From NCBI RefSeq assembly GCF_007115095.1, contig NZ_SULH01000003.1:62001-126000 (forward strand): a stretch of DNA of 64,000 bases. Reading direction: 5' to 3'. The DNA is from Levilactobacillus enshiensis. GTDB taxonomy: Bacteria; Bacillota; Bacilli; Lactobacillales; Lactobacillaceae. This document shows positions 1 through 64,000 of this stretch, piece after piece. The translations under genes were made by a program, and so were the position numbers. The first letter of the stretch is position 1. Every line of letters starts with the position of its first letter. The notes under the pieces were generated by a model that saw only the letters and a list, made by a program, of their open reading frames with translations, did no database searches and was not told where the DNA came from.

Positions 1-983
1 GTCCGCACCGTTTCTCGTTCGACCACCTGGATCGGCGTCACCTGTTGCGGGTGCTGGTCCGGTGCCAACAACTGACGAACGCCGGCGGCCCCCATGTCAT
101 AGAAGTTCTGCGACACGCTGGTCAGCTGTGGTTGCACCAACTCACACATCTCCGTGCCGTCAATGCTGACGATGGAAAGGTCCGTTGGCACGGCTAGGCC
201 GAGATTGCGGGCCTGATTCAATACACCGATGGCCGCCATGTCGCTCCCAGCAACCACGCCCGTTAGACCAGACGTGACGCCGTACGCGGCCATCGCCTCA
301 CGCCCGGCCTCATAGCTGTAAACGCCCGGTTGAACCCACTCAGCTTGCGGCGTCACCCCCGCATCGCGCAGTGCGCTTTCGTAACCGGCCAACCGGAAGC
401 GGCCCGTGTGCGAGTCACTGTCGACCGCTGCTAACCCAATCTGCCGGTGCCCCGCCTTTAACAAGGTCTGGGTCGCTTGGTAACCGACCTGCCAGTCATC
501 CGACGCAATCGATGGCAAGTCACCATCATCAAAAGCAATTGACAGAAAGCAGTATGGCGTTTGGGCGCCCTGCAACAGCTGGAGATTCTCCGGGGTCAGA
601 TTGAGCGACAAGAGTAAGATTCCCATGACTGGCCGTTCAATCACCGTCAATAGGGCCTTGCGTTGGGCTTCGGGGTCAGTGATTCCAGCGTAAACGATGA
701 TCACGTGTAACCCGTGAGCTGCCGCGGTATCTTGAATCCCGGTAATGATCTGACTCGAAAAGTTAGTCTTGACCGAGTTGACGACGACAGCAATCACGTT
801 GCTGTGCTGCGTCACCAGTTCCGCTGCCGCCGTATTCTTCCGGTAGCCCAATTTCAACGCAGCTGCCTGAACCTTTTCCGCCGTGGTCGGTCCGTAAAAA
901 GCCGTCTTATTGGCCAATACCCGTGACACGGTTGCCGGTGATACGCCAGCCAACCGCGCAATATCCTTAATCGTCGCCGCCAT
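1..983 (-). CDS. LacI/GalR-family transcriptional regulator (3' end cut by window edge)
   Basis: The gene reads leftwards from ATG at 983 and runs off the window, giving 327 complete codons, close to full length for the family (about 330-340). The N-terminus holds the LacI helix-turn-helix (TIKDIARLAGVSPATVSRVL), followed by a periplasmic-binding-protein-like sugar-sensing domain with the usual core (VVVNSV, GILLLSL, IVSIDGT). GAGGAGG lies 7 nt before the ATG. It is divergent from an oligo-1,6-glucosidase gene, and the shared intergenic region holds a LacI-type palindrome, so it most likely represses that gene in response to an alpha-glucoside. Family assignment is firm. The effector and target are inferred from position. 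Confidence 0.9.
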   Translation of the reverse strand, partial: MAATIKDIARLAGVSPATVSRVLANKTAFYGPTTAEKVQAAALKLGYRKNTAAAELVTQHSNVIAVVVNSVKTNFSSQIITGIQDTAAAHGLHVIIVYAGITDPEAQRKALLTVIERPVMGILLLSLNLTPENLQLLQGAQTPYCFLSIAFDDGDLPSIASDDWQVGYQATQTLLKAGHRQIGLAAVDSDSHTGRFRLAGYESALRDAGVTPQAEWVQPGVYSYEAGREAMAAYGVTSGLTGVVAGSDMAAIGVLNQARNLGLAVPTDLSIVSIDGTEMCELVQPQLTSVSQNFYDMGAAGVRQLLAPDQHPQQVTPIQVVERETVR

Positions 984-1070
984 CTGGCCGCCTCCTCTGC
1001 TTGTAACCCGATATTCTGTTTTCAATTTTACCCGTTTCCATTGGGAAATTAAAGCGAAATTCTTAATTTT

Positions 1071-1086
1071 AAGCAAACGTTTGTTT
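1071..1086. promoter_or_regulatory. LacI-type operator palindrome
   Basis: AAGCAAACGTTTGTTT is a 16-bp dyad with one mismatch and the CG centre typical of LacI-family operators. It lies between the divergent regulator and glucosidase genes, just upstream of the glucosidase -35 box, so it could serve both promoters. Confidence 0.5.
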
Positions 1087-1102
1087 AATTGGTCTCAAGG
1101 CA

Positions 1103-1153
1103 TTGTCAGCGCTTACTAAAAATGCTAGAATGTCCTTTGTAAGCGGTTGCGCA
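1103..1153 (+). promoter_or_regulatory. Promoter and cre-like/operator site of the glucosidase gene
   Basis: TTGTCA (1103-1108) and TAGAAT (1126-1131) are separated by 17 bp. TGTAAGCGGTTGCGCA (1138-1153) begins at the predicted start point and resembles a cre or a second LacI operator, a position suited to repression. Confidence 0.6.
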
Positions 1154-1211
1154 AAAACTTCAAGCAACCCATTCAGCGCTAATTCAGTAACTAATTTTAG
1201 GAGGGTTTCAC

Positions 1212-2885
1212 ATGGAAAAAAAGTGGTGGCAAAATGCCGTCGTCTATCAAGTTTATCCCCGTAGTTTTCAAGACAGTGATGGTGACGGGGTCGGTGATTT
1301 GGCCGGACTGACTGAACGCCTGCCGTACATTAAGAAGTTAGGGGCCGATGTCATCTGGCTCAACCCCATCTACAAGTCACCGGACCACGACAACGGTTAC
1401 GACATCAGCGATTACCGGAGCGTGCAGCCCGTCTATGGCAACATGGCCCAGTTTGAAACGATGCTCGCCACCGCACACAAATTAGGTCTGAAACTCCTGA
1501 TGGACTTGGTCGTCAACCACACCTCCGATCAACACGACTGGTTCCAAAAGAGTCGTCAGTCTAAGGACAATCCCTATTCCGACTACTACATCTGGCGCGA
1601 CCCCGTTGACGGTCATGAACCCAACAACTGGGGCTCCTACTTCAACGGTTCGACCTGGACCTTTGAACCTAAACGAAACCAGTACTACTTGCACCTGTTC
1701 GCCCCTAGCCAACCCGACCTGAACTGGGAAAACCCGAAGGTCCATGATGAAGTTTGGGACCTCATGCGTTTCTGGCTCGACAAAGGCGTCGACGGCTTCC
1801 GGATGGACGTGATCAGTCTTATTTCTAAGCCAGCCGGTCTGCCTGACGCCCCTAAAGCACCCGGTGCCGTCTACGGTGATGTCGAAGCCGTGGTTGCTAA
1901 CGGACCTAAACTAAACGACTACCTCCACGAAATGCACGACAAGGTGCTCTCCCACTACGACGTGATGACCGTCGGTGAAATGCCGGGGGCCACTGCCGAA
2001 GGGGCCATTACCTACACCGGCTTGGATGCCAACGAACTGAACATGATCTTCCAGTCCGCTCACGTTGGTTTATCTGCCAACCCCGACAAGCGTTTAGGCA
2101 AGTGGAACGATGCGCCCGTTAAGCTAACGGAATTAAAGAAAGCCTTATCCGACTGGCAATACGCCCTCGATGGTAAGGGCTGGAACAGTCTCTTCTGGGA
2201 CAACCATGACCAACCCCGTGCCGTTTCACGTTTCGGTAATGACAGTGATCAGTACCGTGATGTTTCGGCGAAGATGTTGGCCACGACGCTACACATGCTC
2301 CAAGGAACGCCGTACGTCTATGAAGGCGAAGAACTCGGCATGACCAACGTTCACTACACCAGTCTCGATCAATACGAGGACTTGGAAAGTTTGAACGCCT
2401 ACGATGAAAACGTCACGAAGGAAAAGATCGTCGACAAGGCAACCATGCTGAAATACCTCAGTCACATTTCACGGGACAACGCCCGGACGCCAATGCACTG
2501 GGATGATTCCAAGAACGCTGGCTTCACCACCGGGACACCTTGGTTCGCGCTGAACCCGAACTACACGACGATCAACGCCAAGGAAGAACTCGACCGCGAC
2601 GATTCCGTCTTCAACTACTACCGGCAGTTGATTGCGCTTCGTCACAGCCACGATCTCATCGTTCTCGGGGATTACGAAGAACTCGATCCCGCTGACGACC
2701 AAGTCTTCGCCTACCGTCGGCACTACAACGGCCAAACCCTGCTGGTCATCAACAACTTCACCGACCAAACGGTGACCCGCGACTACGACCAAGGCAACGC
2801 CAGCGAAAAGCTGATTGGCAACTACGCCGACGACCAAGGCACCACGTTCCGCCCTTATGAATCCAAGGTTTACTTGTTTAAGTAA
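1212..2885 (+). CDS. malL: Oligo-1,6-glucosidase (GH13 alpha-glucosidase)
   Basis: This is a cytoplasmic GH13 enzyme of 557 aa, the usual length for oligo-1,6-glucosidases, that hydrolyses isomaltose-type alpha-1,6 bonds. The calcium loop DSDGDGVGD spans residues 21-29. Conserved region I is DLVVNHTS (98-105), region II GFRMDVI has the nucleophile D199, region III has the acid E256, and region IV FWDNHDQPR has D333. The Val right after the nucleophile (DVI) is the usual mark of alpha-1,6 rather than alpha-1,4 specificity. AGGAGGG precedes the ATG. It lies divergent from a LacI regulator with an operator and cre-like site between them, suggesting substrate induction and catabolite repression. 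Trehalose-6-phosphate hydrolase or dextran glucosidase are the nearest alternatives, so the symbol is tentative. Confidence 0.85.
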   Translation: MEKKWWQNAVVYQVYPRSFQDSDGDGVGDLAGLTERLPYIKKLGADVIWLNPIYKSPDHDNGYDISDYRSVQPVYGNMAQFETMLATAHKLGLKLLMDLVVNHTSDQHDWFQKSRQSKDNPYSDYYIWRDPVDGHEPNNWGSYFNGSTWTFEPKRNQYYLHLFAPSQPDLNWENPKVHDEVWDLMRFWLDKGVDGFRMDVISLISKPAGLPDAPKAPGAVYGDVEAVVANGPKLNDYLHEMHDKVLSHYDVMTVGEMPGATAEGAITYTGLDANELNMIFQSAHVGLSANPDKRLGKWNDAPVKLTELKKALSDWQYALDGKGWNSLFWDNHDQPRAVSRFGNDSDQYRDVSAKMLATTLHMLQGTPYVYEGEELGMTNVHYTSLDQYEDLESLNAYDENVTKEKIVDKATMLKYLSHISRDNARTPMHWDDSKNAGFTTGTPWFALNPNYTTINAKEELDRDDSVFNYYRQLIALRHSHDLIVLGDYEELDPADDQVFAYRRHYNGQTLLVINNFTDQTVTRDYDQGNASEKLIGNYADDQGTTFRPYESKVYLFK

Positions 2886-2999
2886 TCCTGTTGGACCTCA
2901 GTGGCAGTATATTTTCGCATCGTTGACGACCAATCTCAGGTCAAGCTGAAGGAATGGTATTCTACTACCTAATTGCCACCACTTTTAGTAGCCGTGAGT

Positions 3000-3155
3000 G
3001 AGTCAAATTTGGACCCAGCCGTGGGATTTTTCAAGCGCTTTGCCTTGAAAAATGGCGTCTTTGAGACAGTGCTTTTCTGGCTCAAAGCGAGGTCAAAGAC
3101 CGCTCCTCAGGCTTTGACCGTCCTCCCCACCGCGTTCCGGTCCAAATTTGGCGAA
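3000..3155 (+). repeat. Four-stem structured element, copy G (type II)
   Basis: The closing stem is CAAATTTGGACC (3004-3015) with GGTCCAAATTTG (3139-3150), 12 bp and perfect. Inside are three hairpins: ATTTTTCAAG (3026-3035) with CTTGAAAAAT (3044-3053), CTTTGAG (3059-3065) with CTCAAAG (3081-3087), and GGTCAAAG (3091-3098) with CTTTGACC (3112-3119). The loop of the last hairpin and the CCCCACCG linker resemble copy F at 44.0 kb. The sequence stems differ from the type I copies but the order and arrangement of helices are the same. It lies between a glucosidase gene and a convergent phosphoribosyltransferase gene. Strand is assigned by comparison with other copies. Confidence 0.6.
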
Positions 3156-3199
3156 CGGTAAGGCGGCTCTTCCACAATGTTGCATTTTTTAAGTTAATC

Positions 3200-3254
3200 A
3201 AAAATCACCTGCACCGTCACGACTGAGAGCGTGAGCTGCAGGTGATTTTTGTGA
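3200..3254. terminator. Bidirectional intrinsic terminator
   Basis: AAAAATCACCTGCA (3200-3213) pairs with TGCAGGTGATTTTT (3237-3250), with A and T runs on the two sides. It lies between convergent genes. Nothing else was recognised from here to 3395. Confidence 0.75.
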
Positions 3255-3395
3255 TAGCGACGACCGCCTTCAAATGGGTGATGTATAGTCAGACCATTTC
3301 AACGTGGCGTTCGCCGCCTCACTAGTTGTAGTCTACCTTTTAGCGGGGCAGTGCGCCCCTAAATTCACTGAAAATGTTAAGTCATTTACCAACTG

Positions 3396-3941
3396 CTACA
3401 GCGGAAATAACGGCAGTTCTGCTAAATAGTCAATGTCGGTGCGTTTGACCGCATCGCCTTCCGCCAAGATGGCCAGCCGCCCGACCACCGTAGCACCTGC
3501 TTGACTCACCAGTTCTTCGGCCGCACTTAATGATCCCCCGCTGCTGATAACATCGTCGACAATGACGACGCGTTTAGCAACGAGTTTATCAGCATCCGCA
3601 CCATCCAGTGCGAGAATCTGCGGCGCACTGGTCGTGATGGCCTTGACTGGCACCGTCAACGGCGCACGCATGTAATCCTTAACACTCTTACGCAACACGA
3701 CGTATTCTTGATGTCCCGTCAGTCGGCTCAGTTCCTGCGCGAGGGGGATGCCCTTACTCTCCAGCGTCACGAAATAATCGAACGTTGCCGGCACCTTTTT
3801 CGCTAATGCCTCGGCCGCATAATCGGTCAATTCGGCATCTCCCAGCAACACGAACGAAGCAATTGCCATGGTATCGCTGATTGGCATCACCGGCAACCGC
3901 CGTGTAAGCGGCCCAACTTGTAATTCATACGTTTTGATCAT
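3396..3941 (-). CDS. Purine-type phosphoribosyltransferase
   Basis: This is a type I phosphoribosyltransferase of 181 aa. The PRPP-binding motif VVIVDDVISSGGS is at residues 125-137, and the N-terminal half has the hood region typical of adenine/xanthine-type enzymes. It would join a purine base to PRPP to give the nucleotide. The ATG at 3941 lies only 3 nt after the stop of the upstream permease gene and has only a G-rich stretch as ribosome binding site, so translation is probably coupled. The partner is an NCS2-like permease, and a PurR-like double box lies in front of both, which supports purine salvage. Which base is used cannot be read from the sequence. Xanthine or adenine are the likeliest. 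Confidence 0.75.
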   Translation of the reverse strand: MIKTYELQVGPLTRRLPVMPISDTMAIASFVLLGDAELTDYAAEALAKKVPATFDYFVTLESKGIPLAQELSRLTGHQEYVVLRKSVKDYMRAPLTVPVKAITTSAPQILALDGADADKLVAKRVVIVDDVISSGGSLSAAEELVSQAGATVVGRLAILAEGDAVKRTDIDYLAELPLFPL

Positions 3942-3944
3942 GGT

Positions 3945-5021
3945 TTAAACCCCCAGTCCCAAAAGTGGCAGCACAAATTTCAACACAGCACCGGTCATCA
4001 GGCCGGCAAACGGATCGGCCACGGCCGTCACCACCAACGTGATTGCTGCTACCGTTGCGCCAGACCCCTGCATGGCCGTGGCGGCGTTTTCCGGAAAAAT
4101 CACAGCCGTTCCCAGAATAAACAGGAACCCCGCAATGGACGCACTCGGAACGTATTTTCCTAACTTTGGTAACCACCCGATGGCTAAAATGGCGGCCATG
4201 ATCAACATCATCATGATGCCGGCCACAACGGGTTCCGGGGCACTAGCCGTTGCAGAAATAATGGCTTCCACTGGGGCCCCACCCAACAGGCTCGTCCCCA
4301 TGTCGGCGATGGATTGCGTGATGGTCAACAGGTTCAGGTTGACCGGGTTGGGCTTGATGCCCGTCATTTGCCCGGTGATCAGCCCATATGAAATGTTAGC
4401 GCCAATGTTCAAGCAGGCCAGACTCAACGCTCCCCGCACGACCCGCACGCTGAGCATCGGTTTGGTAAAGACGAACCGCCGCGCCGTCACGTGTTCTGGA
4501 AGTTCTGCGCGATAGTGTTCGATGAAGACGGCTGCTAGACTGGACCCCACCACGGAGATCACGATGGTCCACACCAGGTCCTTTGTGATCAAGTAGGTCG
4601 CCGTAGCGAGTGCGACCGACAGCCAGCCTGTCAATCGTTCCTGCTTCGCCATCCCCAATGCGATCTTGGCCAGCATAATCCCGACCCCGGCCATCATGCC
4701 GGCCATAATATTATTACCCAGGATGTCGACGATCTTGGTCAGCGTCCCGGTGACCCCAATCAGCAGCATGATGACGGAGCCACCTAGAATAATCGAAGTC
4801 CGTTCCCGCAAGTTACGACCAAGATTCCCGGTCAGTGCTAGTGATTCCGCCTGAAACGAGAGCGGTGCGACCGCACCAAAGGCCCCGTTGACCGCGGAAG
4901 CAAAAATGAACGAAAACATCGTTGGAAAAATAGCAAACCCTAGCGCCATCGCCATGATCCCTTGTGGAATCCCGTTTAAGACGACCCCAATGGCGGCTAG
5001 TAAGTCGGCCAACCAATGCAT
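3945..5021 (-). CDS. NCS2-like purine/xanthine permease
   Basis: This is a very hydrophobic 358-aa protein with about ten likely membrane segments. The motif NGAFGAVAPLSFQAESLALTG resembles the substrate-binding signature region of nucleobase permeases, and the Gly/Pro-rich segment near residues 270-310 fits the same fold. It is shorter than most NCS2 carriers (about 430 aa), so the subfamily is uncertain. GGGAGGAA lies 9 nt before ATG 5021. It is followed after 3 nt by the phosphoribosyltransferase gene, giving an uptake-plus-capture pair. The upstream region holds two facing CGAA-core boxes like those bound by PurR, suggesting control by purine supply through PRPP. Confidence 0.65.
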   Translation of the reverse strand: MHWLADLLAAIGVVLNGIPQGIMAMALGFAIFPTMFSFIFASAVNGAFGAVAPLSFQAESLALTGNLGRNLRERTSIILGGSVIMLLIGVTGTLTKIVDILGNNIMAGMMAGVGIMLAKIALGMAKQERLTGWLSVALATATYLITKDLVWTIVISVVGSSLAAVFIEHYRAELPEHVTARRFVFTKPMLSVRVVRGALSLACLNIGANISYGLITGQMTGIKPNPVNLNLLTITQSIADMGTSLLGGAPVEAIISATASAPEPVVAGIMMMLIMAAILAIGWLPKLGKYVPSASIAGFLFILGTAVIFPENAATAMQGSGATVAAITLVVTAVADPFAGLMTGAVLKFVLPLLGLGV

Positions 5022-5142
5022 AGTAAGTTCCTCCCTGTATCGTAGTTAGATGCTTAACTTTACTGTCGGTTCTATCATTGATAATTCGTATTTCTATTTC
5101 ATAATACGAGAACCAGACGCTTAAGTCCATCTATTTTTAATT

Positions 5143-5186
5143 TTTAACGAACATTCCATATTATTTTCTTTATTAAATTCGGTTAT
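5143..5186. promoter_or_regulatory. Putative PurBox pair upstream of the permease operon
   Basis: TTTAACGAACATT (5143-5155, plus strand) and ATAACCGAATTTA (5174-5186, minus strand) each match most of the AWWWCCGAACWWT PurBox. They face each other across 18 bp, close to the 16-17 bp known for Bacillus PurR operators. The 185-bp leader holds no purine riboswitch that I can recognise. Confidence 0.45.
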
Positions 5187-5199
5187 TATTTAACCAAAC

Positions 5200-5231
5200 A
5201 AAAAGTGTGACTTGGATTTACCCGGTCACAC
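5200..5231 (-). terminator. Intrinsic terminator
   Basis: Read on the minus strand, GTGTGAC and GTCACAC form a hairpin followed by TTTTTG. It lies directly downstream of the 5253-5921 gene. Confidence 0.65.
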
Positions 5232-5252
5232 AACCATTTATCATTCAAGTGA

Positions 5253-5921
5253 TTAGCGGAGCAGATGATTCTCCAACGCGGCGACCCGGACCAACGACCA
5301 CGCCGCTGGCAACTGGATGGCCAAAAGATTTCCGCAGGTCAACGCGTACACGTCCTGTGCCAACCGACCGGCGTGCGGATTACAGTGGTCCGGCGTATAG
5401 GTGTCCCAGACGGTGTGCTGGTCCAAAAGGTGCGTGAACAAGCGCTGTAACAATGCCTTTCCCGCTGGCAAAAAAAGCTGGTGCTCCGTCAACTGAGCTT
5501 GCAACAGCCAACACTGGGCCTGACTGGCCACCCCCTGGACCTTATCAGCCGTTACCGGGACGCCTTTGAGTCGTAGAACGGCCAGTGCAACCAAGTTGGC
5601 GGCTGTAGTGATCACATTGATGTGACTGGCTTGCGCGAGGTCGATCGCCAAGTACCAATCGGCTAACAACTCCTGTGAGGCTTGGGGAATCAGCGTCGCT
5701 ACTTGGTCAAACAGCCGACCGTACACCGAATTTTCCAGCTGTGGCATCAGCTCTTCCAGCGTGCGTTGCGGGACAATTTTCATCAAATCATTTTCCTCAT
5801 CTAAAAGTAGGAGGTCGACACCCCCAGCGGCCAGCGCGTGAACAGCGGCGCTTGGCGCAGTCGACCATGGCAGTAACGGGACAAAATCCGCCCCAGCTAG
5901 CTGCACGTTGAACTGTTTCAC
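5253..5921 (-). CDS. Hypothetical protein, 222 aa
   Basis: I do not recognise a family. The protein is soluble-looking and mostly helical, rich in Leu, Ala and Gln, with no signal peptide or clear membrane segment. The N-terminus has a predicted strand-rich stretch (VDLLLLDEEND), and the rest looks like an all-helical domain (LLADWYLAIDLAQASHINV). The start is GTG at 5921 with a strong AAGGGGGGAG box 7 nt upstream. It is monocistronic, with its own terminator at 5200-5231, and divergent from the MerR gene at 6090, from which it is separated by about 170 bp. The divergent layout makes it a possible MerR target, but nothing in the sequence says what it does. Confidence 0.65.
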   Translation of the reverse strand: MKQFNVQLAGADFVPLLPWSTAPSAAVHALAAGGVDLLLLDEENDLMKIVPQRTLEELMPQLENSVYGRLFDQVATLIPQASQELLADWYLAIDLAQASHINVITTAANLVALAVLRLKGVPVTADKVQGVASQAQCWLLQAQLTEHQLFLPAGKALLQRLFTHLLDQHTVWDTYTPDHCNPHAGRLAQDVYALTCGNLLAIQLPAAWSLVRVAALENHLLR

Positions 5922-6007
5922 GTTGACTCCCCCCTTAAGTATCCTGAGTGTACCCCCTTCGACCCACTTGAAGGCAACCCATTTGCCCCATTTTAAGTGA
6001 AAATTCT

Positions 6008-6036
6008 TGCGTCACTTACAAGAATCACGTATCATA
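6008..6036 (+). promoter_or_regulatory. Promoter of the MerR-family gene
   Basis: TTGCGT (6008-6013) and TATCAT (6031-6036) have a 17-bp spacer. A short dyad, GTTAG (6054-6058) with CTAAC (6066-6070), lies in the leader and could be a regulator site. Confidence 0.5.
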
Positions 6037-6089
6037 AAGCCATTACATTAGAGTTAGTCGAACGCTAACCCATCGAGGAGGAAGCCTAA

Positions 6090-6515
6090 ATGTCCTATAC
6101 CATTCATGAAGTTGCTCAGAAGATGGGCATTTCCACCTATACCATTCGTTACTATCACGACCACGGCATGTTGCCTTTCGTGAAACGTGATGAAAACAAT
6201 AACCGGATTTTCGACGACAATGACCTCGAGTGGCTGAACATCATCGTGTGCCTGCGTGCGACCGGGATGCCCGTTGAACGCATCCACCACTACTTAGACT
6301 TGGTTCAGGAGGGGGAATGCACCGTTCCCGAACGCTACGAAATGATGAAGACCCAGCAGGAACGGACGCTGAGTGAAATCACGGCATTGAACAAGCACTT
6401 GGCGACCATCAACTTTAAGGTCGACCACTACGCGGATATTATTGCCAATCACAAACCGGATAACTTCGTCCCCAGCAACCTGCGCAACGCGTCTACTGCC
6501 GACAGGACGGCTTAA
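6090..6515 (+). CDS. MerR-family transcriptional regulator
   Basis: This 141-aa protein begins with a winged helix-turn-helix of the MerR type (YTIHEVAQKMGISTYTIRYY at residues 3-22), continues with the second recognition element (NNRIFDDNDLEWLNII) and ends in a coiled-coil dimerisation helix at about 85-120. It has no cysteine-rich metal-binding C-terminus. This fits the small MerR regulators found next to oxidoreductase or efflux genes in lactobacilli. GAGGAGGAAG lies before ATG 6090. Its own terminator follows, and the next gene downstream is an MFS efflux-like protein with a separate promoter. The target is unknown. Confidence 0.85.
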   Translation: MSYTIHEVAQKMGISTYTIRYYHDHGMLPFVKRDENNNRIFDDNDLEWLNIIVCLRATGMPVERIHHYLDLVQEGECTVPERYEMMKTQQERTLSEITALNKHLATINFKVDHYADIIANHKPDNFVPSNLRNASTADRTA

Positions 6516-6601
6516 CGCCCTCATGTCGTCTGCGGCGGCTAGAAATTTCGGCACCTGTCTCTTGTGCCCAGCCGCCTTCAAATTCTTAGCCTTAAACATG
6601 C

Positions 6602-6635
6602 AACGATCGTGCACTACTTGCGCGATCGTTTTTGT
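6602..6635 (+). terminator. Intrinsic terminator after merR
   Basis: AACGATCG (6602-6609) pairs with CGATCGTT (6623-6630), followed by TTTTG. Confidence 0.7.
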
Positions 6636-6730
6636 GTGTCTTCCGTCTCTGACTTTCAGCCAAGATTTCCACGATTTGTATTCGTTTTCATCCCCGTCAC
6701 CACGCCTTTTAAATTCACAAGCAATTTCTC

Positions 6731-6759
6731 TTGTCCCCCCTTTACTAATATGCTAATAT
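6731..6759 (+). promoter_or_regulatory. Promoter of the MFS gene
   Basis: TTGTCC (6731-6736) and TAATAT (6754-6759) are separated by 17 bp, about 50 bp before the TTG start at 6809. Confidence 0.55.
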
Positions 6760-6808
6760 TATGAGCCTATGACCTACTTACCCACATTTTAAAAAGGGGG
6801 GTTGACCC

Positions 6809-8086
6809 TTGGAAGCTTCACACATGCCGCATTGGCGGCGTAATATTTACCTCTTCTTGACCAGTCAATTCTTATCTGGAATTACCAGTATGGTCGTCCA
6901 GTACGCTATTATTTGGTATCTGACTAAGCAGACTGGCTCAGCAACCGTTTTGAGTCTCGCAACATTGCTGGGAATGTTACCAATGGTGCTGTTGAGTCCG
7001 TTCGTGGGGCCCTTCGTTGATCGTTGGAACAAGAAGGGCCTGCTGATTGTGCCCGATGTGATTGCGGCCATCTTTGCCATTATTCTTTCCGTTGTGGGCA
7101 CGCTCCAAGCAACCTTCCCCCTCTGGCTGATCTTTATTTCGCTGCTCGTGCGGTCCATCGCACAGACCTTCCAGATGCCAACGATTCAGTCGATCTTGCC
7201 GACCATGGTACCGGCGGATCAGTTGACGCAGATCAACGGTCAGTTAGGCATGGTTCAGTCGGCCAACATGATCATTTCACCGGCGTTGGGGGCGTTTCTC
7301 TTTGCGATTGTCCCGATGAACTATCTGATCCTCGTCGACGTATTAGGCGCCATCATTGGCATCAGCCTGCTGACGTTTGTGACGATTCCGGAACACCCAG
7401 TAATCGACGAGAAAGTCCACGTGCTCGCTGATGCTAAATTTGGGCTGAATAAACTACGGCACACACAGGGCCTCTGGGCCATCACCATGATTGGTGCGGC
7501 CTTCACACTGATGTTCATGCCCGCTGCCAGCCTCTACCCGCTGATGACTATGGGCTACTTCCACGGTACCGTGGGTCAAGCCGGCCTGATTGAAGTCATC
7601 TACTCCGTCGGCATGCTCGGCGGTGGCGCCATTATTGGCCTCTTTGGGAACTGGCGTGACCGGATGAAACCCATCTTCTGGGCGACCCTGGCCATGGGGG
7701 TGACCTTTGGCGGCAGCGGCTTTCTGCCAGGAAATCAAACCGGCTTCATCTGGTTTGTCGTCCTTAACGCGCTGGCTGGTGCCGTGACGCCGTTCTACAG
7801 TACCCTCTTAATGGCGATGATCCAGCAGAGTTTTCCACCCGAACAGTTGGGCCGCGTCTTGGGCGTGCTGAACTCACTGACCAGTGTGGCCGGCCCCGTC
7901 GGCTTGATCTTTGCCGGGCCCCTTGCGGATGCTATCGGCGTGGAAAAATTGTTCATCATCGGCGGTATCGGTTCTTTGCTCTGTGGCCTCGCCATGTGGT
8001 TGATGCCGAGTGCTCGCGGGTACGACCAACAACTACAAGCCCGTTTGACGGCCGATTCGGTACCCTCTGAAATTGAACCAGATTAA
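6809..8086 (+). CDS. MFS transporter, macrolide-efflux (DHA3/Mef)-like
   Basis: This is a 425-aa protein with about 12 membrane segments. It has the features of the DHA3 subgroup: an N-terminal segment WRRNIYLFLTSQFLSGITS, the loop PFVGPFVDRWNKKGLL after helix 2, and long hydrophobic helices without a central cytoplasmic domain. Members expel macrolides or other lipophilic compounds in exchange for protons. The start is TTG at 6809, chosen because AAGGGGGG lies 7 nt upstream. An ATG at 6824 has no such site. It has its own promoter and terminator. The MerR gene just upstream might control it, but this is only positional. The substrate cannot be told from the sequence. Confidence 0.75.
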   Translation: MEASHMPHWRRNIYLFLTSQFLSGITSMVVQYAIIWYLTKQTGSATVLSLATLLGMLPMVLLSPFVGPFVDRWNKKGLLIVPDVIAAIFAIILSVVGTLQATFPLWLIFISLLVRSIAQTFQMPTIQSILPTMVPADQLTQINGQLGMVQSANMIISPALGAFLFAIVPMNYLILVDVLGAIIGISLLTFVTIPEHPVIDEKVHVLADAKFGLNKLRHTQGLWAITMIGAAFTLMFMPAASLYPLMTMGYFHGTVGQAGLIEVIYSVGMLGGGAIIGLFGNWRDRMKPIFWATLAMGVTFGGSGFLPGNQTGFIWFVVLNALAGAVTPFYSTLLMAMIQQSFPPEQLGRVLGVLNSLTSVAGPVGLIFAGPLADAIGVEKLFIIGGIGSLLCGLAMWLMPSARGYDQQLQARLTADSVPSEIEPD

Positions 8087-8097
8087 CTTTACCAAAC

Positions 8098-8148
8098 GCA
8101 AAAAAATACCGGGACAGTCTGAAAATCAGATTGTTCCGGTATTTTTTA
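8098..8148. terminator. Bidirectional intrinsic terminator
   Basis: AAAAAATACCGG with CCGGTATTTTTT, interrupted by small bulges, lies between the convergent MFS and flavin oxidoreductase genes. Confidence 0.8.
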
Positions 8149-8226
8149 GGTGTTCAACCAACATCATCATGGCAGTTTAGTCAGTCCCCTGACGTTGCGA
8201 CCCCGCCATACATTCAGTGGTGTTGC

Positions 8227-9414
8227 TTACATCTTCTTCTCGAAGCCTTCCATTGGGGCAGCTTCGTTCTGGTAATCCACCGCCGTATTCGGATCCGTCG
8301 TGAAGTGCATGACCGAATAGAAGGCACCCTTCAGGTAGTCCTGCATGGCACGTGGAATCTTCAGCTCGTCCATTTCAGATGGGGAGAGTTGGTAGCGAAT
8401 GCTGGCTTCATCCCCATCGACGACCTTTTCGACCCACTGTGGTTCCCGAATCATTTCGCGACCCATGGCGACCAAATCGGCACCTAAGGCCAAAACAGCT
8501 TCGGCATCAGCTGGCTTCTCAACGGAACCCACACCGATCAGTGGCTTACGACCAGCCAATTGCTTGACCAATTTCGCCATGATTGGTTCGTGGTCGGTCT
8601 TGTCGTTCAAGGATGTCCGGTGCGCGGACCCCATCGACGTGTGCACGTAATCCACATCGGAATCGGCTAGCATGTCGACAAAGGCCAGTGTATCAGCTAA
8701 ACGAATCCCTGGCGTCTCGATTTCCTCCGGCGAAATGCGGTAGCCTAGTAAGAATGGCCGATCTGCGTTGGCCACGATTGCTTGGTGGACGCTAGCGATG
8801 ACGGCTTTGGCAAAGCCCATCCGTGCCTCACGGTCACCGCCCCACTTGTCGGTCCGTTGATTAGAGTTGGGGGAGAAGAACTGTTGCAGCAAATACGTGT
8901 TGGCACCGTGGAGTTCGACCCCATCGAAACCAGCCGCAATGGCCCGGCGCGTGGCGTCACCAAACGCCACGATGATCTCATCGATCTCTGCTGCGGTTAA
9001 CGCCCGTGGTTCCTGCGAATCAGCGGGGAATGCCGCCTTAACGGCACTCGCGCTAACGGGCTGTTGGCCCCGGAGAATGCTGTCGTTGGACTTCCGGCCG
9101 GCATGGAAGATCTGGAGCACGGCCTTGGTCCCATTCTGCTTCATGGCGTGCGCCAACCGCGTCAATCCAGGAATATCACCATCATCGGCAATGGACAGTT
9201 CACCCTCGAACCCCTTGCCGCTGGCGATCACGTTGGCAACTTCACCGATGATCATGCCCACACCACCGGCACGTTCACCATAGAAGTTGATTTCATCGTT
9301 AGTCACGCGACCATTGTAGAAGCTCGACATGGTGGTCGTTGGGGACATCACCATCCGGTTCTTCAGGGTCACACCGTTATCAAATTTAAAGGAATTCAGA
9401 AATTTATAAGTCAT
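8227..9414 (-). CDS. Old-yellow-enzyme family NADH:flavin oxidoreductase
   Basis: The 395-aa protein is an FMN-binding TIM barrel of the OYE family. The signature GFDGVELHGANTYLLQQFFS is followed by PNSNQRTDKWGG, giving the conserved HxxN substrate-binding pair. The N-terminal NRMVMSPTTT and the C-terminal IGVGSVEKPADAE plus LVAMGREMIREP phosphate-binding strands are also present. Such enzymes reduce activated C=C bonds, for example in enals, quinones or nitro compounds, using NAD(P)H. The ATG overlaps the stop of the upstream small regulator gene by 4 nt (ATGA), so the two are translationally coupled and probably co-transcribed. The physiological substrate is not evident. Confidence 0.9.
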   Translation of the reverse strand: MTYKFLNSFKFDNGVTLKNRMVMSPTTTMSSFYNGRVTNDEINFYGERAGGVGMIIGEVANVIASGKGFEGELSIADDGDIPGLTRLAHAMKQNGTKAVLQIFHAGRKSNDSILRGQQPVSASAVKAAFPADSQEPRALTAAEIDEIIVAFGDATRRAIAAGFDGVELHGANTYLLQQFFSPNSNQRTDKWGGDREARMGFAKAVIASVHQAIVANADRPFLLGYRISPEEIETPGIRLADTLAFVDMLADSDVDYVHTSMGSAHRTSLNDKTDHEPIMAKLVKQLAGRKPLIGVGSVEKPADAEAVLALGADLVAMGREMIREPQWVEKVVDGDEASIRYQLSPSEMDELKIPRAMQDYLKGAFYSVMHFTTDPNTAVDYQNEAAPMEGFEKKM

Positions 9415-9710
9415 TTTTTAGTCGCACCTTTCTTTTGGGTACAGGTTTGGATTGCCGTCAATACGGGCTGGAGCGTCTCCCCCAGGGGCGAGAGCTGCCA
9501 GCACCCTTGTTTCACGTGAAACATAATGAGTTGGTGATGCCATAACCGCCACAAGCCATCGCAGCAGCGGAAACGTTGGTGCCAAGACAACTCGCGCCAC
9601 AAACTAGTGCTGGTCCGCGGTCCATTTGCCAGTAAGAGTAAGAGTTGCCATTGCACCGGATGCGTCACCAGTGCCTGCGTCGTGGTCAAGCCACGAACTG
9701 TGGATATCAT
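9411..9710 (-). CDS. Small winged-helix regulator (HxlR/MarR-like), 99 aa
   Basis: The protein resembles a trimmed HxlR/MarR-type winged helix: VQWQLLLLLANGPRTSTSLW then ELSWHQRFRCCDGLWRLWHH, followed by a wing and the LSPLGETLQPVLTAI end typical of HxlR proteins. It is rich in Trp and has few of the family's usual basic recognition residues, so the match is modest. AAGGAGG lies 7 nt before ATG 9710. It overlaps the oxidoreductase gene by 4 nt, suggesting that it autoregulates this small operon. A perfect ParB-binding site is embedded in its coding sequence at 9508-9523, where it encodes FHVK. Confidence 0.6.
   Translation of the reverse strand: MISTVRGLTTTQALVTHPVQWQLLLLLANGPRTSTSLWRELSWHQRFRCCDGLWRLWHHQLIMFHVKQGCWQLSPLGETLQPVLTAIQTCTQKKGATKK
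9508..9523. other. parS: parS site (perfect 16-bp ParB-binding palindrome)
   Basis: TGTTTCACGTGAAACA matches the Bacillus-type parS consensus at all 16 positions. It lies inside the small regulator gene, as several known parS sites do. In Firmicutes these sites cluster around oriC and load ParB/Spo0J and SMC. Weaker relatives at 10684, 25531 and 56167 are listed in the findings. Confidence 0.75.
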
Positions 9711-9754
9711 GTGCCACCTCCTTAACGAGACCTAGCATAACTGCTTCTGTGAGC

Positions 9755-9782
9755 AAAAAAAAGAAGGCACTTGAAAGTGCCC
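9755..9782 (-). terminator. Intrinsic terminator, minus strand
   Basis: On the minus strand GGCACT and AGTGCC form a hairpin followed by TTCTTTTTTTT. It would stop transcripts arriving from the hxlR gene or from the antisense strand of element A. Confidence 0.6.
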
Positions 9783-9869
9783 CCTTAGTTTAGATTTTGT
9801 AATTCAAACTACCGGTCATACCCATTCTAATAACAGGGGAACGAAAACTAGGCAACATGGCGATTAGGT

Positions 9870-10245
9870 CGCCTTACCGGCCGGCAGATATGGGCTGGAT
9901 CGGTGCGAACGCGCCTGAGCCCATATCTGCCGACCTCTCGGCTTACATTGTGGTTTCAGACGACACTAAGATTAACTATAATTGTCGTGATCAAGTGGAC
10001 CGAAAAACGTTAAGTAATCGTCCCTTACATCCGTTGTCGTGATAACACACAGTCAGCGCCGGAGGAGGCCAGGGATGGAGCCGGCCGTGAAGGTGAAGTT
10101 AGCTGGTGTTTCCAGCCAGCTTACTTCACGGGCGACTTTGGAGACACGTGGTCTTCGTGGCTTCAAAGCGAGCGATAAGACTGGCGCTCTTCCAGGCTGA
10201 AGCGTCCCCACAGCAGGCAGAATCCCTGGCAGCCGGAGTGCACTC
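9870..10245 (+). repeat. Four-stem structured element, copy A (type I, with 5' arm)
   Basis: The 3' core (10053-10241) is closed by GCCAGGGAT (10068-10076) with ATCCCTGGC (10222-10230). Inside are a hairpin with GTTAGCTGG and CCAGCTTAC arms, a CTTTG/CAAAG hairpin, and a third around GACTGG and CCAGGC. The 5' arm is a perfect 15-bp hairpin, CGGCAGATATGGGCT (9882-9896) with AGCCCATATCTGCCG (9918-9932). A conserved AT-richer linker joins the two parts. Copies B, C and D share this arrangement. It fills the gap between two minus-strand regulator genes. No protein is encoded: the open frames on both strands are not conserved between copies. Confidence 0.8.
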
Positions 10246-10316
10246 AAGTTAACCTAACTTAATGGCGCGAGTGCGGATTACTACTGAGATAAGGACTGAA
10301 TTTCATCTTTCAATCA

Positions 10317-10691
10317 TTAATTGGTCGTTAAGATGTTGCTAAAGCCGCCGTGGTCGTGCGTGATTTCCATATCAGGAACCTGACTGGCCCGTTGCTCACC
10401 CCACACCGACATCTGCACCAGGATTTGTCCCAGGGACCGTCCCAAATCGGTCAGCTCATAAGTCACCTTGAATGGCGCCCGTTCACCGCTGATCTGACGG
10501 TTAATAATGCCATCGCTTTCCAGCTCACGCAGTTGTTGCGTCAGCACCTTTTGCGAAATGGCCGGTAATTCTTGACGAAGGTCACACGTTCGTTGCGGCC
10601 GATTGCCTAAATGGCAGAGTAATTGGGGCTTCCATTTACCACTAATGACACCCAATGTTGCTTCGACCCCGTTGTTGTAAGACTGTTTCAC
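10317..10691 (-). CDS. HxlR-family transcriptional regulator
   Basis: This is a 124-aa winged-helix regulator of the HxlR type. It has the family hallmarks ISGKWKPQLLCHL near the N-terminus, LRELESDGIINRQ in the recognition region, the wing FKVTYELTDLGRSL, and a C-terminal VWGEQ. Such proteins act as redox- or aldehyde-responsive dimers next to oxidoreductase genes. The start is GTG at 10691 with GAGGAGGT 8 nt upstream. The flavin oxidoreductase lies further down the same strand, but with element A and a terminator between them. Its target is unknown. A degenerate parS-like sequence overlaps the start codon. Confidence 0.9.
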   Translation of the reverse strand: MKQSYNNGVEATLGVISGKWKPQLLCHLGNRPQRTCDLRQELPAISQKVLTQQLRELESDGIINRQISGERAPFKVTYELTDLGRSLGQILVQMSVWGEQRASQVPDMEITHDHGGFSNILTTN

Positions 10692-10863
10692 GTGATGACC
10701 TCCTCAGCTTTTTGTCCATTGTAACGCGTTAGGTGCCTTTTGGGGAGTAGGTACTTTTTGGTAACCATCACTTTGGGACGTTATTTCTATCGATAACGAA
10801 TATTTTTTCATAAAAGTTAAATCACTTGCACTGTCCTCTGATTATTCATCATCACTATTTATC

Positions 10864-10926
10864 AGTAACCAGTGCAACAACTCTAGTAACCAGTTTATTG
10901 GATGCCCAAAATGAAGGCGCTATCAT
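10864..10926 (+). promoter_or_regulatory. AraC-type direct repeats and promoter of the GH115 operon
   Basis: AGTAACCAGT occurs twice, at 10864-10873 and 10885-10894. The 21-bp spacing (two helical turns) is typical of AraC-family half-sites. Directly downstream lie TTGGAT (10898-10903) and TATCAT (10921-10926) with a 17-bp spacer, so the proximal repeat abuts the -35 box as in activator-dependent promoters. The convergent AraC-fusion gene at 14766 is the obvious candidate to bind here. The rest of 10692-10863 shows only AT-rich sequence. Confidence 0.55.
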
Positions 10927-10982
10927 TGCCAATGAATCAAGCATTATACCAAACTTAACTCAATTAGATTGGAGACGATGAT

Positions 10983-13013
10983 TTGACTGTACCTACTTTT
11001 ATAATTTCACGCCAAACAACTGTAACAACTGACCACTTGGACCAACCGATTCTGCGCAATGCTGTTGCCATCCTGCAACGCGACATTCAACGGACAACGA
11101 CGGACAACGCCACAGAAAATGTTATTCACTTACTCCAACAGCCAAGCACCCCAGTTACAGATAAGTTTATCATCAACTATATTAACTCCCAACAAGTCAA
11201 TATTATTTCTGCTACTGCGCGTGGGCTGATGTACGGTGTTCTCGCCGTTTCACATGATATATTGGGAATCGATGATTTCTGGTATTTCATGGACACGCCC
11301 ATAGAAACGCAACCAACGATTGCTTGGCAAGACTTTAGCCAACATCTTCCTCAATTTCGAACTAAATATCGCGGATGGTTTGTTAATGACGAGCTCTTAA
11401 TCAGTACTTGGCACGATCATGATTCTAGTACTTACGTTTGGAAACGTATATACGAAACTCTTTTACGATTAGGAGGGAATCTCATCGTTCCGGGAACTGA
11501 CAAGGAAAGTCGGCGACACCGAACCACTGCTCAAAATATGGGGTTAATGATTACCCATCATCATGCAGAACCTTTAGGTGCCAAAATGTTCGCCCGTGTT
11601 TATCCTAATTTAGAAGCTTCTTACTTAAAACACCCCAAGCTCTTTCAATATCTCTGGCGAACAAGTATCTTGGAACAACGTGGAACCCCGGTTCTTTATG
11701 GACTAGGATTTCGTGGTCAGGGAGATCGCCCTTTCTGGTTAGAAGATGGCGGCCGTGTCTGGTCAGATGCAGATAAAGCAACCGTCATCAACAATGTAAT
11801 TCATATTCAATATGACCTGGTACATGAGCTGGATCCTGGTGCGCCTTGTGCGATTAACATTTATGGTGAACTTACTGCACTCTACAATAAGGGCTTGCTA
11901 GAGCTTCCAAATGATGTCATCGAAATTTGGGCTGACAGTGGTTATGGCAAAATGGTTTCTCGCCGTCAAGGTGATATCAACTTACGGTCACCCGTGCTCA
12001 GTACGTCCAATCCTCATCATCGTAATCGGGGAATTTACTATCATGTGACTTTTCATGACTTACAAGCCTCAAACTTTTTAACTCTGCTTCCAAACAGTCC
12101 AGAATTTGTTGCTAACGAATTAACAAAAGTCCGGGCAGCGAATTTTGATACCTTAGAACTCATTAACGTCGGTAACATCAAACCACATATTTTATTCATT
12201 CGTGAAGTAGCTCGATCTTGGAGGACAGATTATCAAGCAAAATCAAACAGCACCATTATTAGTAACTATGTTGCTCACTATTACAACGACGCTCAAGCCA
12301 CTATTACACAATTATATCAAGATTATTTTCAGGCGATCATTCAGTACGGTCTACATGACGATGAACGAATTGGCGATGAATTTGCTCCTTATCTGACCCG
12401 TAAGCTAATTAAAGCATGGCTCGGTCACCATTCCCAACTAGACGAGATGAATTGGTTAACTGGTGATGTCCCCTTAAACACGCAACTAGATCAGATTAAC
12501 CAATTGCTCACCACAGGCCTTCCTGCTTGGAATCTTTTACAACAGCAAGCCGTTCAAACACTAACCAAGCTTAATACACCTAATCGCCAACTGCTCTACA
12601 ACGATCTATGGCTAAGTATTGTCACGCAAGTCCAATCTTTGCGGACCCTAAAGCTTACTATCACTGCCTATCAATTAGATCAACAAGGGCAACGCATCCA
12701 TGCCTACTTAAAGGTCGACAGTGCTTTGTGTGAAAACTCACAAATTTTAACAACACGACACGAAAACCCAGTTACTAAATGGGCTGATTTTTACGACAAT
12801 GACGCTTACACCAATATAAGCCTAACCGCAACCATGTTATCTCAGTTACGAGGCTACCTTCGTATTCTCGGTGATGGTCCTGATGAGGATCAGTGGAATC
12901 GTCAATACTTGATGGAACCTGCCGATGCTCGCGTCATGCTCCTGTCAAATACCCACTTGGCACTCACCGACCATGTTTTAGCTCAAAAGTTACGAGAACA
13001 TTTTAGTGAATAG
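10983..13013 (+). CDS. GH115-family xylan alpha-1,2-glucuronidase-like protein
   Basis: Several motifs of GH115 enzymes, which release glucuronic or 4-O-methylglucuronic acid from xylan side chains, appear in order: RGWFVNDE (130-137), GGNLIVPGTDKE (164-175), ITHHHAEPLG (190-199), GLGFRGQGD (240-248), then PNDVIEIWADSGYG, NRGIYYHVTF and INVGNIKPH. The length of 676 aa is at the short end for the family. There is no signal peptide, so it would act on imported oligosaccharides. TTG at 10983 is the start, 8 nt after GGAG. The ATG at 10978 runs straight into a stop. It forms an operon with the sugar symporter 43 nt downstream. Composition is AT-richer than most of the window, suggesting transfer. 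Confidence 0.75.
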   Translation: MTVPTFIISRQTTVTTDHLDQPILRNAVAILQRDIQRTTTDNATENVIHLLQQPSTPVTDKFIINYINSQQVNIISATARGLMYGVLAVSHDILGIDDFWYFMDTPIETQPTIAWQDFSQHLPQFRTKYRGWFVNDELLISTWHDHDSSTYVWKRIYETLLRLGGNLIVPGTDKESRRHRTTAQNMGLMITHHHAEPLGAKMFARVYPNLEASYLKHPKLFQYLWRTSILEQRGTPVLYGLGFRGQGDRPFWLEDGGRVWSDADKATVINNVIHIQYDLVHELDPGAPCAINIYGELTALYNKGLLELPNDVIEIWADSGYGKMVSRRQGDINLRSPVLSTSNPHHRNRGIYYHVTFHDLQASNFLTLLPNSPEFVANELTKVRAANFDTLELINVGNIKPHILFIREVARSWRTDYQAKSNSTIISNYVAHYYNDAQATITQLYQDYFQAIIQYGLHDDERIGDEFAPYLTRKLIKAWLGHHSQLDEMNWLTGDVPLNTQLDQINQLLTTGLPAWNLLQQQAVQTLTKLNTPNRQLLYNDLWLSIVTQVQSLRTLKLTITAYQLDQQGQRIHAYLKVDSALCENSQILTTRHENPVTKWADFYDNDAYTNISLTATMLSQLRGYLRILGDGPDEDQWNRQYLMEPADARVMLLSNTHLALTDHVLAQKLREHFSE

Positions 13014-13056
13014 TCATAATTTATTTCCAATTAACTAAAAAAGGAAGTCATATATC

Positions 13057-14637
13057 ATGGAAAATAAAAACACAGTTCATGATGGTTGGGACGAGTATTC
13101 GTCAAAAAAAATCTATCATAACCGCGGTAAAATCGGCATCGGTCGGTCATTAGGATTTGGTGTATTTTCCTTCTTCAGCATCTCCATGCAAGGTCTCGTC
13201 GGTGCTTGGTTACTCTTCTTTTACACAACCTTCTGTGGATTAAGTGCTGGACAAGGTGCCACTATTTTCTTAGTCGGCCGGGTTGCTGATGCCATCGCTT
13301 CACTAGTGATGGGTAATATTTCTGATAACATTTATAAATCTAAATTAGGTCGAATGTTTGGACGACGACACATTTTCATCCTTGCTGCTGCACCCTCAGT
13401 TTTATTTGCTATCACTCTATGGGTTGCTGGCATGAGCTACTGGTACTACATGATCACTTACGTAGTTACCACTGTTCTAATGTCTGTCTTACAAATCCCT
13501 TGGGAAACATTACCTAACGAAATGACGCAAGACTATAACGAGCGAACGACGCTTTCAACTACCCGGATGGTCATTGCCGGTCTAGGAAACATGTTGGCCC
13601 AATTTGTTCCTGCTCAGCTCTTCAAAATTTTCCCACAGACATCACCAACGCCTTATATCATCATGCAAATCATGTTTTCCGTTGTCACATTCTTCTTAGT
13701 CTTAATTACTTATCATACAACTTGGGAACACTTCGTCACCAAAGCTGAAGCAAAGAAACTTGATGCCGAAACTCGTCTAGAAAATGGTGGCAATGCTAGT
13801 TCATTAAAATCTGAACTTAAAAATTACTTCTCCACTTTTAAAATCAAAAGTTTCCGGACTCACATGGGAATCTACTTAAGCTCTTACTTTGCAACAATTT
13901 TATGGTCTACTGTGTTCGTCTACTATATCGTATTCGTTCTGGGAAAAACTACTAGTACCTCCGGATTTTTACAATCATTAAGCATTGTTTCTGTTCCTGT
14001 CACTATTATTGCTGGGATTGCCGTCACCAAAATCTCGCCCCGATCTTTATATCTATTCGGTTACTCTCTCATTCTGATCAGTTGTCTTGATTGGGCCTTT
14101 ATTGCCCTTACTAATCCCGGCGCTATCATGACATGGTTAATTATTGGGATGCTCTGCTACGAAATTGGATTGTACATTCTCTACTTTGTTCCATGGAATG
14201 TTTTTCCCTTCATTCCTGATGTCGATACGCTAGTCACGGGAAAGAATCGAGCAGGATTATTTGCTTCTGTCATGGTTTTTATCAACCAAATCAGTCAAGG
14301 ACTAGCCGCCGTAGTTGCCGGATATCTGCTTGACTTCGCTGGCTTCCGTCAATCCACCAGTGGTGCTGTCTCACAACCAGCCAGCGCTACCCATATGATT
14401 ATGTTTATTGTCTCCGGTGGGGTTGGTATTATGATTTTACTGGCCATGTTCTTTGCAAGTCACTTTCATTTAAGCAAGAAAACATTCACAGTTTTATCTG
14501 ATGAACTGACACGATTACAAAATGGTGGTGATATGGCTGATGTCAAGCCAGACACCAAACGAATTTGTGAACAGCTTACTGGCGTTCCTTACGATTCCAT
14601 CACTTTCTGGAAGAAAAACCATCAATCAGCTGAATAG
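13057..14637 (+). CDS. GPH-family sugar:cation symporter
   Basis: This 526-aa membrane protein has about 12 helices and the signature of the glycoside-pentoside-hexuronide family: the N-terminal GIGRSLGFGVFSFFS, VGRVADAIASLVMG followed by a charged loop with FGRRHIFILAA, and IPWETLPNEMT after helix 4. Relatives carry beta-xylosides, glucuronides or isoprimeverose. AAGGAAG precedes ATG 13057. It follows the GH115 gene by 43 nt, which fits import of a glucuronoxylo-oligosaccharide that is then trimmed inside the cell. The insertion around residues 226-260 is hydrophilic and of no known function. A bidirectional terminator follows. Confidence 0.85.
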   Translation: MENKNTVHDGWDEYSSKKIYHNRGKIGIGRSLGFGVFSFFSISMQGLVGAWLLFFYTTFCGLSAGQGATIFLVGRVADAIASLVMGNISDNIYKSKLGRMFGRRHIFILAAAPSVLFAITLWVAGMSYWYYMITYVVTTVLMSVLQIPWETLPNEMTQDYNERTTLSTTRMVIAGLGNMLAQFVPAQLFKIFPQTSPTPYIIMQIMFSVVTFFLVLITYHTTWEHFVTKAEAKKLDAETRLENGGNASSLKSELKNYFSTFKIKSFRTHMGIYLSSYFATILWSTVFVYYIVFVLGKTTSTSGFLQSLSIVSVPVTIIAGIAVTKISPRSLYLFGYSLILISCLDWAFIALTNPGAIMTWLIIGMLCYEIGLYILYFVPWNVFPFIPDVDTLVTGKNRAGLFASVMVFINQISQGLAAVVAGYLLDFAGFRQSTSGAVSQPASATHMIMFIVSGGVGIMILLAMFFASHFHLSKKTFTVLSDELTRLQNGGDMADVKPDTKRICEQLTGVPYDSITFWKKNHQSAE

Positions 14638-14645
14638 CTTTATAG

Positions 14646-14697
14646 TAAAAACACCCAAGCTTCATCGGTATGAAAGATGAAGTTTGGGTGTTTTTCT
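14646..14697. terminator. Bidirectional intrinsic terminator
   Basis: AAACACCCAAGCTTCATC pairs with GATGAAGTTTGGGTGTTT across a short loop, between the convergent symporter and fusion-regulator genes. Confidence 0.85.
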
Positions 14698-14765
14698 ATA
14701 TTATTTTTTGTTCACCAGTGATGTATCTTTCGCTAAGTATTCCAGATTCATGGCATCATTTAAGT

Positions 14766-16817
14766 CTACGTATCTTGCCTAAACTTTCCAGGTGTTACCC
14801 CTTCCTGTTCCTTAAAAGCTCGAATAAGATAAGTCTCTGAACTGAATCCACACTCACTCGCAATCTTAGTCAAAGGTAAATCTGGTTGTTCTAATAATAA
14901 TTGTTTCGCTTGTTTTACACGATATACTGCTAACACTCGTCGAGGAGTCGTTCGATACGTCTCGTGAAACGCTTGTAGCATGTATTGAATACTGTAATTT
15001 GTCACATCTGCTAGCCGTTGATTTGTCAGTTCATCTCGATAATGGTTTCGAATTGTCTGCAACACACGAATTGCAATATTTTGCATACTGGTTGTAGCTG
15101 TCATTCTTGAATCAAGCAATGGCTTTAAAAGTAATAGAAATTCATAAACCAATTGTGAACCTATATCTCGTCGCCTCTGTGCCGCTAACCAAGTTGGTTG
15201 TTTTTTTCGAATAAATGCCATTGAATGACTACTGAGTACAGGGGCCTCCCAAACTGCCGTCATCATCTCAGGTAACATATCTGCCACCGCTTCACCATTA
15301 AACATCAACGTGCTTGTTTGCCAAAATGTGGTTATCTTCTGACAAGAATAAGTCATTTTAGGCCCTATCAGAACACCTGATCCTGCAGGTAAATATACTT
15401 TTCGCCCAGCTAATGTCAATTCACCCGTCCCCGTGTCACTCTGTAACCAAACATACTGATTGTCAGTCGTCGTCACCTTATCTGAAATCTGAAGTTGCTG
15501 ACTACGTAAACTGGTAATCATAAAAGGAAAATCAGCTGTCTGATACGAGATATCTGCTTGAAGATTTGTCGCTAACATCAATTGATAACCCGTAACAGTA
15601 ATTCTATTCCCATCACTTCCATAATGTCGCCGAGATTTATCATACCAATCCCCATGCGTTCCTTCAACCTGAATTGTCAACCGGTAATCATCTAACGGTA
15701 ATCTCCCCGAAGCATAGCAAGGATTGACTTGATCCAATTGACTATAAAAATCTAAACGTGCATGTTGCACACGCTTTCCTGTTGCCGTTGTTAAACTAAC
15801 CAATGCATAACCACTATGTATACCCGTTCGCCCCCATAGCGTTATTCCCCGACCACGAAAGGTCAGTGTCATACTTGCCCCCTTCAAGGTTTCTGTCCAG
15901 GCTAATGGAATTGGCTTAGCTGGTACAGGTTTTCCAACCTGCCAATCCCATGCCGTCCAATAGTTAGGGATACTTAATTTCAGCCCATTTACTGTTAGTG
16001 GCAACCAAACGTGCGTCGCACTGGCCTGATGAGGAAATGAACGTCGATCACCAAGATAGACAGGCTGCAAACCATGATCTGTTGGTAAAAACGTTACGTA
16101 GGCGCATTGTGAATCATATGTCCGTGACAACGGTGGGCAAAAGATTCCCCTATATGTCCACGGACCAGTTAAATGGTCCGCCGTACAATAAATGTTATCA
16201 TTACGCTCCCAACTTGTTTTTCGAGATGCCAAGAAAAAGTAGTGACCATCTTGATAAAACAATGCTGGCGCTTCAGTTCCTGGTGCAATATTATCGGCAA
16301 CTTTAGCTACTACCGATAAACCATTTGTTGCTAGTCGATAAATATCACCTTCATGCGTTAGCAAATAGTTAACGCCGTCATTATCTGTAAACGCTCCAAT
16401 ATGCCACATACGGATTGGATCACCCTTAAATAATAACGGCCCCCGAAACTGAAACGCATCTGTCAAGTGCTCTGCTGTAGCAACACCAACGCAAGGATCA
16501 AATCCACGAATATCGTCAGTATGCATTAACATCACATACCCACCAGTTGACAACTGCATCACCTTCACACGCTCACCAATTCTGTTCGAACCTAATAAAC
16601 CACTAGACTGTGGACCCAAAGCCAATCCTGTGTTGACCCAGTGCTCAAGATCCACTGACATGTAACGTGAGAACCCTGTAAAACCATACTTAGTCTCATA
16701 TCGATTTTCTCCAAACAGATAGTACCTCCCATGTTCTACTAACAAGCATCCCCCGGCCGAATTTACCAATTCATGGTTCTGATCAAACCATGGAACACCA
16801 TTCATAATCGTTGGCAT
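14766..16817 (-). CDS. Fusion of GH43-like glycosidase domain with AraC-family regulator
   Basis: The 683-aa protein has an unusual order of domains. Residues 1-300 look like a five-bladed GH43 glycosidase (GGCLLVEHGRYYLFGENR, DSQCAYVTFLP, YLGDRRSF, VWLPLTVNG). Residues 300-430 look like a beta-sandwich carbohydrate module. Residues 430-560 look like a cupin-type arm (LPAGSGVLIGP). The last 100 residues are an AraC double helix-turn-helix (ASECGFSSETYLIRAFKEQE). D12 and E182 align with the catalytic base and acid of GH43, but the middle Asp appears to be His139. This suggests a sensor rather than an enzyme, which is my inference. AAAGGAGG precedes ATG 16817. It faces the GH115-symporter operon and is the likely activator of it. 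Confidence 0.75.
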   Translation of the reverse strand: MPTIMNGVPWFDQNHELVNSAGGCLLVEHGRYYLFGENRYETKYGFTGFSRYMSVDLEHWVNTGLALGPQSSGLLGSNRIGERVKVMQLSTGGYVMLMHTDDIRGFDPCVGVATAEHLTDAFQFRGPLLFKGDPIRMWHIGAFTDNDGVNYLLTHEGDIYRLATNGLSVVAKVADNIAPGTEAPALFYQDGHYFFLASRKTSWERNDNIYCTADHLTGPWTYRGIFCPPLSRTYDSQCAYVTFLPTDHGLQPVYLGDRRSFPHQASATHVWLPLTVNGLKLSIPNYWTAWDWQVGKPVPAKPIPLAWTETLKGASMTLTFRGRGITLWGRTGIHSGYALVSLTTATGKRVQHARLDFYSQLDQVNPCYASGRLPLDDYRLTIQVEGTHGDWYDKSRRHYGSDGNRITVTGYQLMLATNLQADISYQTADFPFMITSLRSQQLQISDKVTTTDNQYVWLQSDTGTGELTLAGRKVYLPAGSGVLIGPKMTYSCQKITTFWQTSTLMFNGEAVADMLPEMMTAVWEAPVLSSHSMAFIRKKQPTWLAAQRRRDIGSQLVYEFLLLLKPLLDSRMTATTSMQNIAIRVLQTIRNHYRDELTNQRLADVTNYSIQYMLQAFHETYRTTPRRVLAVYRVKQAKQLLLEQPDLPLTKIASECGFSSETYLIRAFKEQEGVTPGKFRQDT

Positions 16818-17041
16818 TTAATCGACCTCCTTTTTATGTCATCCTTGCACACAATAATAAATCGTCATTCCTTGCCAACAGCAATCAATACTTTTATTAA
16901 CTTATTTCTCTTGTTATTGTCATTTCGTATAGCCAACATCCTATACACCGTTAGAGAAGTTCATTCACTAAATCACTGCTTTCTCTGCCACTAGTGTAAT
17001 CTATGGGGCATACTTAAAAAACGCAGTCATATACTGGTTTA

Positions 17042-17097
17042 ATTATACCGACATTAACGTGAAAACGGTAACAAATAATCTATTCGTTCTATAGAAC
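17042..17097 (-). promoter_or_regulatory. Promoter and cre site of the GH43-AraC gene
   Basis: On the minus strand TATAAT lies at 17042-17047. TGAAAACGGTAACA (17060-17073) matches the cre consensus TGNAANCGNTNNCA at every position and covers the spacer and -35 area, a repressing position. A perfect palindrome GTTCTATAGAAC is at 17086-17097. The transcript would have a leader of about 210 nt (16818-17035) in which I see nothing else. Confidence 0.5.
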
Positions 17098-17225
17098 TAC
17101 AGAACTACATTTATCCAAATAGGGCTCCCAATCTCCAACTTTAATTGGATGCCATTACTGTAGTCTTTAGCTTTCAAGTGATAAAGTGTAGAATTAAAAC
17201 AATTTATCTGTTGGGAGGGATTTTC

Positions 17226-18314
17226 ATGGCAAAACCAAATCAATTACATCCCGGTGATCACGTTGCCCTCGTGAGCCTATCCAGTGGCATCATGGGCGAG
17301 GATTTCGCCGCACACGAGTATCACCGCGGGCAACAACGCCTCCGCGACTTAGGACTCGTTCCCGTCGCCATGCCGAACGCCTTAAAGGGCCTCGACTATC
17401 TCAATGCCCATCCCGAGGCACGAGCAGCCGACCTGAAGACCGCTTTTACCACTGCCAATATTGCCGGCATCTTCTGTGCCATCGGCGGTGACGATACCTA
17501 CCGGCTGGCCCCCTACCTCTTTGACGACCCCGAATTTGTCGCCGCCGTTGCAGCGCATCCCAAGCTGTTCACCGGCTTCTCCGACACGACCGTCGATCAC
17601 TTGATGCTCTACCGATTGGGCCTCACTACCTACTACGGTCCCAACGTCATCAACGATTTGGCCGAGCTGGATACGGACCTTCTTCCCTATACCAAACGCA
17701 CGCTGACCCACTACCTTGAAAATACCGAAACCACGCCAATCACCAGCAGTCCCGTCTGGTATGAAGAGCGCACGGATTTCTCGACCGCTGCCATTGATAC
17801 CCCCCGAATCAGCCATCCCGAGACCCGTGGTTATCAGGTGTTACGCGGTCAGGGCCAAGTGACCGGTCGCCTACTCGGTGGTTGTATCGACAGTCTGAAC
17901 AGTCTGCTGACCGACAAGCACTACCCCGACGAACCCGTTATCGCGCGGCAATACGGTCTCCTTCCCCGGCCTGAAGAATGGCGCGGCAAGATTCTATTTC
18001 TAGAGACCAGCGAGGAAAAACCAACTCCAGCCGCTTACCGGACCATGCTCCAAAATTTAAAACAAGCTGGTATTCTCCGCAACGTTAAGGCCATTATCAC
18101 GGGAAAACCGCAAAATGAGGTTTACTATGACGACTACTGCCGCGCTCTCCTGGATGTGACCCAGGACCTCACCGTACCAATTATGACCAATTTCAACTTT
18201 GGCCACGCCTATCCGCGAACCGCCCTCCCTTATGGTTTGAGTGCCAGACTCAATTTCGATACCAAAACGTTGACCGTCACGGAACCCTTCTTTGCTGGGG
18301 AGGTGACGCGATGA
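17226..18314 (+). CDS. S66-family LD-carboxypeptidase / MccF-like serine peptidase
   Basis: This is a 362-aa cytoplasmic peptidase of family S66. The nucleophile lies in TGFSDTT (Ser119). The later Glu is in ILFLETSEE and the His in NFGHAYPRTALPYG, giving the Ser-Glu-His triad of LdcA and MccF. GGDDTYRLAPYL and GGCIDSLNSLL are further family marks. Members either trim the terminal D-Ala from muropeptide tetrapeptides or inactivate microcin C-like aminoacyl nucleotides. The sequence does not decide between these. ATG 17226 is the start because GGGAGGGA lies 6 nt before it. The downstream HIT gene overlaps by 4 nt (ATGA), so the two are coupled. Confidence 0.85.
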   Translation: MAKPNQLHPGDHVALVSLSSGIMGEDFAAHEYHRGQQRLRDLGLVPVAMPNALKGLDYLNAHPEARAADLKTAFTTANIAGIFCAIGGDDTYRLAPYLFDDPEFVAAVAAHPKLFTGFSDTTVDHLMLYRLGLTTYYGPNVINDLAELDTDLLPYTKRTLTHYLENTETTPITSSPVWYEERTDFSTAAIDTPRISHPETRGYQVLRGQGQVTGRLLGGCIDSLNSLLTDKHYPDEPVIARQYGLLPRPEEWRGKILFLETSEEKPTPAAYRTMLQNLKQAGILRNVKAIITGKPQNEVYYDDYCRALLDVTQDLTVPIMTNFNFGHAYPRTALPYGLSARLNFDTKTLTVTEPFFAGEVTR

Positions 18315-18760
18315 CTTCTTGGCGAGATGACCGCATTCAAGCCGCAATCGACGGGACGAATCCCATGGTCATGGCGACGCTCCCTGGTGGCTTTGCCGTC
18401 TATGGTGACACGCAATTTCTTCCCGGTTATGCCATTCTCCTGCCCAAACGAAACGTGGCCGCGCTCAACGACCTGACGCTGGCTGAGAGTACTGCCTTTC
18501 TTCAAAGTATGCGTGTGTTGGGCGATGCCGTCTTACAAGCGACTGGCTGTGCGCGCGTTAATTATGACATTCTTGGCAACACCGATAACTTTCTCCATGC
18601 CCACGTCTTCCCCCGCTATGCGACCGAACCCGTGGAACGCCGCGTTAAACCGGTCTGGCTATATTCGCCGGACCACTGGTTTAATGACCGTTACGCTTAC
18701 GATGCCCAACGAGATGGCGCGTTGCGACAACGAATTACTGAACTATTAATTAATAACTAG
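18311..18760 (+). CDS. HIT-like nucleotide-binding protein
   Basis: This 149-aa protein has the layout of the histidine-triad superfamily: a central strand pair (GYAILLPKRNVAALNDL), a helix, VNYDILGN, and the active-site strand NFLHAHVFPRY. The first two His of the HxHxHxx motif are present, but the third is Phe, so the catalytic centre deviates from classical Ap4A hydrolases. It may still bind or cleave a nucleoside phosphoester. It overlaps the end of the S66 peptidase gene by 4 nt, so it is translated from the same message. If the peptidase is MccF-like, a nucleotide-processing partner would fit, but this is speculative. Confidence 0.7.
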   Translation: MTSWRDDRIQAAIDGTNPMVMATLPGGFAVYGDTQFLPGYAILLPKRNVAALNDLTLAESTAFLQSMRVLGDAVLQATGCARVNYDILGNTDNFLHAHVFPRYATEPVERRVKPVWLYSPDHWFNDRYAYDAQRDGALRQRITELLINN

Positions 18761-18805
18761 ATATTATTAATAACAAACAATTATTATTAATGTCATTTAG
18801 CCTTA

Positions 18806-18857
18806 TAAAAAGCCGGCAGAAAATTCTCAAAATTGAGGATTCTCTGCCGGCTTTTTT
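18806..18857. terminator. Bidirectional intrinsic terminator
   Basis: AAAAAGCCGGCAGA pairs with TCTGCCGGCTTTTT, with A and T runs on both sides, between convergent genes. Confidence 0.85.
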
Positions 18858-18865
18858 CACATCAT

Positions 18866-19843
18866 TTACCCCGCGGGTACCGCCATGACATCGGTATCGA
18901 CAATGCCAAAACGCCGTCGCATGACCGCCTCGATTTCTTCGCCCAACCGGTAGCTGTCCTGGACCTCCATGTGGGGGTCGACCGCAATCACCACATCTAG
19001 CGTGACCACGTTGCCGTTGTAGTGGGCTTTGAGTTCCAAGACCGCTTCGACCGCGGCAAATTCTGCGATGGCCTTACCAAACTGCTGCTCAACTTGCGGG
19101 TCGAAGTAATCAGCGAGGTTCAAGCTGCTCTCCCGGAAGATCCGAATGCCAGCTGTTAATATGAAGAGGCCAACCAACATACTGGCAACACCATCCAACC
19201 AGGTCACCCGAAACGCCAGTGCACCTCCGATAGCAACCATCGTGCCCAGACTGGTCACGGCGTCACTCAGACTATCCCGCGCCGCAGCGGTCAAGGCAGC
19301 ATTCTGCAGCTGCCGTCCAGCACGCCTGTTCAGCCACCACACACCCAGCATGATGACCGTTGCCACGGCCCCTCCCAGCAACGTAATGGGTTGCGGCACT
19401 TCTTGATCGGCAGGATTCATCAGACTCTTGACCCCGCTATACATGACGCTGGCCGCAATCGCAATCATCACGACCCCGGTGATCATGGTAAAGACCGTTT
19501 CGTAGTGAAAACGCGTTAACTGTAGACGTTGACCGCTGGTCGGTGAATCTTCCGGCAACGGTTGCCCCATCAAGTCATCGTCATGAATGTCCCTGGCAAT
19601 GTAAATACCAATCAGCAGCAAGACCGACGAAATAATACCAGAAAGGTTATTGAAGGCGTCGGCCCGTAACGTCTGTGAGTGCCCCACAATGGCCAAATAG
19701 AATTCAATGACCGAAATTGCGAGGTAAGCGCCCACGTTGAGGTAAAGATAACGCTGGGCACCCTTTAACTTCGTCAGTTCACGTTGCTGAGTCGCCTGCC
19801 ATTCTGCCTGTTCCGCTTGTCGATGCGCTTTTAAATCTTTCAT
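18866..19843 (-). CDS. Cation diffusion facilitator (CDF) family transporter
   Basis: The 325-aa protein has an N-terminal charged stretch, about six membrane helices and a C-terminal cytoplasmic ferredoxin-like domain (residues about 235-325). The helix motifs carry the metal-coordinating residues of CDF proteins: HSQTLRADAFNNL in helix 2 and ARDSLSDAVTSLG in helix 5. Such proteins export Zn, Mn, Fe or Co in exchange for protons. The loop between helices 2 and 3 (DDDLMGQPLPEDSPTSG) is acidic. ATG 19843 follows GGGGGA. It is a single gene ending at a shared terminator. The metal cannot be told from the sequence alone. Confidence 0.9.
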   Translation of the reverse strand: MKDLKAHRQAEQAEWQATQQRELTKLKGAQRYLYLNVGAYLAISVIEFYLAIVGHSQTLRADAFNNLSGIISSVLLLIGIYIARDIHDDDLMGQPLPEDSPTSGQRLQLTRFHYETVFTMITGVVMIAIAASVMYSGVKSLMNPADQEVPQPITLLGGAVATVIMLGVWWLNRRAGRQLQNAALTAAARDSLSDAVTSLGTMVAIGGALAFRVTWLDGVASMLVGLFILTAGIRIFRESSLNLADYFDPQVEQQFGKAIAEFAAVEAVLELKAHYNGNVVTLDVVIAVDPHMEVQDSYRLGEEIEAVMRRRFGIVDTDVMAVPAG

Positions 19844-19992
19844 ACACGGTCCCCCTACATTTATCTAATTTATTGCGTAATCCCCTGACCCCATTATACC
19901 CACTTGCGGTTAAGCAGTTCGCTAACTTCCTCACTAAATCACCTAACCTACGAAAGAAATTGTGTCGACTTTCATTAACGATTTTTACCTTT

Positions 19993-20123
19993 TGAAAGCG
20001 ATAATAAAATTTTCTTTGCCCAACAAAAATGCCGTCAAACCAGTGCTACTACCTAGTTTCCTCGGCCAACTAACAAACAATTCAACGAAACCGGTTGCAA
20101 ACTGTAAATCTTTCGGTTATAAT
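19993..20123 (+). promoter_or_regulatory. Strong promoter and two cre-like sites of the alcohol dehydrogenase gene
   Basis: TTGCAA (20095-20100) and TATAAT (20118-20123) are separated by 17 bp. CGAAACCGGTTGCA (20086-20099), overlapping the -35 box, and TGAAAGCGATAATA (19993-20006) each match the cre consensus at 13 of 14 positions. The gap 19844-20181 holds nothing else that I can identify. Confidence 0.6.
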
Positions 20124-20181
20124 TGCTTTGTGAAATTGATACCAATGATTTTCAAAACTTCCGAAAGAAGGCATTTGTATA

Positions 20182-21354
20182 ATGGCTGAACGTAGTTATG
20201 ACTTTTTGATGCCCAGTGTCAACTTTTTTGGCCCTGGTGTAATTAACAAGATTGGTGAACGTGCAAAGATGTTAGGGATGAAGAAGCCCGTCATCGTCAC
20301 CGATAAGTTCCTTGAAGGACTCAAGGATGGTGCCGTTGAACAAACTTTGAAATCCTTAGACGCCGCTGGTGTAGATTACGTTGTTTACAACAATGTTGAA
20401 CCTAACCCTAAGATTCGGAATATTAAAGAAGTTAAGAAACTTTACGAAGAATCCGGTGCGGACTCCATCATTACTGTTGGTGGGGGCTCTGCTCATGATA
20501 CTGGTAAAGGTGCCGGCATTATCTTGACGAACGGTGACGATATCACCAAATTAGCCGGGATCGAAACGCTCGACAAGGCTTTACCACCACTGATTGCCGT
20601 TAACACAACTGCTGGGACGGGTTCAGAATTGACTCGTCACGCCGTTATCACGAACGAAGAAACCCACTTGAAGTTCGTTGTTGTTTCATGGCGGAACATT
20701 CCGTTGGTTTCCTTCAACGACCCTACTTTGATGTTAGACGTTCCTAAGGGCTTAACTGCCGCTACTGGGATGGACGCCTTCGTTCAATCCATCGAACCTT
20801 ACGTTTCCGTTGACCACAACCCAATCACCGACTCACAATGTATCGAAGCCATCAAGTTGATTGAAACTTCCTTACGTGAAGCCGTTGCTAACGGCCACAA
20901 CTTGGACGCACGGACCAAGATGGTTGAAGCTGAAATGTTAGCCGGGATGGCCTTCAACAACGCCAACTTAGGTTACGTTCACGCCATGGCTCACCAATTG
21001 GGTGGTCAATACGATGCCCCACATGGTGTTTGCTGTGCTTTACTCTTGCCTTACGTTGAAGAATACAACATCATCGCTTGCCCAGAACGCTTTGCTGAAT
21101 TAGCAAAGATCATGGGTGAAAACACCGATGGTTTGTCCACGCGTGACGCCGCTGAATTGTCCATCAAGGCCATGAAGCAAATGTCACAAGACGTTGGTAT
21201 TCCTAAGTCAATCAAGGAAATCGGTGCTAAGCCTGAAGACTTTGAATTGATGGCTGAAAATGCGTTGAAGGATGGGAACGCCTTCTCTAACCCTCGTAAG
21301 GGGACTAAAGAAGATATCGTTAAGATCTTCCAAGCAGCCTACGACGCAAAGTAA
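20182..21354 (+). CDS. dhaT: Iron-containing alcohol dehydrogenase, 1,3-propanediol dehydrogenase (DhaT)-like
   Basis: This 390-aa protein closely resembles DhaT-type group III dehydrogenases along its length, with SVNFFGPGVI, TVGGGSAHDTGKG, NTTAGTGSELTRH, FVVVSWRN and GLTAATGMDAF. The metal ligands lie in GMDAF and in the HAMAHQLGG...APHG stretch. The enzyme would reduce 3-hydroxypropionaldehyde or another aldehyde with NADH, serving as an electron sink in heterofermentative growth. Its codons are strongly biased, as in highly expressed genes, and its promoter is near-consensus. AGAAGG precedes ATG 20182. Cre-like sites suggest catabolite control. Lactaldehyde reductase or another alcohol dehydrogenase function cannot be excluded. 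Confidence 0.8.
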   Translation: MAERSYDFLMPSVNFFGPGVINKIGERAKMLGMKKPVIVTDKFLEGLKDGAVEQTLKSLDAAGVDYVVYNNVEPNPKIRNIKEVKKLYEESGADSIITVGGGSAHDTGKGAGIILTNGDDITKLAGIETLDKALPPLIAVNTTAGTGSELTRHAVITNEETHLKFVVVSWRNIPLVSFNDPTLMLDVPKGLTAATGMDAFVQSIEPYVSVDHNPITDSQCIEAIKLIETSLREAVANGHNLDARTKMVEAEMLAGMAFNNANLGYVHAMAHQLGGQYDAPHGVCCALLLPYVEEYNIIACPERFAELAKIMGENTDGLSTRDAAELSIKAMKQMSQDVGIPKSIKEIGAKPEDFELMAENALKDGNAFSNPRKGTKEDIVKIFQAAYDAK

Positions 21355-21582
21355 CCAATGGTGCTTGAGTCTTGAACCGCTGACGGCTTTAGCCAGTTAA
21401 GCGCGACAGCTCAGGCTACCCAATTTCAACAGCGTTGCCCTCATCAACGCTGTTCGCGCGCCATGACTACCTCATGCGCAACTCTACGGCCACTTGGTTA
21501 CCCCCTCTTGGTCGCCAACTAAACTTAACCATAAACACCGGCCAATCGCAGTTGACTGCACAGCTACCCGATTGCTGGTGTT

Positions 21583-21626
21583 TAAAAAAGAAGGGACCAT
21601 CTCTGCCAGAACGTGGAGATGGTCTC
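21583..21626 (-). terminator. Intrinsic terminator, minus strand, at the edge of element B
   Basis: Read on the minus strand, GAGACCATCTC and GAGATGGTC form a hairpin followed by TTCTTTTTT. It sits just past the 3' end of element B, which lies on the same strand, so a transcript of that element would end here. Nothing else was found in 21355-21582 apart from a small CAGCGTTG/CAACGCTG hairpin. Confidence 0.6.
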
Positions 21627-21669
21627 TTCGTACATACAACTAAGGGATGCAAGGTGAACTTCAAGATTC

Positions 21670-22133
21670 GTGCCGTTCAACTGGGCGCACTCCGGCTGCC
21701 AGGGATTCCGCCTGCTGTGGGGACGCTTCAGCCTGGAAGAACACCAGTCTTCTCGCTCGCTTTGAAGCCACGAAAACCACGTGTCTCCAAAGTCGCCCGT
21801 GCTGTAAGCTGGCTGAAAAAACGCCAGCTAACACCACTTTCACGGCCGGCTCCATCCCTGACCTCCTCCGGCGCTGACGGTGTTTTATCACGACAACAGT
21901 TGTCGGTCACGGATACCTGACATTTTCGGTCCAATTGATAACGATGAGCTGGCTGGAAACACCATTTAAGGGGAAGAGGACAGCAGATATGGGGCCAGAT
22001 ACATCATTCTACTTAGTCAGCAAGTACACTAATTATTGGCTTAGTAGAAAAGCAAGCTTGTCGGGCTCGTGACTTGCGCGACTTTAAGTTGTATTCGCAT
22101 CAATTCCGCCCCTATCTGCCGACCGGTAAGGCG
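21670..22133 (-). repeat. Four-stem structured element, copy B (type I, with 5' arm and insert)
   Basis: On the minus strand the copy starts at 22133 with the 5' arm (CGCCTTACCGG then a GCAGATAGGGGC-type hairpin). The core (21880-21680) is closed by arms at 21854-21862 and 21698-21706, with one mismatch. The hairpin loop of the 5' arm (about 21995-22110) contains an extra conserved segment with TTCTACTAAGCC and CTAAGTAGAA arms. The same insert is in copy C but absent in A and D. It lies between two plus-strand genes, opposite in direction to both. Confidence 0.75.
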
Positions 22134-22264
22134 ACTCAGCCATCGCGTTGCCTCGCTTTAATCTCAAGTTTATGTTTAGAATAGATATGATTGGTGTTTT
22201 GGTAGGTTCACCCTTTAGTAAATCAATCCATCACATCTTAATTTTCAAGAAGGGACTCACTCTT

Positions 22265-22918
22265 ATGCAAAAATACTTAACCTTTGACTGCTATGGCACA
22301 CTCCTACAGGAATCCGGGACCTACGATACGGTTGCCCAAGTGGCCCGTAAAATCGGCGTCGACCCCCAGCTGGCCCGTGACCGTTTCGTGACCTATCAGG
22401 CCGACCGAAATAACATGCACCCCTACGTGGACTATGATTTGTTGACTCGCAACAACCTGATTCATCTCGACTATCAGTTCGGCCTCAAGCACCAATTTGA
22501 ACGCTACTACGTTGACGTCTTGACGGCCCACCGGAATCTAAAACCGTTCCCCGAGGTCATTCGGACACTGCAAGCGCTCCAACAACGCGACTACCACTTG
22601 ATCATGATGTCCAATTCGTCGTGGGATATCATTCCGGCCAATGCCGCCGCTCTGCAGGTTCCCTTTGACATCTGGACCGCCGAGGACGTTCACGCCTACA
22701 AACCGGACCTGCACTTCTTCAAGACCGTTGCTGACCATTACGGCTTCACCCCCGAAAACCATTGGCACATCGCCGAAGGTTACGCCAGCGATATCGTCCC
22801 CGCCGACCAACTCGGCTGGAAATCCATCTGGATCAACCGCGGCAATGCGGCGCCAACCACACCGGCGACCCCTACTCATGCCGTCGCAACCTTGGACAAG
22901 GTCTTGGATTGGCTGTAA
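22265..22918 (+). CDS. HAD-superfamily hydrolase (haloacid dehalogenase type II-like)
   Basis: The 217-aa protein has the HAD motifs in order: FDCYGTLL at residues 6-13 (nucleophile Asp8), MMSNSSWD near 117 (motif II), the Lys in YKPDLHFF near 147, and IAEGYASDIVPADQLGW near 167-182 with motif IV. The helical cap follows motif I, as in dehalogenase-like and phosphoglycolate phosphatase-like members. It should remove phosphate or another group from a small metabolite. The substrate is unknown. ATG 22265 is chosen because the HAD motif normally starts within ten residues of the N-terminus. The ribosome binding site (AAGGGA) is weak. Confidence 0.85.
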   Translation: MQKYLTFDCYGTLLQESGTYDTVAQVARKIGVDPQLARDRFVTYQADRNNMHPYVDYDLLTRNNLIHLDYQFGLKHQFERYYVDVLTAHRNLKPFPEVIRTLQALQQRDYHLIMMSNSSWDIIPANAAALQVPFDIWTAEDVHAYKPDLHFFKTVADHYGFTPENHWHIAEGYASDIVPADQLGWKSIWINRGNAAPTTPATPTHAVATLDKVLDWL

Positions 22919-22993
22919 GTTGCTAGCACGCGTAGACTGCCAGTCAGTTTTAAATGCACCACTGCCAAATTGAAATTATTCACCGATATTTAA

Positions 22994-23027
22994 ACGAGTC
23001 TGGGATAAAACTCCCAGACTCGTTTTG
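22994..23027 (+). terminator. Intrinsic terminator after the HAD gene
   Basis: GAGTCTGGGA pairs with TCCCAGACTC, followed by GTTTTG. Confidence 0.65.
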
Positions 23028-23052
23028 TGCGCCGAATATCTATGACTGAAAC

Positions 23053-23168
23053 GTGGGACCAAAGGCAGTCAACTCCGCTTAACCCCGATAGACAAACAAT
23101 CCAAGCCCGGGATTATTCGTCTATCGAAGCATCGTTCATGCTCATTGACTAACCGCCTTTTGTCCCAC
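23053..23168. repeat. Long nested inverted repeat (cruciform-like)
   Basis: GTGGGACCAAAGGC (from 23053) pairs with GCCTTTTGTCCCAC (to 23168). Inside it GATAGACAAACAATCC (23087-23102) pairs with GGATTATTCGTCTATC (23110-23125), with a few mismatches in each. A third small hairpin lies near 23128-23142. It could be a structured RNA or a remnant of a small mobile element, and it differs from the four-stem family. It lies between convergent genes. Confidence 0.5.
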
Positions 23169-23177
23169 TCTCGTAGT

Positions 23178-23804
23178 CTAAAGTGGCGCCACGCGATATC
23201 GTAACACCGTCTTGGCCTTCTCCGGTGCCGTTCGCCGCGTATCAGTCAGGTAAATTTCACGGTGCCAATACTCACCCATGGTCGGGATAACCTTGAGCTG
23301 GTTTTCCTGTAACACCGTCTGAAGTTGCGCAAACGTCGCCGGTTCGTCATCGAAGGGACCGTGATGAATCGTCTGTAAGACTGGCCCCTCCGCATAAGTT
23401 TCCCATGTCAAATCGCCGAAATACGGATTGGTTTTCTTCTCCATGACCCGTTTCACAGCCGCCTGAAAGTCCGCTGCCGTTAACCGGTCGGGCTGCCGCA
23501 ACATAATCTTGTACTGCAATGCGGCCTTATTCAGTGCCGGCCCACGTGACCCATCGCTGGTCGTCCAAACGCCTTCCAGCGGATACACCGTGTACTCATA
23601 GGGCGCGCCCAGTTCCCCGCGCTTCAAAGCCATGCGCAAGTCATAAGCCACTGGGTACAGGGCACCAATGTGCGTCGCAAAATCCGGCTGATTGGGGTCA
23701 CCTTTCCCAGTGACCGTGATAAAATTCAATGCCGGTAACGTCAGTAACGTCGGCTTCTTGGGCAGATACCAGTCCTTTTCGGCTTTGCGCCATTCGTGTT
23801 TCAT
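23178..23804 (-). CDS. GyrI-like small-molecule-binding protein, 208 aa
   Basis: The protein matches the GyrI-like (SHS2-fold) ligand-binding domain: an N-terminal KHEWRKAEKDWYLPKKP, the strand ALNFITVTGKGDPN, the Tyr/Asp-rich YPVAYDLRMALK, and C-terminal IHHGPFDDEPATFAQLQ followed by GEYWHREIYLTDTRRT. In this family a central Glu and aromatic residues bind cationic or lipophilic compounds, and some members hydrolyse xenobiotics. It has no DNA-binding domain. AAGGAGGG precedes ATG 23804. A second, different GyrI-like protein is encoded at 24020, divergent from a WYL regulator. Its ligand is unknown. Confidence 0.8.
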   Translation of the reverse strand: MKHEWRKAEKDWYLPKKPTLLTLPALNFITVTGKGDPNQPDFATHIGALYPVAYDLRMALKRGELGAPYEYTVYPLEGVWTTSDGSRGPALNKAALQYKIMLRQPDRLTAADFQAAVKRVMEKKTNPYFGDLTWETYAEGPVLQTIHHGPFDDEPATFAQLQTVLQENQLKVIPTMGEYWHREIYLTDTRRTAPEKAKTVLRYRVAPL

Positions 23805-23909
23805 CCAATCCCTCCTTAACGTCTTTTATCCCAGTTTACCAAAAAATCGCTCCCCTTATTCGGTTAGCGATTTTTTTGTCATTTTTCTAAGGATTGAACC
23901 TACCAAAAC

Positions 23910-23966
23910 CAGCTTGGACCGTCCTGCCCATCGCGTTTCAGTCCAAATTTGGCGAACGGTAAGGTA
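23910..23966 (+). repeat. Truncated 3' remnant of the four-stem element (type II, copy H)
   Basis: About 55 bp match the 3' third of copy G, including CCGTCCT, GTCCAAATTTGGCGAACGG and TAAGG, with a few differences. The 5' stem arm and inner hairpins are missing, so the copy is a fragment. Confidence 0.55.
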
Positions 23967-24019
23967 GCCAGTTTAGCCATGCGACATGCTACAGCTGTTG
24001 GCCAACTTTCAAACCGGAG

Positions 24020-24490
24020 TTACTTTTCAACTAAGGGGACCAACATCTCACCGTGAACGCCGGTTTCGTCTTGGCCAGTCACGTAGGAGGTGTTCGGCCC
24101 CCCGACGTAGGCATAATCCGTCAATTGGGGCAAAATCTCGCCAAACGCTGGGCCTTCGAGCGCATTGTACAGTCCCATTTGGTCGGCGGCCGTCCCAGTG
24201 ATGACCAAATACTTGCCGGCGGGAAAGGCGATCAACCGTTGATCAGCGGTTGCAGCCGTATCGGCGCTGACCTGCCGCCCCGCATAATAGTGAAACTCAC
24301 CGTTGATGGCCTCGTTGACGGCAAAGGGATAATCGTTGAGTCCCGTCAATTGGTCCAGTGCATGCTCGGCGTTGACCTTTTGCCAAAACGCGGCCTTCTG
24401 TTGTCCCATGGTAGAAAAATCCCCCGTTAAGACCGTACCCAAGCCTAAAACCGTAAACGCCGCTTTCGTTTCAATCGTGTAATCTGTCAT
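24020..24490 (-). CDS. GyrI-like / AraC effector-binding domain protein, 156 aa
   Basis: This small protein has the pattern of the stand-alone effector-binding (GyrI-like) domain: an N-terminal YTIETKAAFTVLGLGTVLTG strand, YYAGRQVSADT in the middle with the Gly-rich turn, IAFPAGKYLVITGTA, and a last strand GEMLVPLVEK. In BmrR- and AraC-type proteins this fold binds aromatic or cationic drugs. AAGGAGG lies 10 nt before ATG 24490. It is divergent from a WYL-domain regulator gene whose start lies only 80 bp away, a layout seen for YafY-type regulators and the effector-binding proteins they control. That link is positional. Confidence 0.8.
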   Translation of the reverse strand: MTDYTIETKAAFTVLGLGTVLTGDFSTMGQQKAAFWQKVNAEHALDQLTGLNDYPFAVNEAINGEFHYYAGRQVSADTAATADQRLIAFPAGKYLVITGTAADQMGLYNALEGPAFGEILPQLTDYAYVGGPNTSYVTGQDETGVHGEMLVPLVEK

Positions 24491-24570
24491 ATTGTGATAG
24501 CCTCCTTAAGCTGTTAGACTCAGTATAAGGACTAATAGTTTCAAAAACTGACACTGTTTGGAGGCATTCG

Positions 24571-25530
24571 ATGACTAAAACAGCTCGGATCAATACCATG
24601 ATGCGCTACATCAATAATCGACAATACTTTACCATTCATGAACTCATGACCCAGTTTCAGGTTTCCCGGAGCACAGTTATTCGTGACCTCAATAGCATTC
24701 AAGAACTGGGCATGCCATTAACCGCCAGTGTTGGCCGCGATGGTGGCTACGCTGTCATGCAGAACCAACTACTGCCAGCCGTTCAATTTAACAGTGAAGA
24801 GCTCAAGGCCCTCTTCGTGAGCTTTCTTGCTACGCTCAACACTCAGTTGCCCTACTTACAGAATCGCAATACGCTGACAGAAAAATTAGTGGCCATCGCT
24901 TCGCAGACCCAGCAAGACGACCTGTTGACCTTGCAGGAACTGCTGGTATTCAGTCATACGAATCCGGCCAATACCCGCTTGACCGAACTCACGGATTTTG
25001 CACCAGCAATGCTTAAAACGTTGCTGAACACTTGCTTGACTAGCCGCCAACTGCAACTCACGCTTGCCGCGGGGACACAAACCGTCTGGGTCCGCCACGT
25101 CTTTAACCGCCAAGATAATTGGGTCGTTGACGCCTGGGACCTCAGCAACCAGCAGTTTTGTGAAATCAAGATAGCCGACATTCAACAGGTCCGCCCCGTC
25201 TCCCGTGAGCAAACGTTGGACGTGGCCGCCATCACCGCTGCCATCAAAGCCGCTCGTCCGGCACCCAACGTCATCATTAAGCTGAACGCGCCGGCCATTC
25301 AACAATTCCGGCAACATCCCCACCCAACCACGCCGCTCCAATTTCTGGACCCGTTTCAGCAAACCGCCCGCCTCGAATGCTTTCTGGACGTACACCAACC
25401 GCAACAAGTTACTGACTTTAGCCATTGGTTCCTTTACTTGGGGAGTGACGCACAATTGACGGCCGCACCAACCGAACTGACAACCGCAATCCGCCAGGAA
25501 GCACGCGGCATTATCGACCAGTTGCCGTGA
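24571..25530 (+). CDS. HTH/WYL-domain transcriptional regulator (YafY/DeoR-type)
   Basis: This 319-aa protein starts with a DeoR-like helix-turn-helix (TIHELMTQFQVSRSTVIRDL at residues 21-40, then GRDGGYAV in the wing). It is followed by a helical linker and a WYL-type sensor domain, with WVRHVFNRQDNWVVDAWDL and FCEIKIADIQQVRP, ending in a small C-terminal extension domain. Family members control small operons in response to unknown ligands. GGAGG lies 7 nt before ATG 24571. It is divergent from a GyrI-like gene and probably controls it. A parS-like sequence begins just after its stop codon, at 25531. Confidence 0.85.
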   Translation: MTKTARINTMMRYINNRQYFTIHELMTQFQVSRSTVIRDLNSIQELGMPLTASVGRDGGYAVMQNQLLPAVQFNSEELKALFVSFLATLNTQLPYLQNRNTLTEKLVAIASQTQQDDLLTLQELLVFSHTNPANTRLTELTDFAPAMLKTLLNTCLTSRQLQLTLAAGTQTVWVRHVFNRQDNWVVDAWDLSNQQFCEIKIADIQQVRPVSREQTLDVAAITAAIKAARPAPNVIIKLNAPAIQQFRQHPHPTTPLQFLDPFQQTARLECFLDVHQPQQVTDFSHWFLYLGSDAQLTAAPTELTTAIRQEARGIIDQLP

Positions 25531-25671
25531 CGTTTCACGTGGAATAATTCTGCTCATTCACTATAATATTTTTTGTTTCGGTCGTAGCTTCCACCTCACA
25601 AGTCTGCTACACTCAACTCAGGCGACACATTTGACTAATCAAGTGTTGCTTCCTTGAGGAGGAGTTTCCTA

Positions 25672-26466
25672 TTGAAGAAATCAGTCATCACCGTTAAATT
25701 TTTCAGTCTCTGCTTGGTCATCAGCTTTTTAGTCACTGTCGGCTTCCCCCTAACAGCACGGGCAGACACTTGGAAAACCATTCAGTGGATCACCCTTACT
25801 GAAGATGTGACGGTCAACAAACTTAACAATTCCAGCCATAAGGTCGTCGGTCAATCGGTCGCCAAGTCCGGGAAGTACTACCTCCTGCGACGTGAAAAAA
25901 ACGTCTGGGTCCTCCATTCGGGGAAGTATACGACCAATGCGACCTACACCTATGTCGTGAAGCGCAGTCCCAACGTTTTTCACTGGTACGCGCATGGTAA
26001 GCACCCCACGAAGCCCGCTAATTTTAAATTTGCTAAATTCAGTAAATTCTCAACTACCGCTTATCGTCCGGGTTATGCGGACATCTACATGGAGGGCTCC
26101 CAAAAGTTTTTCAGCGATGCGGCGCACAAGCAGTTGGCCTTCAAGGTAACTGACAATCTCCATCCCTTGCAGGTCAAGCAAAGTGCCACGTCCAGCAAGA
26201 CACTAGACGTTTTATTCAACGGGAAAAGGGCACAGGTCACCCCCAAAAACAGGGACTCGCTGACCGTTAAGCCTTACAATTCAGAAAAACTCGACTATGA
26301 AACGGTGATTTCTCAGGTGCCACCATATTCAGCCAAGGCCGTCTTACCCAAGAATTTCAACATGAAGAAGATTACTTGGTGGGAGCAGGACGGTTGGCAA
26401 GACGGTGACGATGTCAGCACCGCCTATCGTTTGGTGCATGGTGGCTGGGTCTCTATTGGTTACTAA
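25672..26466 (+). CDS. Secreted hypothetical protein, 264 aa
   Basis: The N-terminus is a classical signal peptide: MKKSVITVKFF, a hydrophobic core (SLCLVISFLVTVGFPL), and a cleavage site near TARA/D. The mature part is rich in Lys, Ser, Thr and aromatic residues and looks beta-rich (YYLLRREKNVWVLHSGKY, TAYRPGYADIYMEGSQKFF), in the style of lactobacillar exported proteins of unknown role. There is no sortase motif, so it is probably released or loosely bound. The start is TTG at 25672 with GAGGAGGAG 9 nt upstream. A TTG 18 nt further up lies inside that binding site and is rejected. Function unknown. Confidence 0.7.
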   Translation: MKKSVITVKFFSLCLVISFLVTVGFPLTARADTWKTIQWITLTEDVTVNKLNNSSHKVVGQSVAKSGKYYLLRREKNVWVLHSGKYTTNATYTYVVKRSPNVFHWYAHGKHPTKPANFKFAKFSKFSTTAYRPGYADIYMEGSQKFFSDAAHKQLAFKVTDNLHPLQVKQSATSSKTLDVLFNGKRAQVTPKNRDSLTVKPYNSEKLDYETVISQVPPYSAKAVLPKNFNMKKITWWEQDGWQDGDDVSTAYRLVHGGWVSIGY

Positions 26467-26493
26467 CTGACAATTCGTCACATCAAAAATAAC

Positions 26494-26528
26494 CCATCAA
26501 GGCGGAACAGGAGCTCCAACCTTGATGG
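26494..26528 (+). terminator. Weak intrinsic terminator
   Basis: CCATCAAGG pairs with CCTTGATGG, followed by ATTATTAAATTT. It lies after the secreted protein gene. Confidence 0.45.
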
Positions 26529-26572
26529 ATTATTAAATTTAATGACTACTCGTCGCTTTTCCTATGATCTGC

Positions 26573-26622
26573 ATTCAAAAACGACTAACTCCGCACATAC
26601 CCGAAGTTAGTCGTTTTTGAAT
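26573..26622. terminator. Bidirectional intrinsic terminator
   Basis: ATTCAAAAACGACTAACT pairs perfectly with AGTTAGTCGTTTTTGAAT between the convergent secreted protein and SDR genes. Confidence 0.8.
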
Positions 26623-26636
26623 GCCCGCGATTTAAC

Positions 26637-27410
26637 CTACCGCAACAAGTACCCACCGTCGACTGGCAACATGACCCCAGTCACATAGTCTGACGCACTG
26701 CTGGCCAGAAAAACCATGGGTCCCATCAGATCCGCTGGCACTCCCCACTCACCGTTGGGAATGTGCCCCGCAATTTCTGGTCCCCGAACCGCGTCTTCCT
26801 GTAGCGGCTTGGTCATGTCCGTGCTGATATAGCCCGGCGCTAAACCATTGACCTGCACGTGATACGGCGCTAGCGCATCTGCATAGGACTTGGTCAGGCC
26901 AACCACCCCGTGCTTGCTAGCGGCATATGGAAAGATTCGTTTGCCAGCGCGGTACGACTGCATTGACCCAATGTTAATGATCTTCCCGTGGTGTTGGTCG
27001 GCCATGACCTTGGCGGCCGCGTGGGACAAGTAATAGGTCGCATTCAAATTGGTGTCGATCACCTTGCGCCAGTCCTCATCCTTAAAATCGAGAACGTCGT
27101 TGCGAATCTGAATCCCTGCATTATTGACCAGAATGTCCAACTGGCCAAATTCCTTGAGTGTTGCCGCGACCGCTTTCTCGGCAGCCCCCGGCACAGTGAT
27201 ATCTTGCTGGAGAAAACTAATGCGTCGCCCATAGCTTTCGACGATTTGCCGAATATCATCCCAACCGCGTTGCGAGTGGCTCACGACCATAATATCCGCG
27301 CCATATTCCGCTAACGCCATCGAATAGTACTTGCCCAGGCCGTGAGCGCCACCAGTAATCAGTGCCACTTGACCGTCTAATGAAAAGCTCTGTCGATCAA
27401 ATTTTGTCAT
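26637..27410 (-). CDS. SDR-family oxidoreductase (gluconate 5-dehydrogenase/KduD-like)
   Basis: This 257-aa Rossmann-fold protein has the classical short-chain dehydrogenase motifs: the cofactor loop TGGAHGLGKY near residue 20, NNAG near 95, the catalytic Ser in IGSMQSY, and YAASK with the Tyr-Lys pair. The C-terminus DYVTGVMLPVDGGYLL is typical. Overall it most resembles KduD and gluconate 5-dehydrogenase types, which act on keto-sugar acids, although specificity cannot be read. It is the last gene of a three-gene minus-strand operon after the DUF6440 and PEBP genes, 12 nt behind the latter. TAGGAGC precedes ATG 27410. Confidence 0.85.
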   Translation of the reverse strand: MTKFDRQSFSLDGQVALITGGAHGLGKYYSMALAEYGADIMVVSHSQRGWDDIRQIVESYGRRISFLQQDITVPGAAEKAVAATLKEFGQLDILVNNAGIQIRNDVLDFKDEDWRKVIDTNLNATYYLSHAAAKVMADQHHGKIINIGSMQSYRAGKRIFPYAASKHGVVGLTKSYADALAPYHVQVNGLAPGYISTDMTKPLQEDAVRGPEIAGHIPNGEWGVPADLMGPMVFLASSASDYVTGVMLPVDGGYLLR

Positions 27411-27422
27411 TGTTTTATGCTC

Positions 27423-27959
27423 CTATCTTCGCGTGTATTCAAGGTTCGCATGCGCCTGCTGACAGACGTGGCCCTCAATTGCGCGTAAAAACTCATTGTA
27501 CAAATACCCATTTTGAAGCGGTAACACCACATCGAGGGCGTAAACGTCCAGCCGAAAAATATGCGTGCCCCCCTGTGGTCGCGGCCCCGTGTAATGCCGC
27601 GTGAGATCGTAGCCCTGCTGCCGAAATGCCGCTGGCTGGCGAATCGTATCGATAATATTTGCCATGCTATTGGTCCCCTGAACGAAGCTTTCAGCCTGAC
27701 TCGCGGCGACCGGCACGACCACTGTGCTGTCCCGAACCGGTAAGTTGGCACCCAACCAGTGAATCCAGGAATAGCCCACGATGGGAATCGTATCGTGGTC
27801 GATGACGCTAAATGCCACCGTTTGCGCGGTCGCTGGTAAATCATTCACCGTAAACGGAAAGGAGCGCAAGTTGATACCGTCGATCAGCTGCGCGGCAGGT
27901 TGATTGATGCCATATTGGTCCGGCAAGGTCGGCAAGGCAAATGGAAACTGGATATCCAT
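27423..27959 (-). CDS. YbhB/YbcL (PEBP) family protein
   Basis: This 178-aa protein belongs to the phosphatidylethanolamine-binding protein family. It has the anion-pocket motifs: FSVIDHDTIPIVGYSWIHW with the Asp and His, and YTGPRPQGGTHIFRLDVYALD. Bacterial members are small cytoplasmic proteins of poorly known role, sometimes linked to lipid or kinase-inhibitor-like functions. ATG 27959 follows the stop of the DUF6440 gene with a 1-nt gap, so they are coupled. The SDR gene follows 12 nt downstream. Family assignment is firm but the function in this operon is unknown. Confidence 0.85.
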   Translation of the reverse strand: MDIQFPFALPTLPDQYGINQPAAQLIDGINLRSFPFTVNDLPATAQTVAFSVIDHDTIPIVGYSWIHWLGANLPVRDSTVVVPVAASQAESFVQGTNSMANIIDTIRQPAAFRQQGYDLTRHYTGPRPQGGTHIFRLDVYALDVVLPLQNGYLYNEFLRAIEGHVCQQAHANLEYTRR

Positions 27960-27960
27960 C

Positions 27961-28146
27961 TTAATCCGTCGCCTTCTTCAATAACGGCTTCCCGGCTTGA
28001 TCAACCAATACCGTCATCCCCGACCCCAACGTCGAATACATCCCTAGTAGGTATTGCACCCCCGTCTCCTTGTCGGTAATGATCTGCACCTGCGTGGCGC
28101 CCTTCACCTTAGGGGTTTCCACTTCGAACCGCGTTTCCTTTGCCAT
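27961..28146 (-). CDS. Small DUF6440-like protein, 61 aa
   Basis: The 61-aa protein has the pattern ITDKETGVQYLL followed by GSGMTVLVDQAGKPLL, as in the small conserved DUF6440 proteins of Firmicutes. It is probably a beta-rich single domain, with no signal peptide. The start is ATG 28146 with AAGGAGG 8 nt upstream. An in-frame ATG 24 nt earlier lacks a binding site. It heads the operon with the PEBP and SDR genes. The role is unknown. Confidence 0.7.
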   Translation of the reverse strand: MAKETRFEVETPKVKGATQVQIITDKETGVQYLLGMYSTLGSGMTVLVDQAGKPLLKKATD

Positions 28147-28215
28147 CGTCAATTCCTCCTTAGAAATCACAACAATCCAATCGTTAGATAAGTTCAGTGT
28201 ACCATTTTGACCAGC

Positions 28216-28246
28216 AAAAAAGCTCAGGTCACCACCCGAGCTTTGG
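28216..28246 (-). terminator. Intrinsic terminator, minus strand
   Basis: On the minus strand AAGCTCGGG and CTGAGCTT form a hairpin followed by TTTT. It separates element C from the DUF6440 operon. Confidence 0.6.
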
Positions 28247-28333
28247 TTTAATGCAATTTAATTATTGTGACTGAAGGTTGAAAACGGCCATCCCTGTTCT
28301 AACAATAATACTGGGCAACCTAGTGGTCCCTTT

Positions 28334-28812
28334 CGCCTTACCGGCCGGCAGATATGGGCTGGACCGGTGCGAACACAACTTGAAGCCTCGAAAGAGCCGA
28401 GTCTACAAGCTTGGTTTTCTACTAAGCCAGTAAGAAAATCACTTACTGACTAAGTAGAACGACGCGCCTGAGCCCATATCCGCCGACCTCTCGGCTTACA
28501 TTGTTGTTCGCAGACAACACTGAAAATAACTGTAATCATCATTATCAAGTGAACCGAAAAATGTTAGATAACTGCAACTTACAGCCGTTGTCTTGATAAA
28601 ACACCGTCAGCGCCGGAGGAGGCCAGGGATGGAGCCAGCCGTGAAAGTGAAGTTAGTTGGTGTTTCTCAGCCAGCTTACTTCACGGGCGCCTTTGGAGAC
28701 ACGTGGTTTTCGTCGCTTCAAAGCGAGCGAGAAGACTGGTGGTCTTCCAGTCTAAAGCGTCCCCACAGCAGGCGGAATCCCTGGCCGCCGCAGTGCGCCT
28801 AATTTAACGGTA
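28334..28812 (+). repeat. Four-stem structured element, copy C (type I, with 5' arm and insert)
   Basis: The 5' arm is CGGCAGATATGGGCT (28346-28360) with AGCCCATATCCGCCG (28471-28485, one mismatch). Its loop carries the same roughly 90-nt insert as copy B, with TTCTACTAAGCCAGTAAG and CTTACTGACTAAGTAGAA arms. The core (28609-28798) is closed by GCCAGGGAT (28622-28630) with ATCCCTGGC (28777-28785). It lies between the DUF6440 operon and the 3' end of the sugar porter gene, antisense to both. Confidence 0.8.
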
Positions 28813-28836
28813 CAACTAATCGACGACAACAGTGCC

Positions 28837-30198
28837 TTATTTTGCCTGGTGCCGCAATTCCATTTCGATTTCTTCCAGTGACTTGCCCCGCGTTTCGGGA
28901 ACCAAGTAGTGGACGAAGAACATGGACAATACGGCGAACACGGCAAAGACCGCGAATGGACCACCGACGTTGTTGTGGAAGTAGGCCAACATGACCAGGA
29001 AGAATTGTGACACCAAGAAATTCCCAATCCAGTTGGCAGCGGACCCAATCGACGACCCGATTCCCCGAACACTCAATGGGAAGATTTCCCCAATAGTGAC
29101 CCAGGCAATTGGCCCCCAGGAAATGGCGAACCCGAAGATGTAAATCGCGATTAAAATCATCGTTGGAATCGCTGCTGCATGAATGTTGACGGTAAAGTTT
29201 AGAATTGCCAAAATTCCTAGTGAAACGGCCATGACGATCGACCCAAACATCAGGAAGGTCTTCCGATTGAACTTGTCCATGATAAACGTTGCCAAGACGG
29301 TCACCACGAAGTTCACGATTCCAATCCCAACGGAGATCCAGATAGCACTTCCCTCGGCAAAGCCAAACCCTTTAATGAAGACTTGGGGCAAGAAGTAAAT
29401 GACCGAGTTGATCCCAACCAACTGTTGCAGCAACATGATTCCGACGGCAACGATCACGGCCGGCCGGGCAATCGTAAACAGTTCCTTGACGCCACCCTTA
29501 GGCTGATGGGCAACCATTTCGATATCGGTCAATTCCTTTTGGGGATCATCGGTCGTATTTTTACGTAACATCTTCAATACGCTCAAGGCTTCTTCAGTGT
29601 GACCCTTTTCAGCCAAGAAACGTGGTGATTCGGGAAGCATTAAGCCCCCAATCAGTAACATCGCAGCTGGGATCAACGCGGAACCCAACATCCACCGCCA
29701 GTCACGCACGCCCAACAGGTTGTGGTTCAAGAACCCCAGGTTGGACACGTACGCTAACAAGATCCCCAGCGTAATCATGAGTTGGAAGAGGGTGCCGAGT
29801 GAGCCCCGCCGTTCTGCAGGTGCCAATTCTGCCAAGTACGCTGGCGTCAATGCAGAAGCAGAACCCACGGCCAGACCTAAGATAATGCGGGCGATTACCA
29901 TGGACCAGAAGCCCACAGCGACCATGGACAGTGAGGACCCCAGCAGGAACAGAATTGCGGCTATAATCAAGAGGCGTTTACGACCATAGCGGTCAGCTAA
30001 CGGCCCCACGCCTAGCGCTCCGACGGACGATCCAATCAACACGGACGACGTGATGAACCCAGTCTGGGCAATATTCAGGTTAAAATTGTTTTCAATCAGT
30101 GGTGAGGCCCCAGAAATAATACCAGTATCAAATCCAAATAGGAGGCCTCCTAACGCACCAAATGTGAAAATAAAAAACGTACTTAAATGTCGATTCAT
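28837..30198 (-). CDS. MFS sugar porter (XylT-like proton symporter)
   Basis: This 453-aa protein has 12 helices and the signatures of the sugar porter family: GALGGLLFGFDTGIISGA, DRYGRKRLL, the PAYLAELAPAERRG loop, PESPRFLAEKG before the central loop, LLQQLVGINSVIYF in helix 7, and LVPETRGKSLEEIE at the C-terminus. It resembles the D-xylose:H+ symporter of heterofermentative lactobacilli, but hexose or arabinose are possible. ATG 30198 follows AGGTGAGG by 9 nt, whereas the in-frame GTG at 30213 has no good site. A cre site lies about 65 bp upstream, so catabolite repression is likely. No sugar kinase or isomerase lies beside it. Confidence 0.9.
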   Translation of the reverse strand: MNRHLSTFFIFTFGALGGLLFGFDTGIISGASPLIENNFNLNIAQTGFITSSVLIGSSVGALGVGPLADRYGRKRLLIIAAILFLLGSSLSMVAVGFWSMVIARIILGLAVGSASALTPAYLAELAPAERRGSLGTLFQLMITLGILLAYVSNLGFLNHNLLGVRDWRWMLGSALIPAAMLLIGGLMLPESPRFLAEKGHTEEALSVLKMLRKNTTDDPQKELTDIEMVAHQPKGGVKELFTIARPAVIVAVGIMLLQQLVGINSVIYFLPQVFIKGFGFAEGSAIWISVGIGIVNFVVTVLATFIMDKFNRKTFLMFGSIVMAVSLGILAILNFTVNIHAAAIPTMILIAIYIFGFAISWGPIAWVTIGEIFPLSVRGIGSSIGSAANWIGNFLVSQFFLVMLAYFHNNVGGPFAVFAVFAVLSMFFVHYLVPETRGKSLEEIEMELRHQAK

Positions 30199-30260
30199 GA
30201 CTAATGTCCTCACCTTTCATAAATAATCAGCAGATATAAGATAACACTTGCGGCTTTCTA

Positions 30261-30274
30261 TGTAAACGCTTACG
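30261..30274. promoter_or_regulatory. cre site upstream of the sugar porter
   Basis: TGTAAACGCTTACG fits the cre consensus in 13 of 14 positions and is nearly palindromic. The remaining gap up to 30510 holds only AT-rich sequence and small direct repeats (ACTAGGTAGAAA-like). Confidence 0.55.
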
Positions 30275-30510
30275 ATAGTGATTTAACAGCGTTTCTACCT
30301 AGTTAACCGTCAGAACTAGGTAGAAATCAGTCTATACCAATTTATGTAAAGAATGTGTAAAAACGTCCGAACCGTCATTCGGAAATCCAAGCTGTGTAGA
30401 CCAATCACGTGATTAATTACACGTTCTGCCGGCCAAAAAAAATATAAAAAAATTCGTCGACGATTTCCGCCAACGAACCTGATTCGTGATTATCCTGAAT
30501 GAACTCGTCT

Positions 30511-31182
30511 TTACGCCACCGTCATCTTACCATCCATGATCATGTAGGTCTTATCGGCAAACTCCTGTAGCCGCAAATCATGTGTCACCACCACGATGGC
30601 CTTGTTGTGCTGCTTGGCCAAGTCGCGCAGTAATTGCCCCACGACCTTGACCCGGTCACTGTCGAGCGCCGCGGTCGGTTCGTCGGCAAGAATGATATCT
30701 GGATTTTGATACAGTGCTCGCGCAATGGCGACCCGCTGCGTTTGCCCACCGGAAAGCTCGGCGGGAAACTGATTGACCAATTGACCGATTCCTAATTGGT
30801 CTAACAAGTCCGCCAACTCGGCCGCATTCAGGTTTCCCTGCGGTTTGACCCGGTCGACCAGCTTGAACTGATCCTTCACGGTGAGGTATGGCACCAGGTT
30901 GTAGGCTTGTAAAATAAAGCCAATTTGGTTGAGTCGTAGTGCATCCCGGTCCTTACCAGATAACTCCTGCAAGGTCTTGTTCTCCACGACGACCGAACCA
31001 GATGTGGGCGTCTGAATCCCCCCAGCAATCGTCAGGAAGGTACTCTTCCCTGACCCGGACGGTCCCAGAACCAGACTCACTTCACCGGCGCTGGCCTCGA
31101 AGCTGATATCGTGAAGCACGATCACTTCGTTGGTCGCATGGCCGAATTTTTTATTCACGTTGGTTAAGGTTAATGCTGGCAT
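30511..31182 (-). CDS. ABC transporter ATP-binding protein (MacB/LolD type)
   Basis: This is a 223-aa ATPase with Walker A GPSGSGKST near residue 42, signature LSGGQTQRVAIARAL near 140, and Walker B IILADEPTAALD near 160. The sequence type is that of the MacB/LolD/DevA group that pairs with FtsX-like permeases. GGAGG lies 7 nt before ATG 31182, and the upstream permease gene ends 3 nt away. With the permease and TetR gene it forms a three-gene operon, tetR first, with two TetR-type operators in front. Such systems expel peptides, lipids or drugs. Confidence 0.9.
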   Translation of the reverse strand: MPALTLTNVNKKFGHATNEVIVLHDISFEASAGEVSLVLGPSGSGKSTFLTIAGGIQTPTSGSVVVENKTLQELSGKDRDALRLNQIGFILQAYNLVPYLTVKDQFKLVDRVKPQGNLNAAELADLLDQLGIGQLVNQFPAELSGGQTQRVAIARALYQNPDIILADEPTAALDSDRVKVVGQLLRDLAKQHNKAIVVVTHDLRLQEFADKTYMIMDGKMTVA

Positions 31183-31185
31183 CAC

Positions 31186-32244
31186 TTATCCTCCAATCAC
31201 GCTGACGGGGTCAACGTTTAAAATAATCTTGACGGGAATCAGGGCACCAATCACGCCGGTCAACAGAATCCCAGCCGTGACACCGCCTAATAGTGGTAGG
31301 TTGAAGCTCATCGGGACCCCCGCGGGAAGTGCCAGTACGGTCGCTAGTGTCAGTGCAGTGCCAATCACCAGCCCCCCCACGACTAGTAGGAGCGCTTGGC
31401 TAATGGTCGTGGTGACCAGCACCTTGGCGGGAATTCCCTGCGCCCGCAACACCGCATAGTTCGGCAACTTTTGCATGGTTAAAATGTACAGGAAGACGGC
31501 GATTACGACCATCGCAATAATCATCAGAAAGGCGATCATGAAGGTAAACGTCGTGTTCTGCGCAGAATAGCCGGGGAGCTTGTTGATAAATTGACTCATA
31601 CTCAGCGTGCTCAACCCATGTTGTGCCGAAAAGTTGGCATCGTTGGACACGATCCCGTTAGCTTTGTAATTGCTCGTCACGTGACTCAACGTTCGCCAAG
31701 TCCCTAGGGAACCATAAACCACCGGGGCGACGCTCATCTTCGCATTGTGCGTAAACCCAACGATGGTATATTGGCCACTAGTCGAATTTAGCGTGACCTT
31801 GTCGCCCAGCGCGTAGCCATTGTCCTTAAAGCTATCATCGACCATGATTTGATTGGCTTTGACCGGCTTATGGCCGTGTGTGACCTTGACCGTTTGATAG
31901 ATAAATTGCTGGCGTGAAATCCCCAAAAACTGTGCAGATAGTTTAGCCTGCCCTTTGGCCTTTGCCACGACCCCCGCCTGCCCCAAGTAGGCTTCGTGTT
32001 TAGTCATGGCGACCTTGTTGGCCGTTGTGCTGGTAATCAACGATTGCGATATGCTGTCGTTGGCGTCCTTATCGAGGGCGACCCGGCTGGCATCCCACGA
32101 TGAGATGGCCTGCGTGTTCTGTTGGGCCAGTCCATAAGCCAGACCACTCAGGACGAACACCAGGTACGTCACCAAGACGATCATGCCGATGATCAGCCCA
32201 TACCGCAGCTTTTCGTGGCGAATTTCCTTTAAAGCTAAAAACAT
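31186..32244 (-). CDS. ABC transporter permease, FtsX/MacB-like
   Basis: The 352-aa protein has one N-terminal helix (about 12-34), a large extracytoplasmic domain of about 200 residues, and three C-terminal helices (about 235-350), the layout of FtsX-like permeases. The motif ALKEIRHEKLRYGLIIG at the start and LRAQGIPAKVL before helix 3 are typical. It partners the ATPase encoded directly downstream. Its ATG at 32244 overlaps the stop of tetR (TAATG), so production is tied to the regulator. The substrate is unknown: peptide antibiotic or lipid efflux is the usual role. Confidence 0.9.
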   Translation of the reverse strand: MFLALKEIRHEKLRYGLIIGMIVLVTYLVFVLSGLAYGLAQQNTQAISSWDASRVALDKDANDSISQSLITSTTANKVAMTKHEAYLGQAGVVAKAKGQAKLSAQFLGISRQQFIYQTVKVTHGHKPVKANQIMVDDSFKDNGYALGDKVTLNSTSGQYTIVGFTHNAKMSVAPVVYGSLGTWRTLSHVTSNYKANGIVSNDANFSAQHGLSTLSMSQFINKLPGYSAQNTTFTFMIAFLMIIAMVVIAVFLYILTMQKLPNYAVLRAQGIPAKVLVTTTISQALLLVVGGLVIGTALTLATVLALPAGVPMSFNLPLLGGVTAGILLTGVIGALIPVKIILNVDPVSVIGG

Positions 32245-32759
32245 TAACGTTCCTCCTCTAACAGCAACAAGACTTGCTGAAAACGGGCTAGTGCTGCGTC
32301 TCTATCGGCAGGTTGCAGCATAATTTCTTTAATCGTGGCGTGGCTCAACGTCATCGCGGCCCAATCCGCAGCGGGCAACGTCACCGGTACCGGCCGTTCC
32401 GGCAGGAGGCTCTCGTTTTCGCTGTAGTGCCGACGAATCAACTGGTCGTACTGACTATTGGTGAAGTGATCGACAAATTGTTCGACCGCCTCATAGTAGG
32501 GTTGCGGCTGAAATTGCCCACTGGGGGTCACATCAAAGTCGCGGTGAATCTCCTGCATGGCCGTGTGATAGAGATATTGATAAGCATCAGTCAGGTCATC
32601 GAAATACTTGTAAAAGGCCCCCCGCGCGATTCCAGCGGCGGTCACGATCCGGGCCACCTGGGCATCGGCCAATCCGTGTTCGGAAAATTCAGTCAACAGG
32701 GCCGCGGTCACCCGTGTCCGTTTCTCAGCAGTTAAATGATCAAACGTGGTTGAAGGCAT
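32244..32759 (-). CDS. TetR/AcrR-family transcriptional regulator
   Basis: This 171-aa protein has an N-terminal TetR helix-turn-helix (VTAALLTEFSEHGLADAQVARIV then GIARGAFYKYFDD, residues about 17-57) and a helical ligand-binding domain. It is the first gene of the operon with the ABC permease and ATPase, with 1-nt coupling to the next gene. AAGGAGAC precedes ATG 32759. Two 19-bp palindromes with TGACA arms lie in the promoter 50-110 bp upstream, one overlapping a TTGACA -35 box, so autorepression of the operon is likely. Confidence 0.9.
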   Translation of the reverse strand: MPSTTFDHLTAEKRTRVTAALLTEFSEHGLADAQVARIVTAAGIARGAFYKYFDDLTDAYQYLYHTAMQEIHRDFDVTPSGQFQPQPYYEAVEQFVDHFTNSQYDQLIRRHYSENESLLPERPVPVTLPAADWAAMTLSHATIKEIMLQPADRDAALARFQQVLLLLEEER

Positions 32760-32806
32760 AAGCCGTCTCCTTTCGGTAACCCCAAATTTAAGTCGTTACG
32801 TTATCA

Positions 32807-32869
32807 AAGTGACACGATGTCACTTATGTACAAAAAGCAGTTTACCATTCAAGTGACACCGTGTCAACT
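32807..32869 (-). promoter_or_regulatory. TetR operator pair and promoter
   Basis: AAGTGACACGATGTCACTT (32807-32825) is an almost perfect palindrome, and AAGTGACACCGTGTCAACT (32851-32869) is a near copy 44 bp away, about four helical turns. On the minus strand TTGACA lies within the second site and TAAACT 17 bp further, between the two sites. Confidence 0.7.
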
Positions 32870-32871
32870 CG

Positions 32872-32919
32872 AAGCAAAAATAAAATCGGCAATGCGGTTG
32901 TACTAGTTGCTCATTGCCG
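32872..32919 (-). terminator. Intrinsic terminator, minus strand
   Basis: CGGCAATG and CATTGCCG form a hairpin, followed on the minus strand by ATTTTATTTTT. It isolates the tetR operon from element D. Confidence 0.6.
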
Positions 32920-33012
32920 ATCAATTATTAGTTTTTTAAGTTTCCAAGCATCGACCATGCCTGTTCCAGCAACAACACTGGGACTAAAATTGGACAACCT
33001 GGTGGTCCCTTT

Positions 33013-33410
33013 CGCCTTACCGGCCGGCAGATATGGGCTGGATCGGTGCGACGCGCCTGAGCCCATATCTGCCGACCTCCCGGCTTACATCGTATTCTCG
33101 GACGACACTGAGAATAATTATAACTGTCGCTATCATTTATCGCCCAAAGTATTAGGTAGCTGTGATTTACAGCTGTTATCGTGATAAAAGCCAACCAGCG
33201 CCGGAGGAGGCCAGGGATGGAGCCGGCCGTGAAGGTGAAGTTAGCTGGTGTTTCTCAGCCAGCTTACTTCACGGGCGACTTTGGAGACACGCGGTCTTCG
33301 TGGCTTCAAAGCGAGCGAGAAGACTGGTGTTCTTCCAGTCTGAAGCGTCCCCACAGCAGGTGGAATCCCTGGCAGCCGCAGTGCGCCCAATTTAGCCTAA
33401 TTTAATGGCA
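33013..33410 (+). repeat. Four-stem structured element, copy D (type I, with 5' arm)
   Basis: The 5' arm CGGCAGATATGGGCT / AGCCCATATCTGCCG is intact and lacks the insert of copies B and C. The core (33197-33386) is closed by GCCAGGGAT (33210-33218) with ATCCCTGGC (33365-33373). The inner hairpins are near identical to copies A and C, including AGACTGG with CCAGTCT. It lies between the tetR operon and the 3' end of an MFS gene, antisense to both. Confidence 0.8.
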
Positions 33411-33540
33411 CGGATGCTTCCCAATACTAGGATGAGATTCGAATTTCATTTTCAGTTGGTTTAAGCTTTGTCAGGTATACTGACGAAATACTCTATGGTA
33501 GAAACGCGCCTGAGCCGGACCATTTTGAACAAGTCACCTT

Positions 33541-34728
33541 TTATTGCTCTACATTTAGATGCTCCGGTTCGCCAATCAGCAGGTGCCCAGCAATGGCGAT
33601 GGCCAGAAAGACGACCGCCACGCCACACACACCGGTCCAGCCAGCGTGACTCCACGCCCAAGTCGCTGACAACGTCCCAATCGCCCCGCCGAGAAAGTAA
33701 CTGAACATGAACACGGAATTGTTCCGACTACTCTCACGTCGATTCAACGACTGGACGATGGCCTGGTTGGAGACCTGACTGAACTGCGTCCCCAAATCCA
33801 GTAGGACGATGCCGACAATCAGGCCGAACAGCCAGTGACCTATCAGCCAAAAAATAACAAACGCCACACCAGAGAAAACCATGCCCAGTCCGACCGTCAA
33901 TCGTGGTGAACGTTGGTCGACCAGGTTGCCGATCATCGGTGCGGCCAAGACCCCGGCAATCCCCAGTAGTCCTAGTAAGCCAGCCACATTACTGCCTAAA
34001 TGGTATTGCGCCGCCAGGTAGAACGCCAGTGTCGACCAGAGGACGTTGGACATGCCAAACAGGCAGAACCCATTGATGGCCGAGCCCCGGAGCTCGCGTT
34101 GGGTCATGAACAATTTCGGCAACATTCCAATCACCTTTAAATAGTTCAGATCCTGATGCCCACGTGCATCGTGCGGCAGGCGGAAATGAACGATGGCCAG
34201 AAAAATCAGGTCAATCGCCGCCGCAATCAGGTAGATGTCCTGCCACGGCATCACACTTCCCAGCAGGCCACTGAACGACCGCGACAGTAGAATCCCCGTC
34301 AGCAAGCCACTGAGGACGATGCCCAAGACCTTCCCCCGCTGTAAATTGGGAGCCAGGTACCCGGCATAGGGAATAATAATCTGCGGCGCGACTGAGGTGA
34401 TCCCGACCAGCGTCGTGGCGACCGCAAAGACGCCGGCATTGGGAGACCAGAATGCGAGTAACATGGAGAGAATCGATAACATCATCATAAATTGAATCAA
34501 ATGATAGCGATCAAAGATATCGCCCAACGGGACAATCAGGAGCAGGCCAAACGCGTATCCCAGCTGCGTTAACATGGCCAACATCCCGACAACGGCCTTC
34601 GATAGGTTAAAGTCCGCCGCAATTAAGTTCTCGATGGGTTGAATAAAGTTCAAATTGGCCACGATGACCCCGGTCACCACAGCCATTAAAAGAATGGTAC
34701 GACGCGATAATGCTGCTTGTGTCTTCAC
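33541..34728 (-). CDS. MFS transporter, 395 aa
   Basis: The protein has about 12 hydrophobic helices. A degenerate MFS loop motif (GDIFDRYHLIQFM) follows helix 2, and IIIPYAGYLAPNLQRGKVLG precedes helix 5, a pattern common to the YgaY/multidrug-type subgroup of small MFS carriers. NRRESSRNNSVFMFSYFLGGAIG in helix 10-11 supports this. It probably exports a small compound or drug by proton antiport. The start is GTG at 34728 with GAGGAGG 10 nt upstream. It stands alone, and the next gene upstream is divergent. The substrate is unknown. Confidence 0.8.
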   Translation of the reverse strand: MKTQAALSRRTILLMAVVTGVIVANLNFIQPIENLIAADFNLSKAVVGMLAMLTQLGYAFGLLLIVPLGDIFDRYHLIQFMMMLSILSMLLAFWSPNAGVFAVATTLVGITSVAPQIIIPYAGYLAPNLQRGKVLGIVLSGLLTGILLSRSFSGLLGSVMPWQDIYLIAAAIDLIFLAIVHFRLPHDARGHQDLNYLKVIGMLPKLFMTQRELRGSAINGFCLFGMSNVLWSTLAFYLAAQYHLGSNVAGLLGLLGIAGVLAAPMIGNLVDQRSPRLTVGLGMVFSGVAFVIFWLIGHWLFGLIVGIVLLDLGTQFSQVSNQAIVQSLNRRESSRNNSVFMFSYFLGGAIGTLSATWAWSHAGWTGVCGVAVVFLAIAIAGHLLIGEPEHLNVEQ

Positions 34729-35103
34729 TGAAAAAACCTCCTCAAACCAGTGTAGCCTTTTTCACTGGGATTGAAAACCAGCCCGAAAATGGTAGCGGTT
34801 ACGCTCTAAACTGAGCTTAAAGCGGATTCAAAACTACTGCGTGTTCTGGCAGTCATTTCCGCCCAGGCTCCCAGTCCCAGTCGAATTCGTCGCAATTTTT
34901 GAATTAATTGGTTAAATTAGGTTAACCGCCTAACCTGCCCGTAAATCAACGATAATTGGACTTGTGAATTTCAAAAATATTAATTTATTTAAGACCAGCG
35001 ATTAATTTTAGAATGCAGACCAGCCGCCCTTTCTGGCCGATTTAAGCGTTATTTTAACGCCTTATACTTTGTGAAATTCCGGCAAAAGGGTTGCAAATAT
35101 TTA

Positions 35104-35244
35104 TGGAATCGTTTACAATTACCCTTGTAAAGTTAGTTAAGCGATTAACATGTTTTACCTTTAGTAACCGAACTATCCATAAACGCTTTAACCACAGCAA
35201 TCATAGAACTGTTTTTTATTTACAAATTTTGTTAATCGCTTAAC
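35104..35244 (+). promoter_or_regulatory. cre site and two LacI-type operators before the yhcH operon
   Basis: TGGAATCGTTTACA (35104-35117) matches the cre consensus at all 14 positions. GTTAAGCGATTAAC (35136-35149) and GTTAATCGCTTAAC (35231-35244) are reverse complements and fit GTTAANCGNTTAAC, 95 bp apart, allowing looping. The same motif recurs at 43760 and 45430. The rest of the 540-bp gap from 34729 is AT-rich and shows nothing else. Confidence 0.6.
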
Positions 35245-35268
35245 TACAGTCGAAAAGGAGTGAACGCA

Positions 35269-35718
35269 TTGCTATTCGTAAATTTAGATTCATTCGATGC
35301 TCAGGACTACGAACGCGTTCAAGAGGCAGTTTCCTTCCTCAAGAACACGGATTTAACGGCAACTCCCCTGGGTCGCAGCCATCAAGATGGCGACAGATTC
35401 TACGTCCAAACATTGGAATACGAGACCGAGCCCATTGAGGATTTCGACTTTGAAATTCACAACAAGCGTCTGGACCTACACTACATCGTGGCCGGTGAGG
35501 AACGCATCGACGTTGCCCCCGACACGAACTACGTTGGCATCAGCGATTACAACGATGACCGCGACATTCAATACGTCCAACGGCCAACGGCTTTTAATCA
35601 AATTCTCCTGCACCAGGGTGACTTCGTTTTGATTGGCATGCACGAACCGCACCGGACCAACGGCCTCATCGAGCACCCCACTCACGTTAGAAAAATCGTT
35701 CTGAAATTAGGCAGATAA
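35269..35718 (+). CDS. YhcH/YjgK/YiaL-family protein (first copy)
   Basis: This 149-aa protein belongs to the YhcH/YiaL/EbgC family, small cupin-like proteins linked to the breakdown of unusual sugars and sialic acid. The family motifs are FEIHNKRLDLHYIVAGEERID, then the Tyr and Asp-rich strand and DFVLIGMHEPHRT, with His residues that could bind metal. The start is TTG at 35269, 8 nt after AAAAGGAG. The GTG at 35260 lies inside that site. It heads an operon with an MFS transporter and a second YhcH protein, downstream of two LacI-type operators and a cre site. It may act as a sugar mutarotase or isomerase, which is not proven for the family. Confidence 0.85.
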   Translation: MLFVNLDSFDAQDYERVQEAVSFLKNTDLTATPLGRSHQDGDRFYVQTLEYETEPIEDFDFEIHNKRLDLHYIVAGEERIDVAPDTNYVGISDYNDDRDIQYVQRPTAFNQILLHQGDFVLIGMHEPHRTNGLIEHPTHVRKIVLKLGR

Positions 35719-35731
35719 GGAGCTTCTCATC

Positions 35732-36979
35732 ATGGATACTACTGCGACACATGGAAAATGGACCGGTCGCCAGATCATGGTCCTCGCCGGTATTTGGCTG
35801 GCGTTCTTAATTAGTTTCATCACTCGGCTGTCATGGGCAACCATCATGCCTTCAGCTATTGATTCCCTACATTTCACCGTTCAACAAGGGAATTCCTACT
35901 TAACCGCATTCTACATTGGGTACGCCATCACGGTGCTGCCTGGTGGGATGCTCGCCGATAAATTCGGTTACAAGAAGTTATTGCTCTCCGCCGTTGCCGG
36001 GAACTTGATCGTCATGGTTGCCATGGTCTTCATGCACGGTTACTGGGATGGGTTGGCTCTCCGGTTCGTCTTAGGGCTGGTCAGTGGTCCTGACTTATCC
36101 GCTTGTTTAGGGATTATCACCGAATGGTTCGATGGTAAGAAGCGGGCCACCGCAACTGGGATTTTCAACACGTGTACCTCATTTGGGTTGACCGTCATTA
36201 ACTTGTACGCCCCAACAGTCATGGTCCACTATGGCTGGCGTGCTGCCTTGGGTGTGACTGCCCTCTTCCCACTGGCTGCTTTGATCTTCTCTTACTTCGC
36301 CTTAAAGGGCAATCCGCCATTCCCACAACAGTTTGGTGTTAAGGAAGCTAACGGGAAAATCGAACAAGAATCTTCAATGTCTCGTTTACGTAAAGCCATC
36401 AACAACCGTTCCGTTTGGATGTTAGCGATTACTGGTTTATTCGCTACTGGTGCCAAATGGGGCGTTACCAACTGGGCGAACCTCTTCATCGTGAAGAGCT
36501 TGAAGTTCAGTCTGGTTACTGCCGGAACTGCGATGTCCATCTTCGGGATCACGTCCGTTATCTCCATGGTCGTTGCTGGTTGGATCTCCGACCACTCTAA
36601 GTTATCTCGTCACATCTGGGCCGCTATCTTCATGGCCATCTTCACCCCAACCATTATTGGGTTCGCATTGACACCACATGGTAGTTTAGGTCTATTGTAC
36701 TTCTGGACCGGTGCCATGGGGGTTGGGGCCTTCATGTTCAGTACCATCACCAACAACTTGTCCGTTGAAGTCGCACCTGCCGACCAACGGGGGACCGTTT
36801 CTGGGTTCATCAACGTCTTCAACCAAGTTGGGTCTTTCTTGGCCCCCGTCCTACTGGGCCAGTTGTTAGCTTCAACGGGTAGTTACGTGACGTCATACTT
36901 AACTATCTCAGTCTTCCCGATTGTCGCTGTGATCGCCTTACTCTTCGTACGTGAGTCCGACGCAGATAAAAACAAATAA
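35732..36979 (+). CDS. MFS transporter, sugar-acid (ACS) type
   Basis: This 415-aa, 12-helix carrier resembles the anion:cation symporter group that includes hexuronate and glucarate transporters: RLSWATIMPSA in helix 1, PGGMLADKFGYKKLL after helix 2, and WFDGKKRATATGIFNTCTSFG. AAGGAG lies 9 nt before ATG 35732. It is sandwiched between two yhcH genes in one operon, and the operon shares operators with the L-xylulokinase/epimerase cluster. It therefore probably brings in the sugar or sugar acid that the cluster degrades. Codon use is strongly biased, suggesting high expression when induced. The exact substrate is not readable. Confidence 0.85.
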   Translation: MDTTATHGKWTGRQIMVLAGIWLAFLISFITRLSWATIMPSAIDSLHFTVQQGNSYLTAFYIGYAITVLPGGMLADKFGYKKLLLSAVAGNLIVMVAMVFMHGYWDGLALRFVLGLVSGPDLSACLGIITEWFDGKKRATATGIFNTCTSFGLTVINLYAPTVMVHYGWRAALGVTALFPLAALIFSYFALKGNPPFPQQFGVKEANGKIEQESSMSRLRKAINNRSVWMLAITGLFATGAKWGVTNWANLFIVKSLKFSLVTAGTAMSIFGITSVISMVVAGWISDHSKLSRHIWAAIFMAIFTPTIIGFALTPHGSLGLLYFWTGAMGVGAFMFSTITNNLSVEVAPADQRGTVSGFINVFNQVGSFLAPVLLGQLLASTGSYVTSYLTISVFPIVAVIALLFVRESDADKNK

Positions 36980-37003
36980 TTATACTAAAAGGAGAAATTA
37001 CTC

Positions 37004-37471
37004 ATGGAATTTGGATTAAGCAAGAGTCACCAACGCAACGAAAAGGTCGAAAAACGGATTCAAACTGCTTTGGACTGGTTAGACGCCCGTTCAACTGAAG
37101 AACTATTGGCAGAACCAATTGGCCCTAAGGTCATCGCTGACGGCGTTGAACTTCGTTTCCAAGAATACGACACCCGTGACTACGCTGAAATGACTTACGA
37201 AACCCACCGTGACCACATCGACATCCACTACATGATCAGTGGTGCTGAATGGGTTCGTTGGGCCGACGAAGGCACTGCTGAAGCCGTTAGTCCTTACGAC
37301 CCAGAAGAAGAAATCCAACGCTTCGGTCACCCTGCTTTCCACAGTAAAGCCCTCCTGACTGACCGTCACTACGCTATCTTCGACCCATCCGACTTACATG
37401 CCGCTCATGGGATGGTCGATGGCGAGGTTGGTCACAACCACAAACTTTGCGTTAAGATCGCCATCAACTAA
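37004..37471 (+). CDS. YhcH/YjgK/YiaL-family protein (second copy)
   Basis: This 155-aa protein is a second member of the same family, only distantly similar to the first copy. The motif order is the same: LRFQEYDTRDYAEMTYETH, then DHIDIHYMISGAEWV, EEIQRFGHPAFHSKALLTD, and YAIFDPSDLHAAHGM with conserved His residues. AAAGGAG lies 9 nt before ATG 37004. It ends the operon before a strong terminator. Two divergent family members around one transporter suggest two steps or anomers of the same pathway. That is an inference from context. Confidence 0.85.
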   Translation: MEFGLSKSHQRNEKVEKRIQTALDWLDARSTEELLAEPIGPKVIADGVELRFQEYDTRDYAEMTYETHRDHIDIHYMISGAEWVRWADEGTAEAVSPYDPEEEIQRFGHPAFHSKALLTDRHYAIFDPSDLHAAHGMVDGEVGHNHKLCVKIAIN

Positions 37472-37512
37472 GGTTTTACTAGCGCTCCCCCTTTTTCACA
37501 GCGCACACCATT

Positions 37513-37556
37513 AAAAAGTCATCAATGACCCGAATTTGGTCGTTGATGACTTTTTT
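37513..37556. terminator. Bidirectional intrinsic terminator
   Basis: AAAAAGTCATCAATGACC pairs with GGTCGTTGATGACTTTTT between the yhcH operon and the convergent mazEF remnant. Confidence 0.85.
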
Positions 37557-37632
37557 CGTGCGTTGGCATAGGACCAGTGTCCGCAGATTGGCCGCTACCG
37601 GTTGCCAGGGACGCCACTTGCTATTGAAGAGC

Positions 37633-37973
37633 CTAAAACGGAAAACCAAAGTTATAGTACACAATTTGCGCGGCTCGATAAAAATCTTCATCACGCATGG
37701 TTTCAATGTAATCGATTTGGCGATTAGCGTTAGCCGATGCATCAAATGAATAGACTTGCGCAGCCACAACTTGACCATGAATTTGGTAGCCGTCGCCCAA
37801 GGTCAGATAACCAGGTAAGTCCCTAATTGTAGATGTAATTGGGGCAACAATAACAAAACCCGTGCTCTGATTGTAAAGATCACTACTGAGCACAAGGGCC
37901 GGGCGACGTTTTTTAATTTTTCGGCCACGTTGTGGATCAAAATCAATCCAGATGAGATCTTTTGTTTAGGCAC
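37633..37973 (-). pseudogene. mazF: MazF/PemK-type toxin, frameshifted near its N-terminus
   Basis: Read on the minus strand, the frame DLIWIDFDPQRGRKIKKRRP continues into ALVLSSDLYNQSTGFVIVAP and ends in DFYRAAQIVYYNFGFPF, clearly MazF-like in almost its full length. However, it lacks a start: a TAA stands just before it, and the plausible start GTG at 37973 (encoding PKQK) is one base out of frame. A single A missing from the AAAA run (37960-37963) explains this. Active-site region residues of MazF, such as the Arg in KKRRPAL and the Thr/Ser in ITST, are kept. It follows an intact mazE-like gene by 25 nt. It could be a sequencing error in a homopolymer or a real loss of toxin. A shorter protein from an internal start would lack the first strand. 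Confidence 0.7.
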
Positions 37974-37998
37974 ATATATGTCATTATTTTACTTCTCT

Positions 37999-38202
37999 TC
38001 AATTAACGTCAGGCCACTCCTCAGTCATGGACCTTGAATCTTTTTTTGAGGCGTATGGATTTTCCATTTTGGGGACTAACGTGAAGGATTCACCGTCCGT
38101 GGCAGGAATTAGTAGCCAACGTTGGCCTTTCTTAAAACGATCATCCTTTGGCAAACTCAGCGCTAAAGAGTTACCACGACTTACTGTTTTTACTTCCATC
38201 AT
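37999..38202 (-). CDS. mazE: MazE-like (AbrB-type) antitoxin
   Basis: This 67-aa protein has an N-terminal swapped-hairpin DNA-binding domain (VKTVSRGNSLALSLPKDDRFKKG) and an acidic, flexible C-terminus (SKKDSRSMTEEWPDVN) that would bind the toxin, as in MazE antitoxins. AAGGAGG lies 9 nt before ATG 38202. The toxin gene follows directly downstream on the same strand but is frameshifted. The antitoxin looks intact and could still repress its own promoter. Confidence 0.75.
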   Translation of the reverse strand: MMEVKTVSRGNSLALSLPKDDRFKKGQRWLLIPATDGESFTLVPKMENPYASKKDSRSMTEEWPDVN

Positions 38203-38243
38203 GATAAAGTTCCTCCTTGTTAGTCACTAGAATAGACTGACAC

Positions 38244-38528
38244 TTATTTCGTATTGAATCGTGATGACCTTTTACTCTTATATCTATTTCTGAGTATAAG
38301 AATAAAATCAACTGGTATATTAACAATCAAGATCCAAATCAGCGTGTATAAATCCCACCCGAATAGCGGTACATTAATCATAATCGTCACAAGTAAGAAA
38401 GCCACCAGCTCAAGCACTGGTTCATTAAACCACTTTCGATGACTGCCTGCCCTTTTTAAAAGACGGGGTCTTACCAGAAAGATCATAACGGATAGTAGTA
38501 ATAACAAGCCAATTGTCTTTAACCACAT
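38244..38528 (-). CDS. Small membrane protein, 94 aa
   Basis: The protein has three hydrophobic stretches (residues about 4-20, 40-56 and 61-78) and a basic C-terminus, suggesting a small inner-membrane protein. I do not recognise a family. It lies 42 bp upstream of mazE on the same strand, but no strong ribosome binding site is visible before ATG 38528 (only a GGGGGC stretch), and composition is AT-rich like the surrounding accessory DNA. It could belong to the mazEF module or be an unrelated small gene. Confidence 0.5.
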   Translation of the reverse strand: MWLKTIGLLLLLSVMIFLVRPRLLKRAGSHRKWFNEPVLELVAFLLVTIMINVPLFGWDLYTLIWILIVNIPVDFILILRNRYKSKRSSRFNTK

Positions 38529-39019
38529 TATTTTTGCCCCCTTACAAACATCATTAGATCAATTACAATTATTTTCTTGACTGGTCTTGATTAATGATAT
38601 TCTCAGTATTCACAATTATCGTACTACTCAATTTTTTACAGCACTACTTACTGAGTACTGAACTTCTAACAGTTTCTGCATGTGCCCGAGGAGTTACAAC
38701 CTTTCCTAGCATGGTAAAAACCGACATAACTTGACCTTAACAATAACCTTTTTTCAACAGATTACAATGCAATATACGGTGTAAATAATATCGGTAGCAT
38801 TTTATAATTTGAGACTTATAGCCCTTAAACCATTTTTTATGTTTCAAGATTCGGCGGACACCAACATGTTCAAACTGAGATTATACTATCGCTCTTTTTG
38901 CTATTCTGTTGCAGCTATTATTTACCTTCAAAGGAACGGGATTGCTCTCAAAAAATGCATTTCAACGCTCAAAAGCCACTGCTTAAAAGTTGCCGAAAAT
39001 TATTTGGATAAAAGTATAA
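38529..39019. other. AT-rich stretch without recognised genes
   Basis: No coding region with a credible ribosome binding site, no operator and no repeat was found in this 490-bp region. A 75-codon open frame at 38809-39036 runs through the following terminator and is rejected. Confidence 0.5.
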
Positions 39020-39068
39020 CGAAAAATGGTTCCTAGAAATCATGAACTGATCTCTAGGAACCATTTTC
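39020..39068. terminator. Bidirectional intrinsic terminator
   Basis: AAAATGGTTCCTAGA pairs with TCTAGGAACCATTTT. It ends the araD gene on the minus strand. Confidence 0.8.
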
Positions 39069-39104
39069 AATTACTGGAGCTCAAAATAAGTTCACACGTT
39101 AACT

Positions 39105-39836
39105 CTATTCGCGCGCCGCATGATCCTTAGACTTCGCGTTGTTTTGGCCGTAATAAGCGTTAGCCCCGTGCTTGCGCAGGTAATGCTTGTCCAGCAAGTA
39201 TTGTGGCAATTCGCGGTTAGCCCGGGTCAATTGGGCCGTGTGGTAGTCTTCTTCAGCGACAACTTCGAGCACCTTGGCGTTGTAAACGGCCTTGTCAGGG
39301 GTTGGGCCCCAAGCGAAGGGACCATGTTGACTCACCAGAGCGGCAGGAACGGCTTCGTAGTCGATGCCCCGTTCGTTAAACGTCTTGACGATGGTCTTCC
39401 CCGTGTTACCTTCGTAGTCCTCTTCGATTTCCTCTTTGGTCAAAGCATCTGCGGCGGGTACATCCCCGTAGAACGTATCTGCATGCGTCGTGTTCATGGC
39501 CGGAATGTCCATCTTAGCTGCGGCAAAAGAAACAGCCCAAGGTGAGTGGGTGTGCACGATTCCCCCGATATTTGGAAAATGGTTGTACAGGTACGTGTGG
39601 GTTGGCGTATCGCTTGACGGGTTCATGTCGCCTTCAACGACCTTACCGTCCTTCACGTTCACAACGACCATGTCTTCTGGCTTTAAGTCGTTGTAGTCGA
39701 CACCAGAAGGTTTGATGACGTACAAGCCCTTCTCCCGGTCGATACCGGAGACGTTGCCCCAAGTGAATGAGACCAGACCGAGTTGTGGTAAGCGCATGTT
39801 AGCGTCGTAGACTTCTTGTTTGAGTTTTTCAAGCAT
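39105..39836 (-). CDS. araD: L-ribulose-5-phosphate 4-epimerase
   Basis: This 243-aa class II aldolase-like protein interconverts L-ribulose 5-phosphate and D-xylulose 5-phosphate. The metal-binding His pair is in VHTHSPWAVSF, with a third His in VSQHGPFAWG. The substrate-phosphate loops GNVSGID and KPSGVDY are conserved, and HADTFYGDVP is typical of the AraD/UlaF/SgbE group. ATG 39836 has AAGGAGC 8 nt upstream, and a longer N-terminal frame has no such site. It lies about 460 bp after the 3-epimerase gene on the same strand, with element E in between. It would be the last step of the pathway, feeding the pentose-phosphate or phosphoketolase route. Confidence 0.9.
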   Translation of the reverse strand: MLEKLKQEVYDANMRLPQLGLVSFTWGNVSGIDREKGLYVIKPSGVDYNDLKPEDMVVVNVKDGKVVEGDMNPSSDTPTHTYLYNHFPNIGGIVHTHSPWAVSFAAAKMDIPAMNTTHADTFYGDVPAADALTKEEIEEDYEGNTGKTIVKTFNERGIDYEAVPAALVSQHGPFAWGPTPDKAVYNAKVLEVVAEEDYHTAQLTRANRELPQYLLDKHYLRKHGANAYYGQNNAKSKDHAARE

Positions 39837-40047
39837 AGGTTGTTCGCTCCTTATTTTCTGTGTCTTGCTGGCGGTCGCTATGACCGGCAGAGATAGGTGT
39901 ATTTTAGTCAAACTGGGTTGCGCTAGAAATCAGTTTATTCGTTGTTGATTTTCCAGCTGAAATCAACATGGGTAGAGACCGTGTGGCGACGAACAATTCC
40001 ACATCTGATAACCTGTGATATCCACGCTTGTCATGGCAGAGATCAAT

Positions 40048-40242
40048 CAGAGCCGGAGGAGGCCAGGGATGGAGCCAGCCGTGAAAATGGTGTTAACTGG
40101 CGCTTTTCCAGCCAGTTTACAGCATGGGCGACTTTGAAGACACACAGGTTTCGTGGGGCTTCAAATCGAGTCGGAGGACCGCTTCACAGTCCGGAGCGTC
40201 CCCACAGCAGGCGGAATCCCTGGCAGCCGCAGTGCGGTCATT
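40048..40242 (+). repeat. Four-stem structured element, copy E (core only, diverged)
   Basis: Only the core is present, closed by GCCAGGGAT (40062-40070) with ATCCCTGGC (40216-40224). Stem bases differ from the other type I copies in a paired way: AACTGG with CCAGTT instead of AGCTGG with CCAGCT, and GGACCG with AGTCC instead of GACTGG with CCAGTC. Its third loop (GACCGCTTC) resembles the type II copies. It lies inside the operon between the 3-epimerase and araD genes, on the opposite strand to them. Confidence 0.75.
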
Positions 40243-40299
40243 CAGCAGTAAGTGTACCGGTTAACGTCGACACACTGACCCCATTATTTTTCTGCGAAA

Positions 40300-41178
40300 C
40301 TAGTCGGCGATAGCTTCTTGTTCAATACCGACTTTGGCGAAGAGGTCGTCGAAGAACTGCTTGGCCTTCTTGATCTCACCCACGGGATCAGCCGTGGTCC
40401 CCGTCCACATTTCAACGGTGTAGCTCCCAGAATAATCTAGCCGGGCCAACATCCGCAGGCAGCCCTCGAAGTCCACGCAGCCTTCGCCGAAGGGAACTTC
40501 CTTGAACTTACCTTTAAACGTTGGGGTCACAGCTAGCGTGTCCTTCAAATGGATAGCCGCAACGTCTTCCAAGTTATTCTCCAAGTCCTCAGCCACATTA
40601 TTTTCTGGCCAAGCGCTGATGTTGCCCAAGTCAGGGTAGCCTTGCAGGAAGGGACTCTTGATCATGGTCTTGTAGTGCGCGATTTTGGTCAGGGAGTTGA
40701 TGAACGGGTCATCCATGGTTTCAATGGACAACGTGACCAGCTTCTTCGCGGCCATTTCAACACACTTGCGCAAGTTTTCCACGAAGTATTCGCGGCTTTC
40801 GACCGTCTTCTTTTCGTAGTAAACATCGTAGCCGGCTAACTGGATGTTCTTGATTCCCAAGTCAACGGCGAGGTCGATGGCCTTTTGCATGATCTCCAAG
40901 GACTTGGCACGGATTGCCGGGTCCGCAGAGCCCAGTGGGAAACGCCGGTGACCGGACAACATCATGGTGTTGATGCGGCTGTTGGTTGCCCACATCGCGT
41001 TTCTGAAGTCGGCCCGCTGTTCGCGCGTCCAGTCCAGTCGAGCTAACCGTTCGTCACTTTCATCGATAGAGAATTCCAAAAAGTTAAAGCCCAATTCATG
41101 AACTAAGTTAAACTTCTCTTTCCAAGTTAAATCTTGGGGTAATGCTTTTTCGTAAATGCCTAATGCGTTAACTGTCAC
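40300..41178 (-). CDS. ulaE: L-ribulose-5-phosphate 3-epimerase (UlaE/SgbU-type)
   Basis: This 292-aa TIM-barrel protein converts L-xylulose 5-phosphate to L-ribulose 5-phosphate. The family motifs are NALGIYEKALP, LGFNFLEFSIDESDERLARLDW, LGIKNIQLAGYDVYYE, LSIETMDDPFI, AIHLKDTL and VPFGEG near the end. The Glu and His metal ligands lie in these strands. The start is GTG at 41178, 7 nt after AAGGAG. It overlaps the stop of the kinase gene by 4 nt (GTGA). In E. coli the same step order (kinase, 3-epimerase, 4-epimerase) is found in the ula and yia-sgb systems. Confidence 0.85.
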   Translation of the reverse strand: MTVNALGIYEKALPQDLTWKEKFNLVHELGFNFLEFSIDESDERLARLDWTREQRADFRNAMWATNSRINTMMLSGHRRFPLGSADPAIRAKSLEIMQKAIDLAVDLGIKNIQLAGYDVYYEKKTVESREYFVENLRKCVEMAAKKLVTLSIETMDDPFINSLTKIAHYKTMIKSPFLQGYPDLGNISAWPENNVAEDLENNLEDVAAIHLKDTLAVTPTFKGKFKEVPFGEGCVDFEGCLRMLARLDYSGSYTVEMWTGTTADPVGEIKKAKQFFDDLFAKVGIEQEAIAD

Positions 41179-42707
41179 TGTTCTGCTCCTTCTTGAAATG
41201 CTTTGAGACTGCTCCAACTGCCGTCCAACGCCGTCAATAGTGAGACGTAGGCGGTATACTTTTGGTCGTAAATTTTCACTTGGTCGGCACGAGGTTCATA
41301 GCGCGCCTTGACGTGTGACATCTTCGCCGCAGCGTCTTCTAAGCTCGCATACCGGCCACTGCCGACTGCCGAGGTGATGGCGCCACCCAGACCACCAAGT
41401 TCGTTGGATGCGACCAACTCGATTGGCAGGTTCAGGATATCCGCAAACATTTGCACCCAGCTTGGAGAATTCGTGCCCCCACCGGACATGCGGACGACTT
41501 GCGGCTGGTGACCCAGCACCTTCAATAGCGATTGCACGTGGTACCGGTGGGCAAAGGCAATGCCTTCGTAGACCGCGCGGACCATTTCGGACTTCGTGGT
41601 ATTGCTCCGCAGGCCGATAAAGGAACCGGTCGCTTCGGGGTCGGAATTGCTCCCATAGAGGAACGGGAAGTAGATCAGCTTGGCAAAGGTCGCGTCCGTG
41701 TTCTGCAGGAACACTTCGAGGTCGTCATAGATCGACTTTCCCTGTGCCTTGGCGTCGCGGGTCTCGGCAGTCATCAACATCTTGATAATGATGGCCAGGT
41801 TCCCCGCGGAGGTCGGACTTGACGCTTCGATCAGCTTCTTGCCGGTCGGAAAAATCGAGTTCATCAGCCCGCTGTCTTCTGGGGCCATCGTGTCATTGGG
41901 GAAGATGTTCATGTTCCAGGTGCCGGCAATCAGACTGAACTTATCGTTGTCCAAAACGCCGGTCGCAATGGCGCAGGCATCAATGTCGAACATCCCACCG
42001 AAGACGGGGGTACCCGCCTTGATCCCGGTCATCTTTTCGGCTGCCGGTGACACGACCCCGCATTGATCCGTGGCGTGGACCAGTTTTGGCATCTTATCAA
42101 ACATTTCCGGAATCCCGAAGAAGTCGAAGAGTCGCTGGTCATAAGTCTCCGTGTCCAAATTAACAAAGTTATTGCCGGACGCATCGCCAATTTCTTGGTA
42201 AACGTCGCCCGTCATCAGGAACCGAATGAAGTCCTTGTTGGACAACACCGCCCCAATCTGTGCGTAGTGTTCCGGCTCGTGTTCTTTCAGCCACCGTAAG
42301 ATAACCGGGGCTTGGCTAGGCATCACGTGTTGGTGGCTGATGGCATAGATATCGCTAACGCTACTTTCAAAGGTCGTCGCGAGTTTTTCGGCACGGCTGT
42401 CGGCCGATAGAATGCCATCCATGAAGATCTGCTGGTCGTGGTCCAGGACGTAGAGCCCTTTCCCGTGACCGACCGTCGAAATGCCGCTAATTTGGTCACC
42501 CGTTAAGTGGGCCTTGGCCAGCGCATCGTGTGCCGCTGCCCCCAGCGCCGTCCACAACTCAGCGAGGTTCGTTTCGTGAAATCCCGCCTTGCGTTCACGG
42601 TTCTTCGTGGGAAAAGCGGAGACTGCTAATTGGTCCCCCTGGTCGTTAAAGATGGCCACTTTGGTGTTGGTGCCACCGTTATCGATCGTTAAAAAGTAGC
42701 TTGCCAT
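41175..42707 (-). CDS. lyxK: FGGY-family carbohydrate kinase, probably L-xylulokinase
   Basis: This 510-aa sugar kinase has the ATPase fold of the FGGY family: the phosphate loop DNGGTNTK at the N-terminus, STVGHGKGLYVLD, MFDIDACAIATG, and the second phosphate motif RMSGGGTNSPSWVQMFADIL. Because it is followed by a 3-epimerase and a 4-epimerase of L-ribulose 5-phosphate, L-xylulose is the best substrate guess. L-ribulose or another ketopentose is possible. ATG 42707 is the start, 11 nt after AAGGAG. Upstream lies the propeller-like protein gene of the same operon, 19 nt away. Confidence 0.85.
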   Translation of the reverse strand: MASYFLTIDNGGTNTKVAIFNDQGDQLAVSAFPTKNRERKAGFHETNLAELWTALGAAAHDALAKAHLTGDQISGISTVGHGKGLYVLDHDQQIFMDGILSADSRAEKLATTFESSVSDIYAISHQHVMPSQAPVILRWLKEHEPEHYAQIGAVLSNKDFIRFLMTGDVYQEIGDASGNNFVNLDTETYDQRLFDFFGIPEMFDKMPKLVHATDQCGVVSPAAEKMTGIKAGTPVFGGMFDIDACAIATGVLDNDKFSLIAGTWNMNIFPNDTMAPEDSGLMNSIFPTGKKLIEASSPTSAGNLAIIIKMLMTAETRDAKAQGKSIYDDLEVFLQNTDATFAKLIYFPFLYGSNSDPEATGSFIGLRSNTTKSEMVRAVYEGIAFAHRYHVQSLLKVLGHQPQVVRMSGGGTNSPSWVQMFADILNLPIELVASNELGGLGGAITSAVGSGRYASLEDAAAKMSHVKARYEPRADQVKIYDQKYTAYVSLLTALDGSWSSLKAFQEGAEQ

Positions 42708-42726
42708 GTTCAGCCACACTCCTTAT

Positions 42727-43728
42727 TTATAAACTAATTGCGTACACCGCGACCTGATTGGCTTCACGGTTGGCAGACAACAGGTAGGTTTGCCCGTTCT
42801 TGTTGTAAACGTTGACGTTGCTTGGTCCCATCTTTTCGTCGATCAACTGGGCGTCTAATTTGTCGCTGGTGATCAATTCGAGGTTTTGCTTGCCAGCACG
42901 CCAGCCGAAGATGAAGTAATCACGGTCGCCCAACTTGCCACCCCAGATAGCGTGGCCAAATGGCGTATCCGCTTCGCTGCGGGAAATCGTGTTGAAGTTG
43001 TGGTCGGAAATGCGGAGATATGGGCCGTGGAAGCCTTCAATGGTCAGGTATTCCTCTTCGCCATCTTGGTTGATGTCGGCACTAAAAATGTCGGACGTTT
43101 CAACGTCCGATAATTGCGTTAACTGCCAATCTTGATCAGCGGTTGGTGGCACGAGCTTGAAGATACCTTGTACACCGGTGATCAGGGAGTAACCGTCCAT
43201 GCGCTTGTAGCCGTGGTTCTTGGTCAAACGGAAATCCAGGGCGTGGAGGTCATCGACCGTTTCGGTAGCATCGTTGTATTCGCCGACCCAAACTTTACCA
43301 GGATCAGTCCAATCGTCCGTGTCCTTCTTGGAGTTTGCGATGGAACAACCCACGTACCAGTAACCGGAACCATCGTACTTAGGGAGGATGTCAAACCGGT
43401 GGACGTAAGGGAAATCGCCCACGATAGTTTGATCCCAGTCGGTGCCGTTAAAGGTTTCCTTCACGATCCGGCAAGCGGCGGAGTTAAAGCCTGGGTAAAA
43501 CCGTTGGGTGGCTAAGAAGTTCAACGTGCCAGGAATTTGGACCATGGTCATGGTGCCCCCAACGTCAGGCCAAACCGTTGTCCGGGCAAAGTCGTTGTTC
43601 AAGTCGTACGCGTAGCAAGGCTTCTTCTCTTCGGAAGCCACAACGATATAGTCTTTATCGTCATGTTGTAGTCGCATGATTGCGTAGCAGTGATCTAATT
43701 CATCTTTAAAAACCTTATCGAATTTCAC
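42727..43728 (-). CDS. Unknown protein, probable beta-propeller, 333 aa
   Basis: I do not recognise the family. The sequence shows repeated strands with aromatic-Asp turns (DYIVVASEEKKP, FLATQRFYPGF, YWYVGCSIANSK, EEYLTIEGFHGPYLRISD, DYFIFGWRAGKQ, TYLLSANREANQVAVYA), which suggests a cytoplasmic six- or seven-bladed propeller. There is no signal peptide. Metal- or calcium-binding type Asp-rich loops (SADINQDGEEEY) are visible. It is the first gene of the operon with L-xylulokinase and the 3-epimerase, right after an LacI-type operator. It may be an aldonolactonase, dehydratase or epimerase acting before the kinase. Coupling to a sugar-acid pathway is inferred from context only. Confidence 0.6.
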   Translation of the reverse strand: MKFDKVFKDELDHCYAIMRLQHDDKDYIVVASEEKKPCYAYDLNNDFARTTVWPDVGGTMTMVQIPGTLNFLATQRFYPGFNSAACRIVKETFNGTDWDQTIVGDFPYVHRFDILPKYDGSGYWYVGCSIANSKKDTDDWTDPGKVWVGEYNDATETVDDLHALDFRLTKNHGYKRMDGYSLITGVQGIFKLVPPTADQDWQLTQLSDVETSDIFSADINQDGEEEYLTIEGFHGPYLRISDHNFNTISRSEADTPFGHAIWGGKLGDRDYFIFGWRAGKQNLELITSDKLDAQLIDEKMGPSNVNVYNKNGQTYLLSANREANQVAVYAISL

Positions 43729-43759
43729 AGTTGTTCCTCCATTTGTTTTTTCTCTTGTA

Positions 43760-43773
43760 GTTAACCGGTTAAC
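43760..43773. promoter_or_regulatory. LacI-type operator before the kinase/epimerase operon
   Basis: GTTAACCGGTTAAC is a perfect 14-bp palindrome and fits the GTTAANCGNTTAAC motif found before the yhcH and dehydrogenase genes. It lies 32 bp before the ATG of the propeller gene, a blocking position. Confidence 0.6.
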
Positions 43774-43997
43774 AATAGTCGAGTCTTATCTTACGGTTTC
43801 TCATTTTAAATGTCAATTGGGGGTGGGAATAGCCGGTCACACGTAACTCACAATGGCCATCGACTGCCTGTCCCACCAAATTTAGCGGGCCAAAGTCGTG
43901 GCAATCAGTTTCTACCATAGAGACGTTGTAACCCAGGTAGCCGAACAACATTGCAGCTAAGCCTACCAATTCTTTCATTTTCAACGTACTCTCAGTC

Positions 43998-44168
43998 GAA
44001 GGCGGTCAGGGACGTAACCCCGTGTCGGTGTGCTTAGGTCGGCCGTTCTTGCCGGCCTTAGCACACGGGCCGAGCTTTGAGACTCGTAATTTGAGGCTCA
44101 AAGTCGCCCTGAAGACCGCTTCTCAGGCTTCAGGTCTGCCCCACCGGGTGGAGTCCCTGACCGCCGAA
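43998..44168 (+). repeat. Four-stem structured element, copy F (type II)
   Basis: The closing stem GGCGGTCAGGGAC (44001-44013) with GTCCCTGACCGCC (44153-44165) is 13 bp and perfect. Inside are a long hairpin with arms GTGTGCTTAGG and CCTTAGCACAC, a CTTTGAG/CTCAAAG hairpin, and a CCTGAAG/CTTCAGG hairpin with loop ACCGCTTCTCAGG. The order matches the type I copies although stem sequences differ. It lies between the terminator of the dehydrogenase gene and the promoter of the kinase operon. Confidence 0.75.
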
Positions 44169-44189
44169 GACGAAACTGAAAGACCAGGT

Positions 44190-44233
44190 AAAAATAAAAG
44201 GGATTGGCGAAGCTTAGCTCCCCCAATCCCTTT
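44190..44233 (-). terminator. Intrinsic terminator of the dehydrogenase gene
   Basis: AAAGGGATTGG (44197-44207) pairs with CCAATCCCTTT (44223-44233). On the minus strand it is followed by TATTTTT. Confidence 0.8.
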
Positions 44234-44242
44234 ACACGAAGA

Positions 44243-45199
44243 CTAAGCGTTTACGTGGTTAAGTGCTTTACCGTCGTTAATGAATGAAATTAAGTTCTTG
44301 GAAGCTTCTTGCGCGATTGCAATCCGGGCTTCTAAAGTCCCAGTCCCAGCATGTGGCGACATGATAACGTTGTCCAAGGCCCGTAAGTCGGCGGAAACGT
44401 TTGGTTCGTTTTCGAAGACGTCTAAGCCGGCACCGGCAATTTCGCCATTCTTCAAAGCGTCAACTAAGTCAGCTTCCTTGACCAAGACACCACGAGCGGC
44501 GTTGATCAGGTAAGCGGTGTTCTTCATCTTACTGAAGACGTCGGCGTTGAAGATGCCCACCGTTGATGGTAAGGCTGGGGCGTGTAACGTGATAACATCG
44601 GCAGTCTTAACTAACGTGTCGAAGTCAACGTACTTCACATCCAGCTTCTTTTCCAAGTCACTGTCGAGTTGACGAACATCGTTGTAGATCACGTTCATGC
44701 CCAAAGCTTGGCAGAAACGACCAACTTCGGAACCGATGCGGCCCATGCCGTAGATCCCTAAGGTCTTGCCTTGAAGGCTCATGCCCATGTACTTCTTTTC
44801 GGAAACGTCCATCCAGTTACCTTCACGAACAACCTTGTCGTAGAAGAACAAGCGACGAACCGTTGCCAAGAGTAAAGCAAAGGTCATTTCAGCGGTTGGG
44901 ACCCGGACGCCCATTGGGCAGTTAGAAACGACGATACCCTTTTCCTTAGCGTAGGCGATGTCCACGTGGTCAAACCCAACACCGTTAGTCGTGATGATCT
45001 TCAGGTTCTTACCAGCATCGATCAATTCACGGTCGGCCTTCGTTCCCATTAACAGCAAGCCATCAAAGTCGGCTAAGTTGTTTAAGATCCATTCGCGGGT
45101 TTCCTTCTCGGGGTCGTAAGTGACATCAAAGGCTGCACGTAAATCCGTCAGGCCTTCTTCAGGGATGATTCCGGTAACTAGAACTTTTGCTTTACTCAT
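44243..45199 (-). CDS. D-2-hydroxyacid dehydrogenase (2-ketogluconate/glyoxylate reductase type)
   Basis: The 318-aa protein has the two-domain fold of the D-isomer-specific 2-hydroxyacid dehydrogenases: the cofactor motif GIYGMGRIGSEVG near residue 150, the catalytic Arg in INAARG, the Glu in DVFENEP, and the His in MSPHAGTGT. It would reduce a 2-keto acid with NAD(P)H. AAGGAG lies 8 nt before ATG 45199. It shares operators with the kinase/epimerase operon and the divergent LacI regulator, and neighbours it. It may reduce a keto-sugar acid, in a role like that of YiaK in E. coli, but it belongs to a different family. Confidence 0.85.
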   Translation of the reverse strand: MSKAKVLVTGIIPEEGLTDLRAAFDVTYDPEKETREWILNNLADFDGLLLMGTKADRELIDAGKNLKIITTNGVGFDHVDIAYAKEKGIVVSNCPMGVRVPTAEMTFALLLATVRRLFFYDKVVREGNWMDVSEKKYMGMSLQGKTLGIYGMGRIGSEVGRFCQALGMNVIYNDVRQLDSDLEKKLDVKYVDFDTLVKTADVITLHAPALPSTVGIFNADVFSKMKNTAYLINAARGVLVKEADLVDALKNGEIAGAGLDVFENEPNVSADLRALDNVIMSPHAGTGTLEARIAIAQEASKNLISFINDGKALNHVNA

Positions 45200-45267
45200 G
45201 GTGTATTCTCCTTAGAAATATTTTTTAAATTCAATGCGTCCCAACCACGTTTTGAAAATCATCGCTA

Positions 45268-45443
45268 GTAATACGGTTAACAAAAATAGTAGTTTTCCGT
45301 CATATCTTTCTGATAAAGAAATATACCGTCAATCTAGCGAGTAACTTTATATCTACTAGAAGCAAGCGGTTTCAACCTTTTCTAAAAAAATATGGCGACC
45401 GTATTGAATTAGTGGTAATCTTAAACGTGGTTAAGCGCTTAAC
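45268..45443. promoter_or_regulatory. Operators and cre in the dehydrogenase/regulator intergenic region
   Basis: GTTAAGCGCTTAAC (45430-45443) is a perfect palindrome of the regulon motif, and GTAATACGGTTAAC (45268-45281) is a weaker version. AGCAAGCGGTTTCA (45361-45374) matches the cre consensus in 13 of 14 positions. The remaining AT-rich 590-bp gap shows nothing else. Confidence 0.55.
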
Positions 45444-45699
45444 TACCTTACAAATGAATTCTATAGCTATCTCGCAGATTTGTCAATCACTTCTCGCGAT
45501 TGAATGTGAATCTTTTACCATTTCACAACCCAGTCGGCGCTAGTAACGCTGATTATTCCCGGCACATCGGCAAAGTAATTGCCTACTACATAGATCAATT
45601 TCACAATTTAACTTTAACAGTGGTTTTTAAAGTTAAGATGGTGGTAGAATTACTTAACAACCTAATCAGTTTTTCAAAAAAAATAGATGAAATTGCGTG

Positions 45700-45735
45700 T
45701 TGACAACGGTTTCAAACGTTCAAGCATGCTAAAAT
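45700..45735 (+). promoter_or_regulatory. Putative promoter and cre of the LacI regulator
   Basis: TGCTAAAAT (45727-45735) is an extended -10 box. TTGACA (45700-45705) is present but 24 bp away. TGACAACGGTTTCA (45701-45714) matches the cre consensus in 13 of 14 positions. Confidence 0.35.
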
Positions 45736-45821
45736 GATGATATGTTAATCAACAGACTATAAACTTTCATCGGGGACACCCCGTCCTTACGGTGACTAAC
45801 GGAACTCAGTGGAGGCTCATT

Positions 45822-46832
45822 TTGGAAAAATTTACCATTAAAGACATCGCGAAGCTTGGAGAAGTCTCCACAGCTACCGTTTCGAACTTTCTAAACGGAA
45901 ATTACGCGAAAATGTCCGTCGCGACCCGCGACAAACTGGCTAGTATCATCAATAAAACGGATTACCATCCCAGCACCACAGCCCGGAATCTCGCTAAGAA
46001 CGAGAATAAAACGATTGGGATCTCGGTCGCTGACATCACCAACCCGTTCACTTCGCCCGTGATCTCTGGCTTATCCGAACGGTGCGAAAAGTATGGCTAC
46101 AAGATGGTCTTTACCAATTCGAACAATGACGAGCGCCGAGAGATTGAAAATATCAACCGCCTGCGTGAAGAGGAAGTTGCTGGGCTGATCATTGACCCGG
46201 TCAATCCCGACAGCAGTATTTACAACCAACTGTCAAACAGTTATACGGTCATCGTCGACCGGCAAGCACGGCGAAACATGGTCGATACCATTGTGACCGA
46301 CAACATGAACTCCGTGGATACCATGGTCAAGAAGATGGTGGCCAAAGGTTACGACGATCTCTATTTCGTCAGCTGGCCATTGGATGGCGTCAGCACGCGG
46401 CTGAACCGCTACGCCGGCTTCAAACTCGCAACGAATTATTTGAACGACGACCACCTGATCACGGTGCCCTACAACACGTCACTCAACAAGAGCAGTGACT
46501 TCGACCAAACGCTGGCCAACATTCTGGCCAACAAGGGCGATAAGAAGATCGGCTTTTTCACCATGAACTCCCGGACGTTGCTCCAACTGTTAAAGTCGGC
46601 GCAACGGTTAAACTACAACTACGCCGAAGACTTTGGCGTGGCCACCTACGAAGAGTTCGAGTGGATGCAACTGATGAACCCCGGTATCAGTTGTGTGCGC
46701 CAAGATTCCTTTGCCATCGGCTGTGCCGCGATGGACCTGCTGAAAACCAAGCTGGAAACCAAGTACGACAATGAGCCCGAACCCCAAGTTAAGCTGATTC
46801 CGACTGATTTAATCGTCCGGGACAGCTTCTAA
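45822..46832 (+). CDS. LacI/GalR-family regulator of the sugar-acid/xylulose cluster
   Basis: This 336-aa protein has the LacI helix-turn-helix (TIKDIAKLGEVSTATVSNFLNG), the hinge helix and a sugar-binding core (TIGISVADITNPFTSPVISG, LIIDPVNPDSS, DTIVTDNMNSVDTMV). It resembles KdgR-type regulators of sugar acids. TTG 45822 is the start, since GTGGAGG lies 6 nt upstream and the longer frame begins before that site. Palindromes GTTAANCGNTTAAC occur before the yhcH operon, the kinase operon and the divergent dehydrogenase gene, and it is the only LacI protein among them. It is therefore the probable repressor of all three. The inducer is unknown. Confidence 0.85.
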   Translation: MEKFTIKDIAKLGEVSTATVSNFLNGNYAKMSVATRDKLASIINKTDYHPSTTARNLAKNENKTIGISVADITNPFTSPVISGLSERCEKYGYKMVFTNSNNDERREIENINRLREEEVAGLIIDPVNPDSSIYNQLSNSYTVIVDRQARRNMVDTIVTDNMNSVDTMVKKMVAKGYDDLYFVSWPLDGVSTRLNRYAGFKLATNYLNDDHLITVPYNTSLNKSSDFDQTLANILANKGDKKIGFFTMNSRTLLQLLKSAQRLNYNYAEDFGVATYEEFEWMQLMNPGISCVRQDSFAIGCAAMDLLKTKLETKYDNEPEPQVKLIPTDLIVRDSF

Positions 46833-46842
46833 ATTTACCGAT

Positions 46843-46880
46843 AAGAGATTGGCCTGCTTCTGGGTGCCAATCTCTTTTTT
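46843..46880 (+). terminator. Intrinsic terminator after the LacI regulator
   Basis: AAGAGATTGGC pairs with GCCAATCTCTT followed by TTTT. Confidence 0.85.
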
Positions 46881-46930
46881 AACCACCATTAATTCTGGTA
46901 TACTAAAAGCTCATCGGGGAGGAACTTTTT

Positions 46931-47395
46931 ATGAATAAATTAATCATCACAACCGTCCTAGTGGCTGGACTAGCTGGTGGCCTCATTCCCACCACAACGG
47001 CCCACGCTGCCAAATGGACCACTGGTGCACCCAAAGCCATTCAGGGGGCGTGGACGAAACAAGCCCGCGTAAATGGCTACTTGGGCTACCAAACTACCGT
47101 GACCACCGATGCCGTCATGTTGAGTCCCAAGTGGCTGTACGCCATGTCCGACCGGGGCCATCGCGACTATGGCGGCAATCACTTAGCCTATCAGCGTACC
47201 GGCAACGCCTACCGGTTAAAATCATACGATCGTCTTGAACAACAGTGGACCTACACGCGCATTCACCGGGCGGGCAAGACCATTACCGCTCAGGAATACG
47301 GCTACCGCAAAGCTGGCCGAGCGTTTAGAACCACAACGAGACCCAGCTACCGTTTACACTACTCGCCAAAATTGAGCACACCATTGCTTAAATAG
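46931..47395 (+). CDS. Secreted small protein of unknown function, 154 aa
   Basis: The N-terminus is a signal peptide (MNKLIITTVLVAGLAGGL, cleavage near AHA/A). The mature part of about 127 residues is strongly basic and rich in Tyr, Arg, Thr and Gly (NHLAYQRTGNAYRLKSYDRL, QEYGYRKAGRAFRTT), probably beta-rich. No cell-wall anchor is seen. It may bind the acidic cell surface, as many small secreted basic proteins of lactobacilli do. GGGGAGGA lies 8 nt before ATG 46931. No family recognised. Confidence 0.65.
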   Translation: MNKLIITTVLVAGLAGGLIPTTTAHAAKWTTGAPKAIQGAWTKQARVNGYLGYQTTVTTDAVMLSPKWLYAMSDRGHRDYGGNHLAYQRTGNAYRLKSYDRLEQQWTYTRIHRAGKTITAQEYGYRKAGRAFRTTTRPSYRLHYSPKLSTPLLK

Positions 47396-47424
47396 GCGGC
47401 GATACCTAGCATCATGATGGCCAT

Positions 47425-47467
47425 TAAAAAAGCAGATCAGGCCGCTACGCCTCATCTGCTTTTTTAA
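47425..47467. terminator. Bidirectional intrinsic terminator
   Basis: AAAAAAGCAGAT pairs with ATCTGCTTTTTT between the convergent secreted protein and thiW genes. Confidence 0.85.
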
Positions 47468-47486
47468 GTTAACTCGTGATTTCGAT

Positions 47487-47996
47487 TTATTTTCCCTGCA
47501 ATTTGTCTAACTGGGGGGCAATCAACCGCGACCACACGCTCTTGAGGACCACATACCCGATGATGACCCCGACTAAGGCGCTCATGAAGAAACTTGGTAG
47601 GAATAACCAGACGGCACCAGTCGTCCCCATCAGCCAGGCGGCCACTGGATAGGCCACAAAGGCCCCGATAATTCCTGAACCGATTAGTTCACCACACACA
47701 GCGGCTAACAGTTTTCCGGTCAGGCGAAATAGCCAGCCGCTCAAAAATGCGCCAATCATACTGCCAGGAAAGGCCAACACAGTCCCAGTTCCCATAATAT
47801 TACGAATCAATGAGGTCAAAAACGCTTGGGCCAGTGCCCACCACGGTCCCACTAAGGCCCCAGAAATCAGGTTGATCATGTGCTGGACGGGCGCCACCTT
47901 GGCCACCCCGATATTAAATGAAAACAAGCTACCGCCAATGACAGCTAACGCCACTAACATGGCCGTCAACGTCATCGGATAAATCTTCTTGGACAT
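47487..47996 (-). CDS. thiW: Thiazole ECF transporter S component ThiW
   Basis: This 169-aa protein has five to six membrane helices and the ThiW pattern: MTLTAMLVALAVIGG, NIGVAKVAPVQHMINLISG, LVGPWWALAQAFLTSLIRN and PGSMIGAFLSG. It would be the substrate-binding S component that takes up the hydroxyethylthiazole precursor of thiamine, using the shared ECF energy module encoded elsewhere. ATG 47996 follows GGGGAGCG. A TPP riboswitch and a terminator precede it, so it is made when thiamine pyrophosphate is scarce. It stands alone, without thiM or thiE, so the rest of the thiazole salvage pathway must lie outside the window. Confidence 0.9.
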   Translation of the reverse strand: MSKKIYPMTLTAMLVALAVIGGSLFSFNIGVAKVAPVQHMINLISGALVGPWWALAQAFLTSLIRNIMGTGTVLAFPGSMIGAFLSGWLFRLTGKLLAAVCGELIGSGIIGAFVAYPVAAWLMGTTGAVWLFLPSFFMSALVGVIIGYVVLKSVWSRLIAPQLDKLQGK

Positions 47997-48020
47997 AACT
48001 TTCGCTCCCCGCTTCAATTT

Positions 48021-48058
48021 CCAAAAAAGACGTCCCCCACGCAGAGTAGAGACGTCGC
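48021..48058 (-). terminator. Attenuator terminator of the thiW riboswitch
   Basis: On the minus strand GACGTC (48051-48056) pairs with GACGTC (48029-48034), followed by TTTTTT, between the riboswitch and thiW. TPP binding would favour this terminator. Confidence 0.75.
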
Positions 48059-48076
48059 CAATTTCAGCGGAACGGT

Positions 48077-48156
48077 CACTTCCCTACGCGAGTACTAGCT
48101 CACAGGTTCTAAGGGATTGGACGAATCCATCTCAGCCGCATGGCACCCCTAGTGTC
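48077..48156 (-). promoter_or_regulatory. TPP riboswitch (thi box)
   Basis: On the minus strand the element reads ACACTAGGGGTGCC, then GCGGCTGAGATGG, CCCTTAGAACCTG and GTACTCGCGTAGGGAAGTG, the conserved parts of the thi box in the right order. It precedes thiW, as expected for transcription attenuation by thiamine pyrophosphate. Confidence 0.95.
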
Positions 48157-48316
48157 TTTCTTAGTTAGTGCCACTATACCGGGTTAACGTGGGAAAGGCA
48201 ACACATTACGAGCTGTACTAATGCGTGGTAAAAACGATCAGCTTGCTGGGTATCGTCCGGCCGTTTAATCGTCGATTGGAACCAATTATCGGGTGAAACG
48301 AAAGTCGGTCTGATTC

Positions 48317-48346
48317 CTGTCATTTCTCCTCAATGACCTGTATAGT
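48317..48346 (+). promoter_or_regulatory. Promoter of the type III antitoxin RNA
   Basis: TATAGT (48341-48346) with CTGTCA (48317-48322) 18 bp upstream would start transcription near 48353, about ten bases before the first repeat. Confidence 0.45.
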
Positions 48347-48362
48347 GTACTTATCAGTTAAG

Positions 48363-48461
48363 TTGGTGATTCTCTACCGCAAGTGAGAGCTATAAAATTG
48401 GTGATTCTCTACCGCAAGTGAGAGCTATAAAATTGGTGATTCTCTACCGTAAGTGAGAGCT
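48363..48461 (+). ncRNA. Type III antitoxin RNA: 2.8 tandem 35-nt repeats (ToxI/AntiQ-like)
   Basis: The unit starts TTGGTGATTCTCTACCGC and ends AAGTGAGAGCTATAAAA. Two full units (48363-48397, 48398-48432) are identical and a third (48433-48461) is cut after 28-29 nt with one base change (C to T). There are no spacers, so this is not a CRISPR. A terminator and a ToxN/AbiQ-like gene follow directly. AntiQ of Lactococcus AbiQ is also 2.8 repeats of 35 nt. The RNA would be cut by the toxin into single units that wrap around it and inhibit it. Confidence 0.85.
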
Positions 48462-48467
48462 TTGTTC

Positions 48468-48498
48468 AAAGGAGCTGCCTATCAGCTCCTTTTTTTTT
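48468..48498 (+). terminator. Intrinsic terminator between antitoxin repeats and toxin
   Basis: AAAGGAGCTG (48468-48477) pairs with CAGCTCCTTT (48483-48492), followed by more T. In type III systems this terminator lets only some transcripts reach the toxin gene. Confidence 0.85.
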
Positions 48499-48527
48499 AC
48501 AAAAATCCATGATTACCTGGAGGTCTT

Positions 48528-49007
48528 ATGAAACTCGTTTACGTTGACAATCGCTATATTTCTTACTTACAAAAATTCGACAGCCGTGTTTTACAGAACA
48601 AAAGTCACCGACCTTACATCGGTCCAATTCTAATCGTCAATCACCATGAATACTTTGCGCCTTTTGAAACCGCTAAACCCGGTAAGAGTGTAAATAAACG
48701 GCTCGCATTTACGATCCACGAAAACCAATCGCCGACTAGCCCCGCGCTTAGTTTTCTATTAATTAACGACATGATTCCCATTGCCCATAAAAATTACATG
48801 CCAATTGAGATGCAACATTTAAAAGAGACCCAGTCAAAAAAGTTCAATCTGCTCTTAAAGGAACAAAACTTCGCTAGAGCCAACTAACAGCGTATTTTAC
48901 AAAAAGCGCTTAGCGTCTACCACAAGCGCTTATCTGCCAAAATCCCCTTCTTCAATCAAATGTGCTTGGACTTTAGGCTTCTTGAACATACCTATCTGAA
49001 ATTTTAA
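48528..49007 (+). pseudogene. toxN: ToxN/AbiQ-type endoribonuclease toxin with an in-frame stop at codon 120
   Basis: The first 119 codons encode an AbiQ/ToxN-like protein: YVDNRYISYLQKFDSRV, RPYIGPILIVNHHEYFAPF, NDMIPI, and KKFNLLLKEQ. A TAA at 48885-48887 then stops it. The same frame continues for 39 more codons (QRILQKALSVY, IPFFNQMCLDFRLLEHTYLKF) to a second TAA at 49005-49007, and this is exactly the C-terminal pattern of the family. The full protein would be about 159 residues, near the usual 165-175. A CAA-to-TAA change is the simplest origin. The catalytic TSPK-like motif reads ETAK (47-50). GGAGG lies before ATG 48528. The 119-aa product probably lacks toxicity, unless the stop is read through. 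Confidence 0.85.
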
Positions 49008-49023
49008 TTTGATGATGCCATCA

Positions 49024-49078
49024 GAAACGGATACCTTTACTTAGTCCCCCTGACTGAGTAAAGGTATCCGTTTCTTTT
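49024..49078. terminator. Strong inverted repeat / terminator after the toxin
   Basis: GAAACGGATACCTTTACT pairs perfectly with AGTAAAGGTATCCGTTTC, 18 bp, followed by TTTT. Confidence 0.75.
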
Positions 49079-49167
49079 ACGGCCAATTTCAAAATTTGTT
49101 ACAACGTTTTACCTAAAGCCCTTGCGCGGTTTCTCGAAATCATTTAAACTATGGAATACGATAGTTA

Positions 49168-49181
49168 TGTAAACGCTTAAA
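49168..49181. promoter_or_regulatory. cre-like site before the DUF1097 gene
   Basis: TGTAAACGCTTAAA matches the cre consensus in 13 of 14 positions, 19 bp before the ATG. Confidence 0.45.
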
Positions 49182-49199
49182 CAATAAAGGGGCCGTCTC

Positions 49200-49745
49200 A
49201 TGAAAATTAGTAAAAAAGTCTGGTTCGATGCAATTGGGGTGGGTCTGTTCACCCTCGTCTACAGTTTGATTATGAGTGGCTTCTCCCTCTGGATGGGGTC
49301 TGCTGCTTTCGTCGCCGTCTCCTACTTCTTCGGTGCCGGCTTCCCTAAGGATAAACTCTGGAACATTCTGGTCAGCTTCGCCCTCGGTATTGTCTGGGGA
49401 CTGCTCGCATTTCGACTGCTCCAGGTTCCCGCCATTAGTGGCCTTTGGGCGAGTTCACTCATGTTTGGCTTGCTGACCTTTGTGGTGCTGTTCCTCCAAG
49501 GAACCATCATGAAATTCACCATTGTTCCGGCCTGGCTGATTGCGTGGGGAACGACCATGCTGATCATTACCAACATCTCCGTTCACAATTGGTCACTCTT
49601 CGTTTTCCAATTGTACGCGTCCATGTTGCTCGGAATCTTCGTGATTGGCTACGCATCGGATCTATTTAATCGGATTATGTTTCACTTTTTCCCGGAAAAG
49701 AAGCCGGTGGAAAAGGTCGATGCTGAGCCCGCTAAGAATGAATAA
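49200..49745 (+). CDS. DUF1097-like membrane protein, 181 aa
   Basis: The protein has five to six hydrophobic helices, with a hydrophilic, acidic C-terminus (KKPVEKVDAEPAKNE). FFGAGFPKDKLWNILVSFALG and TNISVHNWSLFVFQLYASMLLG are as in the DUF1097 family of uncharacterised inner-membrane proteins. AAAGGGGCC precedes ATG 49200. It is a single gene with its own terminator and a cre-like site, so carbon catabolite control is likely. Function unknown. Confidence 0.75.
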   Translation: MKISKKVWFDAIGVGLFTLVYSLIMSGFSLWMGSAAFVAVSYFFGAGFPKDKLWNILVSFALGIVWGLLAFRLLQVPAISGLWASSLMFGLLTFVVLFLQGTIMKFTIVPAWLIAWGTTMLIITNISVHNWSLFVFQLYASMLLGIFVIGYASDLFNRIMFHFFPEKKPVEKVDAEPAKNE

Positions 49746-49767
49746 ATATTCAATGTAACGTATGAGA

Positions 49768-49824
49768 TTAAAAAGACTAACTGGTTATTCCACGCTGTGT
49801 GGATCGCCGGTTAGTCTTTTTTTA
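49768..49824. terminator. Bidirectional intrinsic terminator
   Basis: AAAAAGACTAACTGG pairs with CCGGTTAGTCTTTTT, with an inner TTCCAC/GTGTGGA stem, between convergent genes. Confidence 0.85.
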
Positions 49825-49840
49825 ATGCACATCTTACTGC

Positions 49841-50539
49841 TTAACTCACAATCTGATCCGCCTTCAACGCATCAACAAACGTCTGTACCGGGTCATTTTC
49901 CGAATAACGGGCCATGAGTTCTTCATAGTTGCCTTGAAAGATACAATGTTGATTGGCAATGAAAATCACGTGGCAGGGGACATTTTGGAGTTCGAACAGG
50001 TTATGGCCCGTAAAAATGACCTGACTACAGGTCGCTAAATCGCTCAATAGACCTAGAATCTTTCGCGCACTGATGGGGTCTAGCCCGCTGGTGGGTTCAT
50101 CAAACAAATACAGGGCGCGTTTCAGTGTACACATTGCATAAATAATCAGTAACCGGCGTTCCCCACCTGACATATCGCGATATTTTTCATTGAGGAGCGC
50201 CACCACATTTTCCTGATACACAGCGGTTAAAAACTCATCCGTGCGTTGCGTCCCCGGATTCAAGTCCCGAAAAATATCCAGGATATTCTGCCCCGTCATT
50301 GCTGGGAGCATCGGGACGCCCTGCATCTGATAAATAATCTCGGCACTCGACAGTAACGGGTCAATCGTGCCCGCCTGTGGGTCGACCAAGCCTGAAATCA
50401 TATCAAAAATCGTGGATTTGCCAACCCCATTTTTGCCGATGATGCAGTTCATCCTGCCATCGACCGTCGAAAAGCTCAGGTCGGTATAAACCGTTTTCTT
50501 GCCCGCATAGGTAAAACTAACGTGCTCAACTTTAATCAT
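49841..50539 (-). CDS. ABC transporter ATP-binding protein
   Basis: This 232-aa ATPase has Walker A GKNGVGKST near residue 34, signature MSGGERRLLIIYA, Walker B ALYLFDEPTSGLD and the switch His in FTGHN. The type resembles ATPases that pair with ABC-2 permeases in drug, bacteriocin or lipid export. It lies 13 nt downstream of the permease gene and would be translated with it. Only a weak GGGTGAA box stands before ATG 50539, also suggesting coupling. The last ~30 residues are a family-specific extension. Substrate unknown. Confidence 0.85.
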   Translation of the reverse strand: MIKVEHVSFTYAGKKTVYTDLSFSTVDGRMNCIIGKNGVGKSTIFDMISGLVDPQAGTIDPLLSSAEIIYQMQGVPMLPAMTGQNILDIFRDLNPGTQRTDEFLTAVYQENVVALLNEKYRDMSGGERRLLIIYAMCTLKRALYLFDEPTSGLDPISARKILGLLSDLATCSQVIFTGHNLFELQNVPCHVIFIANQHCIFQGNYEELMARYSENDPVQTFVDALKADQIVS

Positions 50540-50552
50540 ATCCGTTCACCCT

Positions 50553-51290
50553 CTAGACCCGTTGACTCTTGGAAATAATCGGCATGTGCGTCATACACAG
50601 ATAGCCGATCACACAGTCAACCACGCCGACACCCACGACCCAGCCCCAACCTGCCAACGTTGGTGCCAGCACATTGCCGACCACATCGCTGGTCAGAATA
50701 GTTGGATTCAGCATCGTCAAAACGCGTAACGGTAAAAATGACGTGGTGTAGCTGTACGTCAACACAGCCAGTAGTAGCACCCCACCGGAAATCGCGGTCA
50801 TCGATGGCGGCTTGATTGGCATCAATAATAGCGGACTAAGGATCCCGCAGGTCGGGAAGTAAATAACGGTGATAATGAATACGACTTCCAGTAAAAGTAG
50901 CGGGGATAAGTTATGAAAGGCCACCATCGCCAGCAGCGTGAATCCCAGGCACTCAATCAACGTAATAAAATAAAACAGAATCTCCGGTGCCAACATCAGG
51001 TAGTTGCGCCGTTCAACAATAAAATAATACATCTTCAAAAAGCCACTCTCTCGCCGACCGTACACCATCAAGATGACACTATTCAGTGCATTTGACAGGA
51101 CGACGTATGACAAGTATGGCGTCAACAGAATAATCAATTTCTCAGTATTATCCGTTTGTTGGGCCATGATATTTTTCCAATTAGACATAGCGAAAAAAAG
51201 TAGCGGAAAAATCACAGCATAGACGAATGCCAGGCGATTATCCAACATCTCTTCTAAATCAAATTTCATCAGCGCGCGAATCTTTTTCAT
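50553..51290 (-). CDS. ABC-2 type transporter permease
   Basis: The 245-aa protein has six hydrophobic helices and the short cytoplasmic N-terminus of ABC-2 permeases (MKKIRALMKFDLEEML), with NWKN...YLSYVVLSNALNSVILMVYGRRESGFLKMYY as the characteristic helix 2-coupling loop. ATG 51290 follows GGGGGAG by 9 nt, and the longer frame upstream has no such site. It pairs with the ATPase gene directly downstream. The upstream region to the XRE gene at 51669 is divergent. Such pairs export peptides or lipids. Confidence 0.85.
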   Translation of the reverse strand: MKKIRALMKFDLEEMLDNRLAFVYAVIFPLLFFAMSNWKNIMAQQTDNTEKLIILLTPYLSYVVLSNALNSVILMVYGRRESGFLKMYYFIVERRNYLMLAPEILFYFITLIECLGFTLLAMVAFHNLSPLLLLEVVFIITVIYFPTCGILSPLLLMPIKPPSMTAISGGVLLLAVLTYSYTTSFLPLRVLTMLNPTILTSDVVGNVLAPTLAGWGWVVGVGVVDCVIGYLCMTHMPIISKSQRV

Positions 51291-51583
51291 TTGCCACCAC
51301 TCCCCCATTCCTCTTGCTCGTATCCTAGCACGCATCCGCGAAAGGACGTGGCAAACGTATCTGACCCCCCCAGTTTTTTCGGTGAACTACCACGCGCCAA
51401 AACAAGTTGCGACAACTAATCTTTACGACATGTATTTTCACATCCACATTAGACAGCCTATTTCACCTACCAGGTCTGGCGCCGCCAGTTTTCAAATTTT
51501 GACTAGTTTGACCGATCAGTCGGTTCCGGCTTTTTAGTGCTTGTCACAACTGCCAGTCCACTGACGATTTTTTAACTATCAAA

Positions 51584-51647
51584 AGTCATATATAGTTGAC
51601 ATTTTGACAGTCCGCTTCTATACTGAAAATGTCATATATATCTAACA
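51584..51647 (+). promoter_or_regulatory. Promoter and two operator-like dyads of the XRE operon
   Basis: TTGACA (51596-51601) and TATACT (51619-51624) are separated by 17 bp. AGTCATATATAGTTGACA (51584-51601) and TGTCATATATATCTAACA (51630-51647) are similar 18-bp dyads, one on the -35 box and one past the start point. They are probable binding sites of the XRE protein. Nothing else was identified in 51291-51583. Confidence 0.6.
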
Positions 51648-51668
51648 TTTAAACAGGAGGTGACCTCC

Positions 51669-51857
51669 GTGAACCGCGTTAAAGAGTTTCGCAAAGCTGC
51701 TGGACTGACGCAATTTCAGTTGGCCCAGCAAGTGGCCGTTGCACGGCAAACCATTAACCTGGTCGAAAACGACAAGTACAACCCCTCGCTCGACCTTTGC
51801 ATTCGGCTCGCCAAGGCCCTCCACACGGACCTTAATCAGTTATTCTGGGAGGAATAG
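51669..51857 (+). CDS. Small XRE-family regulator, 62 aa
   Basis: This small protein consists of one helix-turn-helix domain (NRVKEFRKAAGLTQFQLAQQVAVARQTINLVENDKYNPSLDLCIRL broadly, with TQFQLAQQV and RQTINLVEN as the recognition part) and a short tail ending FWEE. GTG at 51669 is the start, 7 nt after AGGAGGT. An earlier GTG lies inside that site. The gene is followed after 2 nt by a DUF3278 gene, and a second DUF3278 gene follows. Such XRE/DUF3278 units are common in lactobacilli, and the XRE protein presumably autoregulates the cluster. Confidence 0.85.
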   Translation: MNRVKEFRKAAGLTQFQLAQQVAVARQTINLVENDKYNPSLDLCIRLAKALHTDLNQLFWEE

Positions 51858-51859
51858 TT

Positions 51860-52390
51860 ATGCAAAACGGGGAAACTTTACGCAATCGGATCGTTAAGCA
51901 TTTTTTCAACATTTCCGGGGATTTTGACGAATATAAGCAACAAGAAGTGAATCGGATTGGGACCAACGCCATGATGATGTGCTTGCCCGCCTTTTTAATT
52001 GCACCCATCATCGCCTGCTTTTGGGCAACGACTTCTCCTGACTACGCGTTAGCCGGACTGGTCATCTTCAACGCCGTCTACTTTGGGGCCGTTATCTGTC
52101 CTTACATCGCGGTGGCTAGTCGGCGCGCCCATCTGACCGATCACGAGGTTGACGTTCGCGACATGCCAGCCGCTTACAAGCACATTCTAAGAGCCGCACT
52201 GGGCTATGCCCTTTACTTCATGACCGTCATGTATTTGATGCAGGTATTTCTCAATACGGCTTTCGATGGGGCTAGTTTTATACCGCAATTACTTAACATC
52301 GGGAATATCAAGACCGCAATCTTCGATGGTATTTTCTTTGGTGTTATCATGGGCGTTACTGATTTAGTTCGGCTTAAGAAACAACAGTAA
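51860..52390 (+). CDS. DUF3278 membrane protein (first copy)
   Basis: This 176-aa protein has a cytoplasmic N-terminus with NISGDFDEYKQQEVNRIGTNAMM, four hydrophobic helices (about 42-60, 66-85, 117-137, 152-166), and a short RLKKQQ tail. The motif SRRAHLTDHEV in the central loop is shared with the second copy. ATG 51860 lies 2 nt after the XRE stop, with GGGAGGA inside that gene's end. DUF3278 proteins are of unknown function and are usually paired with an XRE regulator. Confidence 0.8.
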   Translation: MQNGETLRNRIVKHFFNISGDFDEYKQQEVNRIGTNAMMMCLPAFLIAPIIACFWATTSPDYALAGLVIFNAVYFGAVICPYIAVASRRAHLTDHEVDVRDMPAAYKHILRAALGYALYFMTVMYLMQVFLNTAFDGASFIPQLLNIGNIKTAIFDGIFFGVIMGVTDLVRLKKQQ

Positions 52391-52431
52391 TTTTTTCAGA
52401 TATAAGTTCATTTATTCCGGGGGGAATTATC

Positions 52432-52962
52432 ATGAAAAGCAGGGAGAATTTTCGTGATCGCATCGTTAAATGCTTTTTCAGTATTTCAGGGGATTTTGAT
52501 GAGTATAAACGACAAGAAGCCAATCGGATTGGGACCAACGCCATGCTACTGTGTCTGCTGATACTTTTACTGCCACCGGTCGTAGCTGCCTTTTGGATCG
52601 ATACTGCACCTGCTAACGCCTTGATTGGTCTTCTGTTATTCGACCTTTGCTGCGTCAATTTTATTGTTTTTCCCTATATTTTGGTGGCTAGCCGCCGCGC
52701 ACACCTCACTGATCACGAAGTCAACGTACATGACTTGCCGGCCGCTCGTCGGCACGACCTGAAATGTGCGCTTGGTTATGGTCTTTACGCTGGCGTTTTC
52801 CTGTACCTTGAGCAAGCCATCATTAATAGCATTTTTGACGGCACCAACTTTATTCGAGAATTACTTGCCATTACCAACATTAAAACCGGTGTTTTGTCTG
52901 GACTGACTACCGGCATCCTTATGGAAGTTGTGTTTTTGATTCGGCTTAAAAAACAGCAGTAA
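52432..52962 (+). CDS. DUF3278 membrane protein (second copy)
   Basis: This 176-aa protein aligns with the preceding gene from end to end without gaps, with roughly half of the residues identical, including SISGDFDEYKRQEANRIGTNAM and SRRAHLTDHEVNV. It has the same four-helix layout and RLKKQQ tail. It is a tandem duplicate, old enough to have diverged. GGGGGGAA precedes ATG 52432. It is in the same operon as the XRE gene and first copy. Confidence 0.8.
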   Translation: MKSRENFRDRIVKCFFSISGDFDEYKRQEANRIGTNAMLLCLLILLLPPVVAAFWIDTAPANALIGLLLFDLCCVNFIVFPYILVASRRAHLTDHEVNVHDLPAARRHDLKCALGYGLYAGVFLYLEQAIINSIFDGTNFIRELLAITNIKTGVLSGLTTGILMEVVFLIRLKKQQ

Positions 52963-53088
52963 CGACTAAGAATTTCCGGAAATTTCTAACGTTCAAAGTG
53001 AATTTTACTTACACGAAGAAGGCCCAATCGACAGCCGCGTTAATTCTTTAGTAAAATTCTAAATACCCATCAAATTATTAAAAGAACT

Positions 53089-53143
53089 AATAAGAGAACC
53101 ATCAAAGTAGACGTTAACCCTACCTTGATGGTTCTCTTATTTT
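53089..53143. terminator. Bidirectional intrinsic terminator
   Basis: AATAAGAGAACCATCAA pairs with TTGATGGTTCTCTTATT between the DUF3278 operon and the convergent XRE-TPR regulator. Confidence 0.85.
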
Positions 53144-53167
53144 CAATAACTTTGGGGGACTTTAATA

Positions 53168-54061
53168 CTATTCAGCATCATTTCCCATTTTCTGCTCATA
53201 CCGACTACGCAACGCCCCCAACTTAACTTCGACCACTTCATTGTGATTGATGCGGGCAAAGGCTAGTGTCTCGTTCATCAAACGCTGGATGGTCGCATCA
53301 TCTTGGTGTTGCTTAACGGCGTTTTCAGCCGCCAAAAATTTCAGTCGCGGCAAGTAGTACGTCACGTGCTTGTTCGAACACAGCAAGACGCCAGCGTTGA
53401 CGAGGTCATTGCTGGTCGTGAAGTCTCCGGCCAAGGCGTAAAACTCCGCCGTGTAAAAGACCACCGTTAGCAGGCGCAGGTAATCGTTGCCGGTCTCCTC
53501 GTGCGTCGTGACCAGTGCCCGTTGCACATACCGGTACGTCTTGGTGAAGTAAAACTTAGCCTTCGCCAGTTGATCGCGCCGTTGGTACAGGACGCCAGAC
53601 CCCACGTAGGCGAGTTGGGTAAAAATAGTTTCGTGCTTCTCATCATACCCATTCAAGATACGAGAAAAGTCAAAGAGAATATCATCCGGTTCCTTGTTGA
53701 TCAGCGAGTTCAGCATCCCCCGCAGATAGTAGAACTGCATTTTCAAGGGAACCGCGTCAATTTTAGTTTCATCGATTGCATTAAGAGACGCTAACACGGT
53801 GCGGTAATCCGCCATCATGAGTTGGTCTTCGACCTTATCCAACTGTTCCCGCATTTTCGTAACCGAGGTGGCCTGCTCTTCGTTGAGGTCATCGACCGTC
53901 AATCCAAGCCGGGCACAGAGCTGTTCCAAAATCGCTAGCGATGGCACCCGTCCCTGTCGTTCAAATTTACTCAGCGTTGCCTGTGTACAGATACCAGCCG
54001 ATAATTTCACTTGTGACAGCCGCAACGCCTTCCGCTGGGCCACAAACTTTTTGATGTCCAT
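53168..54061 (-). CDS. XRE regulator with TPR-like C-terminus (Rgg/PlcR-like, RNPP type)
   Basis: This 297-aa protein starts with an XRE helix-turn-helix (RKALRLSQVKLSAGICTQATLSKFERQ). The rest is all-helical with repeat spacing fitting tetratricopeptide-like repeats (YYLRGMLNSLI, GSGVLYQRRDQLAKAKFYF, EFYALAGDFTTSND). This is the architecture of Rgg, PlcR and ComR regulators that bind short peptide pheromones. ATG 54061 is taken because the HTH normally starts within ten residues. The ribosome binding site is weak. It is divergent from a short 18-codon frame and an ABC exporter gene. A peptide partner is inferred, not shown. Confidence 0.75.
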   Translation of the reverse strand: MDIKKFVAQRKALRLSQVKLSAGICTQATLSKFERQGRVPSLAILEQLCARLGLTVDDLNEEQATSVTKMREQLDKVEDQLMMADYRTVLASLNAIDETKIDAVPLKMQFYYLRGMLNSLINKEPDDILFDFSRILNGYDEKHETIFTQLAYVGSGVLYQRRDQLAKAKFYFTKTYRYVQRALVTTHEETGNDYLRLLTVVFYTAEFYALAGDFTTSNDLVNAGVLLCSNKHVTYYLPRLKFLAAENAVKQHQDDATIQRLMNETLAFARINHNEVVEVKLGALRSRYEQKMGNDAE

Positions 54062-54263
54062 GCTGATCAATCCTATTCTTCGGTCATGATTACCCAAACC
54101 CGTTATGCAGACCGACTCATTTTAATCTTACTCAGAGCGTTTTTCACGACGCTCCTGTTCAACGCAACTTGCCTTTCTTTTAGTATATCACTGCACTTAG
54201 TCTGACAATAGTTAACGACTTAGTCCAACTTCAACTGATGATTAAAACTAGATTGCATTTCTA

Positions 54264-54281
54264 ATCGTATTATTATACGAT
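54264..54281. promoter_or_regulatory. Palindrome in the regulator/exporter intergenic region
   Basis: ATCGTAT (54264-54270) and ATACGAT (54275-54281) flank TATT. The site lies between the XRE-TPR regulator and the short peptide frame and is a candidate operator for the regulator. Confidence 0.4.
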
Positions 54282-54309
54282 AACTATATTCTAGAAGGAA
54301 GTGATGCCC

Positions 54310-54366
54310 ATGACTCACCTACCCCGGACGCACCGGCCATTGCCGGCAGTCCACCGCTTTCTTTGA
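54310..54366 (+). CDS. Possible short peptide, 18 aa (MTHLPRTHRPLPAVHRFL)
   Basis: ATG 54310 follows AAGGAAG by 8 nt and opens an 18-codon frame rich in Pro, His and Arg. An in-frame ATG 6 nt upstream would overlap the binding site. It has no signal peptide or hydrophobic stretch. It stands between a TPR-type XRE regulator and an ABC exporter, where a pheromone or leader peptide would be expected. A small CCGGC/GCCGG hairpin inside it could make it a leader-type attenuator instead. Evidence is thin. Confidence 0.3.
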   Translation: MTHLPRTHRPLPAVHRFL

Positions 54367-54432
54367 TTCCACTATGGGGCAAGATATTGTGCAACGTAAC
54401 TAAGTTGTTTCCTCTCAAAGGAGAGATATCTG

Positions 54433-56052
54433 ATGTGGAATCTTGTTATACGGCCCCAGAAGCGGCTATTTCTTATCTTCTTAATTGTCACCTTTCTCCA
54501 TGCGTTCATTACCATCGCTTACGCCAAAGTCATCGAATTCCTGACTCAGGTGATTACCGGTAAAGTGCAACTTGCTTTCGGTTACCTCGTTATTTTTTGT
54601 CTGGTCTTTGCCAGTCTCACCGCCCTAATCAACGTCATCGGCGGTTACTTCAAAGGCCGCGTCATCAACGGTGCCATGCAACAGTTACGTCAACACGTCT
54701 TCAATCACTTTCTAACGACTACTGCCTTGAAAGACGCCACAGTTGGTGCCAAGGTCTCCTACCTCACTGCTAAAGCCGATGTCATTGAGCAAACCTACAT
54801 CGGCAGTTTTGTCACGGGGCTGTCTCTGTTTTGTCAACTCCTACTTGCACTGGGCTTCGCATTCGCCATCAACGGCCCATTAACCCTGATGGTCCTAGTG
54901 CTTGAAATTCCAGCCGTGCTATTACCATTTCTGTCTCAAAATCGTCTGAAACGGGCTAAAGCACCGGTCTTACGACAATTAGAAGCTTACACGGCTACCG
55001 TGACCAACTGGCTATCCGGCTTGACGGTCATTAGGAATTTTGGTCGTGAACCCCGCTTTAAGCAGCGCCATGCCAATCAGACTTGCGCCCTGACCACCGC
55101 GCAAAATCAGGATGTCTTGGTTCGCAAAATCATCAGTGGCTGGTCTCAATTTTTCAGCGACCTCGTCTACTTGGGGACTTGGTTGATTGGTGGCCTCTTT
55201 GTTCGCCAATACGGACTCTCTTTTGCGGCATTTATTGGTTTCACCCAGCTTTCAAGCGCCATCTCCTTTCCTTTAGAAATGGCCAGCGATGTATTTACCG
55301 ATTACTTTGGTGGCCGTCGAGCCTACCTGGAATTTGGCCCTTTACTGACTGCCAAGACTGGCCGTCAGCCTCGCCGCATTATGCCATTTTCCACGACAGC
55401 CAGTCACTTCATTACCTACGACCATGCAACTATCGCGGACCAGCAGCATCCCTTGCTAAAAGACGTGACGCTCAGCATTGATCGTTGTGAGAAAATCATT
55501 GTGATTGGCGAAAGCGGTGCTGGCAAGTCGACCTTGGTCAACACCTTATTTGGCACTCACCACCTAACTGCCGGAACTATTACCATTAATGGTCAGTCAC
55601 TGTCAACGCTAACTACGGGTGACGTGTCCCAGCTCATTAGTTTTCAAGAACAGGCGACCTTCATTTTTGATGGCACCGTTGCGGACAACCTCACGTTATT
55701 CCAGTCAGGGTACACGCCGCAACAACTCCTAACTGCCCTGAAAACGGCCGGCATAACCGCAACACCCGACTTTCTAAAGACTAACGTATCCACCACTGGC
55801 AGTCGGCTTTCCGGCGGTGAACGCCAACGTATCGGCCTCGCCCGCAACTTGCTGGCCGCCAAACCGTTCATGATTTTTGATGAACTCTCTAGTGGTCTGG
55901 ATAAGGCTACCGCCACTATGCTGGAACAGAAGCTCTTTAGCCTAAATGTTGGCTTCATTTACATTACACACAATTATGATACCAACCTGCTACATCAAGC
56001 GGACCGTGTGCTGTGCGTCAAGAATCAGCAGGTAGTTCCTTACATCATTTAA
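54433..56052 (+). CDS. ABC transporter, fused permease-ATPase (exporter half-transporter)
   Basis: The 539-aa protein has an N-terminal six-helix exporter domain (residues about 1-310) and a C-terminal ATPase with Walker A GESGAGKST near 362, signature LSGGERQRIGLARN near 458, and Walker B MIFDELSSGLD. It works as a dimer exporting drugs, lipids or peptides, like CydC/CydD- or LmrA-type half-transporters. No peptidase C39 domain is present. AAGGAG lies 9 nt before ATG 54433. It may belong with the divergent TPR-type regulator and the short peptide frame. Substrate unknown. Confidence 0.85.
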   Translation: MWNLVIRPQKRLFLIFLIVTFLHAFITIAYAKVIEFLTQVITGKVQLAFGYLVIFCLVFASLTALINVIGGYFKGRVINGAMQQLRQHVFNHFLTTTALKDATVGAKVSYLTAKADVIEQTYIGSFVTGLSLFCQLLLALGFAFAINGPLTLMVLVLEIPAVLLPFLSQNRLKRAKAPVLRQLEAYTATVTNWLSGLTVIRNFGREPRFKQRHANQTCALTTAQNQDVLVRKIISGWSQFFSDLVYLGTWLIGGLFVRQYGLSFAAFIGFTQLSSAISFPLEMASDVFTDYFGGRRAYLEFGPLLTAKTGRQPRRIMPFSTTASHFITYDHATIADQQHPLLKDVTLSIDRCEKIIVIGESGAGKSTLVNTLFGTHHLTAGTITINGQSLSTLTTGDVSQLISFQEQATFIFDGTVADNLTLFQSGYTPQQLLTALKTAGITATPDFLKTNVSTTGSRLSGGERQRIGLARNLLAAKPFMIFDELSSGLDKATATMLEQKLFSLNVGFIYITHNYDTNLLHQADRVLCVKNQQVVPYII

Positions 56053-56077
56053 TTTCAATTGAACGTGACTTAGCTTA

Positions 56078-56128
56078 AAAACCTATCCAACGTCGCCCTT
56101 ATCGACGATATTGAATAGGTTTCTTTTT
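56078..56128 (+). terminator. Intrinsic terminator
   Basis: AAAACCTAT pairs with ATAGGTTT, with an inner CGTCG/CGACG stem, followed by CTTTTT. Confidence 0.75.
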
Positions 56129-56166
56129 ACGCTATTTCTGCTTTTCGAATACTAATGGCCTAGAAA

Positions 56167-56182
56167 AGTTTCACGTGGAACA
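56167..56182. other. Degenerate parS-like palindrome
   Basis: AGTTTCACGTGGAACA matches the parS consensus at 14 of 16 positions and lies in an intergenic region. The rest of 56129-56338 shows nothing else. Confidence 0.4.
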
Positions 56183-56338
56183 TGCTTCCCTTTCTCACCA
56201 GGAAACCAACACTCTAATTTAATTTGATTGCTAAATAAAGAGAGCTACCAACCTGACGCGTATCTTCTACACATCGAAACCGCCTCAGTTCCTATAAGAA
56301 TTGCGAACTGAACGCCGGAATTATCGCCAATCTCTCTA

Positions 56339-57502
56339 TCAGCTTGCCGCCGCTTCCGCAAAGTCCACGCGCACAATCAACAACGTTGCCAGCAGCGTAA
56401 TCACTGCCCCAACAACGTAGACCACCGCAATGCTCACCACGCTGGATAGCAAGCCGCCCAACATCATTCCGAGTGGCAGCGACACATTTGACCCAGCCAA
56501 CATGGCGCCGTTCACTCTGCCCAACACGTGGCCCGGCGTCCGCGTTTGAATCAGCGTAAAGACCGACACGTTCAGGAAACCACCGGCCATCCCAATCACC
56601 GTCATCATCGCCAACGTCATGAGCAGGTTCTGCACCAACGCCATTAAGAGGACTGCCGTTGCCATCGTGGTCAGTGACGCCAACAGCTTGCGTTTCAACG
56701 ACCACTTGACCAAATTGACCAGCACGTTTCCCAGGATAATGCCTACCATCAATGTGACCTGCGTCACGCTATACATAAAGGAACTCGCGTGGAGCGTGCC
56801 CCTGACCCACGCGACGTCCAAGCCCATAATGGGTCCCAATGTTAAATTGACGATCATCGCGAGCAGAATAATACTACGCAGCACCTGGTGATGAGCCACG
56901 TAGACAATGCCGTCATACCACTTGCCCAGGGTCGTCGCGTCATTTTCCACCACGATCTGCTCGTGCAACACATGGTTGACGATGGTCAGACAGACCAGTG
57001 ACACCAAAAATGTGGCGCCATTGATCAGCGCAAATGTCGTAATCGGCAGCAACGTTACCAGAATGCCGCCCAGTAGCATGCCGATAATCTGCGTCACCAT
57101 CTGTAGCCCCTGGTTCAACCCGTTTGCCTGACCCAAATGGTCCTCATCAATAATCTGGGGAATCAGGGCGTCTTCGGCCGGATCGAAAAAGGTCCCCAAA
57201 ATTTTAGACAGAAAGGAAATGCCAACAATGGTAAAGACCGTGACGTCATTGCCAAAGTAGATGGCGGCGGCGACAAACATCAAGACGGCCTGCGCAACGT
57301 CCACAATCTGCATGATTCGCGTCTTCAGGTACTTGTCTGCCAAAAATCCGGTGACCAAATTCAGTAAAACCAGGACATTAAAGAGCCCCGATACCAACCC
57401 AATCACAACGGAATTACTTGTCACCTTGTACAAGTAAATCATGATGGCGATATCAAAAAAGTTATTTCCTAAGCGCGAGGTCGCTTCACCCGCTAATAAC
57501 AC
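56339..57502 (-). CDS. MFS transporter, DHA3/Mef-like (start uncertain)
   Basis: The 387-aa frame from GTG 57502 has about 12 helices and the DHA3 pattern GEATSRLGNNFFDIAIMIYLY, FLADKYLKTRIMQIV, DPAEDALIPQIIDEDHLGQANGLNQG and GRVNGAMLAGSNVSLPLG. It probably exports a drug-like compound. The GTG has no ribosome binding site. A GGGGAG box lies 27-32 nt upstream, and the frame is open there (IQIPRIFYV) but offers only ATT or CTG codons. The true start may therefore be an unusual codon, or the 5' end may be damaged. It is a single gene, convergent with the ABC exporter. Confidence 0.75.
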   Translation of the reverse strand: MLLAGEATSRLGNNFFDIAIMIYLYKVTSNSVVIGLVSGLFNVLVLLNLVTGFLADKYLKTRIMQIVDVAQAVLMFVAAAIYFGNDVTVFTIVGISFLSKILGTFFDPAEDALIPQIIDEDHLGQANGLNQGLQMVTQIIGMLLGGILVTLLPITTFALINGATFLVSLVCLTIVNHVLHEQIVVENDATTLGKWYDGIVYVAHHQVLRSIILLAMIVNLTLGPIMGLDVAWVRGTLHASSFMYSVTQVTLMVGIILGNVLVNLVKWSLKRKLLASLTTMATAVLLMALVQNLLMTLAMMTVIGMAGGFLNVSVFTLIQTRTPGHVLGRVNGAMLAGSNVSLPLGMMLGGLLSSVVSIAVVYVVGAVITLLATLLIVRVDFAEAAAS

Positions 57503-57793
57503 GTAAAAGATTCTTGGAATTTGAATCAGCTCCCCACTGTCTATGGCTGTCTTGGTTATCCCTAGAAATAGCTAAACGATTGCTCGTAATAATCCCCATT
57601 ATAGTTAAGGGCGCGTAAAAGCTATCAATTTCAAATCAAGTTTGCCCCTTTAGCCCAATTTACAAACAAACGGCCTTCACCAAGATGATTCGGACCGCTC
57701 CCAGTATGCTACACTTAAACACAACTCTTGAAAGCCCCTCCCCGCTCAATGAGATAGTTAACCCTAAAAAGTAGTCTGACAGGAGAATGCTGC

Positions 57794-58273
57794 ATGCAAC
57801 TAACGACCATCAAACGACTCACGCTAAGTGCCCTTGTTCTTAATCTCTTATCCATTGCCGGACTGACCAAGTGGCAAATTGGGAAGTTCCATTTAACCGC
57901 AACGGCCGCCATCTGTGCTGGTCTATGTGTCGGCTGGTGCGTGATTTCACTCGGAATTGTCATGTTTCGCGATTGGAAAGCACCGCATGACCGCAACGAC
58001 CACGTTAAAATTGACATTGACAGCGAGGCCAGTTTTTCTTACAAAAAGTTGTCAGCGTGGGAAAAATTTGGCGTCGCCATCATTTTCATCGTGGACTTCT
58101 TTATCAATGCCGTGTGGGTCGACACCTTCATCATCTTTTTCTTTCTTTTCTGGATGATAACTTTTCGCATCGGCCATCAACACGTTACCGGTAAAAATGG
58201 CTATCACGTTGTCGGCACAATGCTATGGCCATTTCTAGCCGTCCTGTGGCTCGTCTTCGCCACAAATATTTAG
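57794..58273 (+). CDS. Hypothetical membrane protein, 159 aa
   Basis: The protein has four hydrophobic helices (about 10-24, 33-58, 91-122, 140-156) with a hydrophilic loop at 61-85 (DWKAPHDRNDHVKIDIDSEASF). No family is recognised. AGGAG lies 8 nt before ATG 57794. It is a single gene. A region upstream (57503-57793) holds no identified element. Confidence 0.65.
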   Translation: MQLTTIKRLTLSALVLNLLSIAGLTKWQIGKFHLTATAAICAGLCVGWCVISLGIVMFRDWKAPHDRNDHVKIDIDSEASFSYKKLSAWEKFGVAIIFIVDFFINAVWVDTFIIFFFLFWMITFRIGHQHVTGKNGYHVVGTMLWPFLAVLWLVFATNI

Positions 58274-58323
58274 GTAAAAACGCATTCTATAATTACCAGA
58301 TATGCCGCTACTAAGCCCCCCAC

Positions 58324-58355
58324 GCAAGTCATATCCGCCGAACAGTAAGGCGGCA
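58324..58355 (-). repeat. Possible remnant of the 5' arm of the four-stem element
   Basis: CATATCCGCCGAACAGTAAGGCGG resembles, in part, the reverse complement of the arm start of copies A-D (CGCCTTACCGG then GGCAGATATG). It is short and could be chance. I quote only its pattern here: CATATCCGCCG and AGTAAGGCGG. Confidence 0.25.
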
Positions 58356-58387
58356 GTTTGCGCATCCTTACTAATTTTAGAAATCAC

Positions 58388-58437
58388 AAAAAACCGCCAC
58401 CAGTCAAGAACAACGCGTTCTCGACCCGTGACGGCCC
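58388..58437 (-). terminator. Terminator of the suf operon
   Basis: On the minus strand GCCGTCAC and GTGGCGG form the base of a hairpin with an inner GTCGAGAAC/GTTCTTGAC stem, followed by TTTTTTG. It lies just past the sufB stop. Confidence 0.75.
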
Positions 58438-58455
58438 TATTCGTTCAGCTTTAAA

Positions 58456-59862
58456 TTAACCGATCGACCCTTCCATTTCAAAACTGATCAGTCGGTTCAA
58501 CTCGACCGCATATTCCATCGGCAGTTGTTTGGTGAATGGTTCAACGAAGCCCATGATGATCATTTCGGTGGCCTTTTCTTCGGAAATGCCCCGGCTCATC
58601 AGGTAGTACAGTTGTTCCTCTGAAATTTTGGAGACCCGCGCTTCGTGTTCCATCGACACGTTGGAATTAGAAATTTCATTGTAAGGAATCGTGTCGGATG
58701 AGGACTGGTCATCCATGATGATCGTGTCACATTCCACGTGCGCCTTGGACCCATCGGAGTGACGGCCAAAGCGGACAGTCCCGCGGTAGTCGGTCGCGCC
58801 ACCCGTCTTAGCGATGGACTTGGACACGATGGAACTCGACGTGTTCTTGGCGTTATGGATCATCCGCGCACCGGAATCTTGGTGAATCCCATTGCTGGCC
58901 ACGGCGATCGACAGCATGGTCCCGCGGGCACCCTCACCATTCAAGTAAACGCTGGGATACTTCATGGTGACCTTAGACCCCAAGTTGCCATCGACCCATT
59001 CCATAGTAGCGTTCTCTTCGGCGGCAGCCCGCTTGGTTTCCAGACTGTAAACGTTGTTCGACCAGTTTTGAATGGTGGTGTAGCGACAGTAAGCATCCTT
59101 GGCCACGTTCACTTCAACCACGGCCGCGTGTAAACTATCCGACGAGTAGTTCGGGGCGGTACAGCCTTCGACGTAATCGACCTTGGCGCCCTCATCGACA
59201 ATGATCAGTGTCCGTTCAAATTGACCGGAGTTTTCGGCGTTTAACCGGAAGTAGGATTGGATCGGCGTCTTGGTTTGAACGCCTTTAGGCACGTAGATAA
59301 AGGAGCCCCCGGACCAAACAGCGGCATTCAACGCGGCAAACTTATTGTCGGTCGGCTTGACCAATTTGCCAAACCACTTCTTGAAGAGTTCGGGATATTC
59401 CCGTAACGCGGTGTCGGTATCGGTAAAGATGATGCCTAACTTGGCGAAGTCATCGCGCATGTTGTGGTAGACTACTTCAGATTCATACTGTGCTGAGGAC
59501 CCGGCCAAGTATTTCCGTTCGGCCTCGGGAACCCCCAACCGATCGAAGGTCTTCTTCAAATCGTCCGGTACATCTTTCCAGTCACGATACTTCTTGTCCG
59601 TCATCTTTTGATAGTACAACATGTCCTTCAAGTCCAGATCAGACAGGTCGGGGCCGAAGTCGGGCATGGGCATCCGTTTGTAGGCAGCGTAGGCTTTCAG
59701 CCGGTAGTCCAGCATCCATTGTGGTTCATTCTTGGCGGCCGAAATCTCGCGGACCGTTTCTTCCGTTAATCCCCGTCCAGTCGAGTAGGCGGGTTTGATA
59801 TCATCGTGAAATCCGAATTCATAGTCGCGGTCATTGGCGACCACGTCAGGTACTTCTGCCAT
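58456..59862 (-). CDS. sufB: Fe-S cluster assembly scaffold SufB
   Basis: This 468-aa protein is the SufB subunit of the SufBCD scaffold complex on which iron-sulfur clusters are built. It has the right-handed beta-helix core with [48 protein letters not shown] and the C-terminal [32 protein letters not shown]. The ATG at 59862 overlaps the sufU stop (TAATG), with GAGGAGG 8 nt upstream inside sufU. It is the last gene of the operon. Length is normal for Firmicutes SufB. Confidence 0.95.
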
Positions 59863-60329
59863 TACGATTCCTCCTCGCTAGTGTCGTCAGTTTCTTCGAG
59901 TAAGGCGCGCTGCAAGGCCCACCAGGACAAGGTGGCACACTTGATTCGTGCTGGAAACTGCATGATATTCGATAAAATGGCCGCGTCCTGCAGCTCGTCC
60001 AAGTCGGCTTGCGGATGTTCCTTGCCAATCGCCATGTCGGAGAAGGTTTTCGCCATCTTCAAGGCCTCTTCCTTGGACTTGCCCATCACGGCATCGCTCA
60101 TCATGCTGGCGGACGACTGACTAATGGTGCAGCCGTCGCCAGTAAAGCCGATGTCGGCGATCTTGTCGTCCGGCGTTAACTTAATTTCTAAGTTAATCAC
60201 GTCACCACAGGTCGGATTCTTCAGCGTAATCGTGTTGGTACTCTCAGCCAGCGCGTGCTTGTGGTGCGGATGATCCGCGTGATCCAAAATAACTTCGCGG
60301 TACAGACTATTTAGCTTTGACAGTCCCAT
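59862..60329 (-). CDS. sufU: Sulfur acceptor/scaffold protein SufU
   Basis: This 155-aa protein is the zinc-bound SufU that takes persulfide sulfur from SufS. The ligands Cys41, Asp43, Cys67 and Cys131 lie in NPTCGD, GDGCTIS and RIKCATL. It has the 18-20 residue insertion ([20 protein letters not shown]) that separates SufU from IscU. Its start overlaps the end of sufS by 23 nt in another frame, and it shares TAATG with sufB, so the three are translationally coupled. The C-terminal tail is acidic. Confidence 0.95.
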
Positions 60330-61554
60330 GATTAAAGAACTCCTTCGTTTCCTGCAGCGCCGTGAGTAATTTATCAGCGTCTGCTTGTGTATTGTACAGA
60401 TAGAGGCTAGCCCGGGCAGTTGCGACCAGACCTAGGTATTCCATCAATGGTTGGGCACAGTGGTGACCCGCCCGCACGGCAACGCCCTCCATATCCAGCG
60501 CCGTTGCGACGTCGTGGGGGTGTAGGTTATCCAGATTAAAGGCGATAACGCCGGTATGCTTGGCGGGATCTTGCGGCCCGTAGACCGTCACCCCTGGCAT
60601 GGCTTCCATCTTGGGTAAGAGGTAGTTGACCAGGTCTTGTTCGTGCGCTTGAATCCGGTCCATGCCGATGTTGTTTAAGTAATCAACGGCGGCGCCCAAC
60701 CCAATGGCGCCCGCAATGTTTTGCGTACCGGCTTCAAACTTCCACGGTAATTCTGCCCAGGTACTGTTGTCGCGGTGGACAAAACCAATCATTTCACCGC
60801 CGTACTGGTAAGGTGGCATGGCCTGCAAGAGGTCTTCCTTGCCATACAAGACACCGATCCCCGTGGGACCCATCATCTTGTGGCCGGAAAAGGCGTAGAA
60901 ATCGACATCCAAGTCCGTCACGTCGACTGGCATGTGGGGAACGGCTTGCGCCCCATCGCCAACAAAGATGGCACCGTGGTCATGAGCCAATTTTACCAAC
61001 GCTTTGACCGGGGTCACGGTCCCCATGACGTTGCTGGCGTGGGCCACTGCGACAATCTTGGTCTTGTCGGTAATCTTAGCTGCGGCGTCGGCCATATCGA
61101 GTTCGCCGTCAGCGGTCAGACCGATATATTTTAACGTGGCGTGCTTCTTGATCGCCAACTGCTGCCAAGGAATCAGGTTGCTGTGATGCTCCATGATGGA
61201 GATGACGATTTCATCGCCGGCCTTAACGTTGGCCTCACCATAGGTACTGGCGACTAAGTTCAAGCCGTCCGTGGCCCCCTTAGTAAAGATGACCTCGGTC
61301 GGCTTTTCAGCGTGGATAAAGTGTTGAAGCTTGTGCCGGGCATCCTCGTAAGCCGCCGTGGCCCGTTCCGCTAAGGTGTGGACCCCGCGGTGAACGTTGG
61401 CGTTGTCGTGCTGGTAAAAGTGAACCAGCGCCTCGACCACTTGATTGGGTTTCTGCGCCGTGGCGGCATTGTCCAAGTAGACCAGCCGTTCGTCGTTAAC
61501 TTCTTGATTTAAAATGGGAAAATCGGTCTGTGTGTCACTCAATTTCTGCGCCAT
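60307..61554 (-). CDS. sufS: Cysteine desulfurase SufS
   Basis: This 415-aa, PLP-dependent enzyme takes sulfur from cysteine. The PLP lysine is K226 in SGHKMMGPTG and the catalytic Cys366 lies in RAGHHCAQPL. VYLDNAATAQKP near the N-terminus and DGAQAVPHMPVDV are typical of class II desulfurases. ATG 61554 is preferred over a TTG 6 nt upstream because AAAGGAAG lies 7 nt before it. It starts within the end of sufD (20-nt overlap) and its end overlaps sufU. Confidence 0.95.
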   Translation of the reverse strand: MAQKLSDTQTDFPILNQEVNDERLVYLDNAATAQKPNQVVEALVHFYQHDNANVHRGVHTLAERATAAYEDARHKLQHFIHAEKPTEVIFTKGATDGLNLVASTYGEANVKAGDEIVISIMEHHSNLIPWQQLAIKKHATLKYIGLTADGELDMADAAAKITDKTKIVAVAHASNVMGTVTPVKALVKLAHDHGAIFVGDGAQAVPHMPVDVTDLDVDFYAFSGHKMMGPTGIGVLYGKEDLLQAMPPYQYGGEMIGFVHRDNSTWAELPWKFEAGTQNIAGAIGLGAAVDYLNNIGMDRIQAHEQDLVNYLLPKMEAMPGVTVYGPQDPAKHTGVIAFNLDNLHPHDVATALDMEGVAVRAGHHCAQPLMEYLGLVATARASLYLYNTQADADKLLTALQETKEFFNHGTVKAK

Positions 61555-62839
61555 TTTCAAGCTTCCTTTCGATCGTATCCGTCAGGTTCTGCCGCACGTC
61601 CTTCGCCGGAATGGCTTGTAAGACGGCACTCAGGAAGCCCCGAATCACTAACCGTTTGGCTTGGGCCTTCGTGATTCCCCGGCTCATCAGGTAATACATC
61701 TGCTTAGCATCGACCTGACCCACACTCGCAGCGTGGCCGGCCAACACATCGTTTTCATCGATTAAGAGAATCGGATTGGCATCCCCGTGGGCCTTACTGG
61801 ACATCATCAGCACCCGGTTTTCCTGCTCGGCATTCGCACCGGCAGCCCCGTGAATGATGTGGCCGATCCCGTTAAAAATCAACTTGGACTTCTCCATGAT
61901 CACACCCCGTTGGAGGATGTTTCCAGTCGACTTCTTCCCGCGGTTCGTGACCCGGGTATTGACGCCGACCCGTTGCCGGCCACCCGTTAACGTGATGACC
62001 TTGGCGTCGGACTTAGAATTTTCACCGATCAGTTCGGAGTCGAAATCACCAAACGTGTCGCCGTCATTCATCAGGCCGATCGCCCAATCAACGGTCGCGT
62101 CACGACTGATGTTGGCCCGCCGATTGAGGTAGGTCGTGGTGTTGGGTCCCAACTCGTCAAAGGAGGAAAAGTGGACTTCACTGTTTGACCGCGCGAGAAC
62201 TTCCACCATGCAGCTGGCCAAGTTCGCACAGTCACCCTGCGTCGTCAAATGTTGCATGACGGCGAAGTGACTGTCCGCCTCGGCAACGATCAACACGTGG
62301 GAAATCAAAGGATGCTTTTCTTGCGTGCTGTCCTGAACCAAATGGAGCTCGATGGGTTGGTCAATGACCACGCCCTTCGGCACGTAGAGGAAGATACCAG
62401 AATTAAGGAAAGCGGCGTGAAAACTGGTCAACCGGTCCTCATTTGTTTTAATAATCTCAGTCATAAAATGAGGTTGCGTCAGGTCGGGGTGCTCGCGAAA
62501 GGCGGTGAAAATATCGGTTAAAATGACGCCCTGATCCGCAAGTTCAGCGGGTAAGTTGACCGTCACCGTGGTCTGCCCAACCTGAACGATTTGAATGTGA
62601 TCAGCGGCAACGGGAACGTTCGCGGCCAGATCACCATTGGATTGACTAAAGGTCAGTGGTTCCGCTGGTGTTAAGGGCCAGCGGTGAATGTCAAACCGGT
62701 TGACCTCAGGCAAAGCTGCGTCAGCCAAATTGTCAACGGCGGCTAAGCGCTGGTCAACGACCCATTTCGGCTCGCCGTGGTCGTTCGCAGCGGCCGCGAG
62801 TTCTGATTTAAGTGCGGTGTAATCTTGAACTGCTTCCAT
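61535..62839 (-). CDS. sufD: Fe-S cluster assembly protein SufD
   Basis: This 434-aa protein is the SufD partner of SufB in the scaffold. It has a variable N-terminal helical part followed by the beta-helix core (FHAAFLNSGIFLYVPKGVVID, TTYLNRRANISRDATVDW, NILQRGVIMEKSKLIFNGIG, GDANPILLIDENDVLAGHAASVGQVD) and the C-terminus SRGITKAQAKRLVIRGFL. AAGGAGGG lies before ATG 62839. It lies 14 nt downstream of sufC and overlaps sufS. Confidence 0.95.
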   Translation of the reverse strand: MEAVQDYTALKSELAAAANDHGEPKWVVDQRLAAVDNLADAALPEVNRFDIHRWPLTPAEPLTFSQSNGDLAANVPVAADHIQIVQVGQTTVTVNLPAELADQGVILTDIFTAFREHPDLTQPHFMTEIIKTNEDRLTSFHAAFLNSGIFLYVPKGVVIDQPIELHLVQDSTQEKHPLISHVLIVAEADSHFAVMQHLTTQGDCANLASCMVEVLARSNSEVHFSSFDELGPNTTTYLNRRANISRDATVDWAIGLMNDGDTFGDFDSELIGENSKSDAKVITLTGGRQRVGVNTRVTNRGKKSTGNILQRGVIMEKSKLIFNGIGHIIHGAAGANAEQENRVLMMSSKAHGDANPILLIDENDVLAGHAASVGQVDAKQMYYLMSRGITKAQAKRLVIRGFLSAVLQAIPAKDVRQNLTDTIERKLENGAEIE

Positions 62840-62853
62840 GTGTGCGACCCTCC

Positions 62854-63648
62854 TTAGTTCTCGTCGACTAATTCAACGTCCAGCCCGAGCTCGTCACGCA
62901 GGCCAGCGTAACCTTCTTTTTCCAACGTCTTGGCGAGGTCGGCTTTGCCAGTCTTGACGATCCGACCGCCCATCATCACGTGAACCACGTCGGGAACGAT
63001 GTAGTTCAGTAAGCGTTGATAGTGGGTGATAATCAGGGAACCGAAGTTGTCGCCCCGCATGGAGTTGACCCCTTTGGAGACGACCTTCAAGGCATCGATA
63101 TCCAAACCGGAGTCGATTTCATCCAGCAGCGCAAACGTTGGTTTGATCATCAAGAGTTGGAGGATTTCATTCCGTTTCTTTTCCCCACCAGAGAATCCTT
63201 CGTTCAGGTAACGTTCCGTCATGGATTCGCTCATGTCGAGGAGTTCCAGGTTCTTGTCGAGTTCCTTGAGGAAGGCCATGACGGAGATTTGGTCGTCATC
63301 TGCGCGGCGTGAATTCATGGCTGCCCGCAGAAATTCAGCGTTGGTGACCCCTTGGATTTCGGCCGGGTATTGCATGCCGAGGAACAGGCCTTTGCGAGCG
63401 CGTTCGTCGACTGGCATCTTGAGAATACTTTCACCGTTCAACAGGATATCCCCCTGCGTCACGTGGTAGGCGGGTTGGCCCATGATGGTCTGTGATAGCG
63501 TGGACTTCCCGGTCCCGTTAGGCCCCATGATAGCGTGGATCTCGCCAGTCTTCATGGTCAGGTTGACCCCTTTGAGGATTTCCTGCGTCTTATTTTGCTC
63601 GTCATCCTTAACCTCAACGTGTAAGTCTTTCACTTCAAGTGTTGCCAT
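62854..63648 (-). CDS. sufC: Fe-S cluster assembly ATPase SufC
   Basis: This 264-aa ABC-type ATPase powers the SufBCD scaffold. Walker A GPNGTGKST is at residues 42-50, the signature is GFSGGEKKRNE, and Walker B is FALLDEIDSGLD, all typical of SufC. The ATG at 63648 is chosen since TTGGAGG lies 9 nt before it and MATLEVKDLHVEV is the family N-terminus. A longer open frame upstream is not real. It heads the sufCDSUB operon, in the order usual for Firmicutes. Confidence 0.95.
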   Translation of the reverse strand: MATLEVKDLHVEVKDDEQNKTQEILKGVNLTMKTGEIHAIMGPNGTGKSTLSQTIMGQPAYHVTQGDILLNGESILKMPVDERARKGLFLGMQYPAEIQGVTNAEFLRAAMNSRRADDDQISVMAFLKELDKNLELLDMSESMTERYLNEGFSGGEKKRNEILQLLMIKPTFALLDEIDSGLDIDALKVVSKGVNSMRGDNFGSLIITHYQRLLNYIVPDVVHVMMGGRIVKTGKADLAKTLEKEGYAGLRDELGLDVELVDEN

Positions 63649-63896
63649 CGAAATCATCCTCCAAAATTTGAGTTTTAAGTTAGTTCGTTGTGGAGCGGCC
63701 GTGTTTCGAACTGCTGAGACAGGCGGCCTACTTTTGATCAATTATTCCCAATCGGCTTTCTAGTACCTTCAACCAAGTAGCGGCACAGCCAGTATTTTCA
63801 CCGATTGGTCGTCCCCATCTCTGTGGTTGCGGCCGAATTATGCCAATCGTATATGATGCTTACCGATTTTAAACCCGGCAGACTACCTAGGACTCT

Positions 63897-63902
63897 ATTA
63901 TA
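63897..63902 (-). promoter_or_regulatory. Possible -10 box of the suf operon
   Basis: TATAAT on the minus strand lies about 250 nt before sufC. No good -35 box is seen at 17 bp. A second TATAAT is at 63928-63933. The leader 63649-63896 shows no recognised riboswitch, and the sequence to 64000 shows nothing else. Confidence 0.35.
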
Positions 63903-64000
63903 CCCGTCATTTCTCGTGCATAATTTCATTATAAGCACTGATTATGCCAAATAAAATTAGGCAAATCCCCCATATATTTAAAAGCCCTTTCATGGCGGTA

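Follow-up and report, generated by a model that had tools for sequence, protein, structure and literature searches.

Structured intergenic modules in Levilactobacillus enshiensis: a candidate MITE-borne RNA family and its likely IS4-family mobiliser

Structured copies in the window and their common module

The analysed stretch of Levilactobacillus enshiensis DNA, called here the window, is 64 kb long and contains seven places with structured intergenic copies that an earlier note had grouped as one family (Table 1). A covariance model, R1, was trained on 14 cores that all belong to module type Y. It confirmed this grouping, matching members at all seven places and recovering eight cores in the window. 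The Y cores and the B-type core, six together, scored 144-191 bits. Two divergent cores outside the training set were also recovered, one on the reverse strand at 28341-28491 (56.8 bits, E 4e-12) and one on the forward strand at 2995-3158 (49.6 bits, E 2e-10). Among the 13 hits listed for the window, four (21-29 bits) are antisense strands of already matched places and a match at 928-995 (11 bits, E 0.3) is taken as chance. Matches between places extend over 108-300 nt with 70-94% identity, and the fold z-score is -8.2 for 43998-44167 and -4.9 for 33190-33392. In the whole genome, at least 113 R1 matches at E<=0.1 were observed among the 150 of 738 candidates that were scored.

Table 1. Copies and fragments of the module family in the window
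Feature	Position	Strand	Cores and remarks
C-type X module	2988..3167	+	Full core 2995-3158 (R1); no partner, no recognised inverted repeats; 14 other near-full copies in own genome (173-215 bp matched, 87-96% identity)
A-type element, limits approximate	9789..10316	+	X palindrome 9869-9950; Y core 10061-10236(+); degenerate ends; orthologous site empty in G002 (L. andaensis)
A-type element	21640..22218	-	Y core 21692-21869(-); X 21975-22135(-); both ends resemble the inverted repeat (3 mismatches each), without target duplication
Fragment, 3' arm of C-type X module	23912..23964	+	91% to 3111-3163
A-type element, right end truncated	28271..28836	+	X core 28341-28491(-); Y core 28615-28791(+); left repeat CTGAAGGTTGAAAA at 28271-28284, read from sequence; orthologous site empty in G002 and G019
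A-type element, limits approximate	32985..33440	+	X palindrome 33012-33091; Y core 33203-33379(+), at orthologous place in both G002 and G019
Y core, X not recognised	40047..40242	+	Y core 40055-40230(+) (R1); orthologous copy in G019, absent from G002
B-type core	43998..44168	+	R1 match 43998-44167, 144.4 bits; no close paralog in own genome, 6 weak other matches; divergent partner in G002 and G019, missing here (site 43826-43849)

The module is organized, in order, as a closing stem (P1), a symmetrical internal loop, a GTG/CAC stem (P2), hairpins and a CCCCAC linker. Hairpin 1 bears a T.T mismatch, hairpin 2 an A.G mismatch, and hairpin 3 is optional. The X at 28341-28491 departs from the closing stem, three hairpins and linker described previously by folding with two inner hairpins. 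The module usually occurs twice per element, back to back, and several window copies are composite, with a 5' module X whose core is reversed and a 3' module Y; at two places X has shrunk to a simple palindrome. Of 68 close core pairs, a count from which only identical pairs were removed so that orthologs remain, 64 are divergent, four tandem and none convergent.

The module was present in 28 of 151 Lactobacillaceae genomes and in 8 of the 40 genera sampled, copy numbers being lower bounds because no more than 18 or 23 candidates from each genome were scored in the family and order scans. No Rfam family accounts for the copies tested: only a TPP riboswitch was matched in the window, and no credible match was found for 33000-33450 at E<=5 or for four related loci at E<=0.5. 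Among the titles listed from the open PMC literature, none describes this family; one of them, PMC5643018, deals with a long ncRNA of Lactobacillus salivarius.

A protein-coding reading was considered, A-type Y cores beginning with GGAGGAGG, six bases and ATG. It was rejected because the copies, compared by eye, vary by one base in the length of their loops, so that no frame seems to be kept, and no conserved reading frame was seen in the copies. REP/BIME sequences, which have been discussed in relation to mRNA stabilisation and termination in PMC3733652, are likewise intergenic palindromic repeats. Nevertheless, REP are palindromes of 20-40 bp, whereas the present module is a 170-nt multi-branched fold, usually paired and lying inside an inverted-repeat transposon; its size and form speak against identity with REP/BIME.

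Mobility and the likely mobiliser

It is nearly certain that the copies are non-autonomous transposable elements (MITEs). This was one of the options put forward in the earlier note; in its favor are the inverted repeats, the duplicated target sites and the existence of an autonomous partner. The MITEs are dispersed and mostly about 0.6 kb long. Both ends of an intact copy are formed by a 14-bp inverted repeat, CTAAAGGTTGAAAG, which, when one mismatch is allowed, occurs 66 times in the L. enshiensis genome versus 3 for a reversed control; exact repeats number 72 in G019 versus 0. A set of 40 inverted-repeat pairs was drawn from the sampled DNA (repeats 200-1700 bp apart, at most four mismatches in all, elements of identical sequence dropped, several pairs sharing an end), with spans of 275-672 bp for 29 pairs, 981-1136 bp for two and 1554-1680 bp for nine. 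Target duplications of 7-9 bp with at most one mismatch were observed at 24 of the 40 pairs, and at 20 of the 29 MITE-sized ones, when shuffling gave a mean of 1.3 of 40 and a maximum of 5 in 2000 shuffles. Comparison between species also revealed both filled and empty insertion sites.

The window's own copies have degenerate ends. Inverted repeats on both sides were recognised at 4 of the 44 loci examined, two of the four being the same place, and at none of ten g38 loci, for which a common mobiliser is therefore an assumption. Carriage on plasmids or phages was looked for by blastn with an A-type Y query, and none of 72,556 plasmid and 50,697 phage records was matched.

An initial scan of 1.9 Mb for pairs of inverted repeats with duplications yielded no candidate autonomous element above 626 bp. 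The likely mobiliser is a 1,559-bp insertion sequence of L. koreensis (L341), whose ends are identical to the 14-bp MITE ends and which is flanked by the 8-bp duplication CTGATTAA. Its 450-aa transposase matches NF049925 (IS4) at 470 bits and contains Pfam DDE domains. The YREK motif, spaced Y(2)R(3)E(6)K, was located by eye in this protein as YARRWQIEGYFKVAK. Copies of the mobiliser measure 1554-1567 bp, with duplications CTGATTAA and ACAGTAAA (8 bp), TATCTAA and TAAACTG (7 bp); two exact-ended copies, L361 and L362, have no target duplication. The ISPepr1 subgroup of the IS4 family is described as having a size of 1500-1600 bp, duplications of 7-8 bp and ends of the form YT-AA-YTT---A (De Palmenaer et al. 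2008, PMC2266710), and the mobiliser agrees with this subgroup in its size, the length of its duplications, its CT ends and its YREK motif. Of the 9 conserved positions of the subgroup ends, CTAAAGGTTGAAAG fits 8 (it has G at position 7), and CTGAAACTTGAAAG of L366 fits all.

Unlike ISPepr1-type insertion sequences, the MITEs have no transposase, and the common sequence is limited to 14-24 bp at the ends (four MITEs). Among 21 loci that carry the transposase or one related to it, no module core was found. The MITE as a simple internal-deletion derivative, an origin that not every MITE needs to have, was accordingly rejected, the insertion sequence lacking the core. As for the insertion-sequence family that the earlier note had envisaged over the copies, one was found as likely mobiliser; it has the ends alone in common with the copies and does not cover them. 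The ends and duplications themselves are seen in the DNA, and we infer that the MITEs transpose in trans. An IS4-family, ISPepr1-type transposase would recognise CTAAAGGTTGAAAG, move the MITEs and duplicate 7-9 bp of target.

A structured nucleic-acid module within a mobile element recalls the IS110 bridge RNA as presented in PMC11208160. In contrast to that system, the present one shows DDE-type mobility, inverted repeats with duplications, two modules and an element without transposase.

Covariation, strand asymmetry and constraint

Covariation, proposed earlier as a check, was strongly supported, with 46 of 47 base pairs changed on both sides. In the alignment, 95.4% of cells are paired, a value reached in 0 of 500 shuffles, and slid controls are 33-44% paired. 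A structure-blind alignment contained 166 G.T versus 13 A.C, and 68 versus 12 once pairs with a non-Watson-Crick commonest state were removed. Since wobble pairs are far above their complement-strand equivalents, one strand is selected. A chromosome-organising or cruciform-forming repeat acting as DNA would fit the high copy number, the intergenic location and the palindromes, and DNA folding likewise predicts structure (z -7.8). Yet a cruciform needs both strands equally, so that A.C and G.T should be tolerated alike; the strand asymmetry therefore disfavors this option of the earlier note, which we consider very improbable.

That note had also suggested a small ncRNA family. Covariation and one-strand selection uphold a structured, putatively ncRNA-like module. 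A mobile pair of trans-acting small RNA genes, each module being transcribed outward from the spacer, would account for the divergence of nearly all close pairs, for the one-strand selection and for the covariation. However, the promoter signal in the spacer is not above chance: in 39 non-redundant spacers, sigma-70-like promoters numbered 6 versus 5.95 expected rightward and 7 versus 6.1 leftward, an initial leftward excess (19 versus 8) having disappeared after redundancy removal. An excess of downstream T-runs (n=62) is likewise absent, with 13 versus 24 on the other strand to the right and 15 versus 16 to the left. Moreover, a trans-acting RNA would hardly be expected to have over 100 diverged cores within a single genome, and this reading seems unlikely.

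Selection on the fold was also followed in young copies, with those above 150 bits (Y) or 140 bits (X) used. In 123 Levilactobacillus Y copies, variant types found in at least four copies were 13 GT to 1 AC, in contrast to 15 GT to 29 AC for rarer types (p=1e-4). Private variants were equally frequent in paired (59 in 94) and unpaired columns (56 in 96), hence most young copies look unselected. Such a pattern, with selection visible in variants common to many young copies and absent from private ones, suits modules that serve only the propagation of the element, whether they work as hairpins in single-stranded DNA or as RNAs with a helping or regulatory part in transposition; the resident copies would then be junk. 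In the same way, every fold is located towards the 3' end of the strand to which it belongs, and the loops look T-rich by eye, not GNRA or UNCG. Against this, the autonomous insertion sequence lacks the core, and orthologs without recognised inverted repeats keep their helices over species divergence, with some changes on both sides. We hold this selfish role to be less probable than the explanation favored below.

Selection on the fold appears to persist in old copies that no longer move. In 12 orthologous core sets, hand-chosen and with structures predicted from the same sequences, 77 of 1442 paired positions were variable (5.3%) versus 94 of 663 unpaired ones (14.2%, p=5e-11). The excess of G.T over A.C in these resident orthologs, 34:19, is no more than suggestive (p=0.053). 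At three g38 loci, substitutions (gaps left out, summed over non-independent species pairs) amounted to 3.5% in X and 6.9% in Y versus 18.0% in the spacers, with 13.0 and 10.5% in the near flanks and 4-5% further out. Against such constraint, conservation of g38 set 6 is no higher than that of its flank, one X module has lost 34 bases, and the right flank of the B core is conserved as much as the core itself (88-99%).

Gene conversion between copies could conserve resident cores without selection. Two of the compared g38 cores, set-2 X and set-3 Y, share 88-91% identity across 145 nt in the same genome, and because of such paralogs conversion may add to the conservation of the g38 cores. A 77-nt patch of the fully conserved set 4 X (g38) is also 97% identical to another locus, and among the orthologs of 33203 hairpin 1 shows patchy differences. 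Nevertheless, conversion takes no account of pairing, whereas variation is lower at paired than at unpaired positions; most other within-genome core matches of g38 are at 69-82%, and the B core has no close paralog in its genome. As the explanation in place of selection, it is improbable.

A proposed role in transcripts of adjoining genes

Copies lie between divergent genes in 1 of 25 cases, versus 81 of 341 intergenic gaps (p=0.02). Most are antisense to their neighbours within the window, as claimed before. This is no rule, since a 458-kb sample containing the window showed no orientation bias (7 antisense to 6 co-directional). Genes in that sample were called with a crude ORF script, and a spurious ORF underlies the 'convergent' case at 33196.

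The explanation that we favor, with a probability of roughly 0.6, is that these are ISPepr1-type-mobilised MITEs whose outward module pairs act as RNA in the mRNAs of neighbouring genes, old copies being kept by selection. From sequence evidence, and with moderate confidence, the module may act as RNA inside read-through transcripts of adjoining genes. With both copies facing outward, a transcript reading through from either neighbour would contain, close to its 3' end, one fold in the correct orientation, and there the fold would set the mRNA 3' end or its decay. Insertion downstream of a gene would therefore be tolerable and sometimes useful, and old copies would be kept by selection even though their inverted repeats have decayed.

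A comparable situation was described for bcr1-bcr3 of the Bacillus cereus group. According to PMC3446304, about half of the bcr copies undergo transcription, frequently as part of UTRs, and mRNA decay is correlated with the presence of bcr3. Like them, the present MITEs are non-coding, high-copy, intergenic and MITE-like. Compared by description, they differ in having a likely autonomous IS4 partner, a duplicated back-to-back module and compensatory changes across genera.

In lactobacilli, a family of transposons is here connected with its likely mobiliser and with a large covarying fold that has no Rfam match. Species with or without a given copy, as at the empty sites of G002 and G019, allow comparison locus by locus. 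More speculatively, the family may represent transposon-spread structured regulatory RNAs, seeded in back-to-back pairs by MITEs at many sites of each genome across Lactobacillaceae, repeatedly domesticated and shared at the 3' ends of many genes, with conserved T.T and A.G mismatches that are perhaps read by a dedicated protein. If the resident copies act as RNA, they would provide a replicated case of mobile DNA spreading one regulatory structure genome-wide.

Family membership and anatomy of the element

The seven places that the earlier note had grouped as one dispersed family do belong together, as seen from repeat matches between copies and from a search of the window with R1, a covariance model of 14 aligned cores of the 3' module (Y) only. 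In the window, R1 matched eight cores, six of Y type and two divergent ones of X type; since it was built without the 5' module (X) and still finds it, the modules X and Y are homologous. In parallel, repeat finding joined the copies near 9.9, 21.7, 28.4, 33.1 and 40.1 kb by long direct and inverted matches. In the source genome (GCF_007115095.1), at least 113 R1 matches were obtained at E<=0.1 (150 of 738 candidates scored). Neither the window nor the copies tested gave an Rfam match to the family, and searches of open PMC papers brought up no description of it.

Intact A-type elements measure about 0.6 kb. After the left inverted repeat (CTAAAGGTTGAAAG) comes X, whose core lies on the minus strand; a spacer, typically of some 120 bp, separates it from Y, whose core lies on the plus strand, and a right inverted repeat closes the element. 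Of the 68 core pairs in fetched DNA that are separated by at most 600 bp, 64 were divergent, four tandem and none convergent. The outer part of the core is formed by the closing stem P1 and by P2 (GTG/CAC), with a symmetrical internal loop of 3 bases between them; the CCCCAC linker supplies one side of P2. The inner part comprises hairpin 1, a P3 stem GGG/CCC, hairpin 2 and, optionally, hairpin 3. The least variable letters in fetched cores include GTG, TTAG...TTA (with a T.T mismatch), AGAC...GGCT (with an A.G mismatch) and CCCAC. Some X modules have shrunk to a palindrome and lost their hairpins.

By eye, hairpin 1 in the ortholog of window 33203 in the relative G019 (L122:3981-4158) appears to lack the conserved T.T mismatch and to form a perfect inverted repeat. 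Three loci of the source genome (L021, L024, L057) look chimeric or nested, with C-type X or other module pieces abutting A-type modules. The reading frame listed in the table runs through the core and is broken in other copies by loop-length differences.

Features in the window (G002 and G019, genomes of relatives; edges of filled and empty sites are inexact owing to divergence)
Feature	Position	Observation
Empty site	6516-6601	filled in G002
Filled site	9.8-10.3 kb	empty in G002
Filled site	28.2-28.8 kb	empty in G002 and G019
Frame start	33203-33219	Shine-Dalgarno-like GGAGGAGG, six bases, then ATG; also in other A-type Y cores
Element copy	40 kb	counterpart in G019, none in G002
Empty site	43826-43849	filled in G002
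TPP riboswitch (RF00059)	48064-48160 (-)	63.6 bits; sole Rfam gathering match of the window
Tandem repeat	48360-48464	35-bp unit x3, 89-100% identical to the first
Direct repeats, 215 nt	51836-52050 and 52408-52622	72%; overlap two adjoining ORFs of 176 aa each

Mobility and the likely mobiliser

Forty inverted-repeat pairs were counted in fetched DNA (facing, at most 4 mismatches in all, 200-1700 bp apart). Flanking duplications of 7-9 bp (<=1 mismatch) were observed in 24 of them, versus a mean of 1.3 and a maximum of 5 in 2000 shuffles; by pair size they accompanied 20/29 (275-672 bp), 0/2 (981-1136 bp) and 4/9 (1554-1680 bp). At <=1 mismatch, the inverted repeat occurs 66 times in the source genome versus 3 for its reversed control. 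In seven relatives searched for exact matches, G019 had 72 and G002 15, and the reversed control had none in any of the seven. Several exact matches sit at contig ends, as expected because near-identical copies break assemblies. In the relative G091, four contigs open with one identical stretch and then the repeat; one contig opens with an end resembling that of the insertion sequence (IS) described below, others with MITE sequence. At contig ends of G091, G002 and G019 (L342-L354), draft contigs start inside elements ending in this inverted repeat, and copy numbers estimated from drafts are therefore probably too low.

One G019 pair, flanked by the duplication CTGATTAA, spans 1,559 bp and contains a single 450-aa ORF, which encodes an IS4-family transposase (NF049925, 470 bits; Pfam DDE_5, DDE_Tnp_1). 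In size, duplication length, YREK motif and ends (8/9 positions), this IS agrees with the ISPepr1 subgroup as presented by De Palmenaer et al. 2008 (PMC2266710). Several IS copies with identical ends were found in other genera (g17, g34, g47). Transposase relatives at E<=1e-80 are present in 12 of 151 family genomes and absent at this threshold from the source genome, which probably leaves the copies in the window stranded. No core belongs to the 21 loci holding the transposase or a relative, both core matches of that search being a separate MITE in L355. Four intact MITEs have just 14-24 bp at the ends in common with the IS and are therefore no simple internal deletions of it. Among the options of the earlier note, the non-autonomous mobile element is borne out at sequence level by the MITE anatomy and the matching autonomous IS; we give MITE identity with this mobiliser a probability of about 0.95.

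Distribution and selection on the fold

With an A-type Y core, blastn detected the family in 20 of 24 genomes of the genus, the source included (one of the four negatives is 72% complete), and in none of 16 genomes of other families. R1 matched 28 of 151 genomes and 8 of 40 genera of the family, and 3 of 118 genomes in an order-wide draw, all three Lactobacillaceae and the source among them. Genus g52 has elements (L266, L269) that share these inverted repeats and are flanked by 7-bp duplications. In genus g38, core pairs are dense (three or four per 15-20 kb), but none of 10 loci showed a recognisable copy of the inverted repeat.

In an alignment of 104 distinct cores from 58 sources, whose fitting to the model favours pairing, the 47 pairs were 95.4% standard and 46 had both-side changes; none of 500 shuffles reached the observed values, and pairing fell to 33-44% once partners were slid. 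Structure-blind alignments are independent evidence: with MAFFT, 54 A-type Y copies plus a reference gave 166 G.T versus 13 A.C, or 68 versus 12 without pairs whose most frequent state is a non-Watson-Crick one. Selection therefore acts on the plus strand of Y and not on the duplex. Among 123 Y copies, variant types in at least four copies were G.T in 13 cases and A.C in 1, versus 15 and 29 among rarer types (p=1e-4), and private variants were equally common in paired (59 in 94 columns) and unpaired positions (56 in 96). The A.C excess among recent variants of these A-type copies (29:15) perhaps reflects mutation that is strand-biased in resident copies. For X, read on its own strand in 92 copies, the trend is weaker: G.T 4, A.C 1 and both-side 10 in at least four copies, G.T 11 and A.C 9 in 2-3 copies, 13 and 13 among private types. 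Selection thus acted on the spreading lineage, and many young copies now drift.

Old resident copies behave differently. At three g38 loci (three or four species), divergence was 3.5% in X, 6.9% in Y and 18.0% in spacers, with near flanks at 13.0 and 10.5% and those 200-500 bases out at 5.0 and 4.3% (all positions, coding or not). At a fourth g38 locus, three species share an X without a single difference over 176 bases, and the spacer is 84-88% identical. The window's B-type core is 89-92% identical between species (left flank 59-65%, right flank 88-99%). Exceptions are one X in L135, which lost 34 bases, and g38 set 6, whose core is conserved no better than its flank. Across 12 orthologous sets, 77/1442 paired and 94/663 unpaired positions vary (p=5e-11). 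The structures were derived from these very alignments, a procedure that may be biased towards conserved pairs; variable pairs were G.T-type 34, A.C-type 19, both-side 6 and other 10. Gene conversion may contribute to this conservation: two cores have 88-91% identity over 145 nt with a within-genome paralog, and part of the identical X matches another locus at 97% over 77 nt. Conversion by itself would not spare paired positions.

A possible role in read-through transcripts

As judged from the alignments, a strand-specific fold is shown to be retained in place alongside the MITE anatomy. Since wobble is tolerated, we infer that it acts as RNA, not single-stranded DNA; DNA folding yields nearly the same shape. 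The modules would act inside read-through transcripts, because own promoters and T-runs are not in excess of chance and because the elements shun gaps between divergent genes (1/25 versus 81/341 overall); gaps between convergent genes hold 11/25 (one doubtful) versus 77/341. Back-to-back cores would then offer one sense fold to each transcript entering. The bcr elements offer a parallel for such action: a correlation with mRNA decay is described for bcr3 (PMC3446304). An RNA function of resident cores is slightly favoured, and a role in 3'-end or decay is proposed tentatively, at somewhat below even odds. MITEs are already known as a kind; what seems new here is a duplicated, divergent and covarying module that is seemingly constrained after the loss of mobility.
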